Origin: Streptomyces griseoviridis
GTDB lineage: Bacteria; Actinomycetota; Actinomycetes; Streptomycetales; Streptomycetaceae
Length of the DNA stretch: 64,000 bases
Direction: 5' to 3'
Assembly: GCF_005222485.1 (NCBI RefSeq)
Contig: NZ_CP029078.1
Span: 992,001-1,056,000, forward strand
Position numbers and translations under genes: made by a program. This document shows positions 1-64,000 of the stretch, one piece after another (within the stretch, counting starts at the first letter, position 1; each line of letters opens with the position of its first letter). Under the pieces are notes generated by a model, which was not told the DNA's origin, did no database searches, and saw nothing but the letters and a program-made list of their open reading frames with translations.

Positions 1-483
1 CGCGAGGGCGGCCGGGTGCTCGACGCGGGCTGCGGTACCGGGCGGGCGCTGCCGCCGCTGCGCGCGGCGGTCGGGGCCTCGGGCGTGGTCGTCGGCGCGG
101 ATCTGACGCCGGCCATGCTCCAGGCCGCCGTCCGGGCGGGCCGGGACGGTGACGGACGGCTGCTGGTGGCGGACGTGGCCGCGCTGCCGCTGCGGACGGG
201 GTCGCTGGACGCCGTGTTCGCGGCCGGTCTCATCGCGCATCTGCCGCACCCGGCCGAGAATCTGCGGGAGTTGGCGCGCGTGGTGCGTCCAGGGGGCGTG
301 CTCGCGCTGTTCCACCCGATCGGCCGGGCGGCGCTGGCGGCGCGGCAAGGTCGGCAGATCACCCCGGACGACCTACGCGCCGAGCCCAACCTCCGCCCGC
401 TGCTCGCCGGTTCGGGGTGGCGGATGACGTCGTACGTGGACGAGGACACGCGTTTCCTGGCTCTGGCCGCGCGGGCGCGCTGA
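1..483 (+). CDS. SAM-dependent class I methyltransferase, 5' end outside the window
   Basis: The reading frame is open from the first base, so the start lies upstream; about 160 C-terminal residues are visible. The motif VLDAGCGTGRAL is the glycine-rich SAM-binding loop (motif I). It is followed by a strand ending in GADLTP (the acidic residue that contacts the SAM ribose) and by LRELARVVRPGGVLALF, the usual post-motif region of class I methyltransferases (ubiE/Methyltransf_11 type). The protein is short after the core and ends in a basic tail. The substrate cannot be told from sequence. It ends at a TGA 277 bp before the next gene and shows no link to it. Confidence 0.85.
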   Translation, partial: REGGRVLDAGCGTGRALPPLRAAVGASGVVVGADLTPAMLQAAVRAGRDGDGRLLVADVAALPLRTGSLDAVFAAGLIAHLPHPAENLRELARVVRPGGVLALFHPIGRAALAARQGRQITPDDLRAEPNLRPLLAGSGWRMTSYVDEDTRFLALAARAR

Positions 484-760
484 CTCCCGGTGGTCGCGGC
501 GGACCTGCCGTCGGCCGTGTCCGAGGCCGTCGGGCCGGGTGGTCCATGAGCTGTCTCGTCGGCCGTCGGAGGTCTCGCGCGAGCGCGCACCCAGGCCCTT
601 CAAGGTGGCCGACGGCGTGTTCGCGGTGGCCAGTGGGCGGTCGATTCGCCCCGTCGCGGTGAAAAACCGCGGTTCCGGGTGGGCCGCTGGGGGGTCGTGA
701 CAACGGGCTCGCCGGCGCACTAGGGTGCGCGCGGTTGGTCGAACGGATGAGGAGGCTGGG

Positions 761-1693
761 ATGGCCGGGACGGACGAGGACGCCGTCGCCGCCGCGGACG
801 ACGCGCTCTATGTGCTCACGGCGGTGCTCCTGACGCCGGCGAAGTTCCCGAGTGTGCTGGGCGACGACTACCCGGAGGCCTGCGCGGCGCTCGGCCTCGC
901 GCCGCTCGCCGACGGATACGGGCTGGTGCTCGGTCAGGACGAGGCCGGTGCGCGGTGGACGGTCGTCGTCGACGACGTCTCGCTGGTCGCTGTCGCCATC
1001 GCCTCCTGGGACTGCGGTCTTGAGTACGACCTGTCGCCCGGAGAGCGCACGGTGGTCGCCGCACTCCCCGGCTGGCCTCTCGCGGTCGCCGTGGCGGCCC
1101 CGCATGTTCCGGCGCCGCACGATCCCGCACCCGACGTCGCGGACGGTCCGCCGCTGTCGCCGCCTGACACCTCCGTCTGGGGTCCTGCCCAGCGGCGCCT
1201 GGGCGCGGACGAGATAGCGCTCCAGTGGGCGGTGTGGCGGGAGCAGCTCGACGACACGGACTTCCCGGTGTCCGAATCCGCTGACAGCGCCGCCGACACC
1301 GACCACACCGCCGACACCGCCGAGATGACCGACGGCAGTGGCGGCGCCCCGGACGACGACAACCAGGGCGTGGCCGCCTTTCAGGGCTCGCGGGGCGCTG
1401 ACACCGGCATCCCGGCGCCGGGGAACCGGCGCGGTGTTCGCCGGGTTCTCGCGGAGGCGCGCGCGTACGTCGAGTCCCCGCCGCCTCTCGGGCGGGTCCG
1501 CTCCTCCTTCGCTCCGGGTGACGCACGGACCCTCCGGGCAGACGGACCTGGCTGGTCGCTGGTGGCCAGGACCGACGACATCGCGTTCGTGCTCCTCGAC
1601 GAGGAGCCGGGCGAGGTGCTGCCGGTGGGGCGGGGGCCGGAGTTGCCGGGCCTGCTGAAGGCACTCGACAAGATGGCCGTCCGCCCCATCTGA
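761..1693 (+). CDS. Conserved hypothetical acidic protein
   Basis: A 310-residue protein starting at the ATG at 761, chosen because GAGGAGG lies 6 bases upstream; an in-frame GTG at 725 has no ribosome site. There is no signal peptide or membrane segment. The N-terminal 120 residues and the C-terminal 90 residues look folded. They are joined by a low-complexity Ala/Asp/Thr/Ser-rich linker at about residues 165-215 (1260-1370). The C-terminal part (SLVARTDDIAFVLLDEEPGE) reads like a small alpha/beta domain. I do not recognise the family and assign no function. Codon use is typical of the window, so the gene is probably real. Confidence 0.7.
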   Translation: MAGTDEDAVAAADDALYVLTAVLLTPAKFPSVLGDDYPEACAALGLAPLADGYGLVLGQDEAGARWTVVVDDVSLVAVAIASWDCGLEYDLSPGERTVVAALPGWPLAVAVAAPHVPAPHDPAPDVADGPPLSPPDTSVWGPAQRRLGADEIALQWAVWREQLDDTDFPVSESADSAADTDHTADTAEMTDGSGGAPDDDNQGVAAFQGSRGADTGIPAPGNRRGVRRVLAEARAYVESPPPLGRVRSSFAPGDARTLRADGPGWSLVARTDDIAFVLLDEEPGEVLPVGRGPELPGLLKALDKMAVRPI

Positions 1694-1724
1694 CGGCGTC
1701 AGGGTGTGACCGCGCGTGAAGGTC

Positions 1725-1907
1725 TCAGCGGCCCAGCTCCTTGCGGCTGACTCGGCGCAGCCTGCGCCGCTGGGCGGGGTCCAAGGTGAGGTACGCGGCG
1801 GCGGGCACTCCCAGGACTATCAGGAGCGCCGCCCACCAGGGCAGCCAGATCAACAGGATCAGCCCGACCGCCACACCACCCACGGCGATCTTCGTGTTCA
1901 TCGACAT
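1725..1907 (-). CDS. Small membrane protein of 60 residues
   Basis: The start is the ATG at 1907, because AAGGAGG sits 8 bases upstream of it; an in-frame upstream start at 1931 would place this ribosome site inside the gene. The protein begins MSMNTKIAVGG and has one long or two short hydrophobic segments (about residues 7-42, with LILLIWLPWWAALLIVLG). It ends in a highly basic tail (QRRRLRRVSRKELGR), which by the positive-inside rule would be cytoplasmic. Small membrane proteins of this kind are common and uncharacterised in streptomycetes. It stands alone, convergent with the preceding gene. Confidence 0.75.
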   Translation of the reverse strand: MSMNTKIAVGGVAVGLILLIWLPWWAALLIVLGVPAAAYLTLDPAQRRRLRRVSRKELGR

Positions 1908-2199
1908 GTGCGTCGCCTCCTTCGCGGCCACGGCCGCTCTCTGTTCTCAAAACGGCTCCGCGCCACGCACGGTTCCGACGGCGACCCTGAGACGTCCCTG
2001 ACATGCGACCCCTAGTCGTCCCCTACATGGTCCTCCCTCATCGCCGTGCGGCCCAGATCTTCGGGCCGGTCACCCTGCGGGGCGAGGGCGTCACGGACCG
2101 GTCCCGGTGCTGCACCCTCGGCGACCCCGATCCAGTAGTCACATGTGAGCAATGCGGCATCTCCGTGCAGAGGATCCCTGCGGCAACACCCTCCGAGAC

Positions 2200-3587
2200 C
2201 TCCGAACTGGCCCGCTGCCGCGCCGTCTTCACCCCGGGCGATCCGGCGCGTACCGGCACCGTCGCCTTCCAGCGGACGGACGGGACGGCACCGCAGTCGA
2301 TCGCCACCGGCTCGGTCGAGACGCTGGCGGTCGCCCTCCCGGACGGCGACGGGGTCGCCCTGGTCGAGGTACCCGGCCGTCGTGGTCCTGGTGCGGGAGG
2401 CGCTGCCGGCGCTCACGCGTGCGCGTGCCGACGCGCACGCTCAGGCGGTCGCGTTCTGGGGCGCGGCCGCGGTGCTGGCCCTCCAGTTCGTGGCGCGAGG
2501 GCTGCTGCTACCCGGTCTGTCGCCGAGTGATCACGGTACGTGGCGTGTGGGTCCGCTCTCCACGGAGGATGTCGACCACGTCCGTCGGCTGGCCGCGGCG
2601 ATGCCCCCGGAGGCGCACGCCGTCCCCTGGACGCCAGGGTTTCGTTGCGGCTGTCCGAGCCCGAGCGGCTGCTGCGCGGTTTCCTCGACGCGGTGGCCGC
2701 CGCGCTGCCCCGCTCCCCCGCGGCGACGCTCGTGACGGGCGTCCCCGCCTACGCCACGCGGCCACCTCTCACACTTCCCGAGCAGCATGCCTGGGCCACC
2801 GAGGTGGCGGCAGGTCACGACGCCGGTGTGCGGCTCTCCCTGCGGATCGAGGTGACCGGCCTTGAGGACACCGCGCCGGACGACACGCCGCCGACGTTCC
2901 GCGCCGTGCTCCAGGTGCGCTCCGTCGCCGATCCGACGCTGACGCGGGACGCCGCCAGGGTCTGGTCCGGGGATCCTGGCGAGGGCTTCGGCGCGGGCGC
3001 GCGGATGGACGTCCTGCGGGCGCTGCGCTGCGCCGCGCGGCCCTGGCCTGACCCGCGCTCGCCCCACTGCTGTCCGCCGAGGTGCCTGACGTCGAAGCCC
3101 GGCGTCTGCTCGTGGAGGCCCTTCAGGGCGACGGCGGGCCTTCGTCGTGTGGGGAGTTGACAGTCGCTCAGGACGCGGTGCGGCTGGCTGCCGGGGTCGT
3201 GGACGGGGCCGTGCTGGAGCGGCTCGCCGAAGGGGCCGGGTGGAGTGAGGAGGCGTTGGCCGCGGCGGTGCGGGCCTGGCGGGTGGGCGGTGCCGACGGG
3301 TTGGCCGTGTGGGTCGAGGAGTGGTCCGCCTCCGGTGAGGCGCTGGCACGCGCGCGTGCGGCGCTGGAGGCTGTGTGAGAGGCGGACGAGCGGCCCGTGC
3401 TGCGGGTCTCGCGGCGAGCCGGTGGACGGTCGTCGGAGGCGGTGCCCAGCTGCGTCTGGGGCGCGACGGGCGCTGGTGGCCCTACCGTCGGGAGCAAGAG
3501 CGTTGGGTGCCCGCGGGCGGGCCTTCGCGGGACCCGGCGACCGAGCTCGCCAGCTGTGCCGTACCGCGCGACGATGAGGCCCGCTGA
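2200..3587 (+). pseudogene. Decayed SNF2-family helicase N-terminus fused by deletion to a SWIM zinc-finger protein C-terminus
   Basis: Homologous peptide runs continue through several frames. About 2210-2370 reads CRAVFTPGDPARTGTVAF. About 2370-2635 holds AFWGAAAVLALQFVARGLL and MPPEAHAVPW. About 2640-3045 holds LSEPERLLRGFLDAVAAALP. All three belong to the N-terminal region of large streptomycete SNF2 helicases. From about 3085 (ARRLLVEAL, then LTVAQDAVRLAA) the homology instead matches my memory of the C-terminus of the SWIM zinc-finger protein that usually neighbours that helicase. A nonsense codon at 3376-3378 (TGA where TGG is expected) and a further shift lead to GAQLRLGRDGRWWPYRRE, ending at 3587. 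The helicase motor and the SWIM finger are missing. At least three frameshifts and one stop make this a clear pseudogene; the family assignment is from memory. Confidence 0.7.
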
Positions 3588-3670
3588 GGTGCGTGCGGAG
3601 CGGTGGGCGGGCGGACGGTCCGGATGCTCGGGCCGCCGACGGCGTGCGCCTCTCGCCCGGTGGCCCGAGG

Positions 3671-3716
3671 GCGTGCGCCGCGCTTCCCTCTCGGTGACGG
3701 GAAGCGCGGCGCACGC
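3671..3716. terminator. Strong hairpin terminator downstream of xylA
   Basis: Perfect 18-bp inverted repeat (3671-3688 pairs with 3699-3716) with a 10-base loop. It lies between the decayed helicase remnant and the 3' end of xylA and could terminate from both sides. No U-tract follows, which is normal for streptomycete terminators. Confidence 0.8.
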
Positions 3717-3754
3717 ACGCGCGCGTGGAGGCGCAGTTGTCCTGATGCGCGGAC

Positions 3755-5107
<1,353 letters not shown>

Positions 5108-6553
5108 ATGTCAGCAGCCGAGGGTCCGCTCGTCGTCGGCGTGGACACGTCCACCCAGTCCACCAAGGCACTCGTGGTCGACGTGGCCACCGGGCAGGTC
5201 GTCGCGAGCGGCCAGGCGCCACACACCGTCTCGACCGGCGCGGGACGTGAGAGCGACCCGCGCCAGTGGTGGGACGCTCTGCGCGAGGCGCTGCGCCAGT
5301 GCGGCGAGGCGGCGCACGAGGCAGCCGCGGTGTCGATCGGCGGTCAGCAGCACGGCCTCGTGACGCTGGACGAGCGGGGGGAGCCGGTGCGCCCCGCGCT
5401 CCTGTGGAACGACGTGCGTTCGGCGCCGCAGGCCCGCCGTCTCGTCGACGAGTTGGGCGGTCCCAAGGGCTGGGCGGAGCGCACCGGGAGCGTCCCCGGC
5501 GCGTCGTTCACCGTCACGAAGTGGGCGTGGCTCGCCGAGCACGAGCCGGAGGCGGTCCGCGCCACCAAGGCGGTGCGCCTGCCGCACGACTACCTCACCG
5601 AGCGGCTGACGGGCCAGGGCACCACCGACCGCGGCGACGCCTCAGGCACTGGCTGGTGGGCGGCCGGGAGCGAGTCGTACGACGAGGAGACCCTCGCGCG
5701 CGTGGGTCTCGATCCGGCGCTGCTGCCTCGCGTGGTGCGGCCCGGCGAGGTGGCGGGCACCGTGCGCGACAGCCACGACCTGCCGTTCTCGAAGGGCACG
5801 TTGGTCGCCCCCGGCACCGGTGACAACGCCGCCGCCGCGCTCGGTCTCGGCCTGCGCCCCGGGGTGCCGGTGCTCAGCCTCGGCACATCGGGCACGGTGT
5901 ACGCCGTCTCCACGCGGCGCCCCGCCGACCCGACCGGCACGGTGGCGGGCTTCGCCGACGCGCAGGGCGACTGGCTCCCCCTGGCCTGCACGCTGAACTG
6001 CACGCTCGCCGTCGACCGGGTCGCCGCCCTGCTGAACCTCGACCGCGAGGCGGTGGAGCCGGCCTCCGACGTCACGCTGCTGCCCTATCTGGACGGCGAG
6101 CGCACCCCGAACCTGCCGAACGCCTCCGGGCTGCTGCACGGCCTGCGCCACGACACGACGGCCGGCCAGCTCCTCCAGGCCGCCTACGACGGCGCCGTGC
6201 ACGCCCTGTTGGGCGCGCTCGACCTGGTCCTCGACGAGGACGCGGACCGCTCGGCTCCGCTGCTGCTGATCGGCGGCGGTGCCCGCGGCGCCGCCTGGCA
6301 GCAGACCGTCCGACGGCTCTCGGGCCGTCCCGTGCAGATCCCCGAGGCGAAGGAACTGGTCGCCCTGGGCGCGGCGGCGCAGGCGGCCGGGCTGTTGACC
6401 GGCGAGGACCCGGCGGCCGTCGCCCGGCGCTGGAACACCGCCGCGGGCCCGGTCCTGGACGCCGTGGAGCGGGACGACGCGACGCTCGCCAGGATCTCCG
6501 GGGTACTCTCCGACGCGGCCCCGCTGCTGGAGCGGGGCGACGACGGCCGTTGA
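5108..6553 (+). CDS. xylB: Xylulokinase (FGGY family)
   Basis: Phosphorylates D-xylulose with ATP to give xylulose 5-phosphate for the pentose phosphate pathway. Its 481 residues are the normal length. FGGY hallmarks are the N-terminal phosphate-1 loop VVGVDTSTQSTKALVVD, SIGGQQHGLV followed by LLWNDVRS, the central LGTSGTVYAVS, and the C-terminal ATP-binding GGGARGAAWQQ. The start at 5108 has GGGAGAG 6 bases upstream. It is followed after 10 bp by the ROK regulator gene, so the two form an operon divergent from xylA. Confidence 0.96.
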   Translation: MSAAEGPLVVGVDTSTQSTKALVVDVATGQVVASGQAPHTVSTGAGRESDPRQWWDALREALRQCGEAAHEAAAVSIGGQQHGLVTLDERGEPVRPALLWNDVRSAPQARRLVDELGGPKGWAERTGSVPGASFTVTKWAWLAEHEPEAVRATKAVRLPHDYLTERLTGQGTTDRGDASGTGWWAAGSESYDEETLARVGLDPALLPRVVRPGEVAGTVRDSHDLPFSKGTLVAPGTGDNAAAALGLGLRPGVPVLSLGTSGTVYAVSTRRPADPTGTVAGFADAQGDWLPLACTLNCTLAVDRVAALLNLDREAVEPASDVTLLPYLDGERTPNLPNASGLLHGLRHDTTAGQLLQAAYDGAVHALLGALDLVLDEDADRSAPLLLIGGGARGAAWQQTVRRLSGRPVQIPEAKELVALGAAAQAAGLLTGEDPAAVARRWNTAAGPVLDAVERDDATLARISGVLSDAAPLLERGDDGR

Positions 6554-6563
6554 GGGCACAGGG

Positions 6564-7772
6564 ATGACCGCACCGCCGCACGAGGCGCACCCGGCCGGGC
6601 CGGGGCGGGCGCTGCCCGACACGCAACAGGGCATGCGCCGCCGCAACCTGGCCCGGGTGATGCACGCCGTGAGCGCCGGGGGGCCGCTGTCCCGAGCCGC
6701 GGTCGCCTCTCGCATCGGTCTGACCCGCGCGGCCGTGTCGAGCCTCGTCGACGAACTCATCCGCTCCGGGCTGCTCCAGGAGCTGGGTCCTGAGCGGCCG
6801 GGGCGGGTGGGACGTCCCGGCTCGGCGCTCGCCGTCAGCGGGCACGGTCCGGCCGGCATCGGCGCGGAGATCGGCGTCGACCACCTCGCGGTGTGCGCGG
6901 TCGACCTGCGCGGCGAGGTACGCGCGCGGATCGTGCGGCAGGGCGCGAACCGGGGACGACCGGCCGCCCCCGTGCTCGCCGAACTCACCACGCTGGTCCG
7001 CCGGGTCGTGGCGCGCGCCGAGCGGGCCGGGCTGTGGCCCGCGGGGCTCGCGGTCGCGGTGCCCGGCCTGGTGGCCCGGGACGCCCGGACCGTCGTACGC
7101 GCACCCAACCTGGAGTGGCGGGACACGGATCTCGGCGCCCTGCTGCCCGCCGAGTTCCCGCTGACGGTCGACAACGAGGCCAACTTCGGTGCCCTGGCCG
7201 AACTGTGGCTCGGCGCGGACACCCCGCCCGACTTCCTGCACGTGTCGGCGGAGATCGGCATCGGCGCCGCGGTCGTCGTGGACGGCGGACTGCTGCGCGG
7301 GACCCGCGGTTTCGCGGGCGAGCTGGGACATGTCCCGGTGCGCCCGGAGGGACCCGCCTGCCCGTGCGGCGGGCGCGGCTGCCTGGAGCAGTACGCCGGT
7401 GAGGAAGCGGTTCTGCGGGCGGCGGGCCTTGAGCCGGGCGAGGACCGGGTCGGCCTGCTCGCGGACCGTGCCGCCGAGGGGGACGAGGACGTACGACGGG
7501 CCCTGCGCGACGCGGGCACCGCCCTCGGCATCGCGCTGACCGGCGCGGTGAACCTGCTGGACCCCGAGGCCGTGGTCCTGGGCGGCGCGCTGTCGGGGCT
7601 CGCGCCGTGGCTGCTGCCCGCGCTGGAGGAGGAGCTGGACCGGCGTACGGCGGGCCCCGCGTGCCCGGTGTCGGTCTCCCGGCTGGGCCCGGAGGGCCCG
7701 CTGCTCGGCGCCGCGCACTCGGTGGTGCGGGCGGTGCTCGACGATCCCGCGGCTGTGGGCGAACGGGTCTGA
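6564..7772 (+). CDS. xylR: ROK-family transcriptional regulator, probable xylose repressor
   Basis: A 402-residue protein with a winged helix at the N-terminus (about residues 20-80, RAAVASRIGLTRAAVSSLVD) followed by a ROK sugar-kinase-like domain. The ROK zinc signature is present as ACPCGGRGCLEQYAG (about residues 268-282), and AEIGIGAAVVVDGGLL resembles the phosphate loop. ROK repressors in this position control xylA and xylB, with xylose or xylulose as inducer; this role is inferred from context. It lies 10 bp after xylB and is probably cotranscribed with it. Confidence 0.88.
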   Translation: MTAPPHEAHPAGPGRALPDTQQGMRRRNLARVMHAVSAGGPLSRAAVASRIGLTRAAVSSLVDELIRSGLLQELGPERPGRVGRPGSALAVSGHGPAGIGAEIGVDHLAVCAVDLRGEVRARIVRQGANRGRPAAPVLAELTTLVRRVVARAERAGLWPAGLAVAVPGLVARDARTVVRAPNLEWRDTDLGALLPAEFPLTVDNEANFGALAELWLGADTPPDFLHVSAEIGIGAAVVVDGGLLRGTRGFAGELGHVPVRPEGPACPCGGRGCLEQYAGEEAVLRAAGLEPGEDRVGLLADRAAEGDEDVRRALRDAGTALGIALTGAVNLLDPEAVVLGGALSGLAPWLLPALEEELDRRTAGPACPVSVSRLGPEGPLLGAAHSVVRAVLDDPAAVGERV

Positions 7773-8032
7773 AACCGGCCCCATCTCACCTGCCTCCAGG
7801 CCGACTTCACTCGTGTGAGTGAGCGAGTTGTCCACATTCGAGGTCCTGTCCACGGAACCTCGCCATGCCCTTCTACCGGCCCCTCCGTCGTCGTACCGTG
7901 AATCACGCGAGGCACTCCCGACGGGACGACAGCATCCGTCAGGTCGGGGTGAGTTGAAGGGGGATCCACGTGACGCGGGAGGCAGGGTTCGGACGGACAC
8001 GGCGTCGTCGTCGCGCGGTGGTCGGGTGTCCG

Positions 8033-8163
8033 TCGGGCTCGGGGGCGCGGTCGTCGAGTGCTTGTCGGGGCTCGGCAGCGCGATGGTCGAGTGCTTGTCG
8101 GGAATCGGCAGCGCGATGGTCGAGCGCATGTTGGGGCTCAGCAGCGCGGCGATCGAGTCCATG
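8033..8163. repeat. Four-copy 33-bp tandem repeat
   Basis: Units run 8033-8064 (32 bp, one base short), 8065-8097, 8098-8130 and 8131-8163. The core GCAGCGCGATGGTCGAG is shared by the two central units, and the outer units diverge. The region shows no convincing gene. Slippage-generated repeats upstream of the amidase gene are the simplest explanation. Confidence 0.8.
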
Positions 8164-8214
8164 TCGACCGGGTGCGCGTGGGCCGAGTACCGACCGACCG
8201 AGGGCCTATGGGTC

Positions 8215-8237
8215 GGGTGCCCGTGCGACGGGCACCC
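8215..8237. other. Perfect 10-bp hairpin in the amidase upstream region
   Basis: GGGTGCCCGT (8215-8224) and ACGGGCACCC (8228-8237) form a perfect stem with a 3-base loop. It could be a terminator of upstream transcripts or an RNA structure in the amidase leader; the sequence alone does not decide. Confidence 0.55.
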
Positions 8238-8492
8238 TGGGGACGGGCTCCCTCCGGACGGGCGCCCCTCGGCCAAGCCCCCGTCAGCCGATGTGCGTGA
8301 CACCCGCCACCGCGACACCGACTTCCCGCGCAGCGCGGAGATCCGCGAAAGATGGCGGTCGCCGCGCGACACTCGCCGCGGGACACACGCGTGGCGACGG
8401 AAGACGCGCCGCAGGGCTCCCCCTTCGCGGCGGCGGACGCGCCGCGGGCCCCGCGGAACCGAACGGCTCCCCCACCCGGAAGGCAGCACCCG

Positions 8493-9092
8493 ATGGACCG
8501 ACCAAGACCAGGACTGAACAGGCGGCGATTCCTGAAGGGCACCGCACTCGCCGCCGTCCCGTACGCGTTACTCCCCGACGCGCGGGCCGGCGCGGAGGCA
8601 CAGGCCGTGGACTATCCCCTCGCCGACTGGCAGCCCGCGAACAGCGGCAACTACACCGTCTCGAAGCGCCCGACCAGCTACCCGCTCGACTACGTCGTCA
8701 TCCACGTCACCCAGGAGACCTACCCCAGCACCCTGGCCATCTTCCAGAACCCGGCGAAGAAAGTGTCCGCCCACTATGTCGTGCGCTCCGCCGACGGGCA
8801 TGTGGCGCAGTGCGTGCGGGAGGCGAACATCGCCTGGCACGCCGGGAACTGGGACTACAACACGCGCAGCATCGGCATCGAACACGAAGGGTGGGTGGAC
8901 CAACCGGCCTACTTCACGAACGCGCTGTACGAGCAGTCGGCCAAACTCACGGCGGCCGTCTGCGACACCTACGGCATCCCCAAGGACCGGGCCCACATCA
9001 TCGGGCACTACGAGGTACCGGGCACCGACCACACCGATCCCGGCCCCAACTGGGACTGGACGCGTTACATCAGACTCGTCAACTTCGCCTGA
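8493..9092 (+). CDS. Tat-exported N-acetylmuramoyl-L-alanine amidase (Amidase_2), with a TTA codon
   Basis: A 199-residue secreted enzyme that cleaves the amide bond between muramic acid and the stem peptide. The start at ATG 8493 is supported by GGAAGG upstream. Residues 8-16 carry a twin-arginine signal (LNRRRFLKG) followed by a hydrophobic stretch and an Ala-rich cleavage region. The mature part is an amidase_2/T7-lysozyme-like domain: DYVVIHVTQ (zinc His), AWHAGNWDYNTRSIGIEHEG and DRAHIIGHYEVPGTDHTDPGP with further zinc His and acidic residues. Codon 26 is TTA (8568-8570), so translation should depend on the bldA leucyl-tRNA, linking it to development. Confidence 0.92.
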   Translation: MDRPRPGLNRRRFLKGTALAAVPYALLPDARAGAEAQAVDYPLADWQPANSGNYTVSKRPTSYPLDYVVIHVTQETYPSTLAIFQNPAKKVSAHYVVRSADGHVAQCVREANIAWHAGNWDYNTRSIGIEHEGWVDQPAYFTNALYEQSAKLTAAVCDTYGIPKDRAHIIGHYEVPGTDHTDPGPNWDWTRYIRLVNFA

Positions 9093-9164
9093 CTTTCCCG
9101 TTCACACAGTTCGTTCGGGTGACCCCGGTCCAAAAGGTTGTCCGCGCCGGTACCCGGAGTGACG

Positions 9165-10520
9165 ATGTCCTCAGCCGCATCGCTCTCCGGGGAGGCCGCG
9201 TTGACCGATCAGTGGGTGGCCCTGGAACCGGGGGCCGACCCCGCCGCACACGCGCGGATGCTGCGGCGGGCGCACGAGACGTTCACCGCGGTCGGGACCG
9301 TGCCCCGGCCGGTGCGTTCCGTGGTCGCCGAATCCTGGCGGCGCTCCGCGCGGGCCGGCGTCGGACCTGACGGGACGGCGGACGTGGACCTCGTCGACGG
9401 CGACCTGGGCGCCTACCGCGCCGCGCACCCGCTCGCCCGGGTGATGCCGGTCTTCCGCGAACTGCTCGGGACGTTTGCGGCGGACGGCGAGCATCTGCTC
9501 GCGGTGTGCGACGCGCACGGAAGGCTCCTGTGGGTCGAGGGCCATCCCACGACCAGACGGCAGGCGCAGCGGATGAACTTCGTGCCCGGCGCCCGGTGGG
9601 CGGAGTCCGCGATGGGGACCAACGCGCCCGGGACGGCGGTCGCGCTGAACCGTCCCGTGCAGGTCTTCGCCGCCGAGCACTTCATACGCCGGGTCCAGCC
9701 GTGGACCTGCGCCGCGGCCCCGGTGCACGATCCGCGGACGGGGCGGGTGCTGGGCGCCATAGACATCACCGGCGGGAACGGGCTGGCGCATCCGCACAGT
9801 CTGGGGTTCGTGCAGGCGGTGGCGCGGGCCGCCGAGTCGCACCTGGCGCTGCTCACGCCCCCTGAACGCTCCTGCCAGGGCACACCGGAGCTGACGGCGC
9901 TCGGCCGCGACGAGGCGCTGCTGCTCGCCGCCGGCCGCAAGGTCAGGCTGAGCCGGCGGCACAGCGAGATCCTCGTCCTCCTCGCACGCCATCCGGAGGG
10001 CCTGACCGGGGACGAGTTGCAGTGCGCGCTGTACGAGGACGAGTCGGTGACGCCCGTGACACTGCGGGCCGAGCTGGCACGGTTGCGCCGGGTGCTGGGT
10101 CCGGGGCTGCTGGAGTCTCGGCCATACCGGCTGACGGTGCCGGTCGAGTGCGATGTCGCCGTCGTGGAGAGGAGGTTGGAGAGCGGCGCGGTGACTTCGG
10201 CGGTGGCGGCGTACACCGGGCCGTTGCTGCCGACCTCCCAGGCGCCCGCCGTGGTACGGCTCAGGCAGCGCCTCGCCGACGGGCTGCGGGCGGCGCTGAT
10301 CACCGGCCGGGACCCCGACCTGTTGGCCGACTGGGCGCACGCGCCATGGGGCGAGGACGACCTCGACGTCTGGCGCGCGCTGGCGGCGGCCCGGCCGACA
10401 GCGGCGGTCCGGGCCCGGCTGACGGCACTGGAGTCGGAGCTGACGGCACCGGCGGACTGGCGGCGGGGCGGAGGACGTCGGGGGGTGAATGTCGGACGGG
10501 ATGTGACCGGGGTGGGGTGA
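9165..10520 (+). CDS. GAF-domain transcriptional regulator (AcoR-like sensor, winged-helix C-terminus)
   Basis: A 451-residue protein. The start at ATG 9165 (MSSAASLSG) is preferred over an in-frame TTG at 9138, because GGAGTGA lies just upstream of it. It has an N-terminal helical region (about 20-80), a GAF domain (about 85-225, with MNFVPGARWAESAMGTNAPG typical of the AcoR/sigma-54-activator sensor family), and a C-terminal winged-helix region with LSRRHSEILVLLARHPEG. It lacks the AAA+ domain of true AcoR. It sits 317 bp upstream of the aldehyde dehydrogenase gene in the same direction and probably activates it in response to an alcohol or aldehyde; that is inference from neighbourhood. 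Confidence 0.85.
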   Translation: MSSAASLSGEAALTDQWVALEPGADPAAHARMLRRAHETFTAVGTVPRPVRSVVAESWRRSARAGVGPDGTADVDLVDGDLGAYRAAHPLARVMPVFRELLGTFAADGEHLLAVCDAHGRLLWVEGHPTTRRQAQRMNFVPGARWAESAMGTNAPGTAVALNRPVQVFAAEHFIRRVQPWTCAAAPVHDPRTGRVLGAIDITGGNGLAHPHSLGFVQAVARAAESHLALLTPPERSCQGTPELTALGRDEALLLAAGRKVRLSRRHSEILVLLARHPEGLTGDELQCALYEDESVTPVTLRAELARLRRVLGPGLLESRPYRLTVPVECDVAVVERRLESGAVTSAVAAYTGPLLPTSQAPAVVRLRQRLADGLRAALITGRDPDLLADWAHAPWGEDDLDVWRALAAARPTAAVRARLTALESELTAPADWRRGGGRRGVNVGRDVTGVG

Positions 10521-10837
10521 CCGGGGGCGCCTTGGCCAGAGGTGACGTGACCGGAGGTGACGTGCGCAGAGCTGGGTGACCGGCGCCATGGCCGGAGGTG
10601 ACACGACACCGGGGGCTTTTGGGGCGGGCTCGCGCGCTGAGGCGAGGGCTTGACGCGCGGGGCGGGACGGAGGAGGGCGGGGGCGGGGGGCGAGGGGGCG
10701 GGGGCGGGGGGCGAGGGGGCGGGGGCGGGGGGCGAGGGGGCGGGGGCGGGGGCAACGTAGTTGCAACGTTCGGCTGTCTAGCGTCGCCGCGAACGCTACC
10801 CAACGGCGGGCAGCGCATCTGAAGGAGGCAGACCGGC
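10521..10837. promoter_or_regulatory. Upstream region of the aldehyde dehydrogenase gene
   Basis: This 317-bp gap carries the G-tract repeat array (10679-10752). Immediately after it is a small palindromic stretch, GCAACGTAGTTGCAACGTT (about 10752-10770), containing two copies of GCAACGT. This could be the binding site of the GAF regulator. AAGGAGG at about 10822 is the ribosome site of the next gene. Confidence 0.45.
10679..10752. repeat. 21-bp G-tract tandem repeats
   Basis: Three full or partial copies of the unit GGGGGCGGGGGCGGGGGGCGA plus a truncated fourth form a run of G5-G6 tracts separated by single C or CGA. On the + strand this could fold into G-quadruplexes just upstream of the aldehyde dehydrogenase promoter region. 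The array is probably prone to length change. Confidence 0.85.
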
Positions 10838-12361
10838 ATGACTCGTTACGCGGCGCCCGGCACCGAGGGCGCGATCGTCTCCTACCAGGCGCGCTATGAC
10901 CACTTCATCGGGGGCGAGTACGTACCGCCGGCCCGGGGCCAGTACTTCGAGAACCCGTCGCCGGTGAACGGTCAGCCGTTCACCGAGATCGCGCGCGGCA
11001 CGGCCGCGGACGTGGAGCGGGCGCTCGACGCGGCGCACGCCGCCGCGCCGGCCTGGGGCCGCACGTCAGTGACGGATCGGGCCGGCATCCTGCTGAAGAT
11101 CGCGGACCGGATGGAGGCCAACCTCGAAGCCCTCGCGGTGGCCGAGAGCTGGGAGAACGGCAAGCCGGTGCGCGAGACACTGGCCGCCGACATCCCGCTC
11201 GCCATCGACCACTTCCGGTACTTCGCCGGCGCGATCCGTGCGCAGGAGGGGTCGATTGGCGAGGTGGACGACGACACGGTCGCTTACCACTTCCACGAGC
11301 CGCTGGGCGTGGTCGCGCAGATCATTCCGTGGAACTTCCCGATCCTGATGGCGACCTGGAAACTCGCGCCGGCCCTCGCCGCGGGCAACGCGGTCGTCAT
11401 CAAGCCCGCGGAGCAGACCCCGGCGTCCATCCACTTCTGGATGAGCCTGGTCGCGAACCTGCTGCCGCCCGGCGTGGTGAACATCGTCAACGGTTTCGGG
11501 GCGGAGGCGGGGAAGCCGCTGGCGTCCAGCGCGCGGGTGGCGAAGGTGGCGTTCACCGGCGAGACCACGACGGGGCGGCTGATCATGCAGTACGCCTCAG
11601 AGAACATCAAGCCGGTGACGTTGGAGCTGGGCGGCAAGTCGCCGAACATCTTCTTCGACGACGTGTGGGCCAAGGACGACGACTTCCGCGACAAGGCGCT
11701 CGAGGGCTTCACCATGTTCGCGCTGAACCAGGGCGAGGTGTGCACGTGCCCGTCGCGGGCGCTGGTGCAGCGCGGCACGTACGCCGAGTTCATGGAGGCC
11801 GCCGTCGCCCGTACCGAGCTGATCAAGCCGGGGCACCCGCTGGACACGGAGACGATGATCGGCGCGCAGGCGTCCAACGACCAGTTGGAGAAGATCCTCT
11901 CCTACCTGGACATCGGCCGTCAGGAGGGCGCGCGGGTCCTCACGGGTGGCGAACGGATCGTGCCCGAGGGTGAGTTGAAGGGCGGATACTACGTCCAGCC
12001 GACCATCTTCGAGGGCGACAACCGCATGCGGATCTTCCAGGAGGAGATCTTCGGCCCGGTCGTCTCGGTGACGTCCTTCGACGACTTCGACGACGCGATC
12101 AAGCTCGCCAACGACACGCTGTACGGTCTCGGCGCGGGTGTGTGGACCCGAGACATGAACACGGCGTACCGAGCGGGTCGTTCGATCCAGGCGGGCCGCG
12201 TGTGGACGAACTGCTACCACGCGTACCCGGCGCACGCCGCGTTCGGCGGGTACAAGCAGTCCGGGATCGGACGGGAGAACCACAAGATGATGCTGGAGCA
12301 CTATCAGCAGACGAAGAACCTCTTGGTGAGCTACTCGCCGAAGAAGCTGGGCTTCTTCTAA
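10838..12361 (+). CDS. NAD-dependent aldehyde dehydrogenase (AcoD/ExaC-like)
   Basis: A 507-residue cytoplasmic enzyme that oxidises aldehydes to carboxylic acids. Motifs are [21 protein letters not shown] (Rossmann region and catalytic Asn), [24 protein letters not shown] with the general-base Glu, and [15 protein letters not shown] with the nucleophilic Cys. The length and the EVCTCPSR form match the acetaldehyde dehydrogenase II group, which is often controlled by AcoR-type regulators. The start at 10838 has AAGGAGG 9 bases upstream. A strong hairpin follows the stop, so the gene is probably monocistronic and under the GAF regulator upstream. Confidence 0.95.
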
Positions 12362-12370
12362 GGCAAACGA

Positions 12371-12410
12371 AAGGGTGCCTGAATTGGGAAAATTCCCGTC
12401 AGGCACCCTT
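12371..12410. terminator. Terminator after the aldehyde dehydrogenase gene
   Basis: A perfect 12-bp stem (AAGGGTGCCTGA at 12371-12382 with TCAGGCACCCTT at 12399-12410). The 16-base loop itself contains a smaller palindrome (GGGAAAATTCCC). It starts 9 bases after the stop codon. Confidence 0.9.
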
Positions 12411-12565
12411 CCGATCCGTTGTTCAGACAGCAAGGCGAAATGCTTCCCTACTCCCACTTTGCCCCACCGTCATCCCAACACTGACCATCTGGTAAGCATG
12501 ACGCACACCGAGCCGCCCGAATCACCACCCGGACGGCTCGTCACAACAAGGCGAACGTCGCCTGA

Positions 12566-13330
12566 CGCGGCACTAAATCGACGCTGCCGCCTACCGCATC
12601 AATCCGCCGGGGTACCGGGTCGGTGGTGACCTGGAGGCGGGCCCAGATGGTGCTGTTATCGGCCCAGGACATGGACGTGGCCAAGATCGCCCAGGTGACG
12701 TTCACCAGCCCGGACCGGGCCCGGGACATGATCCACAACTTCAACGCCGACGGCTTCGCCTCGCTCTACCCGAAGTACAAGGGCGGCCGGCCCAAGACGT
12801 TCACGCTGCCCGAGCGGCGCGAGATCAAGAAGATCGCCAAGTCCAGGCCGGTCGAGCACGGCCTGCCGTTCTCGACCTGGAGCCTGGTCAAGCTGGCCGA
12901 CCTCCTGGTCGCCGAGGGGGTGGTCGACGACATCAGCCACGAAGGCATGCGCATCCTGCTCCGCGAGGAAGGCGTCACCTTTCAACGCATGAAGACCTGG
13001 AAGACTTCGAAGGATCCCGACTACGCGGTCAAGAAGGCCCGTGTCGAGCACCTCTACGCCATCGCCGATGGCGAGGTTCTACCTGCGCCCGGCGAACCCG
13101 AGGCCGTGTTCTGCATGGACGAGTTCGGGCCGCTCAACCTTCAACCCCACCCCGGCCGCCAGTGGGCTGAACGCGGCGGGAAGCAGAAGGACTCCGACTG
13201 CGAGCCACGACGGCGGCGCCGCGCGACCTACACTCGCCCGCACTGGGTCCGGCACCTGTTCGCCGCCTACGACCTGGGCAAGGACCAGCTCTACGGCCAC
13301 ATCAAGAAGACCGAGAACCGTTCCAAGTTC
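12566..13330 (+). pseudogene. Truncated IS630-family transposase
   Basis: About 250 residues read like IS630 transposases: VVTWRRAQMVLLSAQ, helix-turn-helix DVAKIAQVTFTSPDRARDMI, FNADGFASLYPKYKGGRPK, FSTWSLVKLADLLVAEGVV, then the first DDE Asp in VFCMDEFGPLNLQ. Homology ends abruptly after the residues NRSKF at about 13330. The second Asp (normally in a VLDNFSPH-like motif) and the final Glu are therefore gone. A TGA at 12563 precedes the homology and no usual start is seen, so both ends are defective. The 3' junction abuts the nuclease fragment directly. No intact terminal inverted repeats were identified. Confidence 0.85.
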
Positions 13331-13797
13331 ACAACGCCACCGTCGGACGAGCCAACGTCGGCTGCGTGGTGCCCTGGTACACCTCAGAACTCGTCTACGG
13401 CAGTGCCTCCTACCCGTCCCTCGCCTCCCACGTCCAGCGCGCCCAGGCATCGGGACTCCCCGGCGCCACGTTCGCGAACCCGCTGACGAGGACCGAAGAC
13501 GACACGATCATCAACACGAACCGTCAGACGGCCTGCGGAGACGCCCCCAGCATCACGGGCCTGAGCTGGGACGAATACCCCATCGCACGCTCCCGTGAAG
13601 GACTGTCCTCCGGTGGCGCACGCCGCACCTTCGACGGATGCCAGACGGCCAACGTGTTCTCTGGGACGGGTCCGATCGGCTTCAGCGTCTGCATGATCAC
13701 GGCCACCGAGAACAACGCCCAGGGCGGCCTGAACACCCAGTTCTTCCGGGCTGAGCGTGTCCTTGACGGAGACCCCTTCAGAGTCACTGTCTCCTGA
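13331..13797 (+). pseudogene. Headless NucA/NucB-type deoxyribonuclease fragment
   Basis: About 155 residues of coherent coding sequence begin right at the IS630 junction (VHNATVGRANVGC) and end at 13797. The C-terminal half has the NucA/NucB-family pattern: LSWDEYPIARSREG, in which Asp and Glu are the putative catalytic residues (the usual CDEYPFA has Trp instead of Cys here), followed by NNAQGGLNTQFF. The signal peptide or upstream domains that normally lead to such a nuclease are missing, replaced by the transposase fragment. An internal ATG or GTG near 13366 could yield a cytoplasmic protein, but a functional product is doubtful. It may be the C-terminal toxin tip of a once longer secreted protein. 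Confidence 0.7.
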
Positions 13798-13804
13798 CGC
13801 ACCG

Positions 13805-13836
13805 TGCGGGTGCCGAGGGAAACCGAGGCACCCGCA
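13805..13836. terminator. Hairpin after the nuclease fragment
   Basis: TGCGGGTGCC (13805-13814) pairs perfectly with GGCACCCGCA (13827-13836) across a 12-base loop, 8 bases after the stop codon. Confidence 0.75.
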
Positions 13837-13942
13837 TCCGCGCAGTACGGTAGTGCCGTTCCGGGACGGCCCACGCACTGCCCGCCCCCGTGCAAACCGT
13901 GGCAGGCTTGCGCAGAGCGATGACGTACCAGCCGGGAGAGAC

Positions 13943-14509
13943 ATGGCCACGGCACGCAACGTGTACGTCCCCGAAGACACTTTCGGTGTCCTCGACGCTG
14001 GAGAAATCTCTGTCCAGACGGCGGACTGGAGCAACGGACTTGCCGTCCCCATGTCACCGGGGGCACTCATTGTCACGGGAATCCACACCGGCGCGATCCG
14101 GACCACGGCAACCGCCCTGACCGGTCCGCCGGCTGCGTCGGGGGACGACTCCTGGGAAGAGATCGTGGAAGTCAGCGTGCGCGTCCCCACGGGCCTCCTC
14201 CGGGTCGAGTCGCTCGAACAGGGCCCGGCCGACGGACTTGCCCTCCTCAGTCCGGCGGGACCTGGCTGGTACCGCCTCCGCGTTCACGCGCGAGGCCGCA
14301 ACGTCCTTCCGGAAAAGGCCAGCGCCGAGCCGGTGGAGGACTACCTCTTGGTGACGTGGCCCGCGCCGCAGTCCGACGCACACATCATCCGCAGCAGCGA
14401 CCGCATCGCCCACGCCCTCGCGCACGCCTCCGACAGGCCTCAACCGCAGCCCGCTCCTGCGCCGAGCCCAGAGCAGGAAGCCCTCCGCCGACGGTTGCTA
14501 CGGGGGTAG
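13943..14509 (+). CDS. Conserved hypothetical protein next to the NucA/NucB-like nuclease, possible immunity partner
   Basis: A 188-residue acidic protein. The start at ATG 13943 is supported by GGGAGAG 5 bases upstream. It reads as a beta-rich domain (VYVPEDTFGVLDAGEISVQT, WYRLRVHARGR) with a Pro/Ala-rich tail ending LRRRLLRG. I recall similar proteins in other streptomycetes but know no function. It follows a nuclease fragment and is predicted cytoplasmic, so an immunity role is possible by analogy with toxin-immunity pairs. That is inference only; no immunity family motif was recognised. Codon use is normal and the frame is intact. Confidence 0.6.
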   Translation: MATARNVYVPEDTFGVLDAGEISVQTADWSNGLAVPMSPGALIVTGIHTGAIRTTATALTGPPAASGDDSWEEIVEVSVRVPTGLLRVESLEQGPADGLALLSPAGPGWYRLRVHARGRNVLPEKASAEPVEDYLLVTWPAPQSDAHIIRSSDRIAHALAHASDRPQPQPAPAPSPEQEALRRRLLRG

Positions 14510-14521
14510 ACCGTTTCGTCT

Positions 14522-15099
14522 CAACAGAGCGCGTCTGCAAGGCGGGCTTCGAGAGCGGCGATGCGCCGGTCCTGGAAGCGGAGGTTGGAGCGGGCTGCCT
14601 TGAGCCGTTCGTCGAGGGTGCGGTTGTCGGCGGTCAGCTGACGGACCCGCTGCTTGAGTGCGGTGTTCGGTGGTGATCCGCTGCACGGCCACCTCGGTTC
14701 ACTCGGCCTCCAAGTCGCTCATCTGGCCGAGGAGTTCGCCGATGCGGAGCGCTGGGCGAGGATCTCGGCGTGGGTGGCTTTGAGGGCGTCCTCGGCGTTC
14801 AGGGCGCGTTCGCCTCAGGTCGCCTCGTGTTCGGCATCCTGTTCAGCGAGCGTGCGGGATTGATGTTCGCCAGCCCGCGTCATCGCTGCGGCGACGGCGG
14901 CTCTGGCCCCAATGTTGTCATAGAGGAAGGTGCACGAGACGTCCGCGCGGCGGGCGACGGCGGCGACACTGACCTGGGCTTTCTCGCGCCGGAGCCGGGC
15001 GATGGCCTGGTGGACACGCTCAAGGGCGGCTTCGGTCCTGCGGCGGCGGGCGGCCAGAGCCGCCGCGGTGCGGGGTTCGGGAACGGTGGCGGTGTTCAT
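14522..15099 (-). pseudogene. DUF6262 / TnpC-like gene remnant of a Tn554-type element
   Basis: The N-terminal part starts at ATG 15099 (MNTATVPEPRTAAALAARRR) and contains VSVAAVARRADVSCTFLYDN, the helix-turn-helix signature of DUF6262 proteins. These accompany the TnpA/TnpB integrases of Tn554-like elements. An in-frame TGA at 14815 interrupts it. A coiled-coil tail resumes in another frame (LKQRVRQLTADNRTLDERLK, then RRIAALEARLADAL, ending near 14522), as expected for the family. Just upstream on the minus strand another frame reads RTHLGGCLRCPEA, which resembles the end of a TnpB integrase. The element is therefore represented only by debris. Confidence 0.65.
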
Positions 15100-15476
15100 G
15101 CAACTTCCTGTTCGGAGTCGCCAGCGGCGGCGTCCGAGACGTCCCACACCATGTCACCGGATACGGCTGTCTCTTCGGGCCGGGTCCCTGACGATCACGC
15201 TTCGGGGCACCGCAGGCATCCGCCCAGGTGGGTGCGAGGGAGCTCATTGCTGGGCCCCGAGGTCTTCTTCCTCACCACGCGCGGGCCTTCCATCCGGCTG
15301 GTTGGGGCCGCGGTGCGGTCACCGTAGGTTTCCAGCAGCGTGACCACGGTCAGGTCGCGACGGCGTGGACGCGATCCAGGGGCAACAGGCCTTCCACCGC
15401 CGCGGTTTGAGCCCCGTCTCCTTCGTGGCGACGCGGGCGTACGGCCGTCGTCATCGCCGGCTCGGGACGGCCGTCG

Positions 15477-16403
15477 TCATCGTCGGCTCGGGACGGCCGT
15501 CGCCCACGGGCCGAGGTCGAATCCGGCTCTGTTGCGTCGGACTTCCAGTGCGCCGGCACCACCGAAGTGTGCGGGGACGAGCAGTTCCCGTTCATCGGCC
15601 GCCCGCCCGAGAATCCGACGGCGACTTGCCACTGCTTGCTCCGGGTCCAGGCAGGCGCTGCTGTTGCAGCACGGATCGAGGATCTGTACCGGGCTGTGCA
15701 GGAGATCTCCCACGAAGACCGCCCGGTCGCTGCCGGAGGCCAGTCGCAGTACGGACGAGCCAGGGGTGTGGCCGGGGGCCGACTCCAGGGTGAGGTGTTC
15801 GTCGATCTGATGGAGGCCGTCCCAGAGCACGGCCTGTCCGGCCTCGTGGAGGGGCCTGATGCTGTCTTCGTAGATCAGGCGGTCGGCCTCCTGCGCACCG
15901 TTGCCGTACGCGTTGTCCGGACCGTAATGGAAGTCGTCGGCGGCCGGAATCAGGTACTGGGCGTGGGGGAACGTCGGTACCCATTGCCCGTCCGCGTCGA
16001 GGGTGTTCCAGCCGACGTGGTCGACGTGGAGGTGAGTGTTGACGACGACATCGACCTCCTGCGGGCGCACACCGGCCCGCGCCAGGAGGCCGAGGAAATC
16101 GCTGCGCGCCTGGTGGAAGGGCCCCATGCCCGGACGCTCCCGCCCATCACCCGCTCCGGTGTCGACCAGGACGGTCCGGCCACCGCTGCGCAGTACCCAG
16201 CTCTGCAGAGCAAGCACCGCCAGGTCGCTGTCCGGCTCCCAGTGGTCCGGTGCCAGCCACTCCTCGTTGGCCTTCCACACCTCGGTGCCGGCTCCCGGGA
16301 GCATGCCGGAAGTGGGCAGGAACGGCTCGTGCCACTCGACGATCCGGATGACCTCGACGTTCCCCAGCACCAGGCTCTGCACACGCTCGTCCTCGTTCAT
16401 CAT
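15477..16403 (-). CDS. MBL-fold metallo-hydrolase
   Basis: A 308-residue cytoplasmic metallo-beta-lactamase-fold enzyme. Metal motifs are NTHLHVDHVGW (HxHxDH), APGHTPGSS, FVGDLLHSP and a final VPAHFGG His. Without the preceding AHL-specific residues the substrate is uncertain; lactonase or other hydrolase activity is possible. It is divergent from an AraC regulator gene with about 100 bp between starts, a common arrangement in which the regulator controls the hydrolase. Alternative start codons lie at 16403 and 16400. Confidence 0.88.
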   Translation of the reverse strand: MMNEDERVQSLVLGNVEVIRIVEWHEPFLPTSGMLPGAGTEVWKANEEWLAPDHWEPDSDLAVLALQSWVLRSGGRTVLVDTGAGDGRERPGMGPFHQARSDFLGLLARAGVRPQEVDVVVNTHLHVDHVGWNTLDADGQWVPTFPHAQYLIPAADDFHYGPDNAYGNGAQEADRLIYEDSIRPLHEAGQAVLWDGLHQIDEHLTLESAPGHTPGSSVLRLASGSDRAVFVGDLLHSPVQILDPCCNSSACLDPEQAVASRRRILGRAADERELLVPAHFGGAGALEVRRNRAGFDLGPWATAVPSRR

Positions 16404-16504
16404 GTGGCCGACCTTAAGAAAGACCGAACGAGCCTCTCAATGCGCATCCGGCTCAACAAAATACGTGTGCGTCTCACGATTCATGCGGGAGATAGTCTGC
16501 GGAG

Positions 16505-17494
16505 ATGGACGTGGTGAGCGACGCGATCTCAGCCGCGCACCTCGGGCATCCGTGGTTCCACCGGGTACGGACGGGCGGGAGCTGGTGCGCCCGCCTGGAC
16601 CCCTACGACGGCGCGGGCTTCTACGTCGTCCTGAAGGGCAGTTGCTGGCTCCTGACCGACGGCGGCACCCCGGTGTCCCTCGGCGTGGGCGACGCGGTGC
16701 TGCTTCCGCACGGCACCGGCCATGTCATCGCCGACTCCCCCGTCGATACGGCGCTCACCGCCCAGCAGCCGGCACCGTTCGAGCAGTGGCTCGCGGAGAC
16801 AGAGCCGCGAGCCCGGCAGGACCACGACGGGACGGAGATGCTCTGCGGCAAGTACTGGCTCGACTGCAGCCGCATGCACCCGCTGATGGCAGAGCTGCCG
16901 GAAGTCGTCCACCTTCCCAGCCGAGTGGGCAGCCACCGCGAACTCCGCGCCGCGATCGACCTGCTCGCCGGTGAACTGGACGAGGTGCGGCCCGGCTCCG
17001 GCGTCGCGCTCCCGAGCCTGCTCGACCTCCTCCTCGTCTACATGATCCGCTCCTGGATGACCGAGACCACCAGCGGAGCCTGGCCCGGCGCACTGGGCGA
17101 CCCGGTGACAGCCGCCGCCCTGCGAGCACTGCACTCCGAACCGGCCGCACCGTGGAGCATCGACCGCCTGGCCACAGCGGCAGGCGTCTCCCGCCCCACC
17201 CTCGCGCGCCGGTTCACCACCCTGGTAGGCCGTCCCCCGATGACGTACCTGACCTGGTGGCGCGTCATCCTCGCCGCCACACTGCTCCGCGACACCAAGG
17301 ACACCCTGGCCACCATCGCGGGCCGGGTCGGCTACGGCAGCCCGTACGCCCTCTCCCACGCCTTCGAGAGAGAGTTCGGCATCACACCGGGGAGGTACCG
17401 TGCGCACGCCGCTTCCGCAGTCGACGCGAACCGGCACCCAAAGTCGCGCGCACAGCCACTCGACTCGGGTGACCCGCAAGCCGGACCCGCATGA
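16505..17494 (+). CDS. AraC-family regulator with N-terminal cupin
   Basis: A 329-residue transcription factor. The N-terminal cupin (about residues 20-190, including GAGFYVVLKGSCWLL and VGDAVLLPHGTGHVI) is the AraC_binding_2/cupin_6 type. The C-terminal AraC domain (about 200-310) has two helix-turn-helix motifs, the second ending in YGSPYALSHAFEREFGITPGRYR. Cupins of this type often sense small organic ligands. It is divergent from the MBL-fold hydrolase gene, which is its likely target. The ribosome site is close to the ATG at 16505, and a GTG at 16514 is an alternative start. Confidence 0.88.
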   Translation: MDVVSDAISAAHLGHPWFHRVRTGGSWCARLDPYDGAGFYVVLKGSCWLLTDGGTPVSLGVGDAVLLPHGTGHVIADSPVDTALTAQQPAPFEQWLAETEPRARQDHDGTEMLCGKYWLDCSRMHPLMAELPEVVHLPSRVGSHRELRAAIDLLAGELDEVRPGSGVALPSLLDLLLVYMIRSWMTETTSGAWPGALGDPVTAAALRALHSEPAAPWSIDRLATAAGVSRPTLARRFTTLVGRPPMTYLTWWRVILAATLLRDTKDTLATIAGRVGYGSPYALSHAFEREFGITPGRYRAHAASAVDANRHPKSRAQPLDSGDPQAGPA

Positions 17495-18071
17495 ACGACA
17501 CGCCCACCAGGTCCTCATCACCGGCTCCGAACGCGCCCGGTGACCAGCGCCCTGATCGCAGCCCCGTGGCCCAGCGGCTCCCGCCCGTCGCGGCGCACCG
17601 TACGGACGACCCGCGGGCTCGCCTTCGCCTTCAGGCCGTCGCCGTTCTTGCACGCTGCCTCCGCCGCGGCCCGCGGCGCAACCCGGTCAGGTCGACTCCA
17701 CTCACGACTGCCCCACAAGGTGTAGCCAGGGTCCAGGTGTTGGAGGCATGAAAGGCCCTGCCCGTTCGGGACGAACACCCTGGTGAACAGGCGCCGCACG
17801 GAGTGCTCGCCGTACCGGATGATGTGATCGTGCGAGACCTGGCGGTCGGCGGCGGCGCGGTTGCGCCAGTTCAGCACCTGCTCGCGGGCAGGTCCTCAAG
17901 GAATTTCGAAGGGGAACGCCGACCGCAGGCAGAGCCTCGCGGCGTCTCGCGAGCCCGTCGTGCTGGTGCGGCTGGGCCGTGCGTCGCCTGACCGCGTTCC
18001 GGTGATCACCCGACAAAGGCGGTGCGGCGAATGTCGGGTGACCGGGGCCGGTGTCGCCGCACCATGAGGGC
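17495..18071. other. Interval without a recognisable gene
   Basis: About 575 bp between the AraC regulator and the PhyH gene. A minus-strand frame over about 17700-17880 (containing EQVLNWRNRAAADRQVSHDH) has some protein-like character and may be a gene fragment, but I could not assign it to a family. No convincing hairpin or promoter was found. Confidence 0.4.
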
Positions 18072-18884
18072 ATGGACGACACCACCTTGGTATCCCGTTT
18101 CCTCCGCGACGGCTTCGTGAAGCTGGAGGGCGCTGTCGCGCCGCGCGTGGCCGCGGACTGCGCGCGGCTGCTGTGGCGGGAGACGGGCTGCGACCCGGAC
18201 GCTCCCGCGACGTGGACGCAGCCCGTCCACTGGGTGGCCGGCCTGGCGCAGGGGCCGTTCGCCGCCGCGCCCAACTCCCCGTCTCTGCACCACGCGTACG
18301 ACCTGCTCGTCGGCGCGGGACGCTGGGAGCCGCGCTACTCGCTGGGTACGTTCCCGCTGCGCTTCCCCCACGAGCAGGAGCCGGACGACGCGGGCTGGCA
18401 CATCGAGGGGAGCTATCTGCCGGAGGGCGAGAGCTGGTACTTCACCAATCTGCGTTCCCGGGACCGGGCGCTGCTGATGCTGTTCCTGTTCAGCGAGGTC
18501 GGTGAGGAGGACGCTCCGACACGGATTCGAGTCGGCTCACACCTCGACGTGCCGAAGGTGCTGGAGAAGTACGGGGAGGACGGGGCGAGCGGGCTGACCC
18601 TCGCCCCCGATCTGGTGGCGGCGTCCGGCCATCGGCCACTCGCCTTTGCCACCGGGTCCCCGGGCGATGTCTTCCTGTGCCATCCGTTCCTGGTGCACGC
18701 GGCGCAACCGCACCATGGGGTACGGCCGCGCCTCATGGCGCAGCCGCCGCTGATGCCGGCCGCACCGTACGAACTGGAGCGGACCGACGGCACGTACTCA
18801 CCCGTGGAGATAGCGATTCGCCGGGGCCTGGGACAGAACTCCCCCGGTCCGGATGGGGACGACACCGACCGCAGCGCGGCGTAA
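18072..18884 (+). CDS. Phytanoyl-CoA dioxygenase (PhyH)-family oxygenase
   Basis: A 270-residue Fe(II)/2-oxoglutarate-dependent oxygenase-like protein. The candidate facial triad is the His and Glu of WHIEGSYLP (HxE in place of HxD) and the distal His of CHPFLVHAAQPHH, followed by the 2-oxoglutarate Arg (VRPRLMAQ). The start at ATG 18072 is preferred to the ATG at 18064, which is out of frame. The substrate is unknown. It lies 60 bp before an AraC/GyrI regulator in the same orientation and is not obviously linked to the NRPS cluster. Confidence 0.8.
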   Translation: MDDTTLVSRFLRDGFVKLEGAVAPRVAADCARLLWRETGCDPDAPATWTQPVHWVAGLAQGPFAAAPNSPSLHHAYDLLVGAGRWEPRYSLGTFPLRFPHEQEPDDAGWHIEGSYLPEGESWYFTNLRSRDRALLMLFLFSEVGEEDAPTRIRVGSHLDVPKVLEKYGEDGASGLTLAPDLVAASGHRPLAFATGSPGDVFLCHPFLVHAAQPHHGVRPRLMAQPPLMPAAPYELERTDGTYSPVEIAIRRGLGQNSPGPDGDDTDRSAA

Positions 18885-18944
18885 AACGTGCCCTACGGCC
18901 ATCGCTGGCAAAGCAACCGCGAGGGAAGAGGAGGGAGGCCGGGC

Positions 18945-19811
18945 GTGCTGGAGCGACTGAACCAGGCCATGGAGCACATCGAGTGCCGTCTCGACCAGGC
19001 CGTCGACGTGGAGGAACTGGCACGGGTCGCGGGCACCTCGGAGTACCACCTCCGCCGGATGTTCTCCGCGCTCGCGGGCATGCCGCTGTCGGAGTACGTC
19101 CGGCGCCGTCGGCTCACCCTCGCAGGCGCCGAAGTACTCGCGGGACGTGCGACGCTGCTGCAGATCGCGGTGCGCTACGGATACGGCTCCGGCGAGGCGT
19201 TCGCGCGGGCGTTCCGTGCCATGCACGGCATCGGACCGGGCGAGGCCCGGCGCACCGGCGCCACGCTCAGCTCCCAGTCCCGGATGGCCTTCCGCCTCAC
19301 CATTGAAGGGAGCAGCAGCATGCGCTACCGCGTCGTGGACAAGGCGGACTTCACCGTCGTCGGGCTCAAGACCCGGGTACCGCTGGTGCACCTCGGCCCC
19401 AACCAGGCGATCATGGACTTCGTCCGAGGGATCGCTCCGGGCACCATGGAGCGCCTGGACAAGCTGTCGGACCAGGAGCCGCACGGCATCGTCGCGGTCT
19501 GCGACGACCTGGATCCCAGCCGCGCCGAGGGCACCGAACTCGACTACTACCAGGGCGTGATCACGTCCTCGGCCGCCCCCGAGGGGATGACCGCGCTGAC
19601 TGTCCCGGCCGGCACCTGGGCGGTCTTCACCACCTCCGGGCCGATACCGCAGGCCATCCAGGAGCTGTGGCGGGACGTGTTCACCGCGTGGTTCCCGTCG
19701 AACCCGTACCGCACCCGCACCGGCCCTGAGATCCTGCGCACCCGCCTGTCGCCGGACAAGACCGCGGCCGACGCCGAACTGTGGCTCCCGGTGGAGCCCG
19801 AGCACGGCTGA
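18945..19811 (+). CDS. AraC-family regulator with GyrI-like effector domain (Rob-like)
   Basis: A 288-residue protein. The start is the GTG at 18945, with GAGGAGGGAG upstream. Its N-terminal AraC DNA-binding domain (about residues 1-105) contains DVEELARVAGTSEYHLRRMF and IAVRYGYGSGEAFARAFRAM. The C-terminal GyrI/BmrR-type ligand-binding domain (about 125-288) includes ADFTVVGLKTRVPL and GTWAVFTTSGPIPQAI with the typical acidic end. Such proteins sense amphipathic or cationic drugs. It may control the PhyH gene upstream, and no other target is evident. Confidence 0.88.
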   Translation: MLERLNQAMEHIECRLDQAVDVEELARVAGTSEYHLRRMFSALAGMPLSEYVRRRRLTLAGAEVLAGRATLLQIAVRYGYGSGEAFARAFRAMHGIGPGEARRTGATLSSQSRMAFRLTIEGSSSMRYRVVDKADFTVVGLKTRVPLVHLGPNQAIMDFVRGIAPGTMERLDKLSDQEPHGIVAVCDDLDPSRAEGTELDYYQGVITSSAAPEGMTALTVPAGTWAVFTTSGPIPQAIQELWRDVFTAWFPSNPYRTRTGPEILRTRLSPDKTAADAELWLPVEPEHG

Positions 19812-19997
19812 GGTGCTGACCGCCGGGCCCACCGGCCGCGCCACCCGCGCCGGGGCCGCGAGGACGGGGGAAGGGCGAGGGAGACCTAGGAGGCGAGGAG
19901 GACGCCGTTGGCGATGCAGCCGTTGTCCGTGGCGTAGAACCGGTCCACCAGGGCCAGGAAGCCGTCGTCTCGGACGAGAGGAAGGAAGCACCACTCA

Positions 19998-20870
19998 TCG
20001 GCGCTCGGGCGTACCCAGCGTGCGGACCACGAGGAAGGAGATTGGCGTGATCAGGGCTCCGGTGACGAGAGCGGCGACATTCTCGTTCATTTCGAGTCGG
20101 CTGACGGCCAGGTAGAGGAGCGCTCCCGAGGCCACCAGATGGAAGACGCTGGATAGCGGATATCGGATATCGGAGAAAAGCGCCCCAGGTCGGAGAGGTA
20201 GGCAGGTGGGATAAGAATTGAGCACGAAGGAACCGACGACGCTGACGGCGAACGCGACGACATGCGCCGCGAGATAGGGGATCCGTGAGTTCAGGGCGAC
20301 GTCGACGGCCTGGTACACGCCGGTATTGACGAACCCGATCAGCACAGAGGTCACGAACTGCCCGGTCGATGTCGGACGGCCTCGTGGTCGAGCGGCCGGT
20401 CGGCGGGGCGAGGGACCTGTCCCCGGGGCGGGGCGCTCGTCCGTGTCCCGGACCACGAAGGGCGGACGCCGCTTCACCTCGTGGTAGATGCGGCCGACGT
20501 ATTCACCAGCCTCAGGGGCCGGTTGTCGTTGTAGGACAGCAGTCCGTTGATGCCGTAGTTCAGAAGGCGGCGGCTCCCCCACTTCGGGCGGCCGGCGAGG
20601 CGTTGGGGGTTCTGATAGGTGAAGGTGGCCGTGGTGTAGCCGATCCTGGAGAGATGCCTTTGCAGAACCGGTTGGCCTTCGGCAGCGACAGCGTCGTGTC
20701 GACCACTCGGCATGAGAGCAATCGGAAGTCTCCAGCGCCGTCGAGCACTTCCACATCCATGAGGTGGCGCACCAGCCTCGATCTTTCGTGGTTGGGACGA
20801 CAGGAATTGATCCCATACCTGGATGACGCGCCGCCGACGCATCTCTCCGTACGTGTTGGCTTGGTGAAGG
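19998..20870 (-). pseudogene. Bifunctional GT2 glycosyltransferase / GtrA flippase-like gene, broken
   Basis: Minus-strand pieces line up as one GtrB-GtrA fusion of the kind common in actinobacteria. [18 protein letters not shown] and [17 protein letters not shown] (about 20680-20770) belong to the polyprenyl-glycosyltransferase core. After a frameshift come [17 protein letters not shown] and [20 protein letters not shown] (about 20500-20640). The two transmembrane helices that should follow RPLRLV are missing, and the text resumes in a third frame with GEYVGRIYHEVKRRPPFVV (about 20460). A complete four-helix GtrA domain then ends at 19995. The GtrA part alone (start GTG 20477) might still be translated. 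The N-terminal half of the GT2 domain is absent. Confidence 0.7.
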
Positions 20871-20954
20871 GCTGAGTCCCAGTGCCCAAGTCCTTGTAGG
20901 GCGGCCCGGATTTGGCCAGACTTGTCCTGGAACTTCTTCTAGTCGGGGGACGGA

Positions 20955-22175
20955 ATGAGGCGTTCGGCAGGCAGTGATCCGGTAGAGGGCGGGTCGGGGC
21001 AGGTGGGGGCTTGGTCCGGTGGGGAGTTGGCGCGGAGGGATGCCGTCGGTGCCGGGCCCGCGCCCTCGCTCGCGGAGGTTGTCGGGACCGCCGGTGGGCT
21101 GCCGGAGGACGCGGTGCTGTGGATCGCGGCGGGGCTGGCCGGGGCACTGGCCGTGCTGCACCAGGCCGGGCGGGTGCACGGCGACGTGCGGGCCGGGAAC
21201 GTGCTGCTGACGCGGGGCGGGCCGCGGCTGACCGGTGACGCGCCGGGGCGGCGCGCCGGGGCGTCCGGGCCCACGGCCGACATGGTCGCGCTGGGGACGC
21301 TGCTGGTCGCGGCGTACACCGGCGTCAGCAACCGACGGCACGACCTCGACAACCTGCCGGTGCGGCTGCGGCAGGTCGTCGCCGTATGCCTGGCCGAGGA
21401 TCCGCAGGAGCGGGCGACCCCCGCACAACTGCTGGACTTACTGAGGGGGTTGGAGCCTGAGCCGCCTGTCTGGACGGTGGAGGTCGACGACCTGATCACC
21501 TCTCCCGACGGCCCCGCCGACACCGCTCCGCCATCGGACTCCCCCGTCGAGGCATCGCCACGCCGGAAGCCGCCCGGTCTGTCCGGGGCCCGGCTCGCCC
21601 TCGTGATCGTGGTCGCGGTCATCGTCGGCATGGCCGTCACGGCGCTGCTCCTGGTGCCGGGCCGCGACGGCGGCACCCGCACCACCGACGCGCCGGTGAC
21701 GAGCCGACCGACCCGGCTCCAGCCGACCGAGGACGGCACACCGCAACCGCGGACGCCCCCGCAGCAGGAGCCGAGCGAGGAGCAGACCCCCTCCACGGCC
21801 CCCACTGGCCAGGCACCGCCCGCCCCGAGCCCGCAGCGGACCCGGCAGACCGGGACGATCGACGACTGCTCGGGCAAGCCCCTGACCGAGCCCGTCTCGC
21901 TCCTGCTGCTCTGCGGGGACGGCGGGGCCATGCTGCACGACCTGATCTGGACCGACTGGGGTAGCGCCACGACCACCGCGCAAGGTGTCGTCTCGGAGGT
22001 GGTCTGCCAGCCGAGCTGTGTCGACGGCCGGGAGGTCACCTCGGCCGCCACGGTCGTCGTCTCCGGACTTGCCGGCGGCCGCTACACCGTCATGGAGATC
22101 AGGGCCCCGCGGTCGCCGAGCGACCCCGACGCCCACTACAGTCTCGACCCGCTCGGCCCGACCTACCGGGGCTGA
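20955..22175 (+). CDS. Truncated serine/threonine kinase-like membrane protein, probably pseudokinase
   Basis: A 406-residue protein that begins in the kinase hinge region. [17 protein letters not shown] leads to the catalytic loop [14 protein letters not shown] (Asp and Asn kept, HRD Arg replaced by Gly). Where DFG is expected the text reads RLTGDAPG, so the metal-binding Asp is lost. The N-lobe with its Gly-loop and Lys is absent. A transmembrane helix follows (about 217-238, [20 protein letters not shown]), then a Pro/Thr-rich linker and a secreted domain with several Cys. A TTA codon at 21438-21440 implies bldA dependence. It overlies the start of a decayed region and is convergent with the CHAT gene (7 bp gap). 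Confidence 0.7.
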
Positions 22176-22181
22176 CCCCGC

Positions 22182-25100
22182 TCACACCCCCCACGCCGTG
22201 AACGCCGCCCAGTGCACGGGGGAGGCGAAGGGACGTTCGTCGGTGTCGCGCTCGGGACGGGCATACCGTTCGGTCAGCGCCGCGAGGTGGGGGTGGGCGT
22301 CGGTGTAGCGCGCGAGGCCGGACCAGGTCAGCCACCGCAGCCAGCTCCGCGCCGCGCGCAGCGCGGACACCGGAGGCTCACCGTGGCCACCGTCGACGGG
22401 GGCGAGCAGCTCGTACAGGCGGGTCATCAGCAGCGCCGTCGCCAGGTCGTTCACCTGCCACAGGCTGGTGATCACGCAGGCGGCCCCGGCCTGGAGGAAG
22501 CCGCCCGGCAGCCCGGTGAACTCGTCGGGCGCGTCGATGGTCTCGTACCGCCCGGACTGACAGGATCCCGCCACCACCAGTCGGCAGTGCGGGAGTTGGC
22601 GTCGTACGAGCGCGTCCACCTTCAGGACGCCGTCCGCGAGCGCCAACGTGCCGCCCTGGCCGATGAGTTCCGCGCTCCCGTGGCAGCTCAGGTGCAGATA
22701 CGACGCCTCCGTGAAATGTTCAAGCAGCCACTCGACCGTGGCGTCGTCCCCCACGGCGGACACGGTCTCCCCGCCCGCCGCGAACAGCGCCCGGATCGCG
22801 GCCAGTTCACTGCGCGCGCCCGGCAGCGAGCCGTCGGGATCCGAGACGGCGACCAGCCGTGGCACGGGCGGAGGTGGCCGACCGGCGGCGGCTCGGGAGG
22901 CGGCGTACACCCCGGCCGACGGAGCGAGCGTCAACGTCCCCAGATCATCAAGTGATTCGTCGCTCTCCCCCACCGGCACGGCCTGCAACGGCATCTGCCC
23001 GAGCAGCCCGGTCGGTACGACGACCACCTCGTGGCCCGGATCTTCCGCCAGCAGCCCGGCGAGGGGTCGCAGCAACGGGGCGAGCCCCCGCAACCGGTGC
23101 ACCGCGCCTGGCAGTTCACGTCGCCGCTTGAGCGCACCGGCCTGCTGGACCAGGAACAGCCCTGCCTTCCGGGCCTCCAGGTCGAGCGTCAGGAGCCGGA
23201 CGATCGAGGAGCTGGTCACCTCGGGGACGAACACGGCGCGCACCCCAGCCTGCGCGTCCCGCGGCACCACGAGGACGCAGCTGCCCCAGACCCAGTTCAC
23301 CAGATAGGCGAGCGGCTTCCCGCCCGCCGCCCGGACCACGTCCGCCACCCCGGTCGTCCGCAGAAACCCCTCGAAACCGGGGATCGCTCGGATCTCGTCG
23401 ACCACGGCGCGCACTTCGCGCTCGGCTGCGGCCTGCGCCCCCACGGAGGCGACGATCCCTCCGGCCGAGACGGCGAGTCCGCCGGCCGGGGCGACCCGCC
23501 CCGCGTCCGAGGTGACGAGCCCTCTGGTGGGGGCGGCGCCCGCTTCCTCGACCCCGGCGGCCACTACCCGGTACCGCTCCCGGGCATCCCGGTACCGGCG
23601 GGCCAGCAGCGGATCGACCCCCTCCAGCGCCGCCAGGTTCACCGTGTCCCGCCCGGCCACCACCGACAACTCACGGGCGAGGCCCCGTTCGATCACCTCC
23701 ACCGCACGCTCCGGGCGCCCCGCGCGGGCCAGCAGGAACGCGGCCTGGCGGGCGGTTCCGCGCGTCAGCAGGAGCGCGCTCCGGCGGCCGGCGGTGGTGG
23801 TCTGGGCGTCGTAGAGCGCGTGGACGGCGGTCAGCATGTCCGACGCCACATCGGCCGCGCCGCCCCAGTCCTCGGCCGCCGCGAGCGTGTTGATCGCCTC
23901 CCGGGCGATGGACAGGTGCAGGAACGGAAGGACACGCGGCGGTACGGCGGTCAGCGCCGCGCGTCGCAGCCGTAGGCCCTCGGCGCTCCCCGGACCGTCG
24001 AGCAGGTCGGCGGTCCTGGCCAGGAGCCAGATGGCGCGGCTGATGTCGAGGAGTCCCGGGTGCGCGGCAGCGAAGGTGACGACGGCGGTCGCCGCGGCCT
24101 GGGCGCCGAGCGGGTCGGCGGCATCGCGCTCGGGGGCGAGCAGCAGGTCGGCCAGGTTGCACTGGAGCTGTGACCACAGCACGGGGTCGTCCTCCGGGCG
24201 CAGCCGACCGAGGGCCTCCCGGTAGCACCGCTCAGCCCGCTCCTGGTCGCCCGGTTCGCCGCGCCTGAACAGGAGCAGCCCGAGGTTGATCAGGGAGTAG
24301 ACCCAGTCGACGCGGTTGCGTTCGGGGGAGCGTTCGCCCAGGCCGGCCTGGACGTGTTCGATACCAAGGGTCAGATCGGCGGGACCGCCACCTGGGCGCT
24401 GACCGAGCAGCAGCCCGTAGTTGGTCCGTACCCGGGCCCAGAGATCGCCGTGGGCGCGGCGGTCCACTGTGGCGGCGGCGCGGGCGAGCAGATCGCGGGC
24501 GGACTCCCAGCGCTCGATGTGGTCGCCGTCGTCACGGAAGTACTGGGCGGAGGCGAGGTTGGCGGCCACCTCGGCCCACTGGAGGGTGCCCTCCGGCAGT
24601 CGGGCGAGGGCGAGGTGCAGCACGCGCACCGCTTCGGCGGGGTCGGCAGGACGGGCCGTATGCAGGGAAGACACCAGCAACCCACCGAGCCGCGCCGCGA
24701 GTTCGACCTCCATCTCCATCTCGCCTGTCTGCTGGGCGAGTTCGAGCGCTGCACGGGCGAGCGGGATGATCTCCGGGCTGTCCGCGCCCCGAACCTCGTC
24801 GTACATCTCGTACAGCCTGGCCCGCAGTCCCTGCCCGAAGGCGGCCAGCGCTGCCGCGTAGCGCTCGATCGCCGTATCCACGGGCGTACGGCCGCCGCAC
24901 AGATCCTCCAGCAGCCGTTGCCGCAGCCGCAGCGGCGCCTCTACCGGGGTGCCGGCAACCTCGCGCAGCTCCTGTGCCCCGGCATCGCGTACCAGGGTGT
25001 CGTCGGTGAGCCGGGGGTGTGCCCGCACCAGTTCGGCGAGCCGGTCCGGCATGGTCAGGGTGACGGCGTGCAACAGCTCGCGGACATCGGATCCCGCCGA

Positions 25101-25607
25101 CTCCGCCGCCGCGTTGTCCAGGAAGATCCGGTAGTTGGCCACGGTTGGCGCCCCGTACGACGTCAACTCCGCGCACGCCGCCTCGGGATCCGCCAGGTCC
25201 CGTTCCGTGTCCCGGCTCAGCACGAACGGCAGCAGCCTGCGCGGCAGCACGACCACGTTCCCGCCGAACCGCCCGCTGGCGAAGGCCCCGGCGAGCCGCG
25301 CCTCCTCCACCAGCGCGGCCGCGCTCGCGGTGGCATCGTGCTGGAGTTCCGCAACTGAGGTGGCGAACAACGACGGTACGGGCGTTGCCGTCCGCAGCAC
25401 CAGCAGCGGCGCCTCGACATGCTCCCGGGTCCCGCAGTCGGGGCAGTCCACGCAGTGCAACCCGGGCCCGAACCCGTCCGGCCCGTCGCGACTTTCGAGG
25501 ACGTCGGCACGCTCACGGCTGTCGACGATGCGCCAGACCGGTGCCTGGCACTGCCGACCGCACTGTCCACAACACCACTCGTACAGCGTCCTCGTGGAGA
25601 CTGTCAC
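22182..25607 (-). CDS. CHAT-domain (caspase-like) protein with Cys-rich N-terminus and TPR-like middle
   Basis: A 1141-residue protein. The N-terminal 60 residues carry paired cysteines (CCGQCGRQC and CVDCPDCGT), resembling a CpXC-type zinc ribbon. The middle (about 250-680) is alpha-helical and TPR-like. The C-terminal CHAT protease domain (about 800-1141) has the catalytic His in SYLHLSCHGSAEL and the catalytic Cys in VVAGSCQSGRYE. Bacterial CHAT proteins act as proteases in signalling and conflict systems, including eukaryote-like caspase-type defence. The start is GTG 25607, 7 bp after the stop of a 154-residue partner gene, so the two are probably cotranscribed. Confidence 0.9.
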   Translation of the reverse strand: MTVSTRTLYEWCCGQCGRQCQAPVWRIVDSRERADVLESRDGPDGFGPGLHCVDCPDCGTREHVEAPLLVLRTATPVPSLFATSVAELQHDATASAAALVEEARLAGAFASGRFGGNVVVLPRRLLPFVLSRDTERDLADPEAACAELTSYGAPTVANYRIFLDNAAAESAGSDVRELLHAVTLTMPDRLAELVRAHPRLTDDTLVRDAGAQELREVAGTPVEAPLRLRQRLLEDLCGGRTPVDTAIERYAAALAAFGQGLRARLYEMYDEVRGADSPEIIPLARAALELAQQTGEMEMEVELAARLGGLLVSSLHTARPADPAEAVRVLHLALARLPEGTLQWAEVAANLASAQYFRDDGDHIERWESARDLLARAAATVDRRAHGDLWARVRTNYGLLLGQRPGGGPADLTLGIEHVQAGLGERSPERNRVDWVYSLINLGLLLFRRGEPGDQERAERCYREALGRLRPEDDPVLWSQLQCNLADLLLAPERDAADPLGAQAAATAVVTFAAAHPGLLDISRAIWLLARTADLLDGPGSAEGLRLRRAALTAVPPRVLPFLHLSIAREAINTLAAAEDWGGAADVASDMLTAVHALYDAQTTTAGRRSALLLTRGTARQAAFLLARAGRPERAVEVIERGLARELSVVAGRDTVNLAALEGVDPLLARRYRDARERYRVVAAGVEEAGAAPTRGLVTSDAGRVAPAGGLAVSAGGIVASVGAQAAAEREVRAVVDEIRAIPGFEGFLRTTGVADVVRAAGGKPLAYLVNWVWGSCVLVVPRDAQAGVRAVFVPEVTSSSIVRLLTLDLEARKAGLFLVQQAGALKRRRELPGAVHRLRGLAPLLRPLAGLLAEDPGHEVVVVPTGLLGQMPLQAVPVGESDESLDDLGTLTLAPSAGVYAASRAAAGRPPPPVPRLVAVSDPDGSLPGARSELAAIRALFAAGGETVSAVGDDATVEWLLEHFTEASYLHLSCHGSAELIGQGGTLALADGVLKVDALVRRQLPHCRLVVAGSCQSGRYETIDAPDEFTGLPGGFLQAGAACVITSLWQVNDLATALLMTRLYELLAPVDGGHGEPPVSALRAARSWLRWLTWSGLARYTDAHPHLAALTERYARPERDTDERPFASPVHWAAFTAWGV

Positions 25608-25614
25608 CGGGGGT

Positions 25615-26079
25615 CTACTTGCCGTCGGTGAGTTGGGAGAGCAGAGCCGTCAGCACCCTGGCGAGCGCCGCGTCCTTCAGGGCCCGCTTGTGCACGGTCA
25701 CACTCCACCGCCCCTGAGTGTCCCGCTTGACCACGACCTCGGTCTGCAACAACGTGACGGCCAGCGCCCCCACGGACACGGACACCGGGTCGAACCGTTC
25801 CATCGGCGACCGCACATACTCCACGGCCTCAGCGACGACGCCGTCCCCGCTCAGCGCGAGATACTCCAACGCCGCCCGCGCGACGTCGCCTTCTCCTTCA
25901 CCGGCGCCCGGTTCGACCCCCGCGGTCTCGAGGGCGTCCCTCAACTCCTTCTCGTGCACGGCAATTTCCGTGGCCGAGGACAGCAACCCCCTGTCCTCCA
26001 CCAGCACCGTCAACGCCCGCACAGCCTCCACGTCGGAGAGCGCACGAATCTCGCGTACCTGCTCATCTCGCTGCGACAT
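25615..26079 (-). CDS. Small partner protein of the CHAT protein
   Basis: A 154-residue protein. The start at ATG 26079 (MSQRDEQVREIRALSD) is preferred over longer in-frame options that begin with low-complexity sequence. It has a helical N-terminal half rich in Glu and Val and a beta-hairpin C-terminal half (LQTEVVVKRDTQGRWSVTVHKR, about 105-125) followed by an amphipathic helix. No family was recognised. It lies directly upstream of the CHAT gene with a 7-bp gap, so it may be a regulator, inhibitor or substrate of that protease; this rests on position only. Confidence 0.75.
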   Translation of the reverse strand: MSQRDEQVREIRALSDVEAVRALTVLVEDRGLLSSATEIAVHEKELRDALETAGVEPGAGEGEGDVARAALEYLALSGDGVVAEAVEYVRSPMERFDPVSVSVGALAVTLLQTEVVVKRDTQGRWSVTVHKRALKDAALARVLTALLSQLTDGK

Positions 26080-26190
26080 GAGCCAAGTCTGCTCCTCCCC
26101 GGGGCGTGCGGGGCCAGGTTGCGGGTGAGTCGTCACCACGGGTGGTGCGTCTGTTCGCCGCCGCAGAGGAGTTCGGCTGGATTTCCTGCG

Positions 26191-26853
26191 GTGAGCGAGC
26201 AACTGCCCAGCGGCGGCGTCGAGCTGTCACCCGACGAGATCGAAGCCCTCGACGCCAGATGGTCTTCCTGCTGGAGCCCGAGCGAGGTCGCGCAGCGGTT
26301 GGCCGGGGTCGGTACGCCCTGGTACGTGGCCGCGGGCTGGGCGCTGGACCTGTTCCACGGCAGGCAGACGCGCGCTCATGGGGACATCGAGATCGCGATC
26401 CCGGCCGCGAGCTTTCCCGAGGTCCGCCACCGCTTCCCCGGACACGTGTTCGACGCGGCGGGCAGTGGCCGGATCTGGGAGGACGCCACGCCGGAGGTAC
26501 TGGCCGCGGTGCATCAGACGTGGCTCCGCGATCCGGCCACCGGCAACTACCTGCTCGACGTGTTCCGCGAACCGCACGACGGCGACACCTGGATCTGTCG
26601 ACGCGATGAGAGGATCCGGCTTCCCTACGGCGACCTCATCCACCACACCCAGGACGGCATCCCGTATCTGGCGCCGGAACTGGTCCTGCTGTTCAAGGCC
26701 AAGCGTGCCCGCCGAAAAGACCGATCCGACTTCGAGGCGACCGTCCCCCACCTGTCCCCGGCTCAGCGCGAGACCCTGGCCGAGCTACTCGATCGGGTAC
26801 ACCCGGGGCACCAGTGGATCGCGGCTCTACAGGCGACTGCTGGCGGCAGTTGA
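26191..26853 (+). CDS. Nucleotidyltransferase of the ANT(2'')/lincosamide type
   Basis: A 220-residue protein. The start is the GTG at 26191 (MSEQLPSGGVELSPDEIEAL). The nucleotidyltransferase core is WYVAAGWALDLFHGRQTRAHGDIEIAIP: a GW motif and the pair of acidic residues (DIEI) that bind Mg-ATP, as in AadB-like aminoglycoside and LnuA-like lincosamide adenylyltransferases. Further residues DVFREPHDGDTWICRRD and PELVLLFKAKRARRKDRSDF fit that family. It may adenylylate an antibiotic or an unknown small molecule. The gene stands alone, divergent from the CHAT operon. Confidence 0.85.
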   Translation: MSEQLPSGGVELSPDEIEALDARWSSCWSPSEVAQRLAGVGTPWYVAAGWALDLFHGRQTRAHGDIEIAIPAASFPEVRHRFPGHVFDAAGSGRIWEDATPEVLAAVHQTWLRDPATGNYLLDVFREPHDGDTWICRRDERIRLPYGDLIHHTQDGIPYLAPELVLLFKAKRARRKDRSDFEATVPHLSPAQRETLAELLDRVHPGHQWIAALQATAGGS

Positions 26854-27005
26854 CGCGGAGAGGCCGCCAGTTCCGGGGCCTTCTGGGACGCGGTGAGCGA
26901 GCCGTGCGGGCTGCCGTAGTCGTTCGGCCGCAACGTGGACGCGTGGTCGGAGGCGATCGCAACTCGAGGCATCTCCCTCGGTGGTCCAGGGGGCGTTCGC
27001 ATGCG

Positions 27006-28184
27006 TCACCGGAGCGCCTCGCTGCTCCGGCCGGCCGCGACCACGGTGCGCAGGGGGAACGCGATGAGTAGCGCGACGGCGACGAGAAACCCGCTCACCC
27101 ACAACGGCCCGAGGTTCCCGGCCGCAGTGGTCAGGGTGGTTGCGGCGACGAGCGGTCCGGCGGCTGCGCCGATGTTGAGTGCGGCGGTCGCGTAGGAGCC
27201 GGCCATGGTGGGAGCCTCGGCCGCCTCGTAGAGGATCCGCGTGATCAGGGTGCTGCCAAGCGCGAACGACAGCGCACCCTGGACGAACACGAGGACGAGC
27301 AGCGCGACCGGCCGGTCGGCCAGCACCGCCAGGGCGGGCCAGCCGATGAGCAGCAGCGGGCCGCCGACGGCGAGGACCGACCCCGGGCGCTGGTCGGACA
27401 GCCGTCCGGCGACGGTGACGCCGACGAAGGAACCGGCGCCGAAGAGCACCAGGACGACGGGGACCCACAGCTCGCCCAGCCCGGCGGTGCCGGTCACGAC
27501 CGGGGCGAGGAACGTGATGCCGGCGAAGGTCGCCGCGTTCACCAGCGCCGCGAGCAGCACGACCACGAGCAACCGCGGACTTCCGAGCTGTGCGAGCTCC
27601 GCTCGCAGGGTCGGCCCCTCAGCCGCGTCCTTCTGCCCGCGGCGCGCCGGGACGCCGGTGACGATGCCGATGGCCGCGGGCAGGCAGAGCGCGGCGACGG
27701 CCCAGAACGTGGCTCGCCAGCCGAGCAGGGTACCGAGCACCGATCCTCCGGGGACGCCGGCGACCATGGCCACCGTGGTGCCCGACAGCAGCACGGCGGG
27801 GGCGCGTCCCTTCTGGTCGGCGGGGACCAGCGTGGCGGCGGTCGTCAGAGCAACGGCGAGGAACCCGGCGTTCGCGAGCGCTGCGACCACCCGGGTCGCG
27901 AACAGGACCGGGAAGCCCTCGGTGGCGGCGCCCAGGGCGTGGGCTGCCAGGAACACGAGGACGAACCCGAACAGGCTCGCCCGTCCGGGCCGCTTGCGGG
28001 CGAGCGCGGCCATGAGCGGGGCGCCGACGATCATGCCGATCGCGTATGCCGAGGTGAGCGTGCCCGCTGTCCCGACGGTGACGCCGAGATCTGAGGCGAT
28101 GTCCGGCAGGAGGCCGGCGAGCATGAACTCCGAGGTGCCCATGGCGAAGACCGCCAGGGCAAGCAGGTACAAGGGAAGAGGCAT
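27006..28184 (-). CDS. MFS drug exporter (DHA1, Cmx/CmlA-like)
   Basis: A 392-residue, 12-helix major facilitator. The start at ATG 28184 (MPLPLYLLALAVFAMGTSEF) is followed by the DHA1 family signature GLLPDIASDLGVTVGTAG. Loop 2-3 reads GAPLMAALARKRPGRASL, and helix 5 has motif C-like AGVPGGSVLG. The closest functional group is actinobacterial chloramphenicol or arabinose-type exporters (Cmx, AraJ-like). The substrate is unknown. It is transcribed away from the nucleotidyltransferase, convergent with it. Confidence 0.9.
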   Translation of the reverse strand: MPLPLYLLALAVFAMGTSEFMLAGLLPDIASDLGVTVGTAGTLTSAYAIGMIVGAPLMAALARKRPGRASLFGFVLVFLAAHALGAATEGFPVLFATRVVAALANAGFLAVALTTAATLVPADQKGRAPAVLLSGTTVAMVAGVPGGSVLGTLLGWRATFWAVAALCLPAAIGIVTGVPARRGQKDAAEGPTLRAELAQLGSPRLLVVVLLAALVNAATFAGITFLAPVVTGTAGLGELWVPVVLVLFGAGSFVGVTVAGRLSDQRPGSVLAVGGPLLLIGWPALAVLADRPVALLVLVFVQGALSFALGSTLITRILYEAAEAPTMAGSYATAALNIGAAAGPLVAATTLTTAAGNLGPLWVSGFLVAVALLIAFPLRTVVAAGRSSEALR

Positions 28185-28477
28185 CGAGTGGGCTCCGAGG
28201 CGAGGCGAGGCACGAGAAGGTCATCTCGTCACCGCGGCCAGCCCCCGCGGCACATGTCGTCCGACCGCGGAACACGGCGTGACGACAGGCTGCGAGCTCA
28301 GTGGTTCAGGGGCTGACGGCGTGACCGAAAGCCCCCACCGTGTCTGACTCAGGACTCGACATGCCCCGCACGCTACCCGACCGACACCTGCCAAGGCATG
28401 CCAATTGCAACGGCGTTGACCCTCACGTCCCGCAACGACCAAGCGTGGCCGCGCGGGTACCCACGCGAGGGCTGCGG

Positions 28478-28738
28478 TCAGCCGAAGGGGTCGCCCAGGA
28501 CGCCGTCGAGGCGGATGAGTCCGCGGCCGTCGTCGTCAGAAACCGCGTACACGGTGTGGGTCCAGCCGTGCTCGGCGGCGTACTGCCTGGTCCAGGCGAG
28601 GAGTTCGCCGATGTCGACCTGGTCCAGGATCTCGTACTCGTAGGATGTGTTGGTCGAGCGGTCCCAGAAGTAGACGCGGCAGTCGGCGTGGTCCTGTTCC
28701 CAGGTGGTGTCCCTTGGGTCAATGGTGCGAATCGCCAT
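28478..28738 (-). CDS. Small conserved hypothetical protein
   Basis: An 86-residue protein. The start at ATG 28738 gives MAIRTIDPRDTTWEQDHADC. It is rich in aromatic residues (CRVYFWDRSTNTSYEYEI) and acidic, with a compact alpha/beta look and no signal or membrane segment. Small proteins of similar character are widespread in streptomycetes without known function. It lies 293 bp downstream of the MFS gene start on the same strand and immediately adjoins an MFS fragment on the other strand. Confidence 0.65.
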   Translation of the reverse strand: MAIRTIDPRDTTWEQDHADCRVYFWDRSTNTSYEYEILDQVDIGELLAWTRQYAAEHGWTHTVYAVSDDDGRGLIRLDGVLGDPFG

Positions 28739-29010
28739 GGAGCCAGGCCGTCTCGTCGGCGCCATGGTCAACACGGCGCTGGAAGCCGGACCGGCGGTCG
28801 CCCTCGCCGTCCTGACGACCCTGGCCGCCGCCCGCGCCACCGGCCTCATCCACGCGGGAGGGACCACGGCGTCCGCGCTGAGCGGCGGATACGCGGCCTC
28901 GTTCTCCCTCGCTGCCGCGGTCTTCGCCGTCGCCGCGATGGGCACACTTGTCCTGCTGCCCGCCCGGCCTCGGGGAGACGGCCGCTGCCGGACCGGCCCC
29001 CGGCCCTCCG
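28739..29010 (+). pseudogene. C-terminal remnant of an EmrB/QacA-type MFS transporter
   Basis: The frame starting near 28739 (VGAMVNTALEAGPAVALAVL, then YAASFSLAAAVFAVAAMGTL) corresponds to helices 13 and 14 of a 14-helix drug exporter, ending in LPARP. Everything upstream is missing, and no stop is found in frame before the SDR gene. It was probably truncated by the rearrangement that brought in the small gene on the left. Confidence 0.6.
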
Positions 29011-29067
29011 TCGCCCCGACATCCCGCCCTTGTTCCACGCCGTACGACACCTCTCAAGGAGCATCCC

Positions 29068-29829
29068 GTGACCGCCCGTTTCAAGGACAAGGTCGTCATC
29101 GTCACCGGAGCCGGATCCGGTATCGGCCGGGCCAGCGCCCGAGCCTTCGCCCGGGAGGGCGCCACCGTCGTCGCCGCCGGCGCCCGGCCGGAGAGCATCA
29201 CGGAGACGGTCCGCCTCATCGACGAGGACGGTGGCACCGCCAGCGCGGTCGTCGCCGACGTCACCAGCCCCGAGGCCATCGAGGCCCTGGTGAGCACCAC
29301 CGTCGAGCGCCACGGCGGCCTGCATGTCGCCCACAACAACGCCGGGGTCTTCGGCCGGCCCGCCCCGGTCGGCGACCTTGAACTGTCCTCCTGGCATTCG
29401 GTGTTGAACACCAACCTCACCGGCGTCCTCATCAGCATGCAGGCGGAGATCGCCCACATGCGGGCGCACGGCGGCGGCACCATCGTCAACACCGCCTCCA
29501 ACATCGGCTATCACGGCCGTCGGCCGGGCATGGCCGCCTACGCCGCTTCAAAGGCCGCCGTCAGCACCCTCACCAAGGTCGCCGCCCTCGACCACATCAA
29601 GGACGGCATCCGCATCAACGCGGTCAGCCCAGGCGCCACGGACACCAGCATGTCGCTGCGTCCCGGCGAATCCGACGCCGACCGCGCTGCGCGCCTGGCC
29701 ACGACCGTGCCGATCGGCCGCGTCGCGACGACCGATGAGATCGTCGCGGCCGTGCTCTGGCTGGCCTCCGACGAATCGAGCTTCGTGGTCGGCCACGATC
29801 TCGTCGCCGACGGCGGCGTCACCACCTGA
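29068..29829 (+). CDS. Short-chain dehydrogenase/reductase
   Basis: A 253-residue classical SDR. The start is the GTG at 29068, with AAGGAG 7 bases upstream. Motifs are VVIVTGAGSGIGRASA (NAD(P) loop, TGxxxGIG), HNNAGVFG (NNAG), the catalytic Tyr and Lys in MAAYAASKAAVS with Ser in VNTASNIG, and SPGATDTSM. It ends WLASDESSFVVGHDLVADGG, the usual substrate-pocket and tetramer region. The reaction is oxidation or reduction of an unknown alcohol/ketone. It stands alone between remnants and is followed by a hairpin. Confidence 0.92.
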   Translation: MTARFKDKVVIVTGAGSGIGRASARAFAREGATVVAAGARPESITETVRLIDEDGGTASAVVADVTSPEAIEALVSTTVERHGGLHVAHNNAGVFGRPAPVGDLELSSWHSVLNTNLTGVLISMQAEIAHMRAHGGGTIVNTASNIGYHGRRPGMAAYAASKAAVSTLTKVAALDHIKDGIRINAVSPGATDTSMSLRPGESDADRAARLATTVPIGRVATTDEIVAAVLWLASDESSFVVGHDLVADGGVTT

Positions 29830-29851
29830 CGTCCCGCCCGCGCCCGGCCCA

Positions 29852-29895
29852 GGCGTCCCGGCTTAATGACCTGACGGTTGCGAAGCCGGGACGCC
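29852..29895. terminator. Hairpin after the SDR gene
   Basis: A perfect 13-bp stem (GGCGTCCCGGCTT at 29852-29864 with AAGCCGGGACGCC at 29883-29895) and an 18-base loop, 22 bases after the stop codon. Confidence 0.85.
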
Positions 29896-29931
29896 CTGCT
29901 TTCCGGCACAGATCCCTCCGTGGGCATCCCC

Positions 29932-30030
29932 CTGTGCAAGCTGGCCCGCCGACGCCGTGGTCTTCCTGCTGTCGGCCCAGACCTCGCACATCACGATGCC
30001 GGACCTCACCGTCGACGGCGTCGCGACCCC
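29932..30030 (+). pseudogene. C-terminal fragment of a second SDR gene
   Basis: About 33 residues (ADAVVFLLSAQTSHITMPDL, then TVDGVATPGV) match the end of short-chain dehydrogenases. Nothing of the catalytic region precedes them; the sequence upstream is the terminator of the intact SDR gene. Confidence 0.6.
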
Positions 30031-30158
30031 CGGCGTCCGGCTCCCGACCACGGCCGCCCCGCCGCGAGCGTCCTCCGGGGGAATCCCGCAAGCACGATCC
30101 GGAAGATCGAGCCTCGATCGGCGATCCCGCTCGCGCCCGCGCCGGTCCGGGCGGTCCG

Positions 30159-30214
30159 CGGGGCGACGGAGGGGTCGGGCCCGTGCGTGTGGGCCCGACC
30201 CCTCCGTCGCCCCG
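30159..30214. terminator. Very strong hairpin at the left border of the NRPS cluster
   Basis: A perfect 24-bp stem (30159-30182 with 30191-30214) around the loop GTGCGTGT. It lies 65 bp beyond the stop of the last minus-strand cluster gene (nitroreductase) and marks the probable end of the long biosynthetic transcript. Confidence 0.92.
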
Positions 30215-30279
30215 CTTCCGCCCGCACCCGGCGTCTCACCAACACCGGTCAGTGGCCGCCGCGTTGCTCCGACCGCTTC

Positions 30280-30873
30280 TCACCCGTCCCCCGTCGCCGG
30301 CGTCGACTCCGGTCGGTGGCTGGACAGTTCTTCGAAGCGGGTGATGGTGGCCGAGACGTCGTCCGGGATCCGCCTGCGTTGGGCGGTTCCGGTCTCGGGG
30401 GTGCCGATGTCCAGGACGCCGAGGAGGCGTTCGGGGCCGCGCAGGCCCAGGAACCGTCCTACCCCCGGGCTGGTGGCGAGCTGGCCGGTGCGCCAGATGC
30501 TGCCGTACTCCCTGGCGTGCAGGAGCAGCATCAGCGCGTGGGCCACGCAGCTCGCGGCGGCCAGTTGCTCCCACTCGGGGATGCGGTGCGCGCGGGGGAC
30601 GAAGACCAGCGCGGCGGAGAGCGGCGCCCGCTGGTACTTGGCCCTGAGCGCCTCGGTCGCCGCCGCGTCGGCTCCGGTCTCCTCGGCTATCCGCAGGCCG
30701 AGTTCGGCGCGTTCGTCGCTGCGCAGCAGGATCCAGCGCCAGGGCCTGAGCCTGCCGTGGTCGGGGGCGAGGCTCGCGCCCCGCAGCAGGTAGGCGAACT
30801 CCTCGTCGTCGGGGGCGGGTGCGCGCAGGGTGTGCTCGCTGCGGCGGGTGAGTACGGCGGTCATGACGTCCAT
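30280..30873 (-). CDS. Nitroreductase-family flavoprotein (YdjA-like)
   Basis: A 197-residue FMN-dependent oxidoreductase-like protein. The start at ATG 30873 (MDVMTAVLTRRSEHTL) is preferred to the ATG at 30864, because GAGAGG lies about 10 bases upstream. The motifs LLRGASLAPDHGRLRPWRWI and GSIWRTGQLATSP match YdjA-type nitroreductases. In NRPS clusters such flavoproteins often oxidise or reduce a C=N or C=C bond of a heterocycle; a role on the piperazate ring or another tailoring step is possible. Its start overlaps the end of the VOC gene by 13 bp, so translation is coupled. Confidence 0.85.
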   Translation of the reverse strand: MDVMTAVLTRRSEHTLRAPAPDDEEFAYLLRGASLAPDHGRLRPWRWILLRSDERAELGLRIAEETGADAAATEALRAKYQRAPLSAALVFVPRAHRIPEWEQLAAASCVAHALMLLLHAREYGSIWRTGQLATSPGVGRFLGLRGPERLLGVLDIGTPETGTAQRRRIPDDVSATITRFEELSSHRPESTPATGDG

Positions 30874-31340
30874 GGGGGGATGCCTCTCTCTGGCCGTGTC
30901 CGGGTGGAAAGTCGCCGGGCCGGGGTCCGTGCGTAGTGGACGAGTTCGAGCAGGAGTTCCGCCGGTTCCGGCAGGTACATGAAGGCCACGGTCATGCCTG
31001 GTCTGGCCCCGCGGCAAGGTGCGGCGTCGAGTGCGAGGAGGCCGCGCTCGCGCAGGGCGCGGGTCTCCAGGGCGAGGTCGTCGACGGTCAGGGCGAGGTG
31101 GTAGAGGCCGGGTCCCTGCTCGGCGAGGCGTCCGTCGACGGCGGAGCCGGGGCCGGTCGGGGAGACCAGCTCGATCTCGGTGCCCTCGGGATCGCCCGGC
31201 AGGCCCCAGAACTCGCAGGCGACCCGGTAGCCGTCGGCGACGCCCCGGTCGGTCCTGGTCAGGCCGAGTGCGCCGAGCTGGGCGCCGGCCGCCCGGGGGT
31301 CGGCGGTGGCGAGTCCGACGTGGTCGATGCCGAGGATCAT
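30861..31340 (-). CDS. VOC-superfamily protein (methylmalonyl-CoA epimerase/glyoxalase-like)
   Basis: A 159-residue protein. The start at ATG 31340 is supported by AGGAG 7 bases upstream. Two beta-alpha-beta-beta-beta units carry likely metal ligands: His in ILGIDHVGLATAD, Glu in EGTEIELVSP, His in LYHLALTVDD and Glu in ELLLELVHYART. The pattern is that of methylmalonyl-CoA epimerase and related glyoxalase-fold enzymes. In this cluster it could epimerise or rearrange a thioester-bound C3 unit, or give resistance; the sequence does not decide. It is the penultimate gene of the cluster transcript. Confidence 0.8.
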   Translation of the reverse strand: MILGIDHVGLATADPRAAGAQLGALGLTRTDRGVADGYRVACEFWGLPGDPEGTEIELVSPTGPGSAVDGRLAEQGPGLYHLALTVDDLALETRALRERGLLALDAAPCRGARPGMTVAFMYLPEPAELLLELVHYARTPARRLSTRTRPERGIPPWTS

Positions 31341-31368
31341 GGCGGGGCTCCTGGTGCGCTCGCGCCGG

Positions 31369-31626
31369 TCATCCGGCGGGGGTGGCCCGGGTTTCGAGGC
31401 GGCGGTCGATCTCGTCGGCGAGTTCGCCGACCGTCCGGATGGTCAGGTAGTGGCGCAGGTCGAGCCGGACGCCGTAGGCCTGTTCGACGGTGGCGAGCAG
31501 GCGCACGGCGACCAGGCTGCCCCAGCGGCCGAGTCCGGTGAACGGCGAGTCGGCGGTGATCTCGTCCGCCGGGTGCCGGGTGACGCGGGCGACGAGGCCG
31601 GGCAGGGTGGTCATCACGTCAGGCAT
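31369..31626 (-). CDS. Free-standing acyl carrier protein of the FkbH module
   Basis: An 85-residue carrier protein. The predicted phosphopantetheine Ser lies in FTGLGRWGSLVAVRLL. The residue before the Ser is Gly instead of the usual Asp (DSL), an uncommon form. It has acidic helix 2 features and ends in a typical helix (VGELADEIDRRL). It overlaps the end of the fkbH gene by 8 bp. By analogy with FkbH systems it should be charged with a glyceryl unit from 1,3-bisphosphoglycerate and present it to the KAS III-like enzyme or to an NRPS condensation domain. Confidence 0.85.
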   Translation of the reverse strand: MPDVMTTLPGLVARVTRHPADEITADSPFTGLGRWGSLVAVRLLATVEQAYGVRLDLRHYLTIRTVGELADEIDRRLETRATPAG

Positions 31627-33508
31627 GGTCGAGTGCCTCCTTGGGCGTGAGCGCGATCCAGTCGGGGGTGAGGGTGCCGAGCGCGTCGAGGCGGGCCCGG
31701 TAGCGGGCGCCGTCGCCGTCCGTGCGGGCGAGGCCGGCCTCGGGGTAGAGGCGGGCTGCGGGTCCGTTGCGGCCGGTGGGGGTGAAGTCCGCCTCGACGA
31801 GGGTGGCGCCGGCCGCTCTGGCCAGGTCGGTGACGTGCTGGAGGACGGCCCGTTCGACGCCGCGGGAGAGCACCCGGCAGCTCAGGACCATGTTCCGCAC
31901 CCGCCAGCTGTCGGGGCCGCGGTCGACCCAGACCCCGCCGACGACGCCCTCGGCGCCGAAGCGGTCGGTGACCTCCACGGTGAGCACGGCGTGGTCGGCG
32001 GAGTCGGCCATCCGGCGGGTGACGGCCTCTCCGTGCGCCGCACCGGTCATGTTGAACTGGTTAGTGCGGGAGGCGAGTTGGACGAGCCGGGGCAGGGTGT
32101 ACGGGTCCACCGGGCGCACCTGGACGCGGATGCCGAGGCCGGTGAGGTACTCCTCGGCGGAGTCGTGCGCGGCGCCGAAGCGGTGCCGGTCGCGCCGTCT
32201 GCGGTAGAGCGCGGTGCGTTCGATGTCGGTGGTCGTGGTGCCCAACTGGGCCCATCTGGCCGGGTCCAGGACCTTCGAGGAGTGGTCGGCGGGGTCGCCG
32301 TCCAGGTGGACGACGTCCACCTGGGGAAGTGAGCCGCCGACCAGACCGCACTCGAAGGCGCTGTCGTCGGCGAACGCGAACGCGTCGAGCCCCAGGGCGA
32401 GTTCCTCGGCCAGTGCGGCGATCCGGCTGTCCTTGGGCTGCCAGTCGGCGAGGACGGCGACGAAGTCGTCGGGCCGCAGCACCATGTCGGGGTGGCCGGA
32501 GAGGACCTCGTCGACCGGACCGGCGTCGTTCTTGCTGCACACGGCGAGCAGTACGCCCTGGCGGCGCAGGGCGAGGGCCCGGCGCTGGAGGTCGGTGTAG
32601 CAGTCTCCCGGGTAGAGGGTGCCGAGTTCGATGCCGGTGGGGCCGTCGTCGCCGACGACGCCGCCCCACAGAGTGTTGTCGAGGTCGAGCACGAGGACCT
32701 TGCGGCCGAGGCCGGTGACGGCGCGGGCGAAGGCCGACGCCTCCCGGGCGCAGGCGAGTTCGGCGTGCGGGGTCCACGCCATCCGGCCGTGGCGGTAGCG
32801 CCGTTCGTCACGGGCCGGGCCTTCAGTGTCGGCGAGGGCGGCCTCCAGGTCGGCGGTGTACAGGCCGTCGTGCTCCTCGCCCGCCCGCAGCAGCAGGGTG
32901 TTGGTCTCGCGCCAGATCCGGCCGAGGGCGGCCCGGGAGCGGTAGCCGATCACGGTGTCCCGGTCGGGGCGGGGCAGCGGGACGGTGTGCAGCAGGACGG
33001 CGGAGCCGGTGCGTGCGGCGAAGGCGGCCGCCGCGCGGACGGTGGCCGCGGCCCGTTCCAGCAAGGTGGCGCGGACCCCGTCCAGGTCCGTGGGGTCCCA
33101 GTCGGCGGGGAGGAGGGCGCCGGAGTGCTGGAGGCAGAGCGTGATGTCGGGCCGGAACGCGGTCAGTTCGGAGGCGGGGTCGGTGAGTTGGTCGCCGAGG
33201 CGGTCGTAGGGGCAGAGGTGGATCTCGGAGTCGAGGCCCGCGGCGAGCAGCGCGGTCCGCAGCAGCGGCACCACGCCGTCGGCGGTGAAGGTGGCGGCGA
33301 CGGCGATCCGCAGGGGCGTGGTCCGGCGTGGCGCGGCGCGGCGGACCCGGTCCGCGGTGACGTCGGCCAGCAGCAGTCCGGCCTCGCAGAGCAGCAACGG
33401 GTCGTCGCAGCGGGCGAGTTCGTCGCCGAGACCGGGGTCGGTGGCGGTCGGGTCGCCGAGCAGGGCGTCGACGCGGGCGAGCAGGGCGTCGGCGTCGGTG
33501 CCGGTCAT
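31619..33508 (-). CDS. fkbH: FkbH-like HAD-superfamily protein (glyceryl-ACP forming type)
   Basis: A 629-residue protein starting at ATG 33508 (MTGTDADALL). The N-terminal third (about 60-240) is the SGNH-like extension of long FkbH proteins. The HAD core begins at about residue 272 with VLVLDLDNTLWGGVVGDDG, where the DxD residues are nucleophile and acid. VCSKND and FADDSAFE supply HAD motifs 2 and 4. The C-terminus (about 480-625) is a GNAT-like acyl transfer region. FkbH proteins take D-1,3-bisphosphoglycerate, dephosphorylate it and load D-glycerate on an ACP. Overlap with the KAS gene (ATGA) and the ACP gene shows a translationally coupled trio. Confidence 0.9.
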   Translation of the reverse strand: MTGTDADALLARVDALLGDPTATDPGLGDELARCDDPLLLCEAGLLLADVTADRVRRAAPRRTTPLRIAVAATFTADGVVPLLRTALLAAGLDSEIHLCPYDRLGDQLTDPASELTAFRPDITLCLQHSGALLPADWDPTDLDGVRATLLERAAATVRAAAAFAARTGSAVLLHTVPLPRPDRDTVIGYRSRAALGRIWRETNTLLLRAGEEHDGLYTADLEAALADTEGPARDERRYRHGRMAWTPHAELACAREASAFARAVTGLGRKVLVLDLDNTLWGGVVGDDGPTGIELGTLYPGDCYTDLQRRALALRRQGVLLAVCSKNDAGPVDEVLSGHPDMVLRPDDFVAVLADWQPKDSRIAALAEELALGLDAFAFADDSAFECGLVGGSLPQVDVVHLDGDPADHSSKVLDPARWAQLGTTTTDIERTALYRRRRDRHRFGAAHDSAEEYLTGLGIRVQVRPVDPYTLPRLVQLASRTNQFNMTGAAHGEAVTRRMADSADHAVLTVEVTDRFGAEGVVGGVWVDRGPDSWRVRNMVLSCRVLSRGVERAVLQHVTDLARAAGATLVEADFTPTGRNGPAARLYPEAGLARTDGDGARYRARLDALGTLTPDWIALTPKEALDHA

Positions 33509-34548
33509 GAGGGGCCGGGCGACCAGCGCGGCCGCTCGATGATCTCGACGACGGCGCACGCGTAGGTGAAGCCCATGCCGATGCCGCACAGGGCGATCCG
33601 GTCACCCGGCGCCGCCTCGCCGGTCTCCAGGAGGTGGGTGAGGCCGGCGATCTGGTCGGCGGCGCCGATGTGGCCGACCCGGCGGCCCCACTCCCAGGTG
33701 GTCTTCTCGTCGGTGATCCCGAACGTCTCGCGGAACGGGACGTCGTCCAGGGTGCGGCCGACGTTGGTGAGGACCCAGCGGTCGATGTCGGCCGCGTCGA
33801 GGCCGGCGTCGGCGAGGGCGACGGTGACGCTCTCCCGCTGCCGTTCGGTGAGCGACTGGACGATCTCCAGCAGGAGTTCGCCGTTCTCGGCGAGGTAGTC
33901 GTCGCGCCGGGAGCGCAGATCGACCGGCTCGTCGGCGGAACTCTCCTGCGCGAAGGGGCTGTTGCCGAGGTAGACGGCTCCGTAGGTGCCGTCGCTGATC
34001 ACGGCTGTGGAGAGCAGGCGGGCGACGCCGCCGGTGCGGGAGAGCACCAGGCCGGTGCCGCCGTCGCCGAAGACGACGCCCTTGTCGGAGCGGTAGCGGT
34101 CGAAGCCGGGCAGCGCGAAGACGTCGCTGGTGGTGAGCAGGGCGGCGGCCGGTTCCGGGTGGTTGGCGAGGTAGGCGGCGGCGATCTCGACGGCGGCGAG
34201 CCCGCCGTTGGAGTACTGCTTGACCTCGACGGCGGCGGCGCTGCCGCCGACGGTGCGGCCCTGGACGTAGGAGGCCGGGGCGAAGTGGTCGAGGCCCTGG
34301 TGGTTGCAGCTGGAGTGGACGACCAGGCGGATGTCGTCGGCGCCCGCCGTGGCGCGGTCCATCACCAGGCCGCCCGCCCGCACGGCGAGTTCGACGGCGG
34401 GACCGTCGTCGGCGACGCTGATGGACAGGAAGCCGTCCGCGGCGGCCTCGTCGGCGTCGTAGCGGCCCTCCGCCACGGCGTCATCGGTCCGCTCGCCGCG
34501 GCCGAGCACGGCCGCGCAGGCATTGACATAGATTCCGTTCCACCGCAT
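33505..34548 (-). CDS. KAS III (FabH)-like acyltransferase with substituted catalytic triad
   Basis: A 347-residue thiolase-fold protein starting at ATG 34548 (MRWNGIYVNACAAVLG). The family pattern is clear: FGDGGTGLVLS, the C-terminal GMGFTYACAVVEI, and a KAS III-length architecture. By eye the FabH Cys position (DVAAACAGF) aligns with EVKQYSNGG, so Cys is Ser. The His position (VPHQAN) aligns with VLTNVG, and the Asn position (HGNTSAAS) with VGHIGAAD, giving His. A decarboxylative Cys-dependent condensation is therefore unlikely; an acyl transfer, perhaps of the glyceryl group from the neighbouring ACP, is more plausible. Overlaps fkbH by 4 bp. Confidence 0.82.
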   Translation of the reverse strand: MRWNGIYVNACAAVLGRGERTDDAVAEGRYDADEAAADGFLSISVADDGPAVELAVRAGGLVMDRATAGADDIRLVVHSSCNHQGLDHFAPASYVQGRTVGGSAAAVEVKQYSNGGLAAVEIAAAYLANHPEPAAALLTTSDVFALPGFDRYRSDKGVVFGDGGTGLVLSRTGGVARLLSTAVISDGTYGAVYLGNSPFAQESSADEPVDLRSRRDDYLAENGELLLEIVQSLTERQRESVTVALADAGLDAADIDRWVLTNVGRTLDDVPFRETFGITDEKTTWEWGRRVGHIGAADQIAGLTHLLETGEAAPGDRIALCGIGMGFTYACAVVEIIERPRWSPGPS

Positions 34549-34610
34549 ACGACGCGGTCTCCCTCCGGGTTGGTCGCCGATGTCGTTGTCGCCGCCCTCG
34601 TCGTGGGCGG

Positions 34611-36722
34611 TCAGCGCACGGTCTGTCCTGCCTCCCGCGCGAGCGCCGCGTCCGTGCCGGCGGGCGGGCCGCCCAGCGTGCAGCCGCAGCTGCCGGGCCC
34701 GTCGTCGGGGCGGGCCGATCGGGGCGCCAGGTCGAAGACGTCGGCGACGAAGGTGCGCCGCTCCTCGCCCAGGTCGCGTGCCATGTCGGCGGCTGCCAGC
34801 GCCCGGTTGTCCTCGTCGAGGTCCTGCGACAGCTTGAAGCGGCCGGTCAGTTCGTGGATGTCGACCTCGAACCCGACGACGTGGGAGAGGAGTTGGTCGA
34901 TGCGTTCGTCGTCGGGCCGCAACCGGTAGGAGCCGGGCCGGGGTTCCGCCTGTTCGCACAGGCCGTTGAAGACCCGCAGCAGCTCGTCCCGGCCGGAGAA
35001 GAGGCGGGCGCGGCCGTGGACGTGGACGGACATCGAGTTCCAGGTGGGCAGCTTGTCCGTCTTCAGCACGTCGGGCGAGAGGTAGGAGTTGGGTCCGTGG
35101 AAGACGACGGTGACCGGCCGGTCGCGCAACAGCTCGACCTGGGGGTTGGACCGGTCGAGGTGGCCGATCAGGGTGCCGTGTTCGCCGCCGCGGTCGCGTT
35201 CCACCACCAGCGGGACGTGCGTCACCAGGACCCGGGCGTCCCGGTCGGCGGAGATGACGGTGGCGAAGTTGAACCGCTCCATCACGGCCCTGACGCGCTC
35301 CAGGTCCTTCTCCACGTAGTGGTCCGGCGGGTAGGGGCCGGCGGACGGCCGGTCCTCGGGGCGCCGGGCGCGGAGGTCGTCGATGATCCGCTGGGACCTG
35401 AAGGGCAGCAGCGAGAGCAGGGTGTCCCCGATGCCGTACGCCCCTTCCGCGTACCCCTGGACGTAGAACCCGGCGGTGAGGGATTCGTCTGCGTCGACCC
35501 GGCAGTCGGCGGAGACGAGCAGCGCGCCGAAGTCGTCGCGGCGCAGCAGCGGGTCGAGTCCGGCGAAGACGGCGGGGTCGAGTTCGCGGGTGTAGCCGGT
35601 CGCGAGGACCACGCCGTCGCAGATGGCCGTCCGGTCGGGGCCGCCGGTCCGGTCGCGCACCAGCACGTTCAGCCGGGGGCCGTCCTCGGTGATCCGGGTG
35701 ACGTCGCAACCGCGGTGGACCACGAGGCGGGGTTCGCCGCGTACCTCGTCGGCGTAGGTGATGTCGTAGAGCGTGTCGAGGTAACCGGCTTCCACGGCAC
35801 CGTAGTTGGTGTTGCGCAGCTCGGTTCTGAGGAGGGCACGGCGGTGCGGGTCGTCGGCGTAGAACGCGTCGGCGTTCTGCCGGTAGAACTGCTCGTTGAC
35901 GAAGGGGTTGTTGTCGGTGGCCCGCAGGGCGTACCCGGGGACGAAGAGGTGGACCTTCGCGTTCGGGTAGTGGGTGAGCATGTGGGCGGCGATCTCGGCG
36001 GCGCTCTGCCCGTCGCCCACCACGCCGAGGTCGAGCGCGGCGTCGTGGTCGGGGAACCGGTGGGGGAAGGCGGGCAGGAACCGGGACGAGTGGATGACCG
36101 ACGGGGTGTCGCAGATCCGGTCGGGGGTTCCGCGGCGCGGGGTGCCGCCGCCCGCGTGGACGACGTTGCGGGCGTAGAGGGAGTACGGCGTGCCGGTGGC
36201 GGTGTCCCGTACCCGGACGTGCAGCAGGTCGAGGGCCGTCGATCCCGGTCCGGTCACCGGGGTGACAGAGACGACCTCGGAGCGGTATCTGACGACGTCG
36301 GCGAAGTGGCCGGCGACCCAGCTCAGGTAGTCCTGGTACTCCAGGCGGGTGGGTCTGGTCACCCCGATGTTGACGAACTTCTCCAGCCTGCCCTTGGCCT
36401 TCAGATAGGAGAGGAAGGTGTAGGGGCTGGCCAGGTTCCGCAGGGAGACCAGGTCCTTGAGGTAGGAGATCTGCATCCGGGCGCCTTCGAGGAGCATGCC
36501 CGGGTGCCAGTGGACGCCGGTGTTGCGTTCGAGGAAGAGGCGGTCGGCTCCGGGGTCGAGTTCCTCGGCGGCGATGGCGAGGGCCAGGTTGGAGGGCCCG
36601 AAGCCGATGCCGATCAGGTCGAGGGGGTCGGCCGGGTCGGTTCCCCGGCGAGGTGCGGGACCGGCCTGGCCGGACGGCAGGCCATGGGCACTGGGGGTCA
36701 CAGCTCCACCCTTCTTTGACAT
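34611..36722 (-). CDS. Fused L-ornithine N5-hydroxylase / piperazate synthase-like protein
   Basis: A 703-residue fusion. Residues about 30-450 are an N-hydroxylating flavin monooxygenase of the SidA/PvdA/KtzI type: FAD loop DLIGIGFGPSNLALAI, NADPH loop LGVVGDGQSAAEIAAH, and VVLATGYTRELDP. Residues about 465-650 are a PaiB/KtzT-type domain: HYVEKDLERVRAVMERFNF, GHLDRSNPQ and LPTWNSMSVHVHG. KtzI and KtzT-type enzymes convert L-ornithine to N5-hydroxyornithine and then to L-piperazic acid through heme-dependent N-N bond formation; here both steps sit on one chain. The last 50 residues are an unusual Gly/Pro/Cys-containing tail. The start at 36722 lies 2 bp after the stop of the 7-kb NRPS gene. 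Confidence 0.88.
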   Translation of the reverse strand: MSKKGGAVTPSAHGLPSGQAGPAPRRGTDPADPLDLIGIGFGPSNLALAIAAEELDPGADRLFLERNTGVHWHPGMLLEGARMQISYLKDLVSLRNLASPYTFLSYLKAKGRLEKFVNIGVTRPTRLEYQDYLSWVAGHFADVVRYRSEVVSVTPVTGPGSTALDLLHVRVRDTATGTPYSLYARNVVHAGGGTPRRGTPDRICDTPSVIHSSRFLPAFPHRFPDHDAALDLGVVGDGQSAAEIAAHMLTHYPNAKVHLFVPGYALRATDNNPFVNEQFYRQNADAFYADDPHRRALLRTELRNTNYGAVEAGYLDTLYDITYADEVRGEPRLVVHRGCDVTRITEDGPRLNVLVRDRTGGPDRTAICDGVVLATGYTRELDPAVFAGLDPLLRRDDFGALLVSADCRVDADESLTAGFYVQGYAEGAYGIGDTLLSLLPFRSQRIIDDLRARRPEDRPSAGPYPPDHYVEKDLERVRAVMERFNFATVISADRDARVLVTHVPLVVERDRGGEHGTLIGHLDRSNPQVELLRDRPVTVVFHGPNSYLSPDVLKTDKLPTWNSMSVHVHGRARLFSGRDELLRVFNGLCEQAEPRPGSYRLRPDDERIDQLLSHVVGFEVDIHELTGRFKLSQDLDEDNRALAAADMARDLGEERRTFVADVFDLAPRSARPDDGPGSCGCTLGGPPAGTDAALAREAGQTVR

Positions 36723-36724
36723 GG

Positions 36725-39700
36725 TCACAGCACTCCTGTGGTCCGGGTCTCGGTGAACGCCGCGAGGGCCGCAACGGTGGGGTCCTCGAAGAACCTCTGC
36801 GGCGGGATCTCGACGCCCGTCTCGTCCCGGATGCGGGCGACGAGCCGGGTGGCGAGGAGGGAGTGGCCGCCGAGGGCGAAGAAGTTGTCGTGGACGCCGA
36901 CGCCGTCCAGGTGGAGCACGTCCTGCCAGAGGGCGGCGAGGGTCTCCTCGGCCGGGGTGCGCGGCGGGGTGCGGTCGTGCCGGGCGGGCCCGTCCGGACG
37001 GGGCAGGGCGGCCCGGTCGACCTTGCCGTTGGGGGTGCGGGGCAGGGCGTCGAGGACGACGAAGGCGGACGGGACCATGTAGCCGGGGAGCCTGGACCGC
37101 AGGTGCCGTTCGACGGCCGGGACGAAGTCGGCGTCGCCGCACGCGGGTTCGGGGGCGGCGACGAACTGGGCGGCGTCGCAGCCGGAATCAGGGGCGGGGA
37201 CAAACTCGGCTTCGTCACGCCCGGATTCAGGGGCAGGGACGAACTCGGCCTCGACGCGACCGGATTCAGGGGCGGCGACGAACTCCGCGCCGCCACGCCC
37301 GGGTTCGGGAGCATCGACCAACTCGGCCTCTCCGCAACGAGATTCAGAGGCAGGGACGGACTCCGCGTCGTCGCGCCCGGATTCAGGGGCGGGGACGAGG
37401 TGGGCGATCAGGGTGGCGCCGGCGGGGCCGGTCTCGTCGACGGTCACCACCGCGTCGCCGACCAGGCCGGAGCCGTCCAGGACGCGTTCGATCTCCCCCA
37501 GCTCGATGCGGAATCCCCGCACCTTCACCTGATGGTCCACCCGCCCCCGGAACTCCAACTCACCCTCCGGCGTCCACCGCGCCAGATCCCCCGTCCGATA
37601 CAGCCGGCCACCCTCCCCACCGAACCGGTCCGGCACAAAACGCTCCGCCGTCAGACCCGGACGACCCGAATAGCCCCGCGCCAGACCCGCACCGCCCAAG
37701 AACACCTCCCCCACCACACCCACCGGAACCAACTCACCCCACCCATCACACACATACACCCGCGTCCCCCCGATAGGACGCCCCACCGTCACCCCACCCG
37801 AACCCACCTCACACCACGTCGAATACGTCGTGTCCTCCGTCGGACCATACAAATTGAAAACACGCACACCCTCATCAACACCACGCACCCCCTCCACCAC
37901 CGAAGAACGCAACACCTCCCCCGCCACATTCACCGCACCCACACCCACCGGAAACGCCCCCGCACCCACCAACGCCTCCACCGCCGACGGCACCGAATTA
38001 ATCAACGAAGGAACCGGCACCACCCCACCCTCAACCAACTCCAACACATCACGCACCACCACCACCGACCCACCCACAGCCAACGGCGCAAACACCTCGA
38101 ACACCGACAAGTCAAAACACACCGACGTCGAACCAAGAACCCGCGACAACAACTCCCCGCCAAACAAATTCACAGCCCACTCGACAAAAGCCACCGCACT
38201 CCCATGCGACAACACCACCCCCTTCGGCACACCCGTCGAACCCGACGTATAAATGCAATACGCCGCACCCCCCGAAAACACCTCCACACCCGGACCCACC
38301 AACGACCCAGCCCGCAACCCCACCTCATCCACACACACCACCACCACACCCTCACCCACCAACCCCTCAACCACCCCCACCACCGACCGATCACACACCA
38401 CCACACCCACACCAGAATCAGCCGCCATAAACCTCAAACGCTCCACCGGATAACCCGGATCCAACGGCACATAACCAGCCCCCGCCTTCAACACCCCCAA
38501 CATCCCCGCAACCATCCCCACACCCCGCGACACACACAAACCAACCAAACAATCAACCCCCACCCCCAAACCCACCAACCTCAAAGCAACCGCATTAGCC
38601 CACCCATCCAACTCCCCATAACTCACACCCACCCCACCACACTCCACCGCCACCACATCCCGACACCCCACCACCCGCCGCTCAAACAACTCATGCAAAC
38701 CCACCACCCCACCACCCACCACACCCCCACCATCACCAAACCCCACCACCTCACCCCGACCCACACCATCCAGAACACCCACTTCATTCACCTGCATGTC
38801 CACTCCGTCCACCAGGCCCTCCAACAACACCGTGAACAACCCCACCAGCCGCTCCACAGAACCCCGGTCGAAAAGATCCGTGGCGAATTCGATCTCACCC
38901 TCCAGGCCGTTGCCGGGGCCGGTCTCGGAGAGGAAGAAGGCGAGGTCGAACTTGGCAGTCCTGGAGTCGTGTTCGTAGTAGCCGATGTCCAGGCCGGGGA
39001 GGGTGATGTCGCGGTTGCCGAAGCCGGGCACGGAGGTGCCGGGTTCGGCCTTGGAGCCGTGGGTCGTGGTGTAGCTGTAGGTCACCTGGAAGAGGGGGTG
39101 CCGGGAGAGGTCGCGGACGGGCTGGATCTCCTCGACGAGCTTCTCGAACGGCAGGTCCCGGTGGGCGTCGGCCCGCAGCATGGACGCGCGGACCTCGCGG
39201 AGCTGGGAGGCGAAGGTGTCGCCCGGGGCCAGCCGGGAGCGCAGGATCAGGGTGTTGACGAAGAGACCGATCAGGTTCTCGGTCTCCAGCCGGTCGCGGT
39301 TGCCCACCGCGTAGCCGACGCAGAAGTCGTCCTGGCCGCTGTAGCGGTGCAGCAGGATGTTGAAGGCGGTGGCGACCGTCATGAAGACGGTGGCGTCGTG
39401 GTCGTGGCTGATCTCCCGCAGGGCGTCGCTGAGTTCGGGGGTGAGGGTGAAGGAGACGGTGCCGCCGCCATGGCTGGGCACCGACGGGCGGGGACGGTCG
39501 GTGGGCAGGTCGAGGGCGTGCTCGGCGCCGTCGAGGTGGTCGCGCCAGAAGGCGAGGTGCCGCTCGACCTGGCGGTCTTCGAGCATGCGGTTCTGCCAGC
39601 GGGCGAAGTCGGTGTACTGGACGGCCAGTTCGGGCAGGTCGGCGGGCCGGCCGTCGACGAAGGCGCTGTAGAGGGCGGAGAGTTCGGTGAGCAGCACGTC

Positions 39701-42700
39701 GAGCGACCAGTCGTCGCCGAGGATGTGGTGCATGCTGACCATCAGGATGTGTCGGCGGGGGGCCAGCCTGACCAGGCCGATCCGGGTGAGCGGCCCCTCG
39801 GCGAGGTCGAAGGGCAGGTCGGCCTCCGCGGTGACCACCTCGTCGGCGGCGCGCCGGGGGTCCGGGGTCGCGGAGACGTCGATCAGGGGCAGCGGCCGGT
39901 GGACGAAGTCCTGTACGACGGGGTGCGGCACGCCGCCCCGCTCGGGGAAGACCGTCCTGAGCACCTGCTGCCGGCGGATGATCTCGTTGAGGGCGTGCTC
40001 CAGGGCGTCCGGGTCGAGGGCGCCGTCGAGCCGCCAGGCCGCGGCGATGTTGTAGAGGCTGCTGTTGGGGTTCATACGGTGCAGGAACCACATCCGCTGC
40101 TGGGCGTAGGAGGCGACGAGCGGCTCGTCGGCCGGGCCCGCGACGAGGGCGCCCTCGTCTACCCGGCCGGCCGCCTCCACCGTCTGCGCCAGGGCGGCGA
40201 CGGTGGGAGCGTCGAAGACGTCGCGCAGCCGCACGTCCGCGCGCAGGACCTGGCGGATGCGGGCGACGAGCTGGGTGACGAGCAGGGAGTGGCCGCCGAG
40301 GGCGAAGAAGTTGTCGTGGACGCCGACGGAGTCCAGGTGGAGCACGTCCTGCCAGAGGGCGGTGAGGGTCTCCTCGGTCGGGGTCCTGGGCGCCGTGTGG
40401 GCGGGGTTCTGGGCGGCGGGGCGGGTCAGGGCGGACCGGTCGACCTTGCCGTTGGGGGTGCGGGGCAGGGCGTCGAGGACGACGAAGACGGACGGCACCA
40501 TGTAGCCGGGCAGCGCGGACCGCAGGTGCCGTTCGAGGGCCGGGACGAAATCGGCGTAGCCGCAGGCGGATTCGGGGGCCGAGACGAACTCGGCTTCGCC
40601 GCGACCGGATTCAGGGCCGTCGAGCAACTCGGCCTCGCCAGAGCCGGATTCGCAGGCGGGTAGGAACTCTGCGTCGCCGCCACCGGATACAGAACCGGAG
40701 GCCAACTCGACGTCGCCGCTTCCGGATTCGAGGGCAGGGACCACGTGTGCCATGAGGGTGGCGCCGGTGGCGCCGGTTTCGTCGACGGTGACCACCGCCT
40801 CGCTCACCAGCCCCGAACGGTCCAGGGCGGCCTCGACCTCGCCGAGTTCGATGCGGAATCCCCGCACCTTCACCTGATGGTCCACCCGCCCCCGGAACTC
40901 CAACTCACCCTCCGGCGTCCATCGCGCCAGATCCCCCGTCCGATACAGCCGGCCACCCTCCCCACCGAACCGGTCCGGCACAAAACGCTCGGCCGTCAGA
41001 CCCGGACGGCCCGAATAGCCCCGCGCCAGACCCGCACCGCCCAAGAACACCTCACCCACCACACCCACCGGAACCAACTCACCCCACCCATCACACACAT
41101 ACACCCGCGTCCCATTGATAGGACGCCCCACCGTCACCCCACCCGAACCCACCTCACACCACGTCGAATACGTCGTGTCCTCCGTCGGACCATACAAATT
41201 GAAAACACGCACACCCTCATCAACCCCACGCACCCCCTCCACCACCGAAGAACGCAACACCTCCCCCGCCACATTCACCGCACCCACACCCACCGGAAAC
41301 GCCCCCGCACCCACCAACGCCTCCACCGCCGACGGCACCGAATTAATCAACGAAGGAACCGGCACCACCCCACCCTCAACCAACTCCAACACATCACGCA
41401 CCACCACCACCGACCCACCCACAGCCAACGGCGCAAACACCTCAAACACCGACAAGTCAAAACACACCGACGTCGAACCAAGAACCCGCGACAACAACCC
41501 CCCACCCACACCACCAAACACACTCACAGCCCACTCGACAAAAGCCACCGCACTCCCATGCGACAACACCACCCCCTTCGGCACACCCGTCGAACCCGAC
41601 GTATAAATGCAATACGCCGCACCCCCCGAAAACACCTCCACACCCGGACCCACCAACGACCCAGCCCGCAACCCCACCTCATCCACACACACCACCACCA
41701 CACCCTCACCCACCAACCCCTCAACCACCCCCACCACCGACCGATCACACACCACCACACCCACACCAGAATCAGCCGCCATAAACCTCAAACGCTCCAC
41801 CGGATAACCCGGATCCAACGGCACATAACCAACCCCCGCCTTCAACACCCCCAACATCCCCGCAACCATCCCCACACCCCGCGACACACACAAACCAACC
41901 AAACAATCAACCCCCACCCCCAAACCCACCAACCTCAAAGCAACCGCATTAGCCCACCCATCCAACTCCCCATAACTCACACCCACCCCACCACACTCCA
42001 CCGCCACCACATCCCGACACCCCACCACCCGCCGCTCAAACAACTCATGCAAACCCACCACCCCACCACCCACCACACCCCCACCATCACCAAACCCCAC
42101 CACCTCACCCCGACCCACACCATCCAGAACACCCACCTCACCCACCCGCACATCCACCCCGCCCACCACACCCTCCAACAACACCGTGAACAACCCCACC
42201 AACCGCTCCACAGAAACCCGATCGAAAAGGTCCGTGGAGAATTCGAAACCGCCCTCGATACGGCCCGAGGGTGTTTCCGAGAGCAGGAGGGAGAGGTCGA
42301 ACTTGGCGGTGTTCTCCGTCAGGTCGACGCGTTCGAGGTCGAGGTCGCCCATGCGGAGTTCGCTCTCCGCGAGGTAGGTGAAGAGGGCCTGGAACAGGGG
42401 CTGGTGGTCGGTCCTGGCGCCGGGGGCGATCTCCTGGACGAGGCGGCCGAAGGGCAGGTCGCGGTGGTCGTAGGCGTCGATGAGGTTGCCGCGGACCTGG
42501 CGCACGAGTTCGTCGAAGGTGAGCCGGCCTGAGAGGTCGGAGCGCAGCACGAGGGTGTTGAGGAAGTAGCCGACGACGTGCTCGGCGTCGGGGTGGTCGC
42601 GGCCGTCCACGGGCAGGCCGACGCTGATGTCGTCCTCGCCGCACCACCGCGACAGCAGGGTCTGGAAGGCCGCGAGCAGCACCATGAACGGGGTCGCGTC

Positions 42701-43690
42701 GTTGCGCCGCCCGAGCGCGGTCAGGGACTCCACGAGGGGCGCGGGCAGGGTGAAGCGCACCACGTCGCCGCGGAAGCCGGGGGTGGCGGGGCGGATGCGG
42801 TCGAAGGGCATGTCGAGGGCGGCCGGGGCGCCTTCGAGGCGTCCTGTCCAGTAGTCGAGCAGTTCGCGCAGCCGGTCGCCGCTCAACGTCTCGCGCTGCC
42901 AGAGGGCGAAGTCGGCGTACTGGGCGACGGGTTCGGGCAGCGGGGAGGGCTCGCCGCGGCGGAACGCGTCGTAGAGGACGCCGAGTTCGCGGAAGAGGAT
43001 GTCGAAGGAGGTCCCGTCGATCATGATGTGGTGGGCGGTGACGGCGAGGACGTGCTCCCGCTCGCCGGTGCGCACGAGTTGGAGCGACATCGGGCAGCGG
43101 TCCGCCAGGTCCAGGGGTGCGGCGGCGGCCGTGCGCAGCAGCGCGCGCAGCGCCTCGTCGCGTCCGGCGGACGGCACGGCGGTCAGGTCGTGGAGTTGGA
43201 GGGCGGGCGGGGCGGCGGGTTCGACCGTCTGCCGGGGCACTCCGTCGACGTCGGGGTAGCGGGTGCGCAACGCCTCGTGCCTGCGGACCAGTTCGGTCAG
43301 CGCGGCGCGCAGGGCGGGCTCGTCCAGGGTGCCGCGCAGCCTGACCGCCGACTGCTCGTGGTAGGCGGCGCCGGTCTCGCCGGTCCGGTCGAGGAACCAG
43401 AGTCCTTCCTGACCGAGGGAGAGGGGGGTCGCGGCGGGGCGGGGGACGCGCGCGAGGGGCCGCCGGTCGCGGTGGGCGGGGGCGGAAGGACGCTCGGTGC
43501 CGTCCGTCTCGGCCCGCAGCAGGTCGGTGATCTCCGCCTTGGCCTCGCGCAGCGCGGCCGTCCGCGCGGCGCTCAGCCCGTCCGGCGACCGGTACCGCAG
43601 CCGGTCGCCGTGCACCCACAACCGCACGCCGTCGGCGCGGAGTTCGTCGAGGAGTCGGCGGGCGTCGGTCTGCTGCGGCGATCCAGTCAT
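36725..43690 (-). CDS. NRPS: TubC docking-C-A-PCP-C-A-PCP, two alanine-type modules
   Basis: A 2321-residue synthetase starting at ATG 43690 (MTGSPQQTDARRLLDELRAD). Residues 1-60 form a TubC-type N-terminal docking domain. C1 (about 85-480) has HHIMIDG. A1 is at about 510-1095, and PCP1 has DNFFALGGHSLL (Ser near 1135). C2 (about 1160-1590) has HHILGDDWS, with the usual Gly replaced. A2 is at about 1620-2230, and PCP2 Ser is near 2274. No epimerase or thioesterase is present. By eye both A domains read the ten-residue code DLFNNALTYK, one I remember for alanine. The A cores are near-identical skewed repeats, and both domains carry 13-residue tandem repeats between A8 and A9. Confidence 0.95.
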   Translation of the reverse strand: MTGSPQQTDARRLLDELRADGVRLWVHGDRLRYRSPDGLSAARTAALREAKAEITDLLRAETDGTERPSAPAHRDRRPLARVPRPAATPLSLGQEGLWFLDRTGETGAAYHEQSAVRLRGTLDEPALRAALTELVRRHEALRTRYPDVDGVPRQTVEPAAPPALQLHDLTAVPSAGRDEALRALLRTAAAAPLDLADRCPMSLQLVRTGEREHVLAVTAHHIMIDGTSFDILFRELGVLYDAFRRGEPSPLPEPVAQYADFALWQRETLSGDRLRELLDYWTGRLEGAPAALDMPFDRIRPATPGFRGDVVRFTLPAPLVESLTALGRRNDATPFMVLLAAFQTLLSRWCGEDDISVGLPVDGRDHPDAEHVVGYFLNTLVLRSDLSGRLTFDELVRQVRGNLIDAYDHRDLPFGRLVQEIAPGARTDHQPLFQALFTYLAESELRMGDLDLERVDLTENTAKFDLSLLLSETPSGRIEGGFEFSTDLFDRVSVERLVGLFTVLLEGVVGGVDVRVGEVGVLDGVGRGEVVGFGDGGGVVGGGVVGLHELFERRVVGCRDVVAVECGGVGVSYGELDGWANAVALRLVGLGVGVDCLVGLCVSRGVGMVAGMLGVLKAGVGYVPLDPGYPVERLRFMAADSGVGVVVCDRSVVGVVEGLVGEGVVVVCVDEVGLRAGSLVGPGVEVFSGGAAYCIYTSGSTGVPKGVVLSHGSAVAFVEWAVSVFGGVGGGLLSRVLGSTSVCFDLSVFEVFAPLAVGGSVVVVRDVLELVEGGVVPVPSLINSVPSAVEALVGAGAFPVGVGAVNVAGEVLRSSVVEGVRGVDEGVRVFNLYGPTEDTTYSTWCEVGSGGVTVGRPINGTRVYVCDGWGELVPVGVVGEVFLGGAGLARGYSGRPGLTAERFVPDRFGGEGGRLYRTGDLARWTPEGELEFRGRVDHQVKVRGFRIELGEVEAALDRSGLVSEAVVTVDETGATGATLMAHVVPALESGSGDVELASGSVSGGGDAEFLPACESGSGEAELLDGPESGRGEAEFVSAPESACGYADFVPALERHLRSALPGYMVPSVFVVLDALPRTPNGKVDRSALTRPAAQNPAHTAPRTPTEETLTALWQDVLHLDSVGVHDNFFALGGHSLLVTQLVARIRQVLRADVRLRDVFDAPTVAALAQTVEAAGRVDEGALVAGPADEPLVASYAQQRMWFLHRMNPNSSLYNIAAAWRLDGALDPDALEHALNEIIRRQQVLRTVFPERGGVPHPVVQDFVHRPLPLIDVSATPDPRRAADEVVTAEADLPFDLAEGPLTRIGLVRLAPRRHILMVSMHHILGDDWSLDVLLTELSALYSAFVDGRPADLPELAVQYTDFARWQNRMLEDRQVERHLAFWRDHLDGAEHALDLPTDRPRPSVPSHGGGTVSFTLTPELSDALREISHDHDATVFMTVATAFNILLHRYSGQDDFCVGYAVGNRDRLETENLIGLFVNTLILRSRLAPGDTFASQLREVRASMLRADAHRDLPFEKLVEEIQPVRDLSRHPLFQVTYSYTTTHGSKAEPGTSVPGFGNRDITLPGLDIGYYEHDSRTAKFDLAFFLSETGPGNGLEGEIEFATDLFDRGSVERLVGLFTVLLEGLVDGVDMQVNEVGVLDGVGRGEVVGFGDGGGVVGGGVVGLHELFERRVVGCRDVVAVECGGVGVSYGELDGWANAVALRLVGLGVGVDCLVGLCVSRGVGMVAGMLGVLKAGAGYVPLDPGYPVERLRFMAADSGVGVVVCDRSVVGVVEGLVGEGVVVVCVDEVGLRAGSLVGPGVEVFSGGAAYCIYTSGSTGVPKGVVLSHGSAVAFVEWAVNLFGGELLSRVLGSTSVCFDLSVFEVFAPLAVGGSVVVVRDVLELVEGGVVPVPSLINSVPSAVEALVGAGAFPVGVGAVNVAGEVLRSSVVEGVRGVDEGVRVFNLYGPTEDTTYSTWCEVGSGGVTVGRPIGGTRVYVCDGWGELVPVGVVGEVFLGGAGLARGYSGRPGLTAERFVPDRFGGEGGRLYRTGDLARWTPEGELEFRGRVDHQVKVRGFRIELGEIERVLDGSGLVGDAVVTVDETGPAGATLIAHLVPAPESGRDDAESVPASESRCGEAELVDAPEPGRGGAEFVAAPESGRVEAEFVPAPESGRDEAEFVPAPDSGCDAAQFVAAPEPACGDADFVPAVERHLRSRLPGYMVPSAFVVLDALPRTPNGKVDRAALPRPDGPARHDRTPPRTPAEETLAALWQDVLHLDGVGVHDNFFALGGHSLLATRLVARIRDETGVEIPPQRFFEDPTVAALAAFTETRTTGVL
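37121..37393 (-). repeat. Seven-copy 39-bp in-frame repeat inside the second adenylation domain
   Basis: Exactly 7 x 39 bp = 273 bp, coding for 13-residue units of the form PAPESGRDEAEFV with variation. It lies between core A8 (KVRGFRIELGE) and A9 (RLPGYMVPS), where normal adenylation domains have a short connection. The residues are acidic and probably unstructured. Confidence 0.9.
37505..38892 (-). repeat. GRINS-type skewed direct repeat, copy 2
   Basis: The + strand is nearly all A and C with few G or T (coding strand rich in G and T), unlike the flanking NRPS sequence. It is near-identical to 40850-42246, with only scattered base differences and one 9-bp indel (the copy-1 residues VGG near FGGVGGGLLS are absent here). 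It covers adenylation cores A1 to A8 of module 2 and the end of the preceding C domain. Confidence 0.9.
40544..40738 (-). repeat. Five-copy 39-bp in-frame repeat inside the first adenylation domain
   Basis: Exactly 5 x 39 bp = 195 bp, coding for 13-residue units (for example DGPESGRGEAEFV). It occupies the same A8-A9 position as the seven-copy array in the second module, but its copies are more diverged. Confidence 0.9.
40850..42246 (-). repeat. GRINS-type skewed direct repeat, copy 1
   Basis: Partner of 37505-38892 with the same extreme A+C bias on the + strand. The offset is 3345 bp at one end and 3354 bp at the other, because of a single 9-bp indel near 41505. Homology fades sharply at both ends, where normal high-GC codon use resumes. 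Confidence 0.9.
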
Positions 43691-43877
43691 GGCGGAGCCT
43701 TTCTGGCACGCGGAATCGGCCGGTCGAGGAGGGCGGCCTGGGACGGTCCTGGCGGCGGCGTCCCGCGCGGGGCACGGGGCGCGCCCGATTCCGGGAGCGG
43801 AGGTGACGCGGGGATTTCCCCTGTGACGAGGGCGCTTCGGCGCGGCGCCGAGGGTGGGCCGGGGTGCAGTCTCGATC

Positions 43878-43906
43878 ACCGTAGGCAGCCCCCACGGACC
43901 CGTCAA
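43878..43906 (-). promoter_or_regulatory. HrdB-like promoter of the 7-kb NRPS gene
   Basis: On the minus strand TTGACG (43906-43901) and TACGGT (43883-43878) are separated by exactly 17 bases, a close match to the streptomycete major sigma consensus. Confidence 0.65.
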
Positions 43907-43937
43907 TCAAGAGTGCGCACGGCCGCCGCGAGGGCCT

Positions 43938-43964
43938 TTCAACCGCGGTTCGGCCCCGGTTGAA
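43938..43964. promoter_or_regulatory. Candidate operator: inverted repeat upstream of the -35 box
   Basis: TTCAACCG (43938-43945) and CGGTTGAA (43957-43964) form perfect 8-bp arms with an 11-base spacer, about 30 bp upstream of the NRPS -35 element. No regulator gene is present in the visible part of the cluster. Confidence 0.5.
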
Positions 43965-44101
43965 CGCGCCGAACCCGGGCGGCCGGCAGCGGGTGTGTTC
44001 CGGCGGGACGTGCGCCGCCGTGACCGCCGGGTCACCCTGGCCGGTGGGGGACGCGCGCCGCCCGGCGCCGTCCTGACCCACGACAGGGGGCGTGATCGGC
44101 C

Positions 44102-45058
44102 GTGATCGACGAGCTGCTTCAGGAGCTGCGTGGCAGCAACGTGCGCGTCTGGGCGAAGGACGGGCGGCTGCACTTCGACGGGCCGAAGGACGTGATGACC
44201 CCCGAGCTGCTCGCTGTGCTGCGCGGCCACAAGGAGGAGTTGCTGCGGCGGCTGGCGGACGGACCGCGGGAGCGGCCCGCCGCGCGGGCGGCGGCGCCGG
44301 GCGCGGACCGGGACGCCGGGGCCGGGGTCCGGCTGAAGGTGCTCGCGCGCGCCGCCCGCGGTCTCGTGGTCTTCGTCCTGCCGCCGGCCGGGGCCGGGCC
44401 CTCCCTCTTCCACGCGTGGGGCGCCGCCGCGCCCGCGGGTGTGGAGGTGGTGGTGGTGCACGCGCCGGGCCGGGAGGACCGGATCGACGAGCCGCCCTAC
44501 CGGGGGGTGGCCCCGCTCGCCGACGCGGTCGCCGCGGCGGTCGACGGCTACGGGGACCGCCCGTTCGCCGTCTTCGGGCACAGCGCGGGCGCCCTGGTCG
44601 GGCACCAGGTGCTGCGCAGGGTGCGTCCTGGCGGGGCGCGGCTGCTGGTGACGGCGGCGGCCACGCCGCCCGACCGGGTGGTGGGCGACGTGGCGGGGAT
44701 GAGCGACGGCGATCTGCTGGCCGCGATGGCGGCGTGGGGCGGCACACCGGAGCAGGTCCTCGACGATCCGCTGGGCCGCGACGCGTTCCTGCCGTGTCTG
44801 CGGGCGGATCTGGAGGTCGTCGAGTCGTGCGCACGCGCCGAGGGCGACGTGGAGCCCGTCGACGTGCCCGTCCTCGCCCTGGCAGGCACCGACGACCCCT
44901 TCGCGCCGCTCTCCGAGTGCCTGCGCTGGGCCCGCTGGAGCACCGCGGGCTTCCGGGCGCACCTGGTGCCGGGCGGCCACTTCTTCCCGGCCACCGAGGG
45001 CGCCGAGATCCTGTCCCTGATCCAACGGCACGCGACGGGACGGGAACAGGGCGCCTGA
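44102..45058 (+). CDS. Type II thioesterase with N-terminal TubC-like docking domain
   Basis: A 318-residue protein starting at GTG 44102 (MIDELLQELRGSNVRVWAKD). Residues 1-60 resemble the TubC-type docking domain at the N-terminus of the divergent NRPS. Residues about 80-310 are an alpha/beta-hydrolase of the RifR/GrsT type II thioesterase family. The nucleophile elbow is FGHSAGALVGHQ, the acid LALAGTDDPFAP and the His PGGHFFPA. Type II thioesterases clear misacylated carrier proteins. A docking domain on such an enzyme is unusual and suggests recruitment to one site of the assembly line. It is the only plus-strand gene in the cluster. Confidence 0.88.
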   Translation: MIDELLQELRGSNVRVWAKDGRLHFDGPKDVMTPELLAVLRGHKEELLRRLADGPRERPAARAAAPGADRDAGAGVRLKVLARAARGLVVFVLPPAGAGPSLFHAWGAAAPAGVEVVVVHAPGREDRIDEPPYRGVAPLADAVAAAVDGYGDRPFAVFGHSAGALVGHQVLRRVRPGGARLLVTAAATPPDRVVGDVAGMSDGDLLAAMAAWGGTPEQVLDDPLGRDAFLPCLRADLEVVESCARAEGDVEPVDVPVLALAGTDDPFAPLSECLRWARWSTAGFRAHLVPGGHFFPATEGAEILSLIQRHATGREQGA

Positions 45059-45099
45059 CAGCGGGCAGCGGGCAGCGGGCAGCGGGGACATCGCCGCGC

Positions 45100-45142
45100 C
45101 GACGACCGGCCCGGAGCCGCAGGGGCTCCGGGCCGGTCGTCG
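45100..45142. terminator. Bidirectional terminator between the thioesterase and the C-A-PCP-TE gene
   Basis: A perfect 19-bp stem (45100-45118 with 45124-45142) and a 5-base loop between two convergent genes. A short direct repeat of CAGCGGG (about 45059-45086, four copies) precedes it. Confidence 0.92.
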
Positions 45143-45224
45143 TCTTCGGCGTCTTCGGCGTCCTCTGGGCCTTCGGCATCTCCGGCGGGGGCGGCGTCCA
45201 CGTCGGTGTCCGCCGCGCCCCGGG

Positions 45225-48200
45225 TCAGATCTCGTCGAAGACGAGGCTCTCCTCCGTGATCCGGCGGAGCCGTCGCGCGAGGTCGGCCGCGTTGTCGCCG
45301 CGCAGCAGGGTGAGGTGGTTGCCGGGGATGACGTCGCGGACGAGGTCGGGGACGACGCCGCGCCAGGCCGTCTCGTCCTCGTCGGGGGTGGGGACGGCGG
45401 TGGCGACCGGGAGCGGTTCGGCGGCCCGCAGGAGGTGGACGCGGCCGTCCCACGGCTCGGGCCGGTGGGCCAGCAGCGCCCGCCGGTTGCGCTCGGTGAC
45501 CTGGACGAGGTCCCCGCCGAGCGTGTCCAGGTCGACGCCCTCGGCGGCGCCGATGTCGAGGTCCTCGATGGCCCGGCGGACGCGTTCCCGCTCGCCGGGG
45601 GTGGCGCAACTGGCCGCCGGGGGCCAGCTGTCGAGCATGACCGTCGCGTCGACGGGGGCCGAGCGGCGTTCGGCCTCGCGGGCCATCTCCAGGGCGATGG
45701 AGCCGCCCATGGACCAGCCCACCAGGAAGAGGGGGCCGTGCCCGCGCACGGGTTCGAGTTCGTCGAGGTAGCGCAGGGCGAGTTCCTCGACGGTCCCGGC
45801 GCCGGGCGTGTCGGGGCCGGGTGCCTGGAGGGCGTGGACGGACAGCTCCCCGCCCAGGTGTTCGGCGAGTTCGCGGAAGGGCAGCGCGGAGCCGCTGGCG
45901 GCGTGCACGAAGACCAGGGTGGGCGCTCCGGCGCTGGGCGCGAGGGGCACCAGGCAGCGGGCGGCGCCGGAGCGCGGTCCGCGGACCCGGGCGGCGAGGT
46001 CCCTGACCGTGGGCGCGGCGAAGATCTCGGCGACGTCGAGTTCGACGCCGAACTCCGCGGTACAGGCGGAGATGAGCCGGAAGACCAGCAGGGAGTGGCC
46101 GCCGAGGGCGAAGAAGCCGTCGGTGACGGCGAGCCGTTCGACGCCGAGGACGCGCCGGAAGAGGGCGGCCATCCGCTCCTCGGTGTCGTCGGCGTAGCCG
46201 GGGGCGTCGTCGGTGGGTGCCTCGGGCAGGGCGCCGCGGGCGGTCCGGCCGGCGAGGAGGGCCGCGCGGTCGGGTTTGCCGTTGACGTTGGTGACGATGG
46301 TGTCGACGATCTCGATGGTGGTGGGGAGCATGTACCTGGGCAGCATGCGGGCCGCGTCCGCGGCGATCCGGTCGGGGTCGGGCCGTGCGCCGTCCTCGGC
46401 GACCACGAAGGCGGCCAGGTGCTGTTCGTCCGCCTCGGTGACGACGAGGACCACGCACCGTTCGACGCCGTCCTGTTCGGCGATGACGGCTTCGAGTTCG
46501 GCGGGTTCGATGCGCATGCCGCGGATCTTGACCTGGTCGCCGATCCGGCCGAGGTGTTCGAGGACGCCGTCGTCGCGGTAGCGGCACAGGTCGCCGCTGC
46601 GGTACATGCGGGAGCCGGGTGGTCCGAAGGGGTCGGGCAGGAAGCGTTCGGCGGTGAGCGCGGAGCGGTTGAAGTAGCCCTGGGCCAGGCCGACTTCGGC
46701 GGCGATGAAGGCTTCGCCCGGGACGCCGACGGGCACCGGGTCGAAGTGCTCGTCGAGGACGTGCAGCCGGAAGTTGTCGGAGGGGCGGCCCAGCGGGACG
46801 ACCGGGTTGCCCGGGTCGCGGGGCACGATCATGTCGGTGACCCGGCCCGCCTCGGTGGGCCCGTAGCCGTTGACGAGTCGGGCGCCGAGGCGGGCGTGGC
46901 AGGCGTCCCGCAGCCGTGGGGTGACCGGTTCGCCGCCGGAGATCATCCAGCGCAGCGAGGTGCACTGGCCGTCGGTCAGCTCGTCGAGGAAGACCTGGAG
47001 CTGGGTCGGGATGACGTAGGCGGTGGTGACCTGGTATTCGTCGATCATCCGGGCGAGGTAGCGGACGTCCCAGTGTTCGCCGGGGCGGCAGACGGCAACG
47101 CGGGCGCCGGTGTAGAGGGGCCAGCACAGTTCCCAGAGGGAGACGTCGAACCCGTAGGAGGTCTTCAACAGGGCGGTGTCGCCCGGGTGGTAGGGGTAAT
47201 TGCGCTGCATCCAGAGGATGTCGGCGATCGATCCGGCGGCGTCCGAGGCGACCGCCTTGGGGCGGCCGGTGGAGCCCGAGGTGTAGAGCAGGTGGGAGAC
47301 CTGGTGCGGCACCGCCCGGTCGGGGTCGGTGGCGGGCCGGTCGGCCCAGGGCCGCGGGTCGTCGAGGGAGATCACCTCCCAGGGTCCCGCGGGCACCCGG
47401 TCGCGGGCGGTACCGGCGGTGAGGACGGTGGTCGGCCCGGTGTCCTGGAGCATGAACCGGATTCTGTCGGCGGGGAGTTCGGGGTCGAGCGGGACGTAGG
47501 TGCCGCCGGCCTTGGCCACCGCGTAGACGGCGACGACCATGGCGAAGCCGCGGTGCGTGCACAGGGCGACCCGGGTGCCGGGTCCGACGCCGCGGGCGGC
47601 GAGGTGGTGGGCCAACCGGTTGGCCCGCGCGTTGAGTTCGCCGTAGGTGAGGGTTCCCTCGTCGCCGATGAGGGCGGTGGCGTCGGGGCGCAACCGTACC
47701 TGTTCCTCGAACGGCTCGGCGAGGGACCGGTAGGGGTGGTCGGGGCGGGCGTAGGCGTTGAGGCCGTACAGGACGCGGTCGCGTTCGGCGTCGGTGATCA
47801 GCGGGTGGCTCGCCGTCTCGGCGTCGGGGTCGTCGAGGAGCCGGTCGAGCAGGTGGGTGTACATGGCGGCGAACCGGGTGACGGTGGCCTTGTCGAAGAG
47901 GTCGGCGGAGCACTCCATGAGCCCGCTGAGGCCGTCGGCGGTCTCGGTGAGGACGAGGGCCATGTCCCACTTGGCGGTGCCGTACTCGGCGAGGCCGCTG
48001 GGGTCGGTCCGGTAGCCGTCGGCGGCCGGTCCCTCGGCGGTCTGGAGCGAGAACTGGGCCTGGAAGACGGGGTCGACGCCGAGGTCGCGGGGCACGTCGA
48101 GGCGGGCCACGACGTCGTCGTAGGGGACGTACTGGTGGTCCTGTGCCTCCAGGACGGTCCGGTGGACGGCGCGGACGGCGGCGGCGAAGGTGGCCCGCTC

Positions 48201-49202
48201 GGGGAGTTCGGTGCGCAGCGCGACCGACTTCACGAAGCAGCCGAAGATGTCCTCGGTGAAGGGCTGGTCGCGGCCGGCGAAGACGCCCCCGACGACCAGG
48301 TCGCGCTGGCCGCCGAGGCGGGCGAGCAGGACGTGGTAGGCGGCGAGGGCGACGACGTACAGGGTGGTGTCGTGCTCGCGGGCCAGGCGGGCGGCGCGGG
48401 CCAGCGGGCCGGTGCCGATCCGGACCGGGACGCTGTGTCCGGCCCGGGTGGAGACCTTGGGCCTGGGCCGGTCGGCGGGCAGGGCGAGGACGGGCAGCGG
48501 TCCGGCGAGCTTCCCGGTCCAGTAGGCGAGGTCCTCCTCGGCGCGGCGCTCGTCGTGGTGGTCGTGCAGCCAGGCCGCGTAGTCGAGGAAGTCCGGCCCC
48601 CGCGGGTCGGGTTGGTCCTCGGGGGCGGGGGCGTCGAGCAGTCCGACGAACTCGTCGACGAGCCGGGTCCAGGACCAGTGGTCGGCGATGACGTGGTGGA
48701 AGCCGAGCACGAAGGCGGCCCGGCCGTGCGGCATCCGGATCACCGAGAACCGCCACAGGGGCGGCCGGTCGGGGCGCAGCACCTCGCGCGAGCAGGCGTT
48801 GGCGATGTCGGTGGCCCGCCGTTCGGCCTCGTCGTCCGGGTGCCCGGTGAGGTCGTACCAGGTCACGTCGGGGTCGTGGGTGCCGCAGTCCTCCTGGACG
48901 GGTTCGCCGTCGACCTCGGAGAGCCGCAGCCGCAGGGCGACGTGGCGCCGGACGAGGACGCGCAGGGCGGCCTTGAGGCGGTCCTCGTCGGGGGTCCGGT
49001 CGACGTGCACGAGGTCGAAGACGTTGTACTCGTTGCTGTCGGCGTAGAGCCGGGAGAAGAACCAGATGCGGCGCTGGGCCGGGGTGAGGGGGACCTTGGC
49101 GCCGGGCGGCACGCGCGGTATCCGGTCGGGCGCCGCGCCGGACGTCTCCCCTGCCAGCAGTTGCCGCAGCAGCCGGTCCCGGGCGGATTCGGTGGTGGTC
49201 AT
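45225..49202 (-). CDS. NRPS termination module: C-A-PCP-TE
   Basis: A 1325-residue synthetase starting at ATG 49202 (MTTTESARDRLLRQLLAG). C (about 35-450) has FHHVIADHWSWTRLV, where HHxxxDG ends in His instead of Gly. The A domain is at about 480-990 (LLYTSGSTGRPKAV and LVNGYGPTEAGRVTDM). By eye its code is D-V-W-Y-I-G-G-R-V-K, which I do not match to a known substrate. PCP Ser is in FFALGGHSLL (about 1036). The type I thioesterase (about 1070-1325) has the nucleophile in LVGWSMGGSIAL and His in IPGNHLTLL. It releases the finished peptide as an acid or macrocycle. The start overlaps the upstream NRPS stop by 4 bp (ATGA). Confidence 0.95.
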   Translation of the reverse strand: MTTTESARDRLLRQLLAGETSGAAPDRIPRVPPGAKVPLTPAQRRIWFFSRLYADSNEYNVFDLVHVDRTPDEDRLKAALRVLVRRHVALRLRLSEVDGEPVQEDCGTHDPDVTWYDLTGHPDDEAERRATDIANACSREVLRPDRPPLWRFSVIRMPHGRAAFVLGFHHVIADHWSWTRLVDEFVGLLDAPAPEDQPDPRGPDFLDYAAWLHDHHDERRAEEDLAYWTGKLAGPLPVLALPADRPRPKVSTRAGHSVPVRIGTGPLARAARLAREHDTTLYVVALAAYHVLLARLGGQRDLVVGGVFAGRDQPFTEDIFGCFVKSVALRTELPERATFAAAVRAVHRTVLEAQDHQYVPYDDVVARLDVPRDLGVDPVFQAQFSLQTAEGPAADGYRTDPSGLAEYGTAKWDMALVLTETADGLSGLMECSADLFDKATVTRFAAMYTHLLDRLLDDPDAETASHPLITDAERDRVLYGLNAYARPDHPYRSLAEPFEEQVRLRPDATALIGDEGTLTYGELNARANRLAHHLAARGVGPGTRVALCTHRGFAMVVAVYAVAKAGGTYVPLDPELPADRIRFMLQDTGPTTVLTAGTARDRVPAGPWEVISLDDPRPWADRPATDPDRAVPHQVSHLLYTSGSTGRPKAVASDAAGSIADILWMQRNYPYHPGDTALLKTSYGFDVSLWELCWPLYTGARVAVCRPGEHWDVRYLARMIDEYQVTTAYVIPTQLQVFLDELTDGQCTSLRWMISGGEPVTPRLRDACHARLGARLVNGYGPTEAGRVTDMIVPRDPGNPVVPLGRPSDNFRLHVLDEHFDPVPVGVPGEAFIAAEVGLAQGYFNRSALTAERFLPDPFGPPGSRMYRSGDLCRYRDDGVLEHLGRIGDQVKIRGMRIEPAELEAVIAEQDGVERCVVLVVTEADEQHLAAFVVAEDGARPDPDRIAADAARMLPRYMLPTTIEIVDTIVTNVNGKPDRAALLAGRTARGALPEAPTDDAPGYADDTEERMAALFRRVLGVERLAVTDGFFALGGHSLLVFRLISACTAEFGVELDVAEIFAAPTVRDLAARVRGPRSGAARCLVPLAPSAGAPTLVFVHAASGSALPFRELAEHLGGELSVHALQAPGPDTPGAGTVEELALRYLDELEPVRGHGPLFLVGWSMGGSIALEMAREAERRSAPVDATVMLDSWPPAASCATPGERERVRRAIEDLDIGAAEGVDLDTLGGDLVQVTERNRRALLAHRPEPWDGRVHLLRAAEPLPVATAVPTPDEDETAWRGVVPDLVRDVIPGNHLTLLRGDNAADLARRLRRITEESLVFDEI

Positions 49203-52200
49203 CGCGCCTGATCCCCCTTCAGTTCGGCGAGCAGGCCCGCCGCGTCGTCGTCGGACAGGGCGGCGGTCATCTCGCGCAGCAGGCGGTCCACGGTGGCGGC
49301 CATCTGGCTGATCGTCGGGCCGGCGAAGAAGTCGCGCACCGTGAACTTGATGTGGAAGGCGGCGTTGATCCGGTTGAGGATCTGTAGCGACTTGAGTGAA
49401 TTGCCGCCCACGGAGAAGAAGTTGTCGTCGCGGCCGGGTTCCTCGACGCGCAGCACGGCGCGCCACAGCTCGGCGATCCGTTCTTCGAGGGCGGTCAGCG
49501 GGGGCTCGGAGGCGGTGCTCCTGGCCGCCCGGTCGCGGGCCGTGGGGGCGGGCAGGGCGCGCCGGTCGAGCTTGCCGGAGGAGCCAAGCGGCAGGGCGTC
49601 GAGGGCGACGTAGACGCCGGGCAGCATGTAGGCGGGCAGGTACTCCTCGGCGTGCGCGGCGAGGCGTTCGACGGCCGCGCGGTCGCCGACCACGTAGGCG
49701 ACGAGTTCGGCGGCGCCCTCGTCGTCGGGCCGGGCGACGACGGCGCAGTCGGCGCCGCCGCGCGCGAGGACCGCCTCGACCTCGCCGGTCTCGACCCGGC
49801 AGCCGCGGATCTTGGTCTGTTCGTCGGCCCGGCCGCGGTAGCCGAGCACGCCGTCCTCGTCGAAGGCGGCGAGGTCGCCGGTCCGGTACAGCCGCTCCCC
49901 CGGGCGCACCGGGTAGGGGTGCGGCACGAAGCGTTCGGCGGTGGTGCCGGGGCGGCCGAGGTAGCCGCGGGCGAGTCCGCCGACGCCTGAGACGCAGAGT
50001 TCGCCGGTGACGCCTGGCGGGACGGGGCGCAGCGCCTCGTCGAGGACGAACAGCCGGTAGACGCCGATCTGGCGGCCGAGCGGCAGGTGTCCGGTGCCGT
50101 CGTGGGCCCGCCCCTCCCAGGCGGCGACCTCGGAGGTCTCGGTCTGCCCGTAGAGGTTGTGGCACTCGGCGTCGAAGTGGTCGGCGAACCGTTCGAGGAG
50201 CCGGGCGGGCACCGCCTCGCCGGAGAGCTGCACCCAGCGCAGGGAGGGGTGGCGGGCGGCGGGGGCGTGCCGCAGGTAGGCGTCCAGCATGGAGGGGACG
50301 AAGTGGGTGAAGACGGTGTTCTCGGCGGTGAGCAGCTCGGTGAGGTGGGTGACGTCGGACTCGGCGTCCGGGTCGGCGGGCAGCAGGGTGGCGCCCGCGG
50401 CGAGCGGTCCGAGGATCTCCCAGATCGCCACGTCGAAGATGAGGGGCGTCTTGTGGACGACGCGGTCGCCGGGGCCGAGCCGGTAGCGGCGGCCGAGCCA
50501 CTCCAGGCGGACGGCGGCGGTGTGGTGGTCGAGCACGACGCCCTTGGGCCGCCCGGTCGACCCGGACGTGTAGTAGACGTACGCGGCGTGGTCCATGCGG
50601 ACGGCGGGGACGTCGGGGGCGTCGGCGCCGCCCTCGGTGGGCACGGTGGTGAGCGGGACGCCGTGGGCGGCGAGCCGGTCCGTGAACCGTTCCTGGGTGA
50701 CGATGGTGGTGAGCTTGGCGTCGCTCGCGATGAACTCCACCCGCCGGTCGGGCATCCGCGCGTCGAGCGGCACCATGGCGGCGCCGGTCTTCCAGATCGC
50801 GAGGAGGGCGACGATCAGGTCGACGGAGCGTTCGACGAGGACTCCGGCGGTGCGTTCGGGGCCGAGGCCCTGGGCGATCAGCCGGTGGGCGAGGAGGTTG
50901 GCGCGCCGGTCGAGCGCGCCGTAGCCGATCGAGCCGGTGGTGGACTCGACGGCGGTGAGGTCGGGCCTGGCGCGGGCCGTCTCCTCGAACGCGGCGTGCA
51001 CGGGCCGCAGTTCGGGGTAGGTCTCGTAGCCGCTGTTGATCGCCGCGACGGTGGCGTCGAGCCGGTCGCCGGGGAGCATCGGCAGGGCGTGCAGGCGGCT
51101 GTCCGGGTGGCCGGCGGCGTGCGCGAGGAGGGTGGCGAAGGACTCGGCCCAGGACCGGGCGGCGCTCTCGGTGGCCTCGGCCCGGTCGTACTCGAGGACG
51201 GCGCTCCAGGCGTCGCCCGCGTGGGTGAGGCGCAGCGAGATCCCGGTGGCGGCGGCCGTGGTGCGCAGCGGCAGATGGCGGGTGCCCGCGGGGTCGGGCG
51301 CGGGAAGGGCGGGGGCGGGTCCCGGCGGCACGAACTCGGCCCGGAGGGCGGGGGCTGAGGGGTCGCGCCGGTCGGCGAGGATCGCGTCGAGCGGCGGACC
51401 CGAGCGGGCTCCGGCCTCCTCGACGGCGGTGTGGGCGGCGGCGAGGAGTTCGCCGAAGCGCGTCTCGCGGGCGACGGGGACCAGCAGGGGCACGGTGCGG
51501 GCGAGGTTCCCGACGGCCCCGGGGGCGGCGGGGCGCGCGGCGGGGACGGCGACGAGGGTGTGGTCCTCCTGGACGTACCGGTGCACGGTGGCCAGGTACG
51601 CGGTGAGCAGCACGGTGTCCGTGGAGGTCGCCGTGGCGCGCGCCAACTCCTCGACGGCGCGGCGCACTTCGGCGCGGACGGTGAAGGTGACGGCGGCGCG
51701 CGAGGCGGGCAGTGCGGTGCCGCGCGGGGCCTCGATGCCGAAGCGGGGCAGCGGCAGCGGGAGGTCGAGGCGGTCCCTCCAGTAGGCGCGCCGCTCCTCG
51801 TCCGTGACGGTGGCGGGCGGGGCGTCCTCGGGTCCTGGGGCGGGCGCCTCGGGCAGGTCGTGGCCCGCGCACAGGGTGCGGAACTCCTCCCAGAGCACGG
51901 TCATCGACGACTCGTCGCACCGGGCGCGCGGTGCGGCGAGGGCGAGCAGGACGGCGTCGGGTCCGAGCCGGATCAGGCAGCCGCGCAGCGGCGGTTGCGC
52001 GGTGAGGTCCCAGCGCGCCCCGGCGTGCGCCTCGGCGGTCCGCAGGGCGTCCTGTTCGGTGGCGGCGTCCGCGCGGTGGGCGCGCGGTGGGGGGACGCCG
52101 TCGGCGCGCAGCGCCGGGTGCCGTGCGGTGAGCGCGCGCAGCGCGGCGTCGACCCGGTCGGCGGGGACCGGTCCGGTGAGGCGGGCGGCGCGGGCGGCGG

Positions 52201-52309
52201 TGCCGTCCTCGGGGGCGGCGGGGCGCCAGTCGGGCAGGGTGCCGGGTTCCCGCCGCGGCGCGGCCTGGGACCCGTGGGTCTGACGGTGGTCGAGGTCCAC
52301 GGACACCAT
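49199..52309 (-). CDS. NRPS elongation module: degenerate C-A-PCP
   Basis: A 1036-residue synthetase starting at ATG 52309 (MVSVDLDHRQTHGSQ). The N-terminal condensation-like domain (about 25-400) lacks the catalytic His pair: where HHxxxDG is expected the text reads APRARCDESSM. The A domain (about 430-920) has YYTSGSTGRPKGVV and CHNLYGQTETSEVAAWE. By eye the code is D-V-W-H-Q-S-L-E-V-K, which starts like serine codes (DVWH-SL) but differs at three positions. PCP Ser is in FFSVGGNSLKS (about 969). The preceding NRPS protein ends in an intact C domain, which may do the condensation that this dead domain cannot. Confidence 0.93.
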   Translation of the reverse strand: MVSVDLDHRQTHGSQAAPRREPGTLPDWRPAAPEDGTAARAARLTGPVPADRVDAALRALTARHPALRADGVPPPRAHRADAATEQDALRTAEAHAGARWDLTAQPPLRGCLIRLGPDAVLLALAAPRARCDESSMTVLWEEFRTLCAGHDLPEAPAPGPEDAPPATVTDEERRAYWRDRLDLPLPLPRFGIEAPRGTALPASRAAVTFTVRAEVRRAVEELARATATSTDTVLLTAYLATVHRYVQEDHTLVAVPAARPAAPGAVGNLARTVPLLVPVARETRFGELLAAAHTAVEEAGARSGPPLDAILADRRDPSAPALRAEFVPPGPAPALPAPDPAGTRHLPLRTTAAATGISLRLTHAGDAWSAVLEYDRAEATESAARSWAESFATLLAHAAGHPDSRLHALPMLPGDRLDATVAAINSGYETYPELRPVHAAFEETARARPDLTAVESTTGSIGYGALDRRANLLAHRLIAQGLGPERTAGVLVERSVDLIVALLAIWKTGAAMVPLDARMPDRRVEFIASDAKLTTIVTQERFTDRLAAHGVPLTTVPTEGGADAPDVPAVRMDHAAYVYYTSGSTGRPKGVVLDHHTAAVRLEWLGRRYRLGPGDRVVHKTPLIFDVAIWEILGPLAAGATLLPADPDAESDVTHLTELLTAENTVFTHFVPSMLDAYLRHAPAARHPSLRWVQLSGEAVPARLLERFADHFDAECHNLYGQTETSEVAAWEGRAHDGTGHLPLGRQIGVYRLFVLDEALRPVPPGVTGELCVSGVGGLARGYLGRPGTTAERFVPHPYPVRPGERLYRTGDLAAFDEDGVLGYRGRADEQTKIRGCRVETGEVEAVLARGGADCAVVARPDDEGAAELVAYVVGDRAAVERLAAHAEEYLPAYMLPGVYVALDALPLGSSGKLDRRALPAPTARDRAARSTASEPPLTALEERIAELWRAVLRVEEPGRDDNFFSVGGNSLKSLQILNRINAAFHIKFTVRDFFAGPTISQMAATVDRLLREMTAALSDDDAAGLLAELKGDQAR

Positions 52310-52359
52310 GTACTCCAGCTCTGTCGGGGTCGGCGGGGCGTCGTGCCGGGTGGGCCGCG

Positions 52360-53586
52360 TCAGCGGCGGGTGAGCGCCAGCGGGACGGTGCGGTAGCCGC
52401 GGAAGAAGTTGGACTCCAGGCGCCGGGGCACGCCGGCGAGTTCGGCGTCGGCGATCTGCTCGGAGAGTGCCTGGACGATCGCGCCGACCTCGATCCGGGC
52501 GAGCGCGGCGGCGATGCAGTAGTGCGCGCCGTGCCCGAAGGTGAGGTGGCGGCTGCCCGCGCGGTCGAAGCGCAGTTCGTCGGGGTGGTCGAAGACGTCC
52601 TCGTCGCGGTTGGCGGAGCGCAGCCAGAGGGTGACGTACTCGCCCTCGCGCAGGGTGACGCCGCCGATCTCGGTGTCCGCGAGCAGGACCCGCATCACAT
52701 GGCTGACCGGGGCCTCGAAGCGGAGCAGTTCCTCGGTGGCGCCGGCCACGCTCGTGCGTTTCTCGCGCAGGCCCTGCCAGGCCGCGCGGTGGGTGACCAT
52801 GGTCAGCGCGGCGGCGCCCGAGGTGTGCCGGGTGGTCTCGTTGCCGCCGGCGATCAGGTCGTGGCAGTTCATGACGGCGATCTCGCGGTTCATCGGCTTG
52901 CCGTACATGGTGGCGTTGGCGAGCACGGTCGCGACGTCCTCGCCCGGGGTGCGGCGCTTCTCCCGGATGAGGTGGTCGCTGTAGGCGAACAGTTCGGCGT
53001 GGGCGGCGAGTTGGCTGGTGGAGGTGGCGTAGCCGGAGCCGCTGAACGCGGACCGGGTGAGCCGCAGCACGTGGTCGCGGTCGCTCGGGGGGACGCCGAG
53101 CAGGTCGCAGATGACGATGGCGGGCAGGGGGGCGGCGACCGCGTCGACGAAGTCCACCGGGCTGCCGTCGGCGGCCTCGGCGACCAGGGTGCGGGCGATG
53201 TCGAGGGTGCTGTCGGTCAGCTTGCGCATGAGGCGCGGGGTGAAGGCGGCGCCGAGGGCGCGCCGCATCTCGCCGTGCGCGGGGTCGTCGGTGACCAGCA
53301 GGGACATGCCGCCGGCCGCCGGGCCCGCGAGGGTGTCGGACTTCTTCTCGCCGAGGTGCATGCCCATCTCGGAGGAGAAGCGGTCGCCCTGCCGGTAGAC
53401 CTCCTCGATGTGCCGGTAGCGGGTGACGGCCCAGTGGTCGCGCAGGCCGTGGGAGCGGACCGGTCTGCCGACGGCGCGCAGGGTGCGCCAGACGCGTTCG
53501 GGCTCCTCGCTCGCGTAGAGCTTCTCGTCGGTCAGGTCGACTTCCAGGGCCCGTTCGGGGAGGTCGAAGTCGCTGTCGTGCGCCAT
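52360..53586 (-). CDS. Cytochrome P450 (first)
   Basis: A 408-residue bacterial class I P450. The I-helix reads LIAGGNETTRH; here the usual acid-alcohol pair (D/E-T) is Glu-Thr with Asn before it. The K-helix ExxR is in TEELLRFEAP and the heme loop is LTFGHGAHYCIAAALARIE with the Cys ligand. It probably hydroxylates an amino acid or peptidyl residue during assembly. It lies between two NRPS genes, 50 bp after one and 23 bp before the PhyH gene on the same transcript. Confidence 0.94.
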   Translation of the reverse strand: MAHDSDFDLPERALEVDLTDEKLYASEEPERVWRTLRAVGRPVRSHGLRDHWAVTRYRHIEEVYRQGDRFSSEMGMHLGEKKSDTLAGPAAGGMSLLVTDDPAHGEMRRALGAAFTPRLMRKLTDSTLDIARTLVAEAADGSPVDFVDAVAAPLPAIVICDLLGVPPSDRDHVLRLTRSAFSGSGYATSTSQLAAHAELFAYSDHLIREKRRTPGEDVATVLANATMYGKPMNREIAVMNCHDLIAGGNETTRHTSGAAALTMVTHRAAWQGLREKRTSVAGATEELLRFEAPVSHVMRVLLADTEIGGVTLREGEYVTLWLRSANRDEDVFDHPDELRFDRAGSRHLTFGHGAHYCIAAALARIEVGAIVQALSEQIADAELAGVPRRLESNFFRGYRTVPLALTRR

Positions 53587-53609
53587 GGCCGGTGCCTTCC
53601 TCGCGGTGC

Positions 53610-54413
53610 TCAGCGCGCGGCGGGCGCGGAGAAGGGGCGGGAGAGGGGGCGCAGGGGGCGCGGGTCGCGGTTGGCGAGCCAGGCGGGGCGCGGCTGGGGT
53701 ACTGGGCGCAGCGGGTTGTGGACGCTGTTGTAGCGGATGAAGATGATCGTGCGGGGGCGTCCGGAGAGGTTGGGCGGGGAGCAGTGCAGCAGGCGGCCGT
53801 CGAAGACGCAGACCGTGCCGGGCTTGCCGCGGACCGACTCGAGGCCGTAGGTGTCGGCGAGTTCGCCGAGCGCCTCGGGGCTGATCTTGTGGCGGAAGTC
53901 GGCGTTGAGGGTGTTCTCCCAGCCGCCGCGGACGGTCCTGGTCTCCCGGTCGAGGGAGAGCAGGTGGGAGCCGGGCATGACGAAGACCGGCCCGTTGAAC
54001 TCGTCGACCTCGTCGAGGAAGACGGCGACGTTGAGGGCCCGCGGTTCGGCCATGCCGTCGTCACGCTCCCAGTAGAGGTAGTCCTGGTGCCAGTCCCAGA
54101 CGTCACCGGCGAAGGGGGCCTTGGGGTTGAGCTGGGTCTGGTGGATGTAGACGTCGCCGTCGAGGAGGGTGCGCGCGGGTTCGAGGGTGCGCGGGTCGCG
54201 GGTGAAGCGTTCGAAGGCGTCGCTGTGCTGGTGGACGGCGTAGACGGAGCGCACCTGGGTGCCGTCGCTCTCCATGATGCGCTGCGGGATGTCCAGGTCG
54301 GCGAGCCTGCGGGCCTCGGAGAGCAGGAGGTCGGTCTCGGCCGCGTCGAACTGTCCGGGCAGCAGCAGGTAGCCGCGCTGCCGGTAGGTGTCCTCGTCCT
54401 GGGGGGTCAGCAT
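53610..54413 (-). CDS. PhyH-family Fe(II)/2-oxoglutarate oxygenase (first in cluster)
   Basis: A 267-residue enzyme starting at ATG 54413 (MLTPQDEDTYRQRGYLLLPG), overlapping the end of the upstream NRPS gene by 7 bp. The iron ligands are the His and Asp of WDWHQDYLYW and the His of GRLLHCSPPN, with the 2-oxoglutarate Arg in RPRTIIFIRYN. The text resembles ectoine hydroxylase (EctD) and free amino acid hydroxylases, so it may hydroxylate a building block such as an amino acid before or after loading. It is a paralogue of the PhyH protein encoded at 59504-60304. Confidence 0.9.
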   Translation of the reverse strand: MLTPQDEDTYRQRGYLLLPGQFDAAETDLLLSEARRLADLDIPQRIMESDGTQVRSVYAVHQHSDAFERFTRDPRTLEPARTLLDGDVYIHQTQLNPKAPFAGDVWDWHQDYLYWERDDGMAEPRALNVAVFLDEVDEFNGPVFVMPGSHLLSLDRETRTVRGGWENTLNADFRHKISPEALGELADTYGLESVRGKPGTVCVFDGRLLHCSPPNLSGRPRTIIFIRYNSVHNPLRPVPQPRPAWLANRDPRPLRPLSRPFSAPAAR

Positions 54414-57400
54414 GTCGGCCGCCTTTCGCCGGGGGCTCGGTGGGTGGGTCGGGGGTCGGGTTCCGGGTCGGCGAGGAGCCGGCCGGGGGTCTCGCCCGAG
54501 CGGGTGGGCGCCTGGTGCAGCAGGCGGGTCAGGAGCGCGGCGTAGCGGGCCGCGGTGGACTCGTCGTAGATGTCCAGGGGGAAGCTGAGGGAGCCTTCGA
54601 GGCCGGTGGGCGCGTCGTCGGGTCCGAACGTCTCGGCGATGTCGAAGCAGAGGTCGAACTTGGCGACGCCGGTGTCGACGTGCTGGAAGCGGGTGTCGAG
54701 GCCGGTGAGGGCGGGCGGCAGCGCGGGCCGCACCTGGAAGGCCAGCATGATCTGGACGAGCGGGGTGTGGGCCAGGGTCCTGGCGGGGCGCAGCACGTCG
54801 ACGACCTGCTCGAAGGGGAGGTCCTGGTGGGCGAGGGCGGCGAGGTCGGTCTCCCTGGCCCGTTCGACGAGGGTGTCGAAGTCGGGGGCGCCGTCGGTGC
54901 GCACCCGCAGCACGACGGTGTTGGCGAAGAAGCCGACCAGGTCGTCGAGGGCGTGGTCGGTGCGGCCCGCGACGACCGCGCCGACGGCGATGTCGGGTCC
55001 GGCGCCGAGGTGGTCGAGGAGCGCGGTGACGGCCGCGTGGACCACGGTGAAGACGGTGGTGCGGCGGCTCCTGGCGAAGGCGGCGAGCCGGGCGTGGGCG
55101 TCGGCGGGCAGGGTGAGCGGGACGGCGCCGCCGGCGGCGGAGCGGATCTCGGGCCTGGGCCGGTCGGTGGGCGTCGCGGTCAGCTCCGGCAGGCCGGCGA
55201 GCGCCGAGGCCCAGTAGGCGGACTGGCGTTTGACGAGGGTGTGCGGGTCGCGGTCGGGGTCGAGCAGGTCGCGCTGCCAGAGCGCGTAGTCGGCGTACTG
55301 CACGGGGAGCGGGGGCGGCCCGCCGTCCGGATCCGGTTGCCCGGTACGGGAGTTGAAGGCGGCGGCCAGGTCGCGCCAGAAGGGGGCGACGGACGCGCCG
55401 TCGCACGCCACGTGGTGGACGACGACGAGCAGGACGTGGGTGTCCTCGGGCGCGTCGGTGATCCGCAGCAGCAGGGCGCGCAGCGGCGGGTCGGCGGCCA
55501 GGTCGAAGGGGCGTGCGGTCGACTCCCGCATCGCGGCGGGCAGTCGGGCCTCGGTGACGTCGGTGACGGGCAGCGCGGTCCTGGGCTGCCCGGGTGGGGC
55601 CACCCGCTGGCGGGGCTCGCCCTCGGCGGAGACGGTCAGCACGGTGCGCAGCGCCTCGTGGCGGGCGATCACGTCGTTCAGGGCGGCTTCGAGGACGGAC
55701 GGGTCGAGGCGGCCGGTCAGCCGCAGCGCGAAGGGTTCGTTGTAGCGGGGGCTCGGGCCCTCCAACTGGTCGACCAGCCACAGGTTCTGCTGGGCGTGGG
55801 AGGCCCTCGGCTCGGCCGGGCGGGGCCGCGCGGGCCGCAGTTCGGGCCGTTCCTCACCGGCGGTGGTGAGCGCGTGGGCCCACTCGGCGACGGTGGGCCG
55901 CCCCAGGATGACGTCCACGCCCAGGGCGAGCCCGAGGCCGGTCCTGACCTGTGCGGCGAGTTCCGAGCCGAGCAGGGAGTTGCCGCCCAGCTCGAAGAAG
56001 TTGTCGTCGGTGCCGACCTGCCCGCACTGGAGGACCTGTTCGGCGATCCGGCACAGGGCGTGCTCGGTCGGGGTGGCCGGGGGTCTGCCGGGGGCGACGT
56101 GCGGGGCGGGCAGGCCAAGCCGGTCGAGCTTGCCGTTGGGGTTGACCGGCAGGGCGTCCAGCAGGGTGAAGGTGGCGGGGATCATCGGCGCGGGCACGGT
56201 GCGGGCGAGCAGCGCGCGGGTGGCGGCGACGACGTCCACGGCGCCGGGTGCGGGCACCAGGTAGGCGTCGAGCCGCTGCCGGCTGCCGGTGCCGGCGGCG
56301 ATCACGGCGGCGTCCTGGACCTGCGGGGTCTGCCGGATCGCCGCCTCGACCTCGCCGAGTTCGACCCGCATGCCGCGGATCTTGAGCTGGTGGTCGGTGC
56401 GGCCGAGGAACTCCAGGCGGCTGTCGGCGCGGAGGCGGACGACGTCGCCGCTGCGGTACATGCGGCTGCCCGCGGCTCCGAACGGGTCGGGCAGGAACCG
56501 TCCGGCGGTCTGCGCGGGGCGCCGGTGGTAGCCGCGGGCCAGGCACCGGCCGGCGATGTACAGCTCGCCCGGCACCCCGGGCGGTACCGGGGCCAGGTCC
56601 TCGTCGAGGACGTACAGGCGGGTGTTCCACAGGGCCTCGCCGATGGGGGTGTTCTCGGGCCAGTCGGCGACGTCCGCGGGCATCAGGAGGGCGGTGGCCG
56701 CGTGGGTCTCGGTGGGGCCGTAGAGGTTGTAGAGGCGCCGGGGCACGGCCGCGTGGAACTCCTTGGCGGCGGCGCTGAGCACCAGGGGTTCGCCCCCTTG
56801 CGCGATCTGCCGCAGCTCGGGCAGCTCGACGCCCTGCGCAAGGGCGGCCCGGTAGATGGCCTCGATCATCACGGTGGGCGCGTACAGGTCGGTGATGCGG
56901 TGCTCGCGGAGCCAGTGCACGAACTCCGCGGGGTCGCGCCGCAGTTCCTCGGGCGGGACGACCAGGGTGCCGCCCGCGAGCAGGGTGCCGAGGAACTCCT
57001 GGACGGTCGGGTCGAAGCCGAGCGCCGCGAAGTGGGCGGTGACGTGGCCGGGCCCGGCGGGCAGATGGCGCATGTTCCAGGCGATGAGGTTGACGATCGC
57101 CGCCGTGCCCATCGAGATGCCCTTGGGCGTGCCGGTGGAGCCCGAGGTGTAGAGGAGGTAGACGGGGGTGTCGCCGGTGACTCCGGCGACCTGCGGCGCG
57201 GTGTCCGGCTGCCGGTCGATCAGCGGGTCGGTGTCGGTCTCGACGAGGGCGGCGGCCGGGATCTCCTCGGGCACCAGGTGCCGGGTCGCGGAGTCGGTGA
57301 CGACGAGGGCGGGTGCGGCGTCGGCGAGCATGGTCCGCAGCCGCGTCTCGGGGAGCCCCGGGTCGGCCGGCATGTAGACGGCGCCCGCCTTCAGCACCGC

Positions 57401-58345
57401 GAGGAAGGTGATGACGAGCTGGTCGGAGCGGGGCAGCAGGACGGCGACGACCTGTTCGGGGCCCGCGCCGCGGGCGGCGAGCAGCCGGGCGAGCCGGTTG
57501 GCCCGCGCGTTCAGCTCCGCGTACGTCCAGACGGCCCGGTCGCAGCGGATCGCCGCGGTGTCCGGGGTGCGCGCGACCTGCTCCTCGAACCAGGCGCCGA
57601 AGGTGGTGTCGGGCACCTCCCGCGCGGTGTCGTTGACGGTGTGCAGCAGGTGGTGGCGCTGCTCCTCGTCGAGGATGTCGAGCCGGTGGACGGGCGCGTC
57701 GGGGTCGGCGAGGGCCGAGGCGAGGAGCCGGTCGAGGTTGCGCAGGAACCGGTCGGCGGTGGCGGGTTCGAAGATCCGGCGGGCGTGGTGGAGCCGGTCG
57801 GGTCCCGGGCCGCCGACGTCGAACCAGAGTTCGGCCTCCGGGTGCGGCGCGGCGCCGGTGGTGGAGACGCCCACCTGGAAGAGGGGCCTGCCGGGGGTGT
57901 GCCGGGCCCGGTTGACGGCGTCGCGCACCTCGTCGGCGGTGACGGCGGCGTGCCGCGCCGCCTCTTCCCGGCGCGCGGCCACCCGGGCGACCAGTACGCG
58001 GAAGGAGGGGCGGCCCGACACGTCGATCCGCAGGACGGCGGGGTGGCCGCCCGCGCCGGTCACCGCGAGCGGCAGGTCGGTGCCCGCGCCGAGCCGGTGG
58101 ACGAGCGCGGCGACCGCGGCCTCGTGGACGGCGGCGACCGGCACCCCCGCGGCGGCCGCGAACGCGGCGGCGTCCGCCCTGCTGCGCGCCGGCGGCCGGT
58201 GCTCGGCGCGGTCCAGGACGCGGTCGGGGAGCGCGGGGCGCGGCCGGTCGGTGGGGAGGTCGTGCTGCTCCGCGAGACCGGCGAACACCGTGAGCCAGTG
58301 GTCGAGCGGGGCCGGGTCCGCGGGGGCGGTGCGGTTGCCGTTCAT
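54407..58345 (-). CDS. NRPS initiation-like protein: C-lobe remnant-A-PCP-C
   Basis: A 1312-residue synthetase. The start is ATG 58345 (MNGNRTAPADPAPLDHWL), with GGAGAG 5 bases upstream. The first 215 residues match only the C-terminal lobe of a condensation domain (LPTDRPRPALP onward), so no HHxxxDG exists there. The A domain (about 245-740) has LLYTSGSTGTPKGIS and YNLYGPTETHAATALL. By eye the code is D-P-Q-Y-A-G-L-A-A-K, a D-x-Q type as in proline-like imino acid codes; piperazate is a candidate. PCP Ser is in FFELGGNSLLG (about 789). A complete C domain (about 835-1290, VVHHVACDGASV) ends the protein. Confidence 0.93.
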   Translation of the reverse strand: MNGNRTAPADPAPLDHWLTVFAGLAEQHDLPTDRPRPALPDRVLDRAEHRPPARSRADAAAFAAAAGVPVAAVHEAAVAALVHRLGAGTDLPLAVTGAGGHPAVLRIDVSGRPSFRVLVARVAARREEAARHAAVTADEVRDAVNRARHTPGRPLFQVGVSTTGAAPHPEAELWFDVGGPGPDRLHHARRIFEPATADRFLRNLDRLLASALADPDAPVHRLDILDEEQRHHLLHTVNDTAREVPDTTFGAWFEEQVARTPDTAAIRCDRAVWTYAELNARANRLARLLAARGAGPEQVVAVLLPRSDQLVITFLAVLKAGAVYMPADPGLPETRLRTMLADAAPALVVTDSATRHLVPEEIPAAALVETDTDPLIDRQPDTAPQVAGVTGDTPVYLLYTSGSTGTPKGISMGTAAIVNLIAWNMRHLPAGPGHVTAHFAALGFDPTVQEFLGTLLAGGTLVVPPEELRRDPAEFVHWLREHRITDLYAPTVMIEAIYRAALAQGVELPELRQIAQGGEPLVLSAAAKEFHAAVPRRLYNLYGPTETHAATALLMPADVADWPENTPIGEALWNTRLYVLDEDLAPVPPGVPGELYIAGRCLARGYHRRPAQTAGRFLPDPFGAAGSRMYRSGDVVRLRADSRLEFLGRTDHQLKIRGMRVELGEVEAAIRQTPQVQDAAVIAAGTGSRQRLDAYLVPAPGAVDVVAATRALLARTVPAPMIPATFTLLDALPVNPNGKLDRLGLPAPHVAPGRPPATPTEHALCRIAEQVLQCGQVGTDDNFFELGGNSLLGSELAAQVRTGLGLALGVDVILGRPTVAEWAHALTTAGEERPELRPARPRPAEPRASHAQQNLWLVDQLEGPSPRYNEPFALRLTGRLDPSVLEAALNDVIARHEALRTVLTVSAEGEPRQRVAPPGQPRTALPVTDVTEARLPAAMRESTARPFDLAADPPLRALLLRITDAPEDTHVLLVVVHHVACDGASVAPFWRDLAAAFNSRTGQPDPDGGPPPLPVQYADYALWQRDLLDPDRDPHTLVKRQSAYWASALAGLPELTATPTDRPRPEIRSAAGGAVPLTLPADAHARLAAFARSRRTTVFTVVHAAVTALLDHLGAGPDIAVGAVVAGRTDHALDDLVGFFANTVVLRVRTDGAPDFDTLVERARETDLAALAHQDLPFEQVVDVLRPARTLAHTPLVQIMLAFQVRPALPPALTGLDTRFQHVDTGVAKFDLCFDIAETFGPDDAPTGLEGSLSFPLDIYDESTAARYAALLTRLLHQAPTRSGETPGRLLADPEPDPRPTHRAPGERRPTC

Positions 58346-58403
58346 GGGCACTCTCCACGTGGTCGCAGGGTTTCGGACGGCCGGGGGTCCCGGTCGGCGG
58401 CGC

Positions 58404-59507
58404 TCAGCTGACCAGCACCGCCTTGAGGGCCGTGCCGTCCGCGACGTCCCGCAGCGCCGAGGCGCAGTCCCCCAGCGGGTAGGTGGTCACCAGCCGCCCC
58501 AGCTCGAAGCGGGCGCCCAGGTCGGGCAGGAGCGCCACGTAGCGGGCGAGGTGGGCGCCGGTGAACGCCCACGAGCCGACGACGTCGAGCTGCCGGTGGA
58601 CGATCTGGTGCGGGTTGATCAGGGCGTCGCCGCTGTCGGTGTACTGGCCGACCACCAGGTACGAGCCGCCCCTGCGGGCGAGCCCGAGGCCCTGTCCGAC
58701 GGCGGCGGGCACCCCGGTGCACTCGACGACCAGGTCGGCGCCGCGCCCGCCGGTGCGGTCGAGGACCTCGGCGAGCGCGCTCTCCTGGTCCGCCGCGCCG
58801 ACGACGTCCACGTGGTCGGTGCCGATGCCGAGTTCGGCGGCGAGACGCAGCCGTCCGGCCGGGCCGCCGGCCACGATCACCCGTCGGGCGCCCGCGAGGT
58901 GGGCCATCGCTGCGGCGGCGAGCCCCACCGGGCCGCTGCCCTGGACGACGACGGTCTCGCCGAGCCGCACCGGCCTGCGTTCGAAGGCGTGCGCCATGGT
59001 GGGTCCCGCGCAGGCCAGCGACATGGCGGTGCGGGCGTCGACGCCGTCCGGGAGTCGGATCACCGTGGTGCCGGGGGCCAGTTCGATGTGCTCGGCCCAG
59101 GAGCCGGCCAGCGGTGCCGGCCCGGTGGCCGGGCGGTTGACGCCGTAGGTCCTGCGCCGCTCGCACAGGGTGGGCTCCAGGTGGGTCGCGCAGGGCACGC
59201 AGCTCCCGCACGCGATCGACGACGCCCACATCACCGTGTCGCCCACCGCGAGCGGGGTGCCCTGGCTGTCGAGGCGGACGCCGTCGGCGAGTTCGTGCAC
59301 GGTGCCCAGTCCCTCGTGGCCGAGGACCAGCGGGAGCGGCACGTCCAGGTGCCCCTGCCCGAGGTGGAGGTCGGTGCCGCAGACGCCGCCGTAGCGGGAG
59401 GCGACGACCATGCCGCCGGGCGGGGCGGTGGGCAGCGGGAACTCTCTCAGCGCGAGGGGGGCGCCGAACCGTTCGAGCACGACGGCGCGGCTGGTCCGGT
59501 CGGTCAT
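58404..59507 (-). CDS. Zinc-dependent alcohol dehydrogenase (MDR family)
   Basis: A 367-residue medium-chain dehydrogenase starting at ATG 59507. The catalytic zinc site is GGVCGTDLHLGQ and LGHEGLGTVHEL. The structural zinc lobe has its Cys in IACGSCVPCATHLEPTLC. The NAD(P) loop is VVVQGSGPVGLAAAAMA. In the cluster it would oxidise a hydroxyl made by one of the oxygenases or act on a C3 unit. Overlaps the upstream PhyH gene by 4 bp (ATGA) and is followed 59 bp later by the A-PCP-C NRPS gene. Confidence 0.92.
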   Translation of the reverse strand: MTDRTSRAVVLERFGAPLALREFPLPTAPPGGMVVASRYGGVCGTDLHLGQGHLDVPLPLVLGHEGLGTVHELADGVRLDSQGTPLAVGDTVMWASSIACGSCVPCATHLEPTLCERRRTYGVNRPATGPAPLAGSWAEHIELAPGTTVIRLPDGVDARTAMSLACAGPTMAHAFERRPVRLGETVVVQGSGPVGLAAAAMAHLAGARRVIVAGGPAGRLRLAAELGIGTDHVDVVGAADQESALAEVLDRTGGRGADLVVECTGVPAAVGQGLGLARRGGSYLVVGQYTDSGDALINPHQIVHRQLDVVGSWAFTGAHLARYVALLPDLGARFELGRLVTTYPLGDCASALRDVADGTALKAVLVS

Positions 59508-60304
59508 CGGATGAGGTCTCCGTCCGTGATGGGCTCGTCGTCGGCGCGCAGGGTCCGGGTGTCGCGGCCGACCAGGTAGTCGGGGCGGGCGGCCCCGGCC
59601 GGACTCGGCTGGTTGCGGACGTCGTTGTAGGTGGCGATCAGCAGCCTGCGGGGCTGCGGCGACATGTTGGTGGCGGAGCCGTGCACGATCTCCGGGTGGA
59701 AGAGGACCACCGAGCCGGCCGGTCCCTTGGCGCTCTCCATGCCGTGCCGGGCGACGAGTTCGCGCATCTCGTCGCGGCCGAGCGCGATCTCGTCGGGGTC
59801 GACGTGGCTCGCGCCGACGGCGCCGCGGGGTGTCCCGCCCGGGGCGCCGCGGCGGTGCGAGCCGGGCACGAAGATGACCGGGCCGTTGTGCTCGGTGGCG
59901 TCGTCCAGGAAGAGCGCGGCGTTGAGCAGCCGGGGTTCGGCGAGGTTGTCGGCGGCCCGCCAGGCGGCGAAGTCCTGGTGCCAGGACCAGCCGCCGCCGC
60001 TGAACGCGGGCTTGCTGTTGATCTTGAACTGGTACATGTACACGTCGGGGCAGAGGAGTTGGCGGACCGGGCCGAGCAGCCGAGGCGAGCGGATCAGCGC
60101 CGCGAACTCGGGCCGCCGCTGGTGCGAGGCGTAGACGGCCCGCAGCTCGCCGCCGTCCTCAAGGACCCGGTGCGGGCCCGGCTCCCGGGCGTCCCGGGTG
60201 AAGGCCGCCCGGAGCGACTCCACCTCCTCGGCGTCGAACAGGGCGCGCAGGACGACGAATCCCCTTTCCTGATACGCGTTCACCTGACCAGGGGTCAGCC
60301 TCAT
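59504..60304 (-). CDS. PhyH-family Fe(II)/2-oxoglutarate oxygenase (second in cluster)
   Basis: A 266-residue enzyme starting at ATG 60304, with GGAGGG 5 bases upstream. The iron ligands are the His and Asp of WSWHQDFAAW and the His of HPEIVHGSATNMS, with Arg in QPRRLLIATYND. YMYQFKINSKPAFSGGG aligns with the substrate strand of the first cluster PhyH enzyme. It is first gene of the minus-strand operon that continues into the dehydrogenase and three NRPS genes. The likely role is hydroxylation of an amino acid precursor. Confidence 0.92.
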   Translation of the reverse strand: MRLTPGQVNAYQERGFVVLRALFDAEEVESLRAAFTRDAREPGPHRVLEDGGELRAVYASHQRRPEFAALIRSPRLLGPVRQLLCPDVYMYQFKINSKPAFSGGGWSWHQDFAAWRAADNLAEPRLLNAALFLDDATEHNGPVIFVPGSHRRGAPGGTPRGAVGASHVDPDEIALGRDEMRELVARHGMESAKGPAGSVVLFHPEIVHGSATNMSPQPRRLLIATYNDVRNQPSPAGAARPDYLVGRDTRTLRADDEPITDGDLIR

Positions 60305-60482
60305 TTCACCCTCCGTCCGACGGAAAACACCATGGCCTTCCGGGTATTCATCGGCTCTCCTCCGGAATTCGGCGTCGAAACGACATTACGTGGAACGGTC
60401 AAAAGGAAGCGCCACACTTGAACACGGAGGACAGCCGCACTTGAACACGCGCGGGAAAGGGGATCCGAGGCGGACGGTTCCG
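60305..60482. promoter_or_regulatory. Upstream region of the PhyH-dehydrogenase-NRPS operon
   Basis: A 178-bp gap, AT-richer than the rest of the cluster. It holds two direct copies of CACTTGAACACG (60415-60426 and 60438-60449), 23 bp apart (about two helical turns), and a TTGACC hexamer on the minus strand at about 60398-60403 without a good -10 partner. An activator binding as a tandem dimer would fit. Confidence 0.5.
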
Positions 60483-61697
60483 TCAGCGCGAGGTGACGGT
60501 GATCGGCAGCCGGTCGAGGCCGCCGGTGATGTACGACGGGATGCGCCGGGGCTCGCCGGCGAGCGCGATCTCGATCCGCTCGTCGACCAGTTCGTCAAGG
60601 AGCGCGGCGATCATCAGCCGGGCGAGCGGCGCCCCGATGCAGAAGTGGCCGCCGCCGCCGAAGCTGGCGTGCCGGTTGGGACGGCGGTCGAGCCGGAACT
60701 CCTCCGGCCGCTCGAAGACGCTCTCGTCCCGGTTCAGCGACGGGAGCCAGACGCTGACCGCCTGGCCCGCGCCGATCGGCACCCCGGCGACCTCGGTGTC
60801 GGCGAGCGCGGTGCGCATGATGTGGTTCACCGGCGCCGACCAGCGCAGCATCTCCTCCACCGCGTGCTTCCTGCTGATCTCGCCCCGGCGCAGCGCGGCG
60901 GCCTGCTCGGGGGCGTCCAGCAGGGCGAGCAGCCCGGCGCCGGTGACCTGCCGGGTCGTCTCGCCCGCCGCGACCACCAGGTTGTCGCAGGTGAGGATGA
61001 TCTCCTCGTCGCTGATGTCCAGTCCCTCCGCCTGGGCCAGGACGAACGCGGAGACCACGTCGTCACCCGGCCGTCGGCGGCGGTCCTCCAGGACCTCGGC
61101 GTAGTACTGGAGGACCTCCAGATGGGCCTGTTGGGCGGTGCTGCCGTCGATGTCCACGATGTTGTCGGCGGCCGTGCCGGTCCAGGCGGCCACCCGGTCC
61201 ACGTCCTCGGGCGCCACCCCGAGGAGTGCGGCGGTCACCGCCAGCGGGTAGCGGGCCGCCACGTCGTCGACGAAGTCGCGCGGGCCCGCGTCGGTGACCT
61301 CGGCCATCAGCCGGTGGGCGACCTCGCCCGCCCTGGCCTCGAAGGAGCGGGCGGCGCGCGGGCTGAAGAGACGGCTGAGCACCCCGCGCAGCACACCGTG
61401 GCGCGGCGGGTCGGTGAGCGTCATCATCCGGCCGCCGCCGGGGAACGGGTCGGAGAGGTTGGGGCGCAGGAAGGTGCCGCGGGTCGAGCTGAAGCGGCTG
61501 GAGTCGGTGAGGACGTCGAGCCCCTCGGGGTAGGTCGTCACCGCCCAGAAGCCCTCGTGGCCGGGCTCGTCGTGCCAGGAGACCGGGGCCTCGCGGCGCA
61601 GCCTGGCCCAGACGGCGTGCGGGTCGCCGTGCGCGTACAGGGCGGGGTCCGTCAGCGCGAGGCCGGGATCGGCCGGCGCGTACCGCTCAACCACCAC
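60483..61697 (-). CDS. Cytochrome P450 (second)
   Basis: A 404-residue P450 starting at GTG 61697, with GGAG in the end of the upstream MFS gene as ribosome site. The I-helix reads LVVAAGETTRQVTG, the K-helix VEEMLRWSAPV, and the heme loop ASFGGGGHFCIGAPLARL with the Cys ligand. The family resembles actinobacterial CYP107/CYP105-type hydroxylases. It follows the MFS gene by 3 bp and precedes the operon promoter region at 60305-60482. Confidence 0.94.
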   Translation of the reverse strand: MVVERYAPADPGLALTDPALYAHGDPHAVWARLRREAPVSWHDEPGHEGFWAVTTYPEGLDVLTDSSRFSSTRGTFLRPNLSDPFPGGGRMMTLTDPPRHGVLRGVLSRLFSPRAARSFEARAGEVAHRLMAEVTDAGPRDFVDDVAARYPLAVTAALLGVAPEDVDRVAAWTGTAADNIVDIDGSTAQQAHLEVLQYYAEVLEDRRRRPGDDVVSAFVLAQAEGLDISDEEIILTCDNLVVAAGETTRQVTGAGLLALLDAPEQAAALRRGEISRKHAVEEMLRWSAPVNHIMRTALADTEVAGVPIGAGQAVSVWLPSLNRDESVFERPEEFRLDRRPNRHASFGGGGHFCIGAPLARLMIAALLDELVDERIEIALAGEPRRIPSYITGGLDRLPITVTSR

Positions 61698-61700
61698 GGG

Positions 61701-63098
61701 TCACTCCTTCGTCGGGACGGTGTCCATGGCGCCCGGCCGGGGCCACTCGGCCTCGTCGGGCAGGTCGCGGACCCGTCGCAGGGGGGACCTGAACAGGAAC
61801 AGCACGCTCAGGAAGCCGCCGACGACCGCGATCCAGAGGGTGGGGCGGACCCCGAGAAGGGTGCCGAGGGCTCCGGCGACCAGCGCGCCGACCGGGCGGA
61901 CGCCGTAGCTGATGGCCATCTGCGCGCCCTGCATCCGGGACCTGAGCCGGTCGGGGGTGATGGCCTGCTGGAGGGTGGCGCCGCTGATGTCGAAGAGCAT
62001 CAGGCCGAAGGCGGAGACGAACTCGCCCGCCACCAGCATGGCGACGACCAGCCACTGCGGGCCGTGCGCGAGCGGGGTCATGACCAGCGCGGCGGGGAAG
62101 ACCAGACAGCCGACGAGGTACGTGGGGCCGAGCCCGACGCGCCGGGAGAACCGCGTGGTGACGGCGGAGCCGATCAGCGCGCCGACCGCGCCGACGCTCA
62201 CCACCGCGCCGACCAGACCGGCCGAGAGGCCGAGGTCGCGGGCGGCGAAGAGGATGAGCAGCGTCGAGTAGACGGTGTAGAAGAAGTTCAGGGCGGTGCC
62301 GGAGACGAACTTGGCGCGCAGCACGGCCGTGGCGACGAGGAAGCGCAGCGCCTCCCTGATGCCGTCCCGCGGCTTGCCCGCGTCCTCCTGCGTCGCCTCC
62401 GCCTTCTCCTGCCCCTGCTCCCCCTCGTCCTTCCCGGTGGCCTCCCGGTCCGGGATGGCCCGCAGCAGCACGGTGGCGACGAGGAACGAGAAGACGTCGA
62501 GGACCAGGGCGAAGGGCGCGGAGAGGATCTGCACGACGGCGCCGCCGACGCTGGGTCCGGCGACGAAGGAGAAGGAGTAGCTGGCCCTGCTCAGCGAGGT
62601 GGCGCTCAGGTACTGCTCGCGCGGGACCAGGGAGGCGAAGAGGCCGGGCACGGCGACGCTGAACACCACCGCGAGGGTGCCCGTCACGAAGGAGACGGCG
62701 TACAGGTGCGGCAGCGTCAGCGAGCCGGTGAAGTGGGCGAGGGGGACGGTGGCCACGGTCGCCGCGCTGGCGAGGTTGGCCGCGATCATCGTGGATCTGC
62801 GCCGGCCGCGCCGGTCGACCCAGGCGCCCGCGTGCAGCGAGAACAGCAGCAGCGGCAGTTGTTGCAGGGTCACCAGCAGACCCATGTCGGCCGCGGAGGC
62901 GTCGAGCGTCATCACCGCGATCAGCGGCAGGACGATGGACGTGACCTGGTCCCCCATGTAGGAGACGGTCTGCGCGGTCCAGAAATTACGGAAATCCCGC
63001 TGGCGCAGCACGGCGGGAATTCTGTCCGTCAGGCGGGGCGGCGCGACCACATTCAACGTCTGAATCCGTCCTGGGTTCCGTTGGCTTTCCTTCGACAT
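61701..63098 (-). CDS. MFS exporter of the cluster (MFS_3/EntS-like)
   Basis: A 465-residue, 12-helix transporter starting at ATG 63098. The motif between helices 2 and 3 is AGAWVDRRGRRRS. The central cytoplasmic loop is long and highly charged (REATGKDEGEQGQEKAEATQ, about residues 215-240). The family exports siderophores and peptide or macrolide antibiotics, so export of or self-resistance to the peptide is the natural role. It is coupled to the P450 gene 3 bp downstream. Confidence 0.92.
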   Translation of the reverse strand: MSKESQRNPGRIQTLNVVAPPRLTDRIPAVLRQRDFRNFWTAQTVSYMGDQVTSIVLPLIAVMTLDASAADMGLLVTLQQLPLLLFSLHAGAWVDRRGRRRSTMIAANLASAATVATVPLAHFTGSLTLPHLYAVSFVTGTLAVVFSVAVPGLFASLVPREQYLSATSLSRASYSFSFVAGPSVGGAVVQILSAPFALVLDVFSFLVATVLLRAIPDREATGKDEGEQGQEKAEATQEDAGKPRDGIREALRFLVATAVLRAKFVSGTALNFFYTVYSTLLILFAARDLGLSAGLVGAVVSVGAVGALIGSAVTTRFSRRVGLGPTYLVGCLVFPAALVMTPLAHGPQWLVVAMLVAGEFVSAFGLMLFDISGATLQQAITPDRLRSRMQGAQMAISYGVRPVGALVAGALGTLLGVRPTLWIAVVGGFLSVLFLFRSPLRRVRDLPDEAEWPRPGAMDTVPTKE

Positions 63099-63206
63099 TC
63101 CGGCGGCATTCCGTCAGGGTCCGTCGGTGTATTCGGGCGGTGTTCCGGCGGTGGCCGCCGGGGAACGGCGGCCGGAGGCCGGCGGCCGGACGCTCCCCGG
63201 CGGGGT

Positions 63207-63995
63207 TCACGGCAGGTCGTCCAGGCGGCCCCGCACCACGGCGGGCCCCGCCACCAGGACCCGGTCACCGGCGAGGGTCACCGACAGGCGCCCGCCGCGC
63301 TCGGAGAGCTGGAGGGCGGACATCGTCTCCCTGCCCGTCCGCTCCGCCCAGTACGGCGCCAGTTTGCAGTGCGCGGAGACGCAGACCTGGTCCTCGTCGA
63401 CCCCGAGGGCGGGGAAGAAGGTGCGGGAGACGAAGTCCGCGCCGCCGCCCCTGGCGGTCACCACGTGCCCGCGGCAGTCGATCGCCGCGAGCGCCTCGAA
63501 GTCGGGCTTGAGGGAGGCGACGTCGTCCACCGACCCGACCTCGACGAGGATGTCGTCCTCGGCGCGCTCGCACGCCGTGACCTCCACCCCGAGCGCCTTC
63601 TCGAGGCCGGGCGGCGGGGTGATGGGCACGGTGCGCATCACCGGCAGGTCGATGGCGAACCCGCCGTCCACCCGGTGGGTGTACAGCTCGCCCGCGCCGG
63701 TCTCGAAGACCAGCGGGAGCGCGTCGTCGACCCCGCCCGCCTCGTGCAGGTAGCAGGCGCTCGCCACGGTGGCGTGACCGCAGATGTTGAGTTCCTTGCC
63801 GGGGGTGAACCAGCGCACCCGGTAGCGGTCCTCGGTCAGCCGGTGCAGGAAGGCGAGGGTGGGCAGCCCCGCCGCGCGGGCGGCGCCCTGCATCCGGTCG
63901 GCCGGTGGCAGGCCGTCGGGGCAGAGCACGACACCGGCCGGGTTGCCCCGGAACTCGGCGTCCGCGAAGGCGTCAACCAACCAGATCTCCGTCAC
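63207..63995 (-). CDS. PhzF-like protein with altered catalytic Glu; start near window edge
   Basis: At least 262 residues starting at GTG 63995, 5 bases from the window end, so the true start may lie outside. PhzF/diaminopimelate-epimerase fold markers are FRGNPAGVVL, LNICGHATVASACYL and VCVSAHCKLAPYWAERTG. In PhzF the catalytic Glu sits in a SETAF-like motif; here the position reads LPTLAF, so the Glu is replaced. The protein may be an isomerase with another chemistry, or a non-catalytic member. In this cluster an epimerase-like activity would be useful, because no NRPS epimerase domain is visible. Confidence 0.85.
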   Translation of the reverse strand: MTEIWLVDAFADAEFRGNPAGVVLCPDGLPPADRMQGAARAAGLPTLAFLHRLTEDRYRVRWFTPGKELNICGHATVASACYLHEAGGVDDALPLVFETGAGELYTHRVDGGFAIDLPVMRTVPITPPPGLEKALGVEVTACERAEDDILVEVGSVDDVASLKPDFEALAAIDCRGHVVTARGGGADFVSRTFFPALGVDEDQVCVSAHCKLAPYWAERTGRETMSALQLSERGGRLSVTLAGDRVLVAGPAVVRGRLDDLP

Positions 63996-64000
63996 GGGGC

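Follow-up and report, generated by a model that had tools for sequence, protein, structure and literature searches.

Gene content and extent of the cluster

Which peptide is made by a Streptomyces griseoviridis gene cluster that sets a fused ornithine hydroxylase/PaiB-like enzyme beside nonribosomal peptide synthetases (NRPSs) and a glyceryl-ACP branch, and would this peptide contain piperazate? The window, the whole 64,000-nucleotide stretch of DNA analysed here, carries the genes listed in Table 1. All genes named in a first-pass annotation of this DNA were present and correctly placed at 30280-63995, and the domain search recovered the four NRPS proteins, their five A domains and the single cis TE that it had described within the window. 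All genes in this interval except the docking-tagged thioesterase lie on the minus strand. The cluster overruns the window by about 6 kb, with five more same-strand genes to about window position 70146, and so measures about 40 kb. These five genes, whose counterparts are collinear in two other genomes, encode a fifth NRPS (NRPS5, A-PCP-TE) together with a halogenase-like protein of the SyrB2/CytC3 type and three further oxidative enzymes; the NRPS and the halogenase-like protein lay outside the view of the first-pass annotation.

All 23 genes (23/23) were found in synteny on a single S. clavifer contig, and 22 genes plus the end of NRPS4 were found in Streptomyces sp. SolWspMP-5a-2, spread over two contigs. 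A 14-gene core also occurs in a second cluster type, relatives of ZnDH were detected in type A and type B genomes, and NTR was found in 6/6 clusters compared. The predicted product of this Streptomyces cluster is probably a small peptide that is extensively oxidised and may also be chlorinated.

Table 1. Features of the cluster, in window coordinates
Feature	Position	Strand	Evidence
NTR, nitroreductase-family; left end of conserved cluster	30280..30873	-	PF00881 70.8 bits
VOC, methylmalonyl-CoA-epimerase-like	30861..31340	-	TIGR03081 47.3 bits, under its cut-off 114.95
ACP, stand-alone	31369..31614	-	PF00550 46.2 bits on 31369-31626, cut-off 20.8
FkbH, glyceryl-ACP synthase-like	31619..33508	-	TIGR01686 272 bits, cut-off 146.65
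KAS3, DpsC/CerJ/ChlB3-like, Ser for KAS III Cys	33505..34548	-	Best PDB match DpsC 252.9 bits
Fused L-ornithine N5-hydroxylase/PaiB-like haem-fold enzyme	34611..36722	-	PF13434, PF04299
NRPS4, TubC_N-C-A(Ala-type)-PCP-C-A(Ala-type)-PCP	36725..43690	-	Domain search, A-domain codes; PF18563 at N-terminus
dTE, TubC_N docking domain fused to thioesterase	44102..45058	+	PF18563 51.9 bits, PF00975 101.3 bits
NRPS3, C-A-PCP-TE	45225..49202	-	Code DVWYIGGRVK
NRPS2, degenerate C-A-PCP	49199..52309	-	Code DVWHQSLEVK, motif YGQTETSEVA
P450b	52360..53586	-	PF00067 67.2 bits
PhyH2, Fe/2OG hydroxylase-like, HQD motif	53610..54413	-	TIGR02408 162.1 bits, under cut-off 336.5
NRPS1, truncated C-A-PCP-C	54407..58345	-	Code DPQYAGLAAK
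ZnDH, zinc alcohol dehydrogenase	58404..59507	-	PF00107, PF08240
PhyH1, Fe/2OG hydroxylase-like, HQD motif	59504..60304	-	PF05721 134 bits
P450a	60483..61697	-	PF00067 89.3 bits
MFS exporter	61701..63098	-	PF07690 154 bits
PhzF-like isomerase, window's last gene	63207..63995	-	PF02567 163.7 bits
Right flank	Locus L009 973-7146 (L009 base 1 = window 63001)	-	
NRPS5, A-PCP-TE	Right flank, outside window	-	Code DVQFVAHLVK, proline-like

The PaiB-like half of the fused enzyme falls in its own clade

Both halves of the fused enzyme scored far above their cut-offs (293.2 against 21.3 bits for the hydroxylase half, 120.9 against 22.4 for the PaiB-like half), in agreement with the first-pass annotation. 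Modelled from its own sequence alone, the whole fusion gave a mean pLDDT of 35.3; the predicted model of the PaiB-like domain had a mean pLDDT of 84.4 and could be matched to PaiB, NohD and piperazate synthase (PZS) structures. Against PDB chains, this domain scored 89.6 bits with PaiB and 85.1 bits with NohD, and its scores with four PZS chains (67.1, 61.7, 58.3 and 57 bits) were all lower. The haem-binding His and the catalytic Thr and Lys (H57, T98 and K167 in NohD numbering) are kept in the window domain. As stated in an excerpt of published work, PaiB likewise keeps these residues (PMC13274692), so they are not specific to piperazate synthase; K167 is conserved among the fusion rows because the rows were selected for the KLSQ motif. 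In piperazate synthases, according to an excerpt of a further paper, Met and Glu flank KLSQ (PMC10888640); the window reads GRF-KLSQ-DLD, with neither flank.

The PZS residues N59, A96 and Y144 were present in 6/6 PZS-type controls, including L025, which was tied to PipS at 264 bits and to KtzT at 211 bits, and in 0/74 fusion rows including the window, which has D, L and R at these positions. L021, considered as another control, proved not to be a PZS, and the other PF04299 proteins of Streptomyces were mostly of the PWDA type. In the clade analysis, the fusions and the window formed their own clade (support 100/99) and the PZS another (100/96), with a program warning that some joins lie between long branches; of 79 fusion proteins, the 71 that carry a KLSQ motif and are 600 or more residues long were entered, and two added rows (L023 and L034) duplicated rows already included. 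The "KtzI plus KtzT-type" pair of the first-pass annotation is therefore not upheld in the form proposed, since the PaiB-like half falls outside the PZS clade, breaks the KLSQ-flank rule and lacks the three PZS residues; together with the PDB scores, this led us to reject a clean KtzT reading. The cluster resembles the KtzI/KtzT pathway of kutznerides, himastatin and aurantimycin in having an ornithine N5-hydroxylase and a PaiB-fold partner with the haem His, Thr and Lys, whereas here the two are one protein, its PaiB-like half lies in a separate clade with D59, L96 and R144, and no A domain carries a known Piz code.

Evidence bearing on piperazate

Piperazate is not directly readable from the fusion because of this separate clade, the missing PZS residues and the lack of a known Piz A-domain code. 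It is still likely because the PaiB-like domain has decayed in one fusion genome (G208) that has a PZS-type protein nearby, and because of the co-occurrence of the fusion with the NRPS2 A domain. The G208 fusion has kept its hydroxylase half, which agrees with that of the window at 243 of 445 aligned residues. In its PaiB-like half, the haem His, PTW Thr and KLSQ Lys have all been lost, and the PF04299 score is 25.7 bits; the other eight fusion genomes score 111-143 bits. About 18 kb from this fusion, G208 encodes a separate PZS-type protein with N59/A96/Y144, the only such protein in the nine fusion genomes searched; the PZS motif GHxNRANP was absent from five further PF04299 proteins (G000, G001, G002, G003 and G153). 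The G208 cluster may have switched to piperazate rather than kept it. No product idea emerged from its carbamoyltransferase neighbourhood.

The fusion was detected in six of 392 genomes. These six supplied the matches ranked 1-6 to the NRPS2 A domain in a smaller set of 323 Streptomyces genomes, in which the four best candidates per genome were scored; they represent about three independent lineages only. They alone carried YGQTETSEVA among the 30 best loci, and a similar motif, YGQTETAEV, occurred in G210 and G050, where no fusion was found at E 1e-120. The co-occurrence test rests on Streptomyces because a phylum-wide sample contained the fusion in 1/396 genomes, the window's own.

The known Piz codes given in an excerpt of one paper (DVFSVAAYAK, DVFSVGPYAK and DVFTVAAYAK; PMC9866976) were matched by 0/6 cluster A domains and by none of the three readable A domains of G208. 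They were also absent near PZS-type control loci in five genomes, searched over at most about 19 kb in either direction and often less at contig ends; the code is thus a weak test, and we rejected the argument that no known Piz code means no piperazate. The NRPS2 pocket resembles Ser pockets and is small for piperazate; a deletion shifts the reading of code position 330/331 by one place. Among PDB chains this A domain is matched best by the second one of LgrA, which is not a piperazate enzyme.

We weighed two fates of N5-hydroxyornithine, which the first half of the fusion would form. The second half could dehydrate it to an imine and thus to glutamate semialdehyde or pyrroline-5-carboxylate, giving a peptide with a pyrroline- or proline-type residue. 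Such a dehydration of a hydroxylamine is what the name of NohD suggests; NohD, an N-hydroxylamine dehydratase solved with N-hydroxylated ornithine according to PDB titles (9oqs and mutants), shares Arg144 and KLSQDLD with the window domain. In addition, PaiB and NohD outscore all four PZS, and clusters of both type A and type B contain proline-like codes. However, NohD, in the tree a single row of residues 3-185, joins the PZS (99/92, on a long branch) and not the fusions, and has A59/V96 where 73/73 fusions have D59/L96; clade position and these two residues led us to reject a clean NohD reading. Pyrroline-5-carboxylate is, moreover, already a primary metabolite, and the decayed domain of G208 coexists with a PZS-type protein. 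"Hydroxylamine dehydratase" was not found among the literature matches listed. We regard dehydration as rather unlikely. On balance it is probable, from domain decay and A-domain co-occurrence, that the second half instead closes the N-N ring and that NRPS2 loads the resulting piperazate through an unrecognised code. The piperazate of the first-pass annotation thus survives, on indirect evidence, as the likelier reading, detached from the KtzT-type argument and from any known Piz code.

The glyceryl-ACP branch

FkbH exceeded its curated cut-off and a partner ACP was present, consistent with the glyceryl-ACP branch predicted earlier. The complete FkbH-ACP-KAS III trio was likewise found, as part of a conserved five-gene cassette, although its KAS III carries Ser at the place of the FabH active-site Cys. 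Of 224 homologues the best 120 were aligned, and Ser occupied this site in 103 of them. DpsC was the first PDB match, followed by CerJ and ChlB3, and FabH proteins, mycobacterial or other, scored far lower; the aligned DpsC residue is printed as modified (X) in two DpsC chains. KAS3 resembles these three acyl-transfer enzymes of KAS III fold, which are its best sequence matches, and shares the Ser nucleophile of DpsC; it differs in that it here accompanies FkbH, ACP, VOC and NTR in 6/6 clusters compared. Near KAS3 homologues (45-52% identity) of five Streptomyces genomes, no FkbH match was obtained among the called genes within 9-18 kb, in a gene set from which the caller had missed the KAS III gene itself in one genome (G268).

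Tetronate clusters combine FkbH, ACP and KAS III, and the trio could accordingly form a C-C bond in tetronate style rather than transfer glyceryl; DpsC itself has condensing activity. Against this, the Ser site, the high scores of DpsC, CerJ and ChlB3 over FabH and the lack of a PKS among the cluster genes scanned make condensation unlikely in our view. A KAS III with the DpsC Ser site favours glyceryl transfer: a C3 unit derived from glycerate would be loaded onto the ACP by FkbH and then handed on, in the form of an acyl group, by the Ser-type KAS III. Either this unit or the peptide may be processed by ZnDH, VOC and NTR.

Probable proline halogenation and a proposed assembly line

The halogenase-like protein scored 292.7 bits against TIGR01762, over the chlorinating-enzyme cut-off of 226.3, and its best PDB matches were CytC3 and SyrB2. 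In carrier-bound Fe/2OG halogenases, Ala or Gly replaces the iron-binding carboxylate, and Val is not usual. All three type A proteins (3/3) read HQV where HQA is expected, with the carboxylate absent. As in SyrB1/SyrB2 and CytC3, an A-PCP protein adjoins a chlorinating-enzyme-family protein; the proline-like A domain, the fused TE and the HQV motif are different here. The NRPS5 code is two residues off the proline code DVQYVAHVVK quoted in an excerpt of published work (PMC9113097). NRPS5 would place Pro on its own PCP, where the SyrB2/CytC3-type protein would modify it, probably by chlorination, and the NRPS5 TE would free the modified Pro for NRPS1.

Codes are quoted from separate readings, as pocket position 278 dropped out of the A-domain alignment in most rows. 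Within NRPS4, the two Ala-type A domains share 95% identity across 463 aligned residues, in line with the two alanines proposed earlier; the NRPS4 counterpart in S. clavifer is a single module. We read the NRPS1 N-terminus, which has no Pfam call, as the putative C-terminal part of a C domain, and no HHxxxDG motif was found in NRPS2. TubC_N docking domains of NRPSs are represented by PF18563 at the NRPS4 N-terminus, whereas here one also sits on a stand-alone thioesterase, as in 9 of 37 homologues listed. From module content and docking, a short peptide would be assembled as follows: NRPS1 loads the modified proline, its C-terminal C domain links this to the NRPS2 residue, NRPS4 adds Ala twice, and NRPS3 adds one more residue before its TE releases the chain. 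This order is consistent with the peptide of about five residues suggested by the first-pass annotation. The scheme as a whole, comprising short-peptide assembly, piperazate, halogenated Pro and C3 acyl transfer, is our best explanation, and we consider it evenly poised.

Relation to known products and significance

The earlier impression that the cluster has no named product was borne out in the open-access papers searched. The product might nevertheless be a known compound whose cluster is missing from the resources searched: MIBiG lay outside their scope, and relatives occur in several named species. The papers searched contained neither piperazic acid together with FkbH nor chloroproline, halogenase and Streptomyces together, and we find a known compound quite unlikely. 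We know of no product that this gene content matches.

The cluster also places a glyceryl-transfer cassette within an NRPS context and includes a thioesterase that bears an NRPS docking domain. We further propose, tentatively and at slightly less than even confidence, that the fusions are a third, unrecognised lineage of N-N-forming piperazate synthases, each a self-contained ornithine-to-piperazate enzyme with its own A-domain class (YGQTETSEVA), and that they mark hidden peptides in several phyla, as judged from homologue source names. If so, such peptides would be hidden because mining by KtzT and known Piz codes would miss them, and the fusion together with the YGQTETSEVA motif would provide a new hook for piperazate peptides overlooked by KtzT-based mining. 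The same finding, if true, would bear on whether the piperazate N-N ring has had more than one origin within the PaiB fold.

Cluster Extent and Gene Content

The NRPS cluster is real. Codon bias, open reading frames, and HMM matches gave eighteen cluster genes in the window (C1:992001-1056000 of the 8.96 Mb single-contig genome G000). Of these, the docking-tagged thioesterase alone lies on the plus strand, the others on the minus strand; the gene list of the first-pass annotation was correct. The right flank added five genes, including NRPS5. Within the stretches compared, similarity to relatives ended at the nitroreductase (NTR), the left end of the cluster.

Features of the NRPS cluster, with window positions and A-domain pocket codes
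Feature	Window position	Direction	Pocket code	Remark
NRPS cluster	30280 to ~70146			right end beyond window edge
39-bp tandem repeats, Ala-type A domain	37111-37332
Ala-type A-domain core	37.3-38.9 kb
39-bp tandem repeats, Ala-type A domain	40534-40599
Ala-type A-domain core	40.7-42.2 kb
TubC_N-thioesterase	44102-45058
NRPS1 A domain			DPQYAGLAAK
NRPS2 A domain			DVWHQSLEVK
NRPS3 A domain			DVWYIGGRVK
NRPS4 A domains, both			DLFNNALTYK
NRPS5 (right flank)		as cluster	DVQFVAHLVK	A-PCP-TE
PhyH-family protein (right flank)		as cluster		adjoins NRPS5
Membrane-desaturase-like protein (right flank)		as cluster
Haem-oxygenase-like protein (right flank)		as cluster
Asp/Pro-hydroxylase-like protein (right flank)		as cluster

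One scan of genome contigs with the KAS III protein (KAS3) returned four loci, and the flanks were then taken from their genomes. S. clavifer retained 23/23 genes in order on a single contig (approximately 72-94% identity per protein), and 22 genes plus the end of NRPS4 were spread over two contigs in Streptomyces sp. SolWspMP-5a-2 (approximately 87-99%); these clusters and that of the window are termed type A. A second type, type B, was present in S. spinosus and genome G009, with a shared core of 14 genes: the fused hydroxylase/PaiB-like enzyme, zinc alcohol dehydrogenase, PhyH1, P450a, MFS, thioesterase, NRPS1-, NRPS2-, and NRPS3-like proteins, KAS3, FkbH, ACP, VOC, and NTR. The NRPS1-like gene of G009 was detected in pieces, and 8 of the 14 core genes were seen in S. 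murinus. Of 392 Streptomyces genomes, three had a KAS3 of at least 80% identity: G249, G009, and the genome of the window itself. No product of the cluster was found in the open-access literature searched.

The type B extras include a dimethylargininase-family protein and a UvrA-like protein. The latter lies within the clusters of both S. spinosus and G009 (L006, L015, L065, L066), and none was seen among the type A genes; perhaps it serves in self-protection against a DNA-acting product.

The Fused Enzyme and Piperazate

The first-pass annotation had proposed piperazate because the fused enzyme resembled a KtzI- and KtzT-type pair. The claim is plausible, but this reason was not borne out. 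The N-terminal half of the fusion matched ornithine hydroxylases, KtzI among them, and the C-terminal half had the fold of PaiB, the N-hydroxylamine dehydratase NohD, and piperazate synthases (PZS) (model mean pLDDT 84.4), which Foldseek did not separate for this domain. None of four PZS was as close in sequence to this half as PaiB and NohD were. Six Streptomyces loci served as PZS-type controls, and in four of them the 3.5 kb of sequence examined included a hydroxylase gene; for control L025, PipS, KtzT, and two further PZS outscored NohD. A tree of 88 rows placed the window and the fusions (73 rows, two duplicates among them) together in one clade (100/99); PZS formed a separate clade (100/96), with which NohD, on a long branch, was grouped (99/92). 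D59, L96, and R144 (NohD numbering) were invariant in all 73 fusion rows, and N, A, and Y occupied these positions in 6/6 controls. The clade and residue tests thus did not place the C-terminal half among the PZS.

Other evidence points back towards piperazate. The fusion was found in 6 of 392 Streptomyces genomes (E 1e-120). In G208, its hydroxylase half is kept (243/445 aligned residues identical), and its PaiB-like half, free of stop codons, no longer has the haem His, PTW motif, or Lys of KLSQ. Approximately 18 kb from this decayed fusion, a separate protein carries N59, A96, and Y144; it shares 43-48% identity with three of the PZS-type controls and 26% with the domain of the window. Only G208 had a PZS-type protein among nine fusion-bearing genomes; the GHxNRANP motif was missing from the five further PF04299 proteins in these nine (G000, G001, G002, G003, G153). 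The simplest account is that one enzyme was replaced by another of the same product, although G208 may instead have switched product. None of three readable A domains of G208 had the known piperazate (Piz) code. The G208 region (L081 and L125) also encodes a carbamoyltransferase (Pfam), a second carbamoyltransferase-looking gene, PhyH3-like and AspH-like proteins, and NRPS2- and NRPS3-like A domains.

In an independent search of 323 Streptomyces genomes with the NRPS2 A domain, the six fusion genomes ranked first (at least 489.5 bits; seventh, 424.8), the matching domain and the fusion being separated by approximately 3 to 24 kb. YGQTETSEVA was present in all six and in no others of the 30 best loci; YGQTETAEV occurred in two more. 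About three independent lineages underlie this co-occurrence, since three of the six genomes have clusters of the same family as the window and two of the remainder resemble each other. G023 and G153 have NRPS regions with the fusion (L079, L080, L083, L085), where two nearby A domains have the codes DVWHASQEVK and DVWHFSQECK; KAS3 had no match genome-wide in either at E 1e-90. Our inference is that the fusion product enters at the NRPS2 A domain, and we consider piperazate the likelier identity of that product, although the residue and clade tests speak against it, as do the Ser-like pocket of NRPS2 and a Piz-code search that yielded no positive control.

Glyceryl Branch and Docking-Tagged Thioesterase

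The proposed glyceryl branch was supported, as FkbH and ACP both passed their cut-offs. VOC and NTR accompanied it in 6/6 clusters compared. KAS3 matched DpsC, CerJ, and ChlB3, and its Ser lines up with the DpsC Ser that appears as a modified residue in the sequences of two chains; among the best 120 homologues, this site was Ser in 103, Cys in 15, and Thr in 2. These matches and the Ser site favour transfer of a glyceryl or derived acyl group over C-C condensation.

TubC_N begins both NRPS4 and the thioesterase in the window, and is also present on the S. clavifer thioesterase and on type B NRPS4; none was found on the type B thioesterases (S. spinosus at E 5; G009 at E 1). The TubC_N-thioesterase could dock at the docking site of NRPS4 and act as a chain editor. 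Nine of the 37 homologues listed likewise combine the TubC_N docking domain with a stand-alone thioesterase.

NRPS Modules and Predicted Products

Pocket-code positions were anchored on GrsA numbering, which we took as the reference frame. Position 239 is Q in both NRPS1 and NRPS5. The NRPS1 counterpart of type B has the code DIQFAAHAVK, nearer to proline than that of the window. The NRPS5 code differs at two residues from the proline code DVQYVAHVVK, as printed in PMC9113097. The PhyH protein adjoining NRPS5 scored above the chlorinating-enzyme cut-off and matched CytC3 and SyrB2, with HQV instead of HQA in 3/3 type A proteins; judged by sequence, this putative halogenase likely chlorinates prolyl-PCP. 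The altered NRPS1 pocket belongs to type A, in which NRPS5 and the halogenase-like protein occur, and this fits reloading of a modified proline onto NRPS1.

The A-domain cores of both Ala-type modules have a keto-rich coding strand (first core: GC 0.62, GC skew +0.63, T over A skew +0.59; adjoining C domain, GC 0.72), as does the single S. clavifer copy. Tandem repeats of 39 bp (13 aa) lie in the C-terminal subdomain of both A domains and were absent from the S. clavifer module on inspection. The two A domains are 95% identical and the C domains only 44%. Because the window has two Ala-type modules and S. clavifer one, their products should be one Ala apart.
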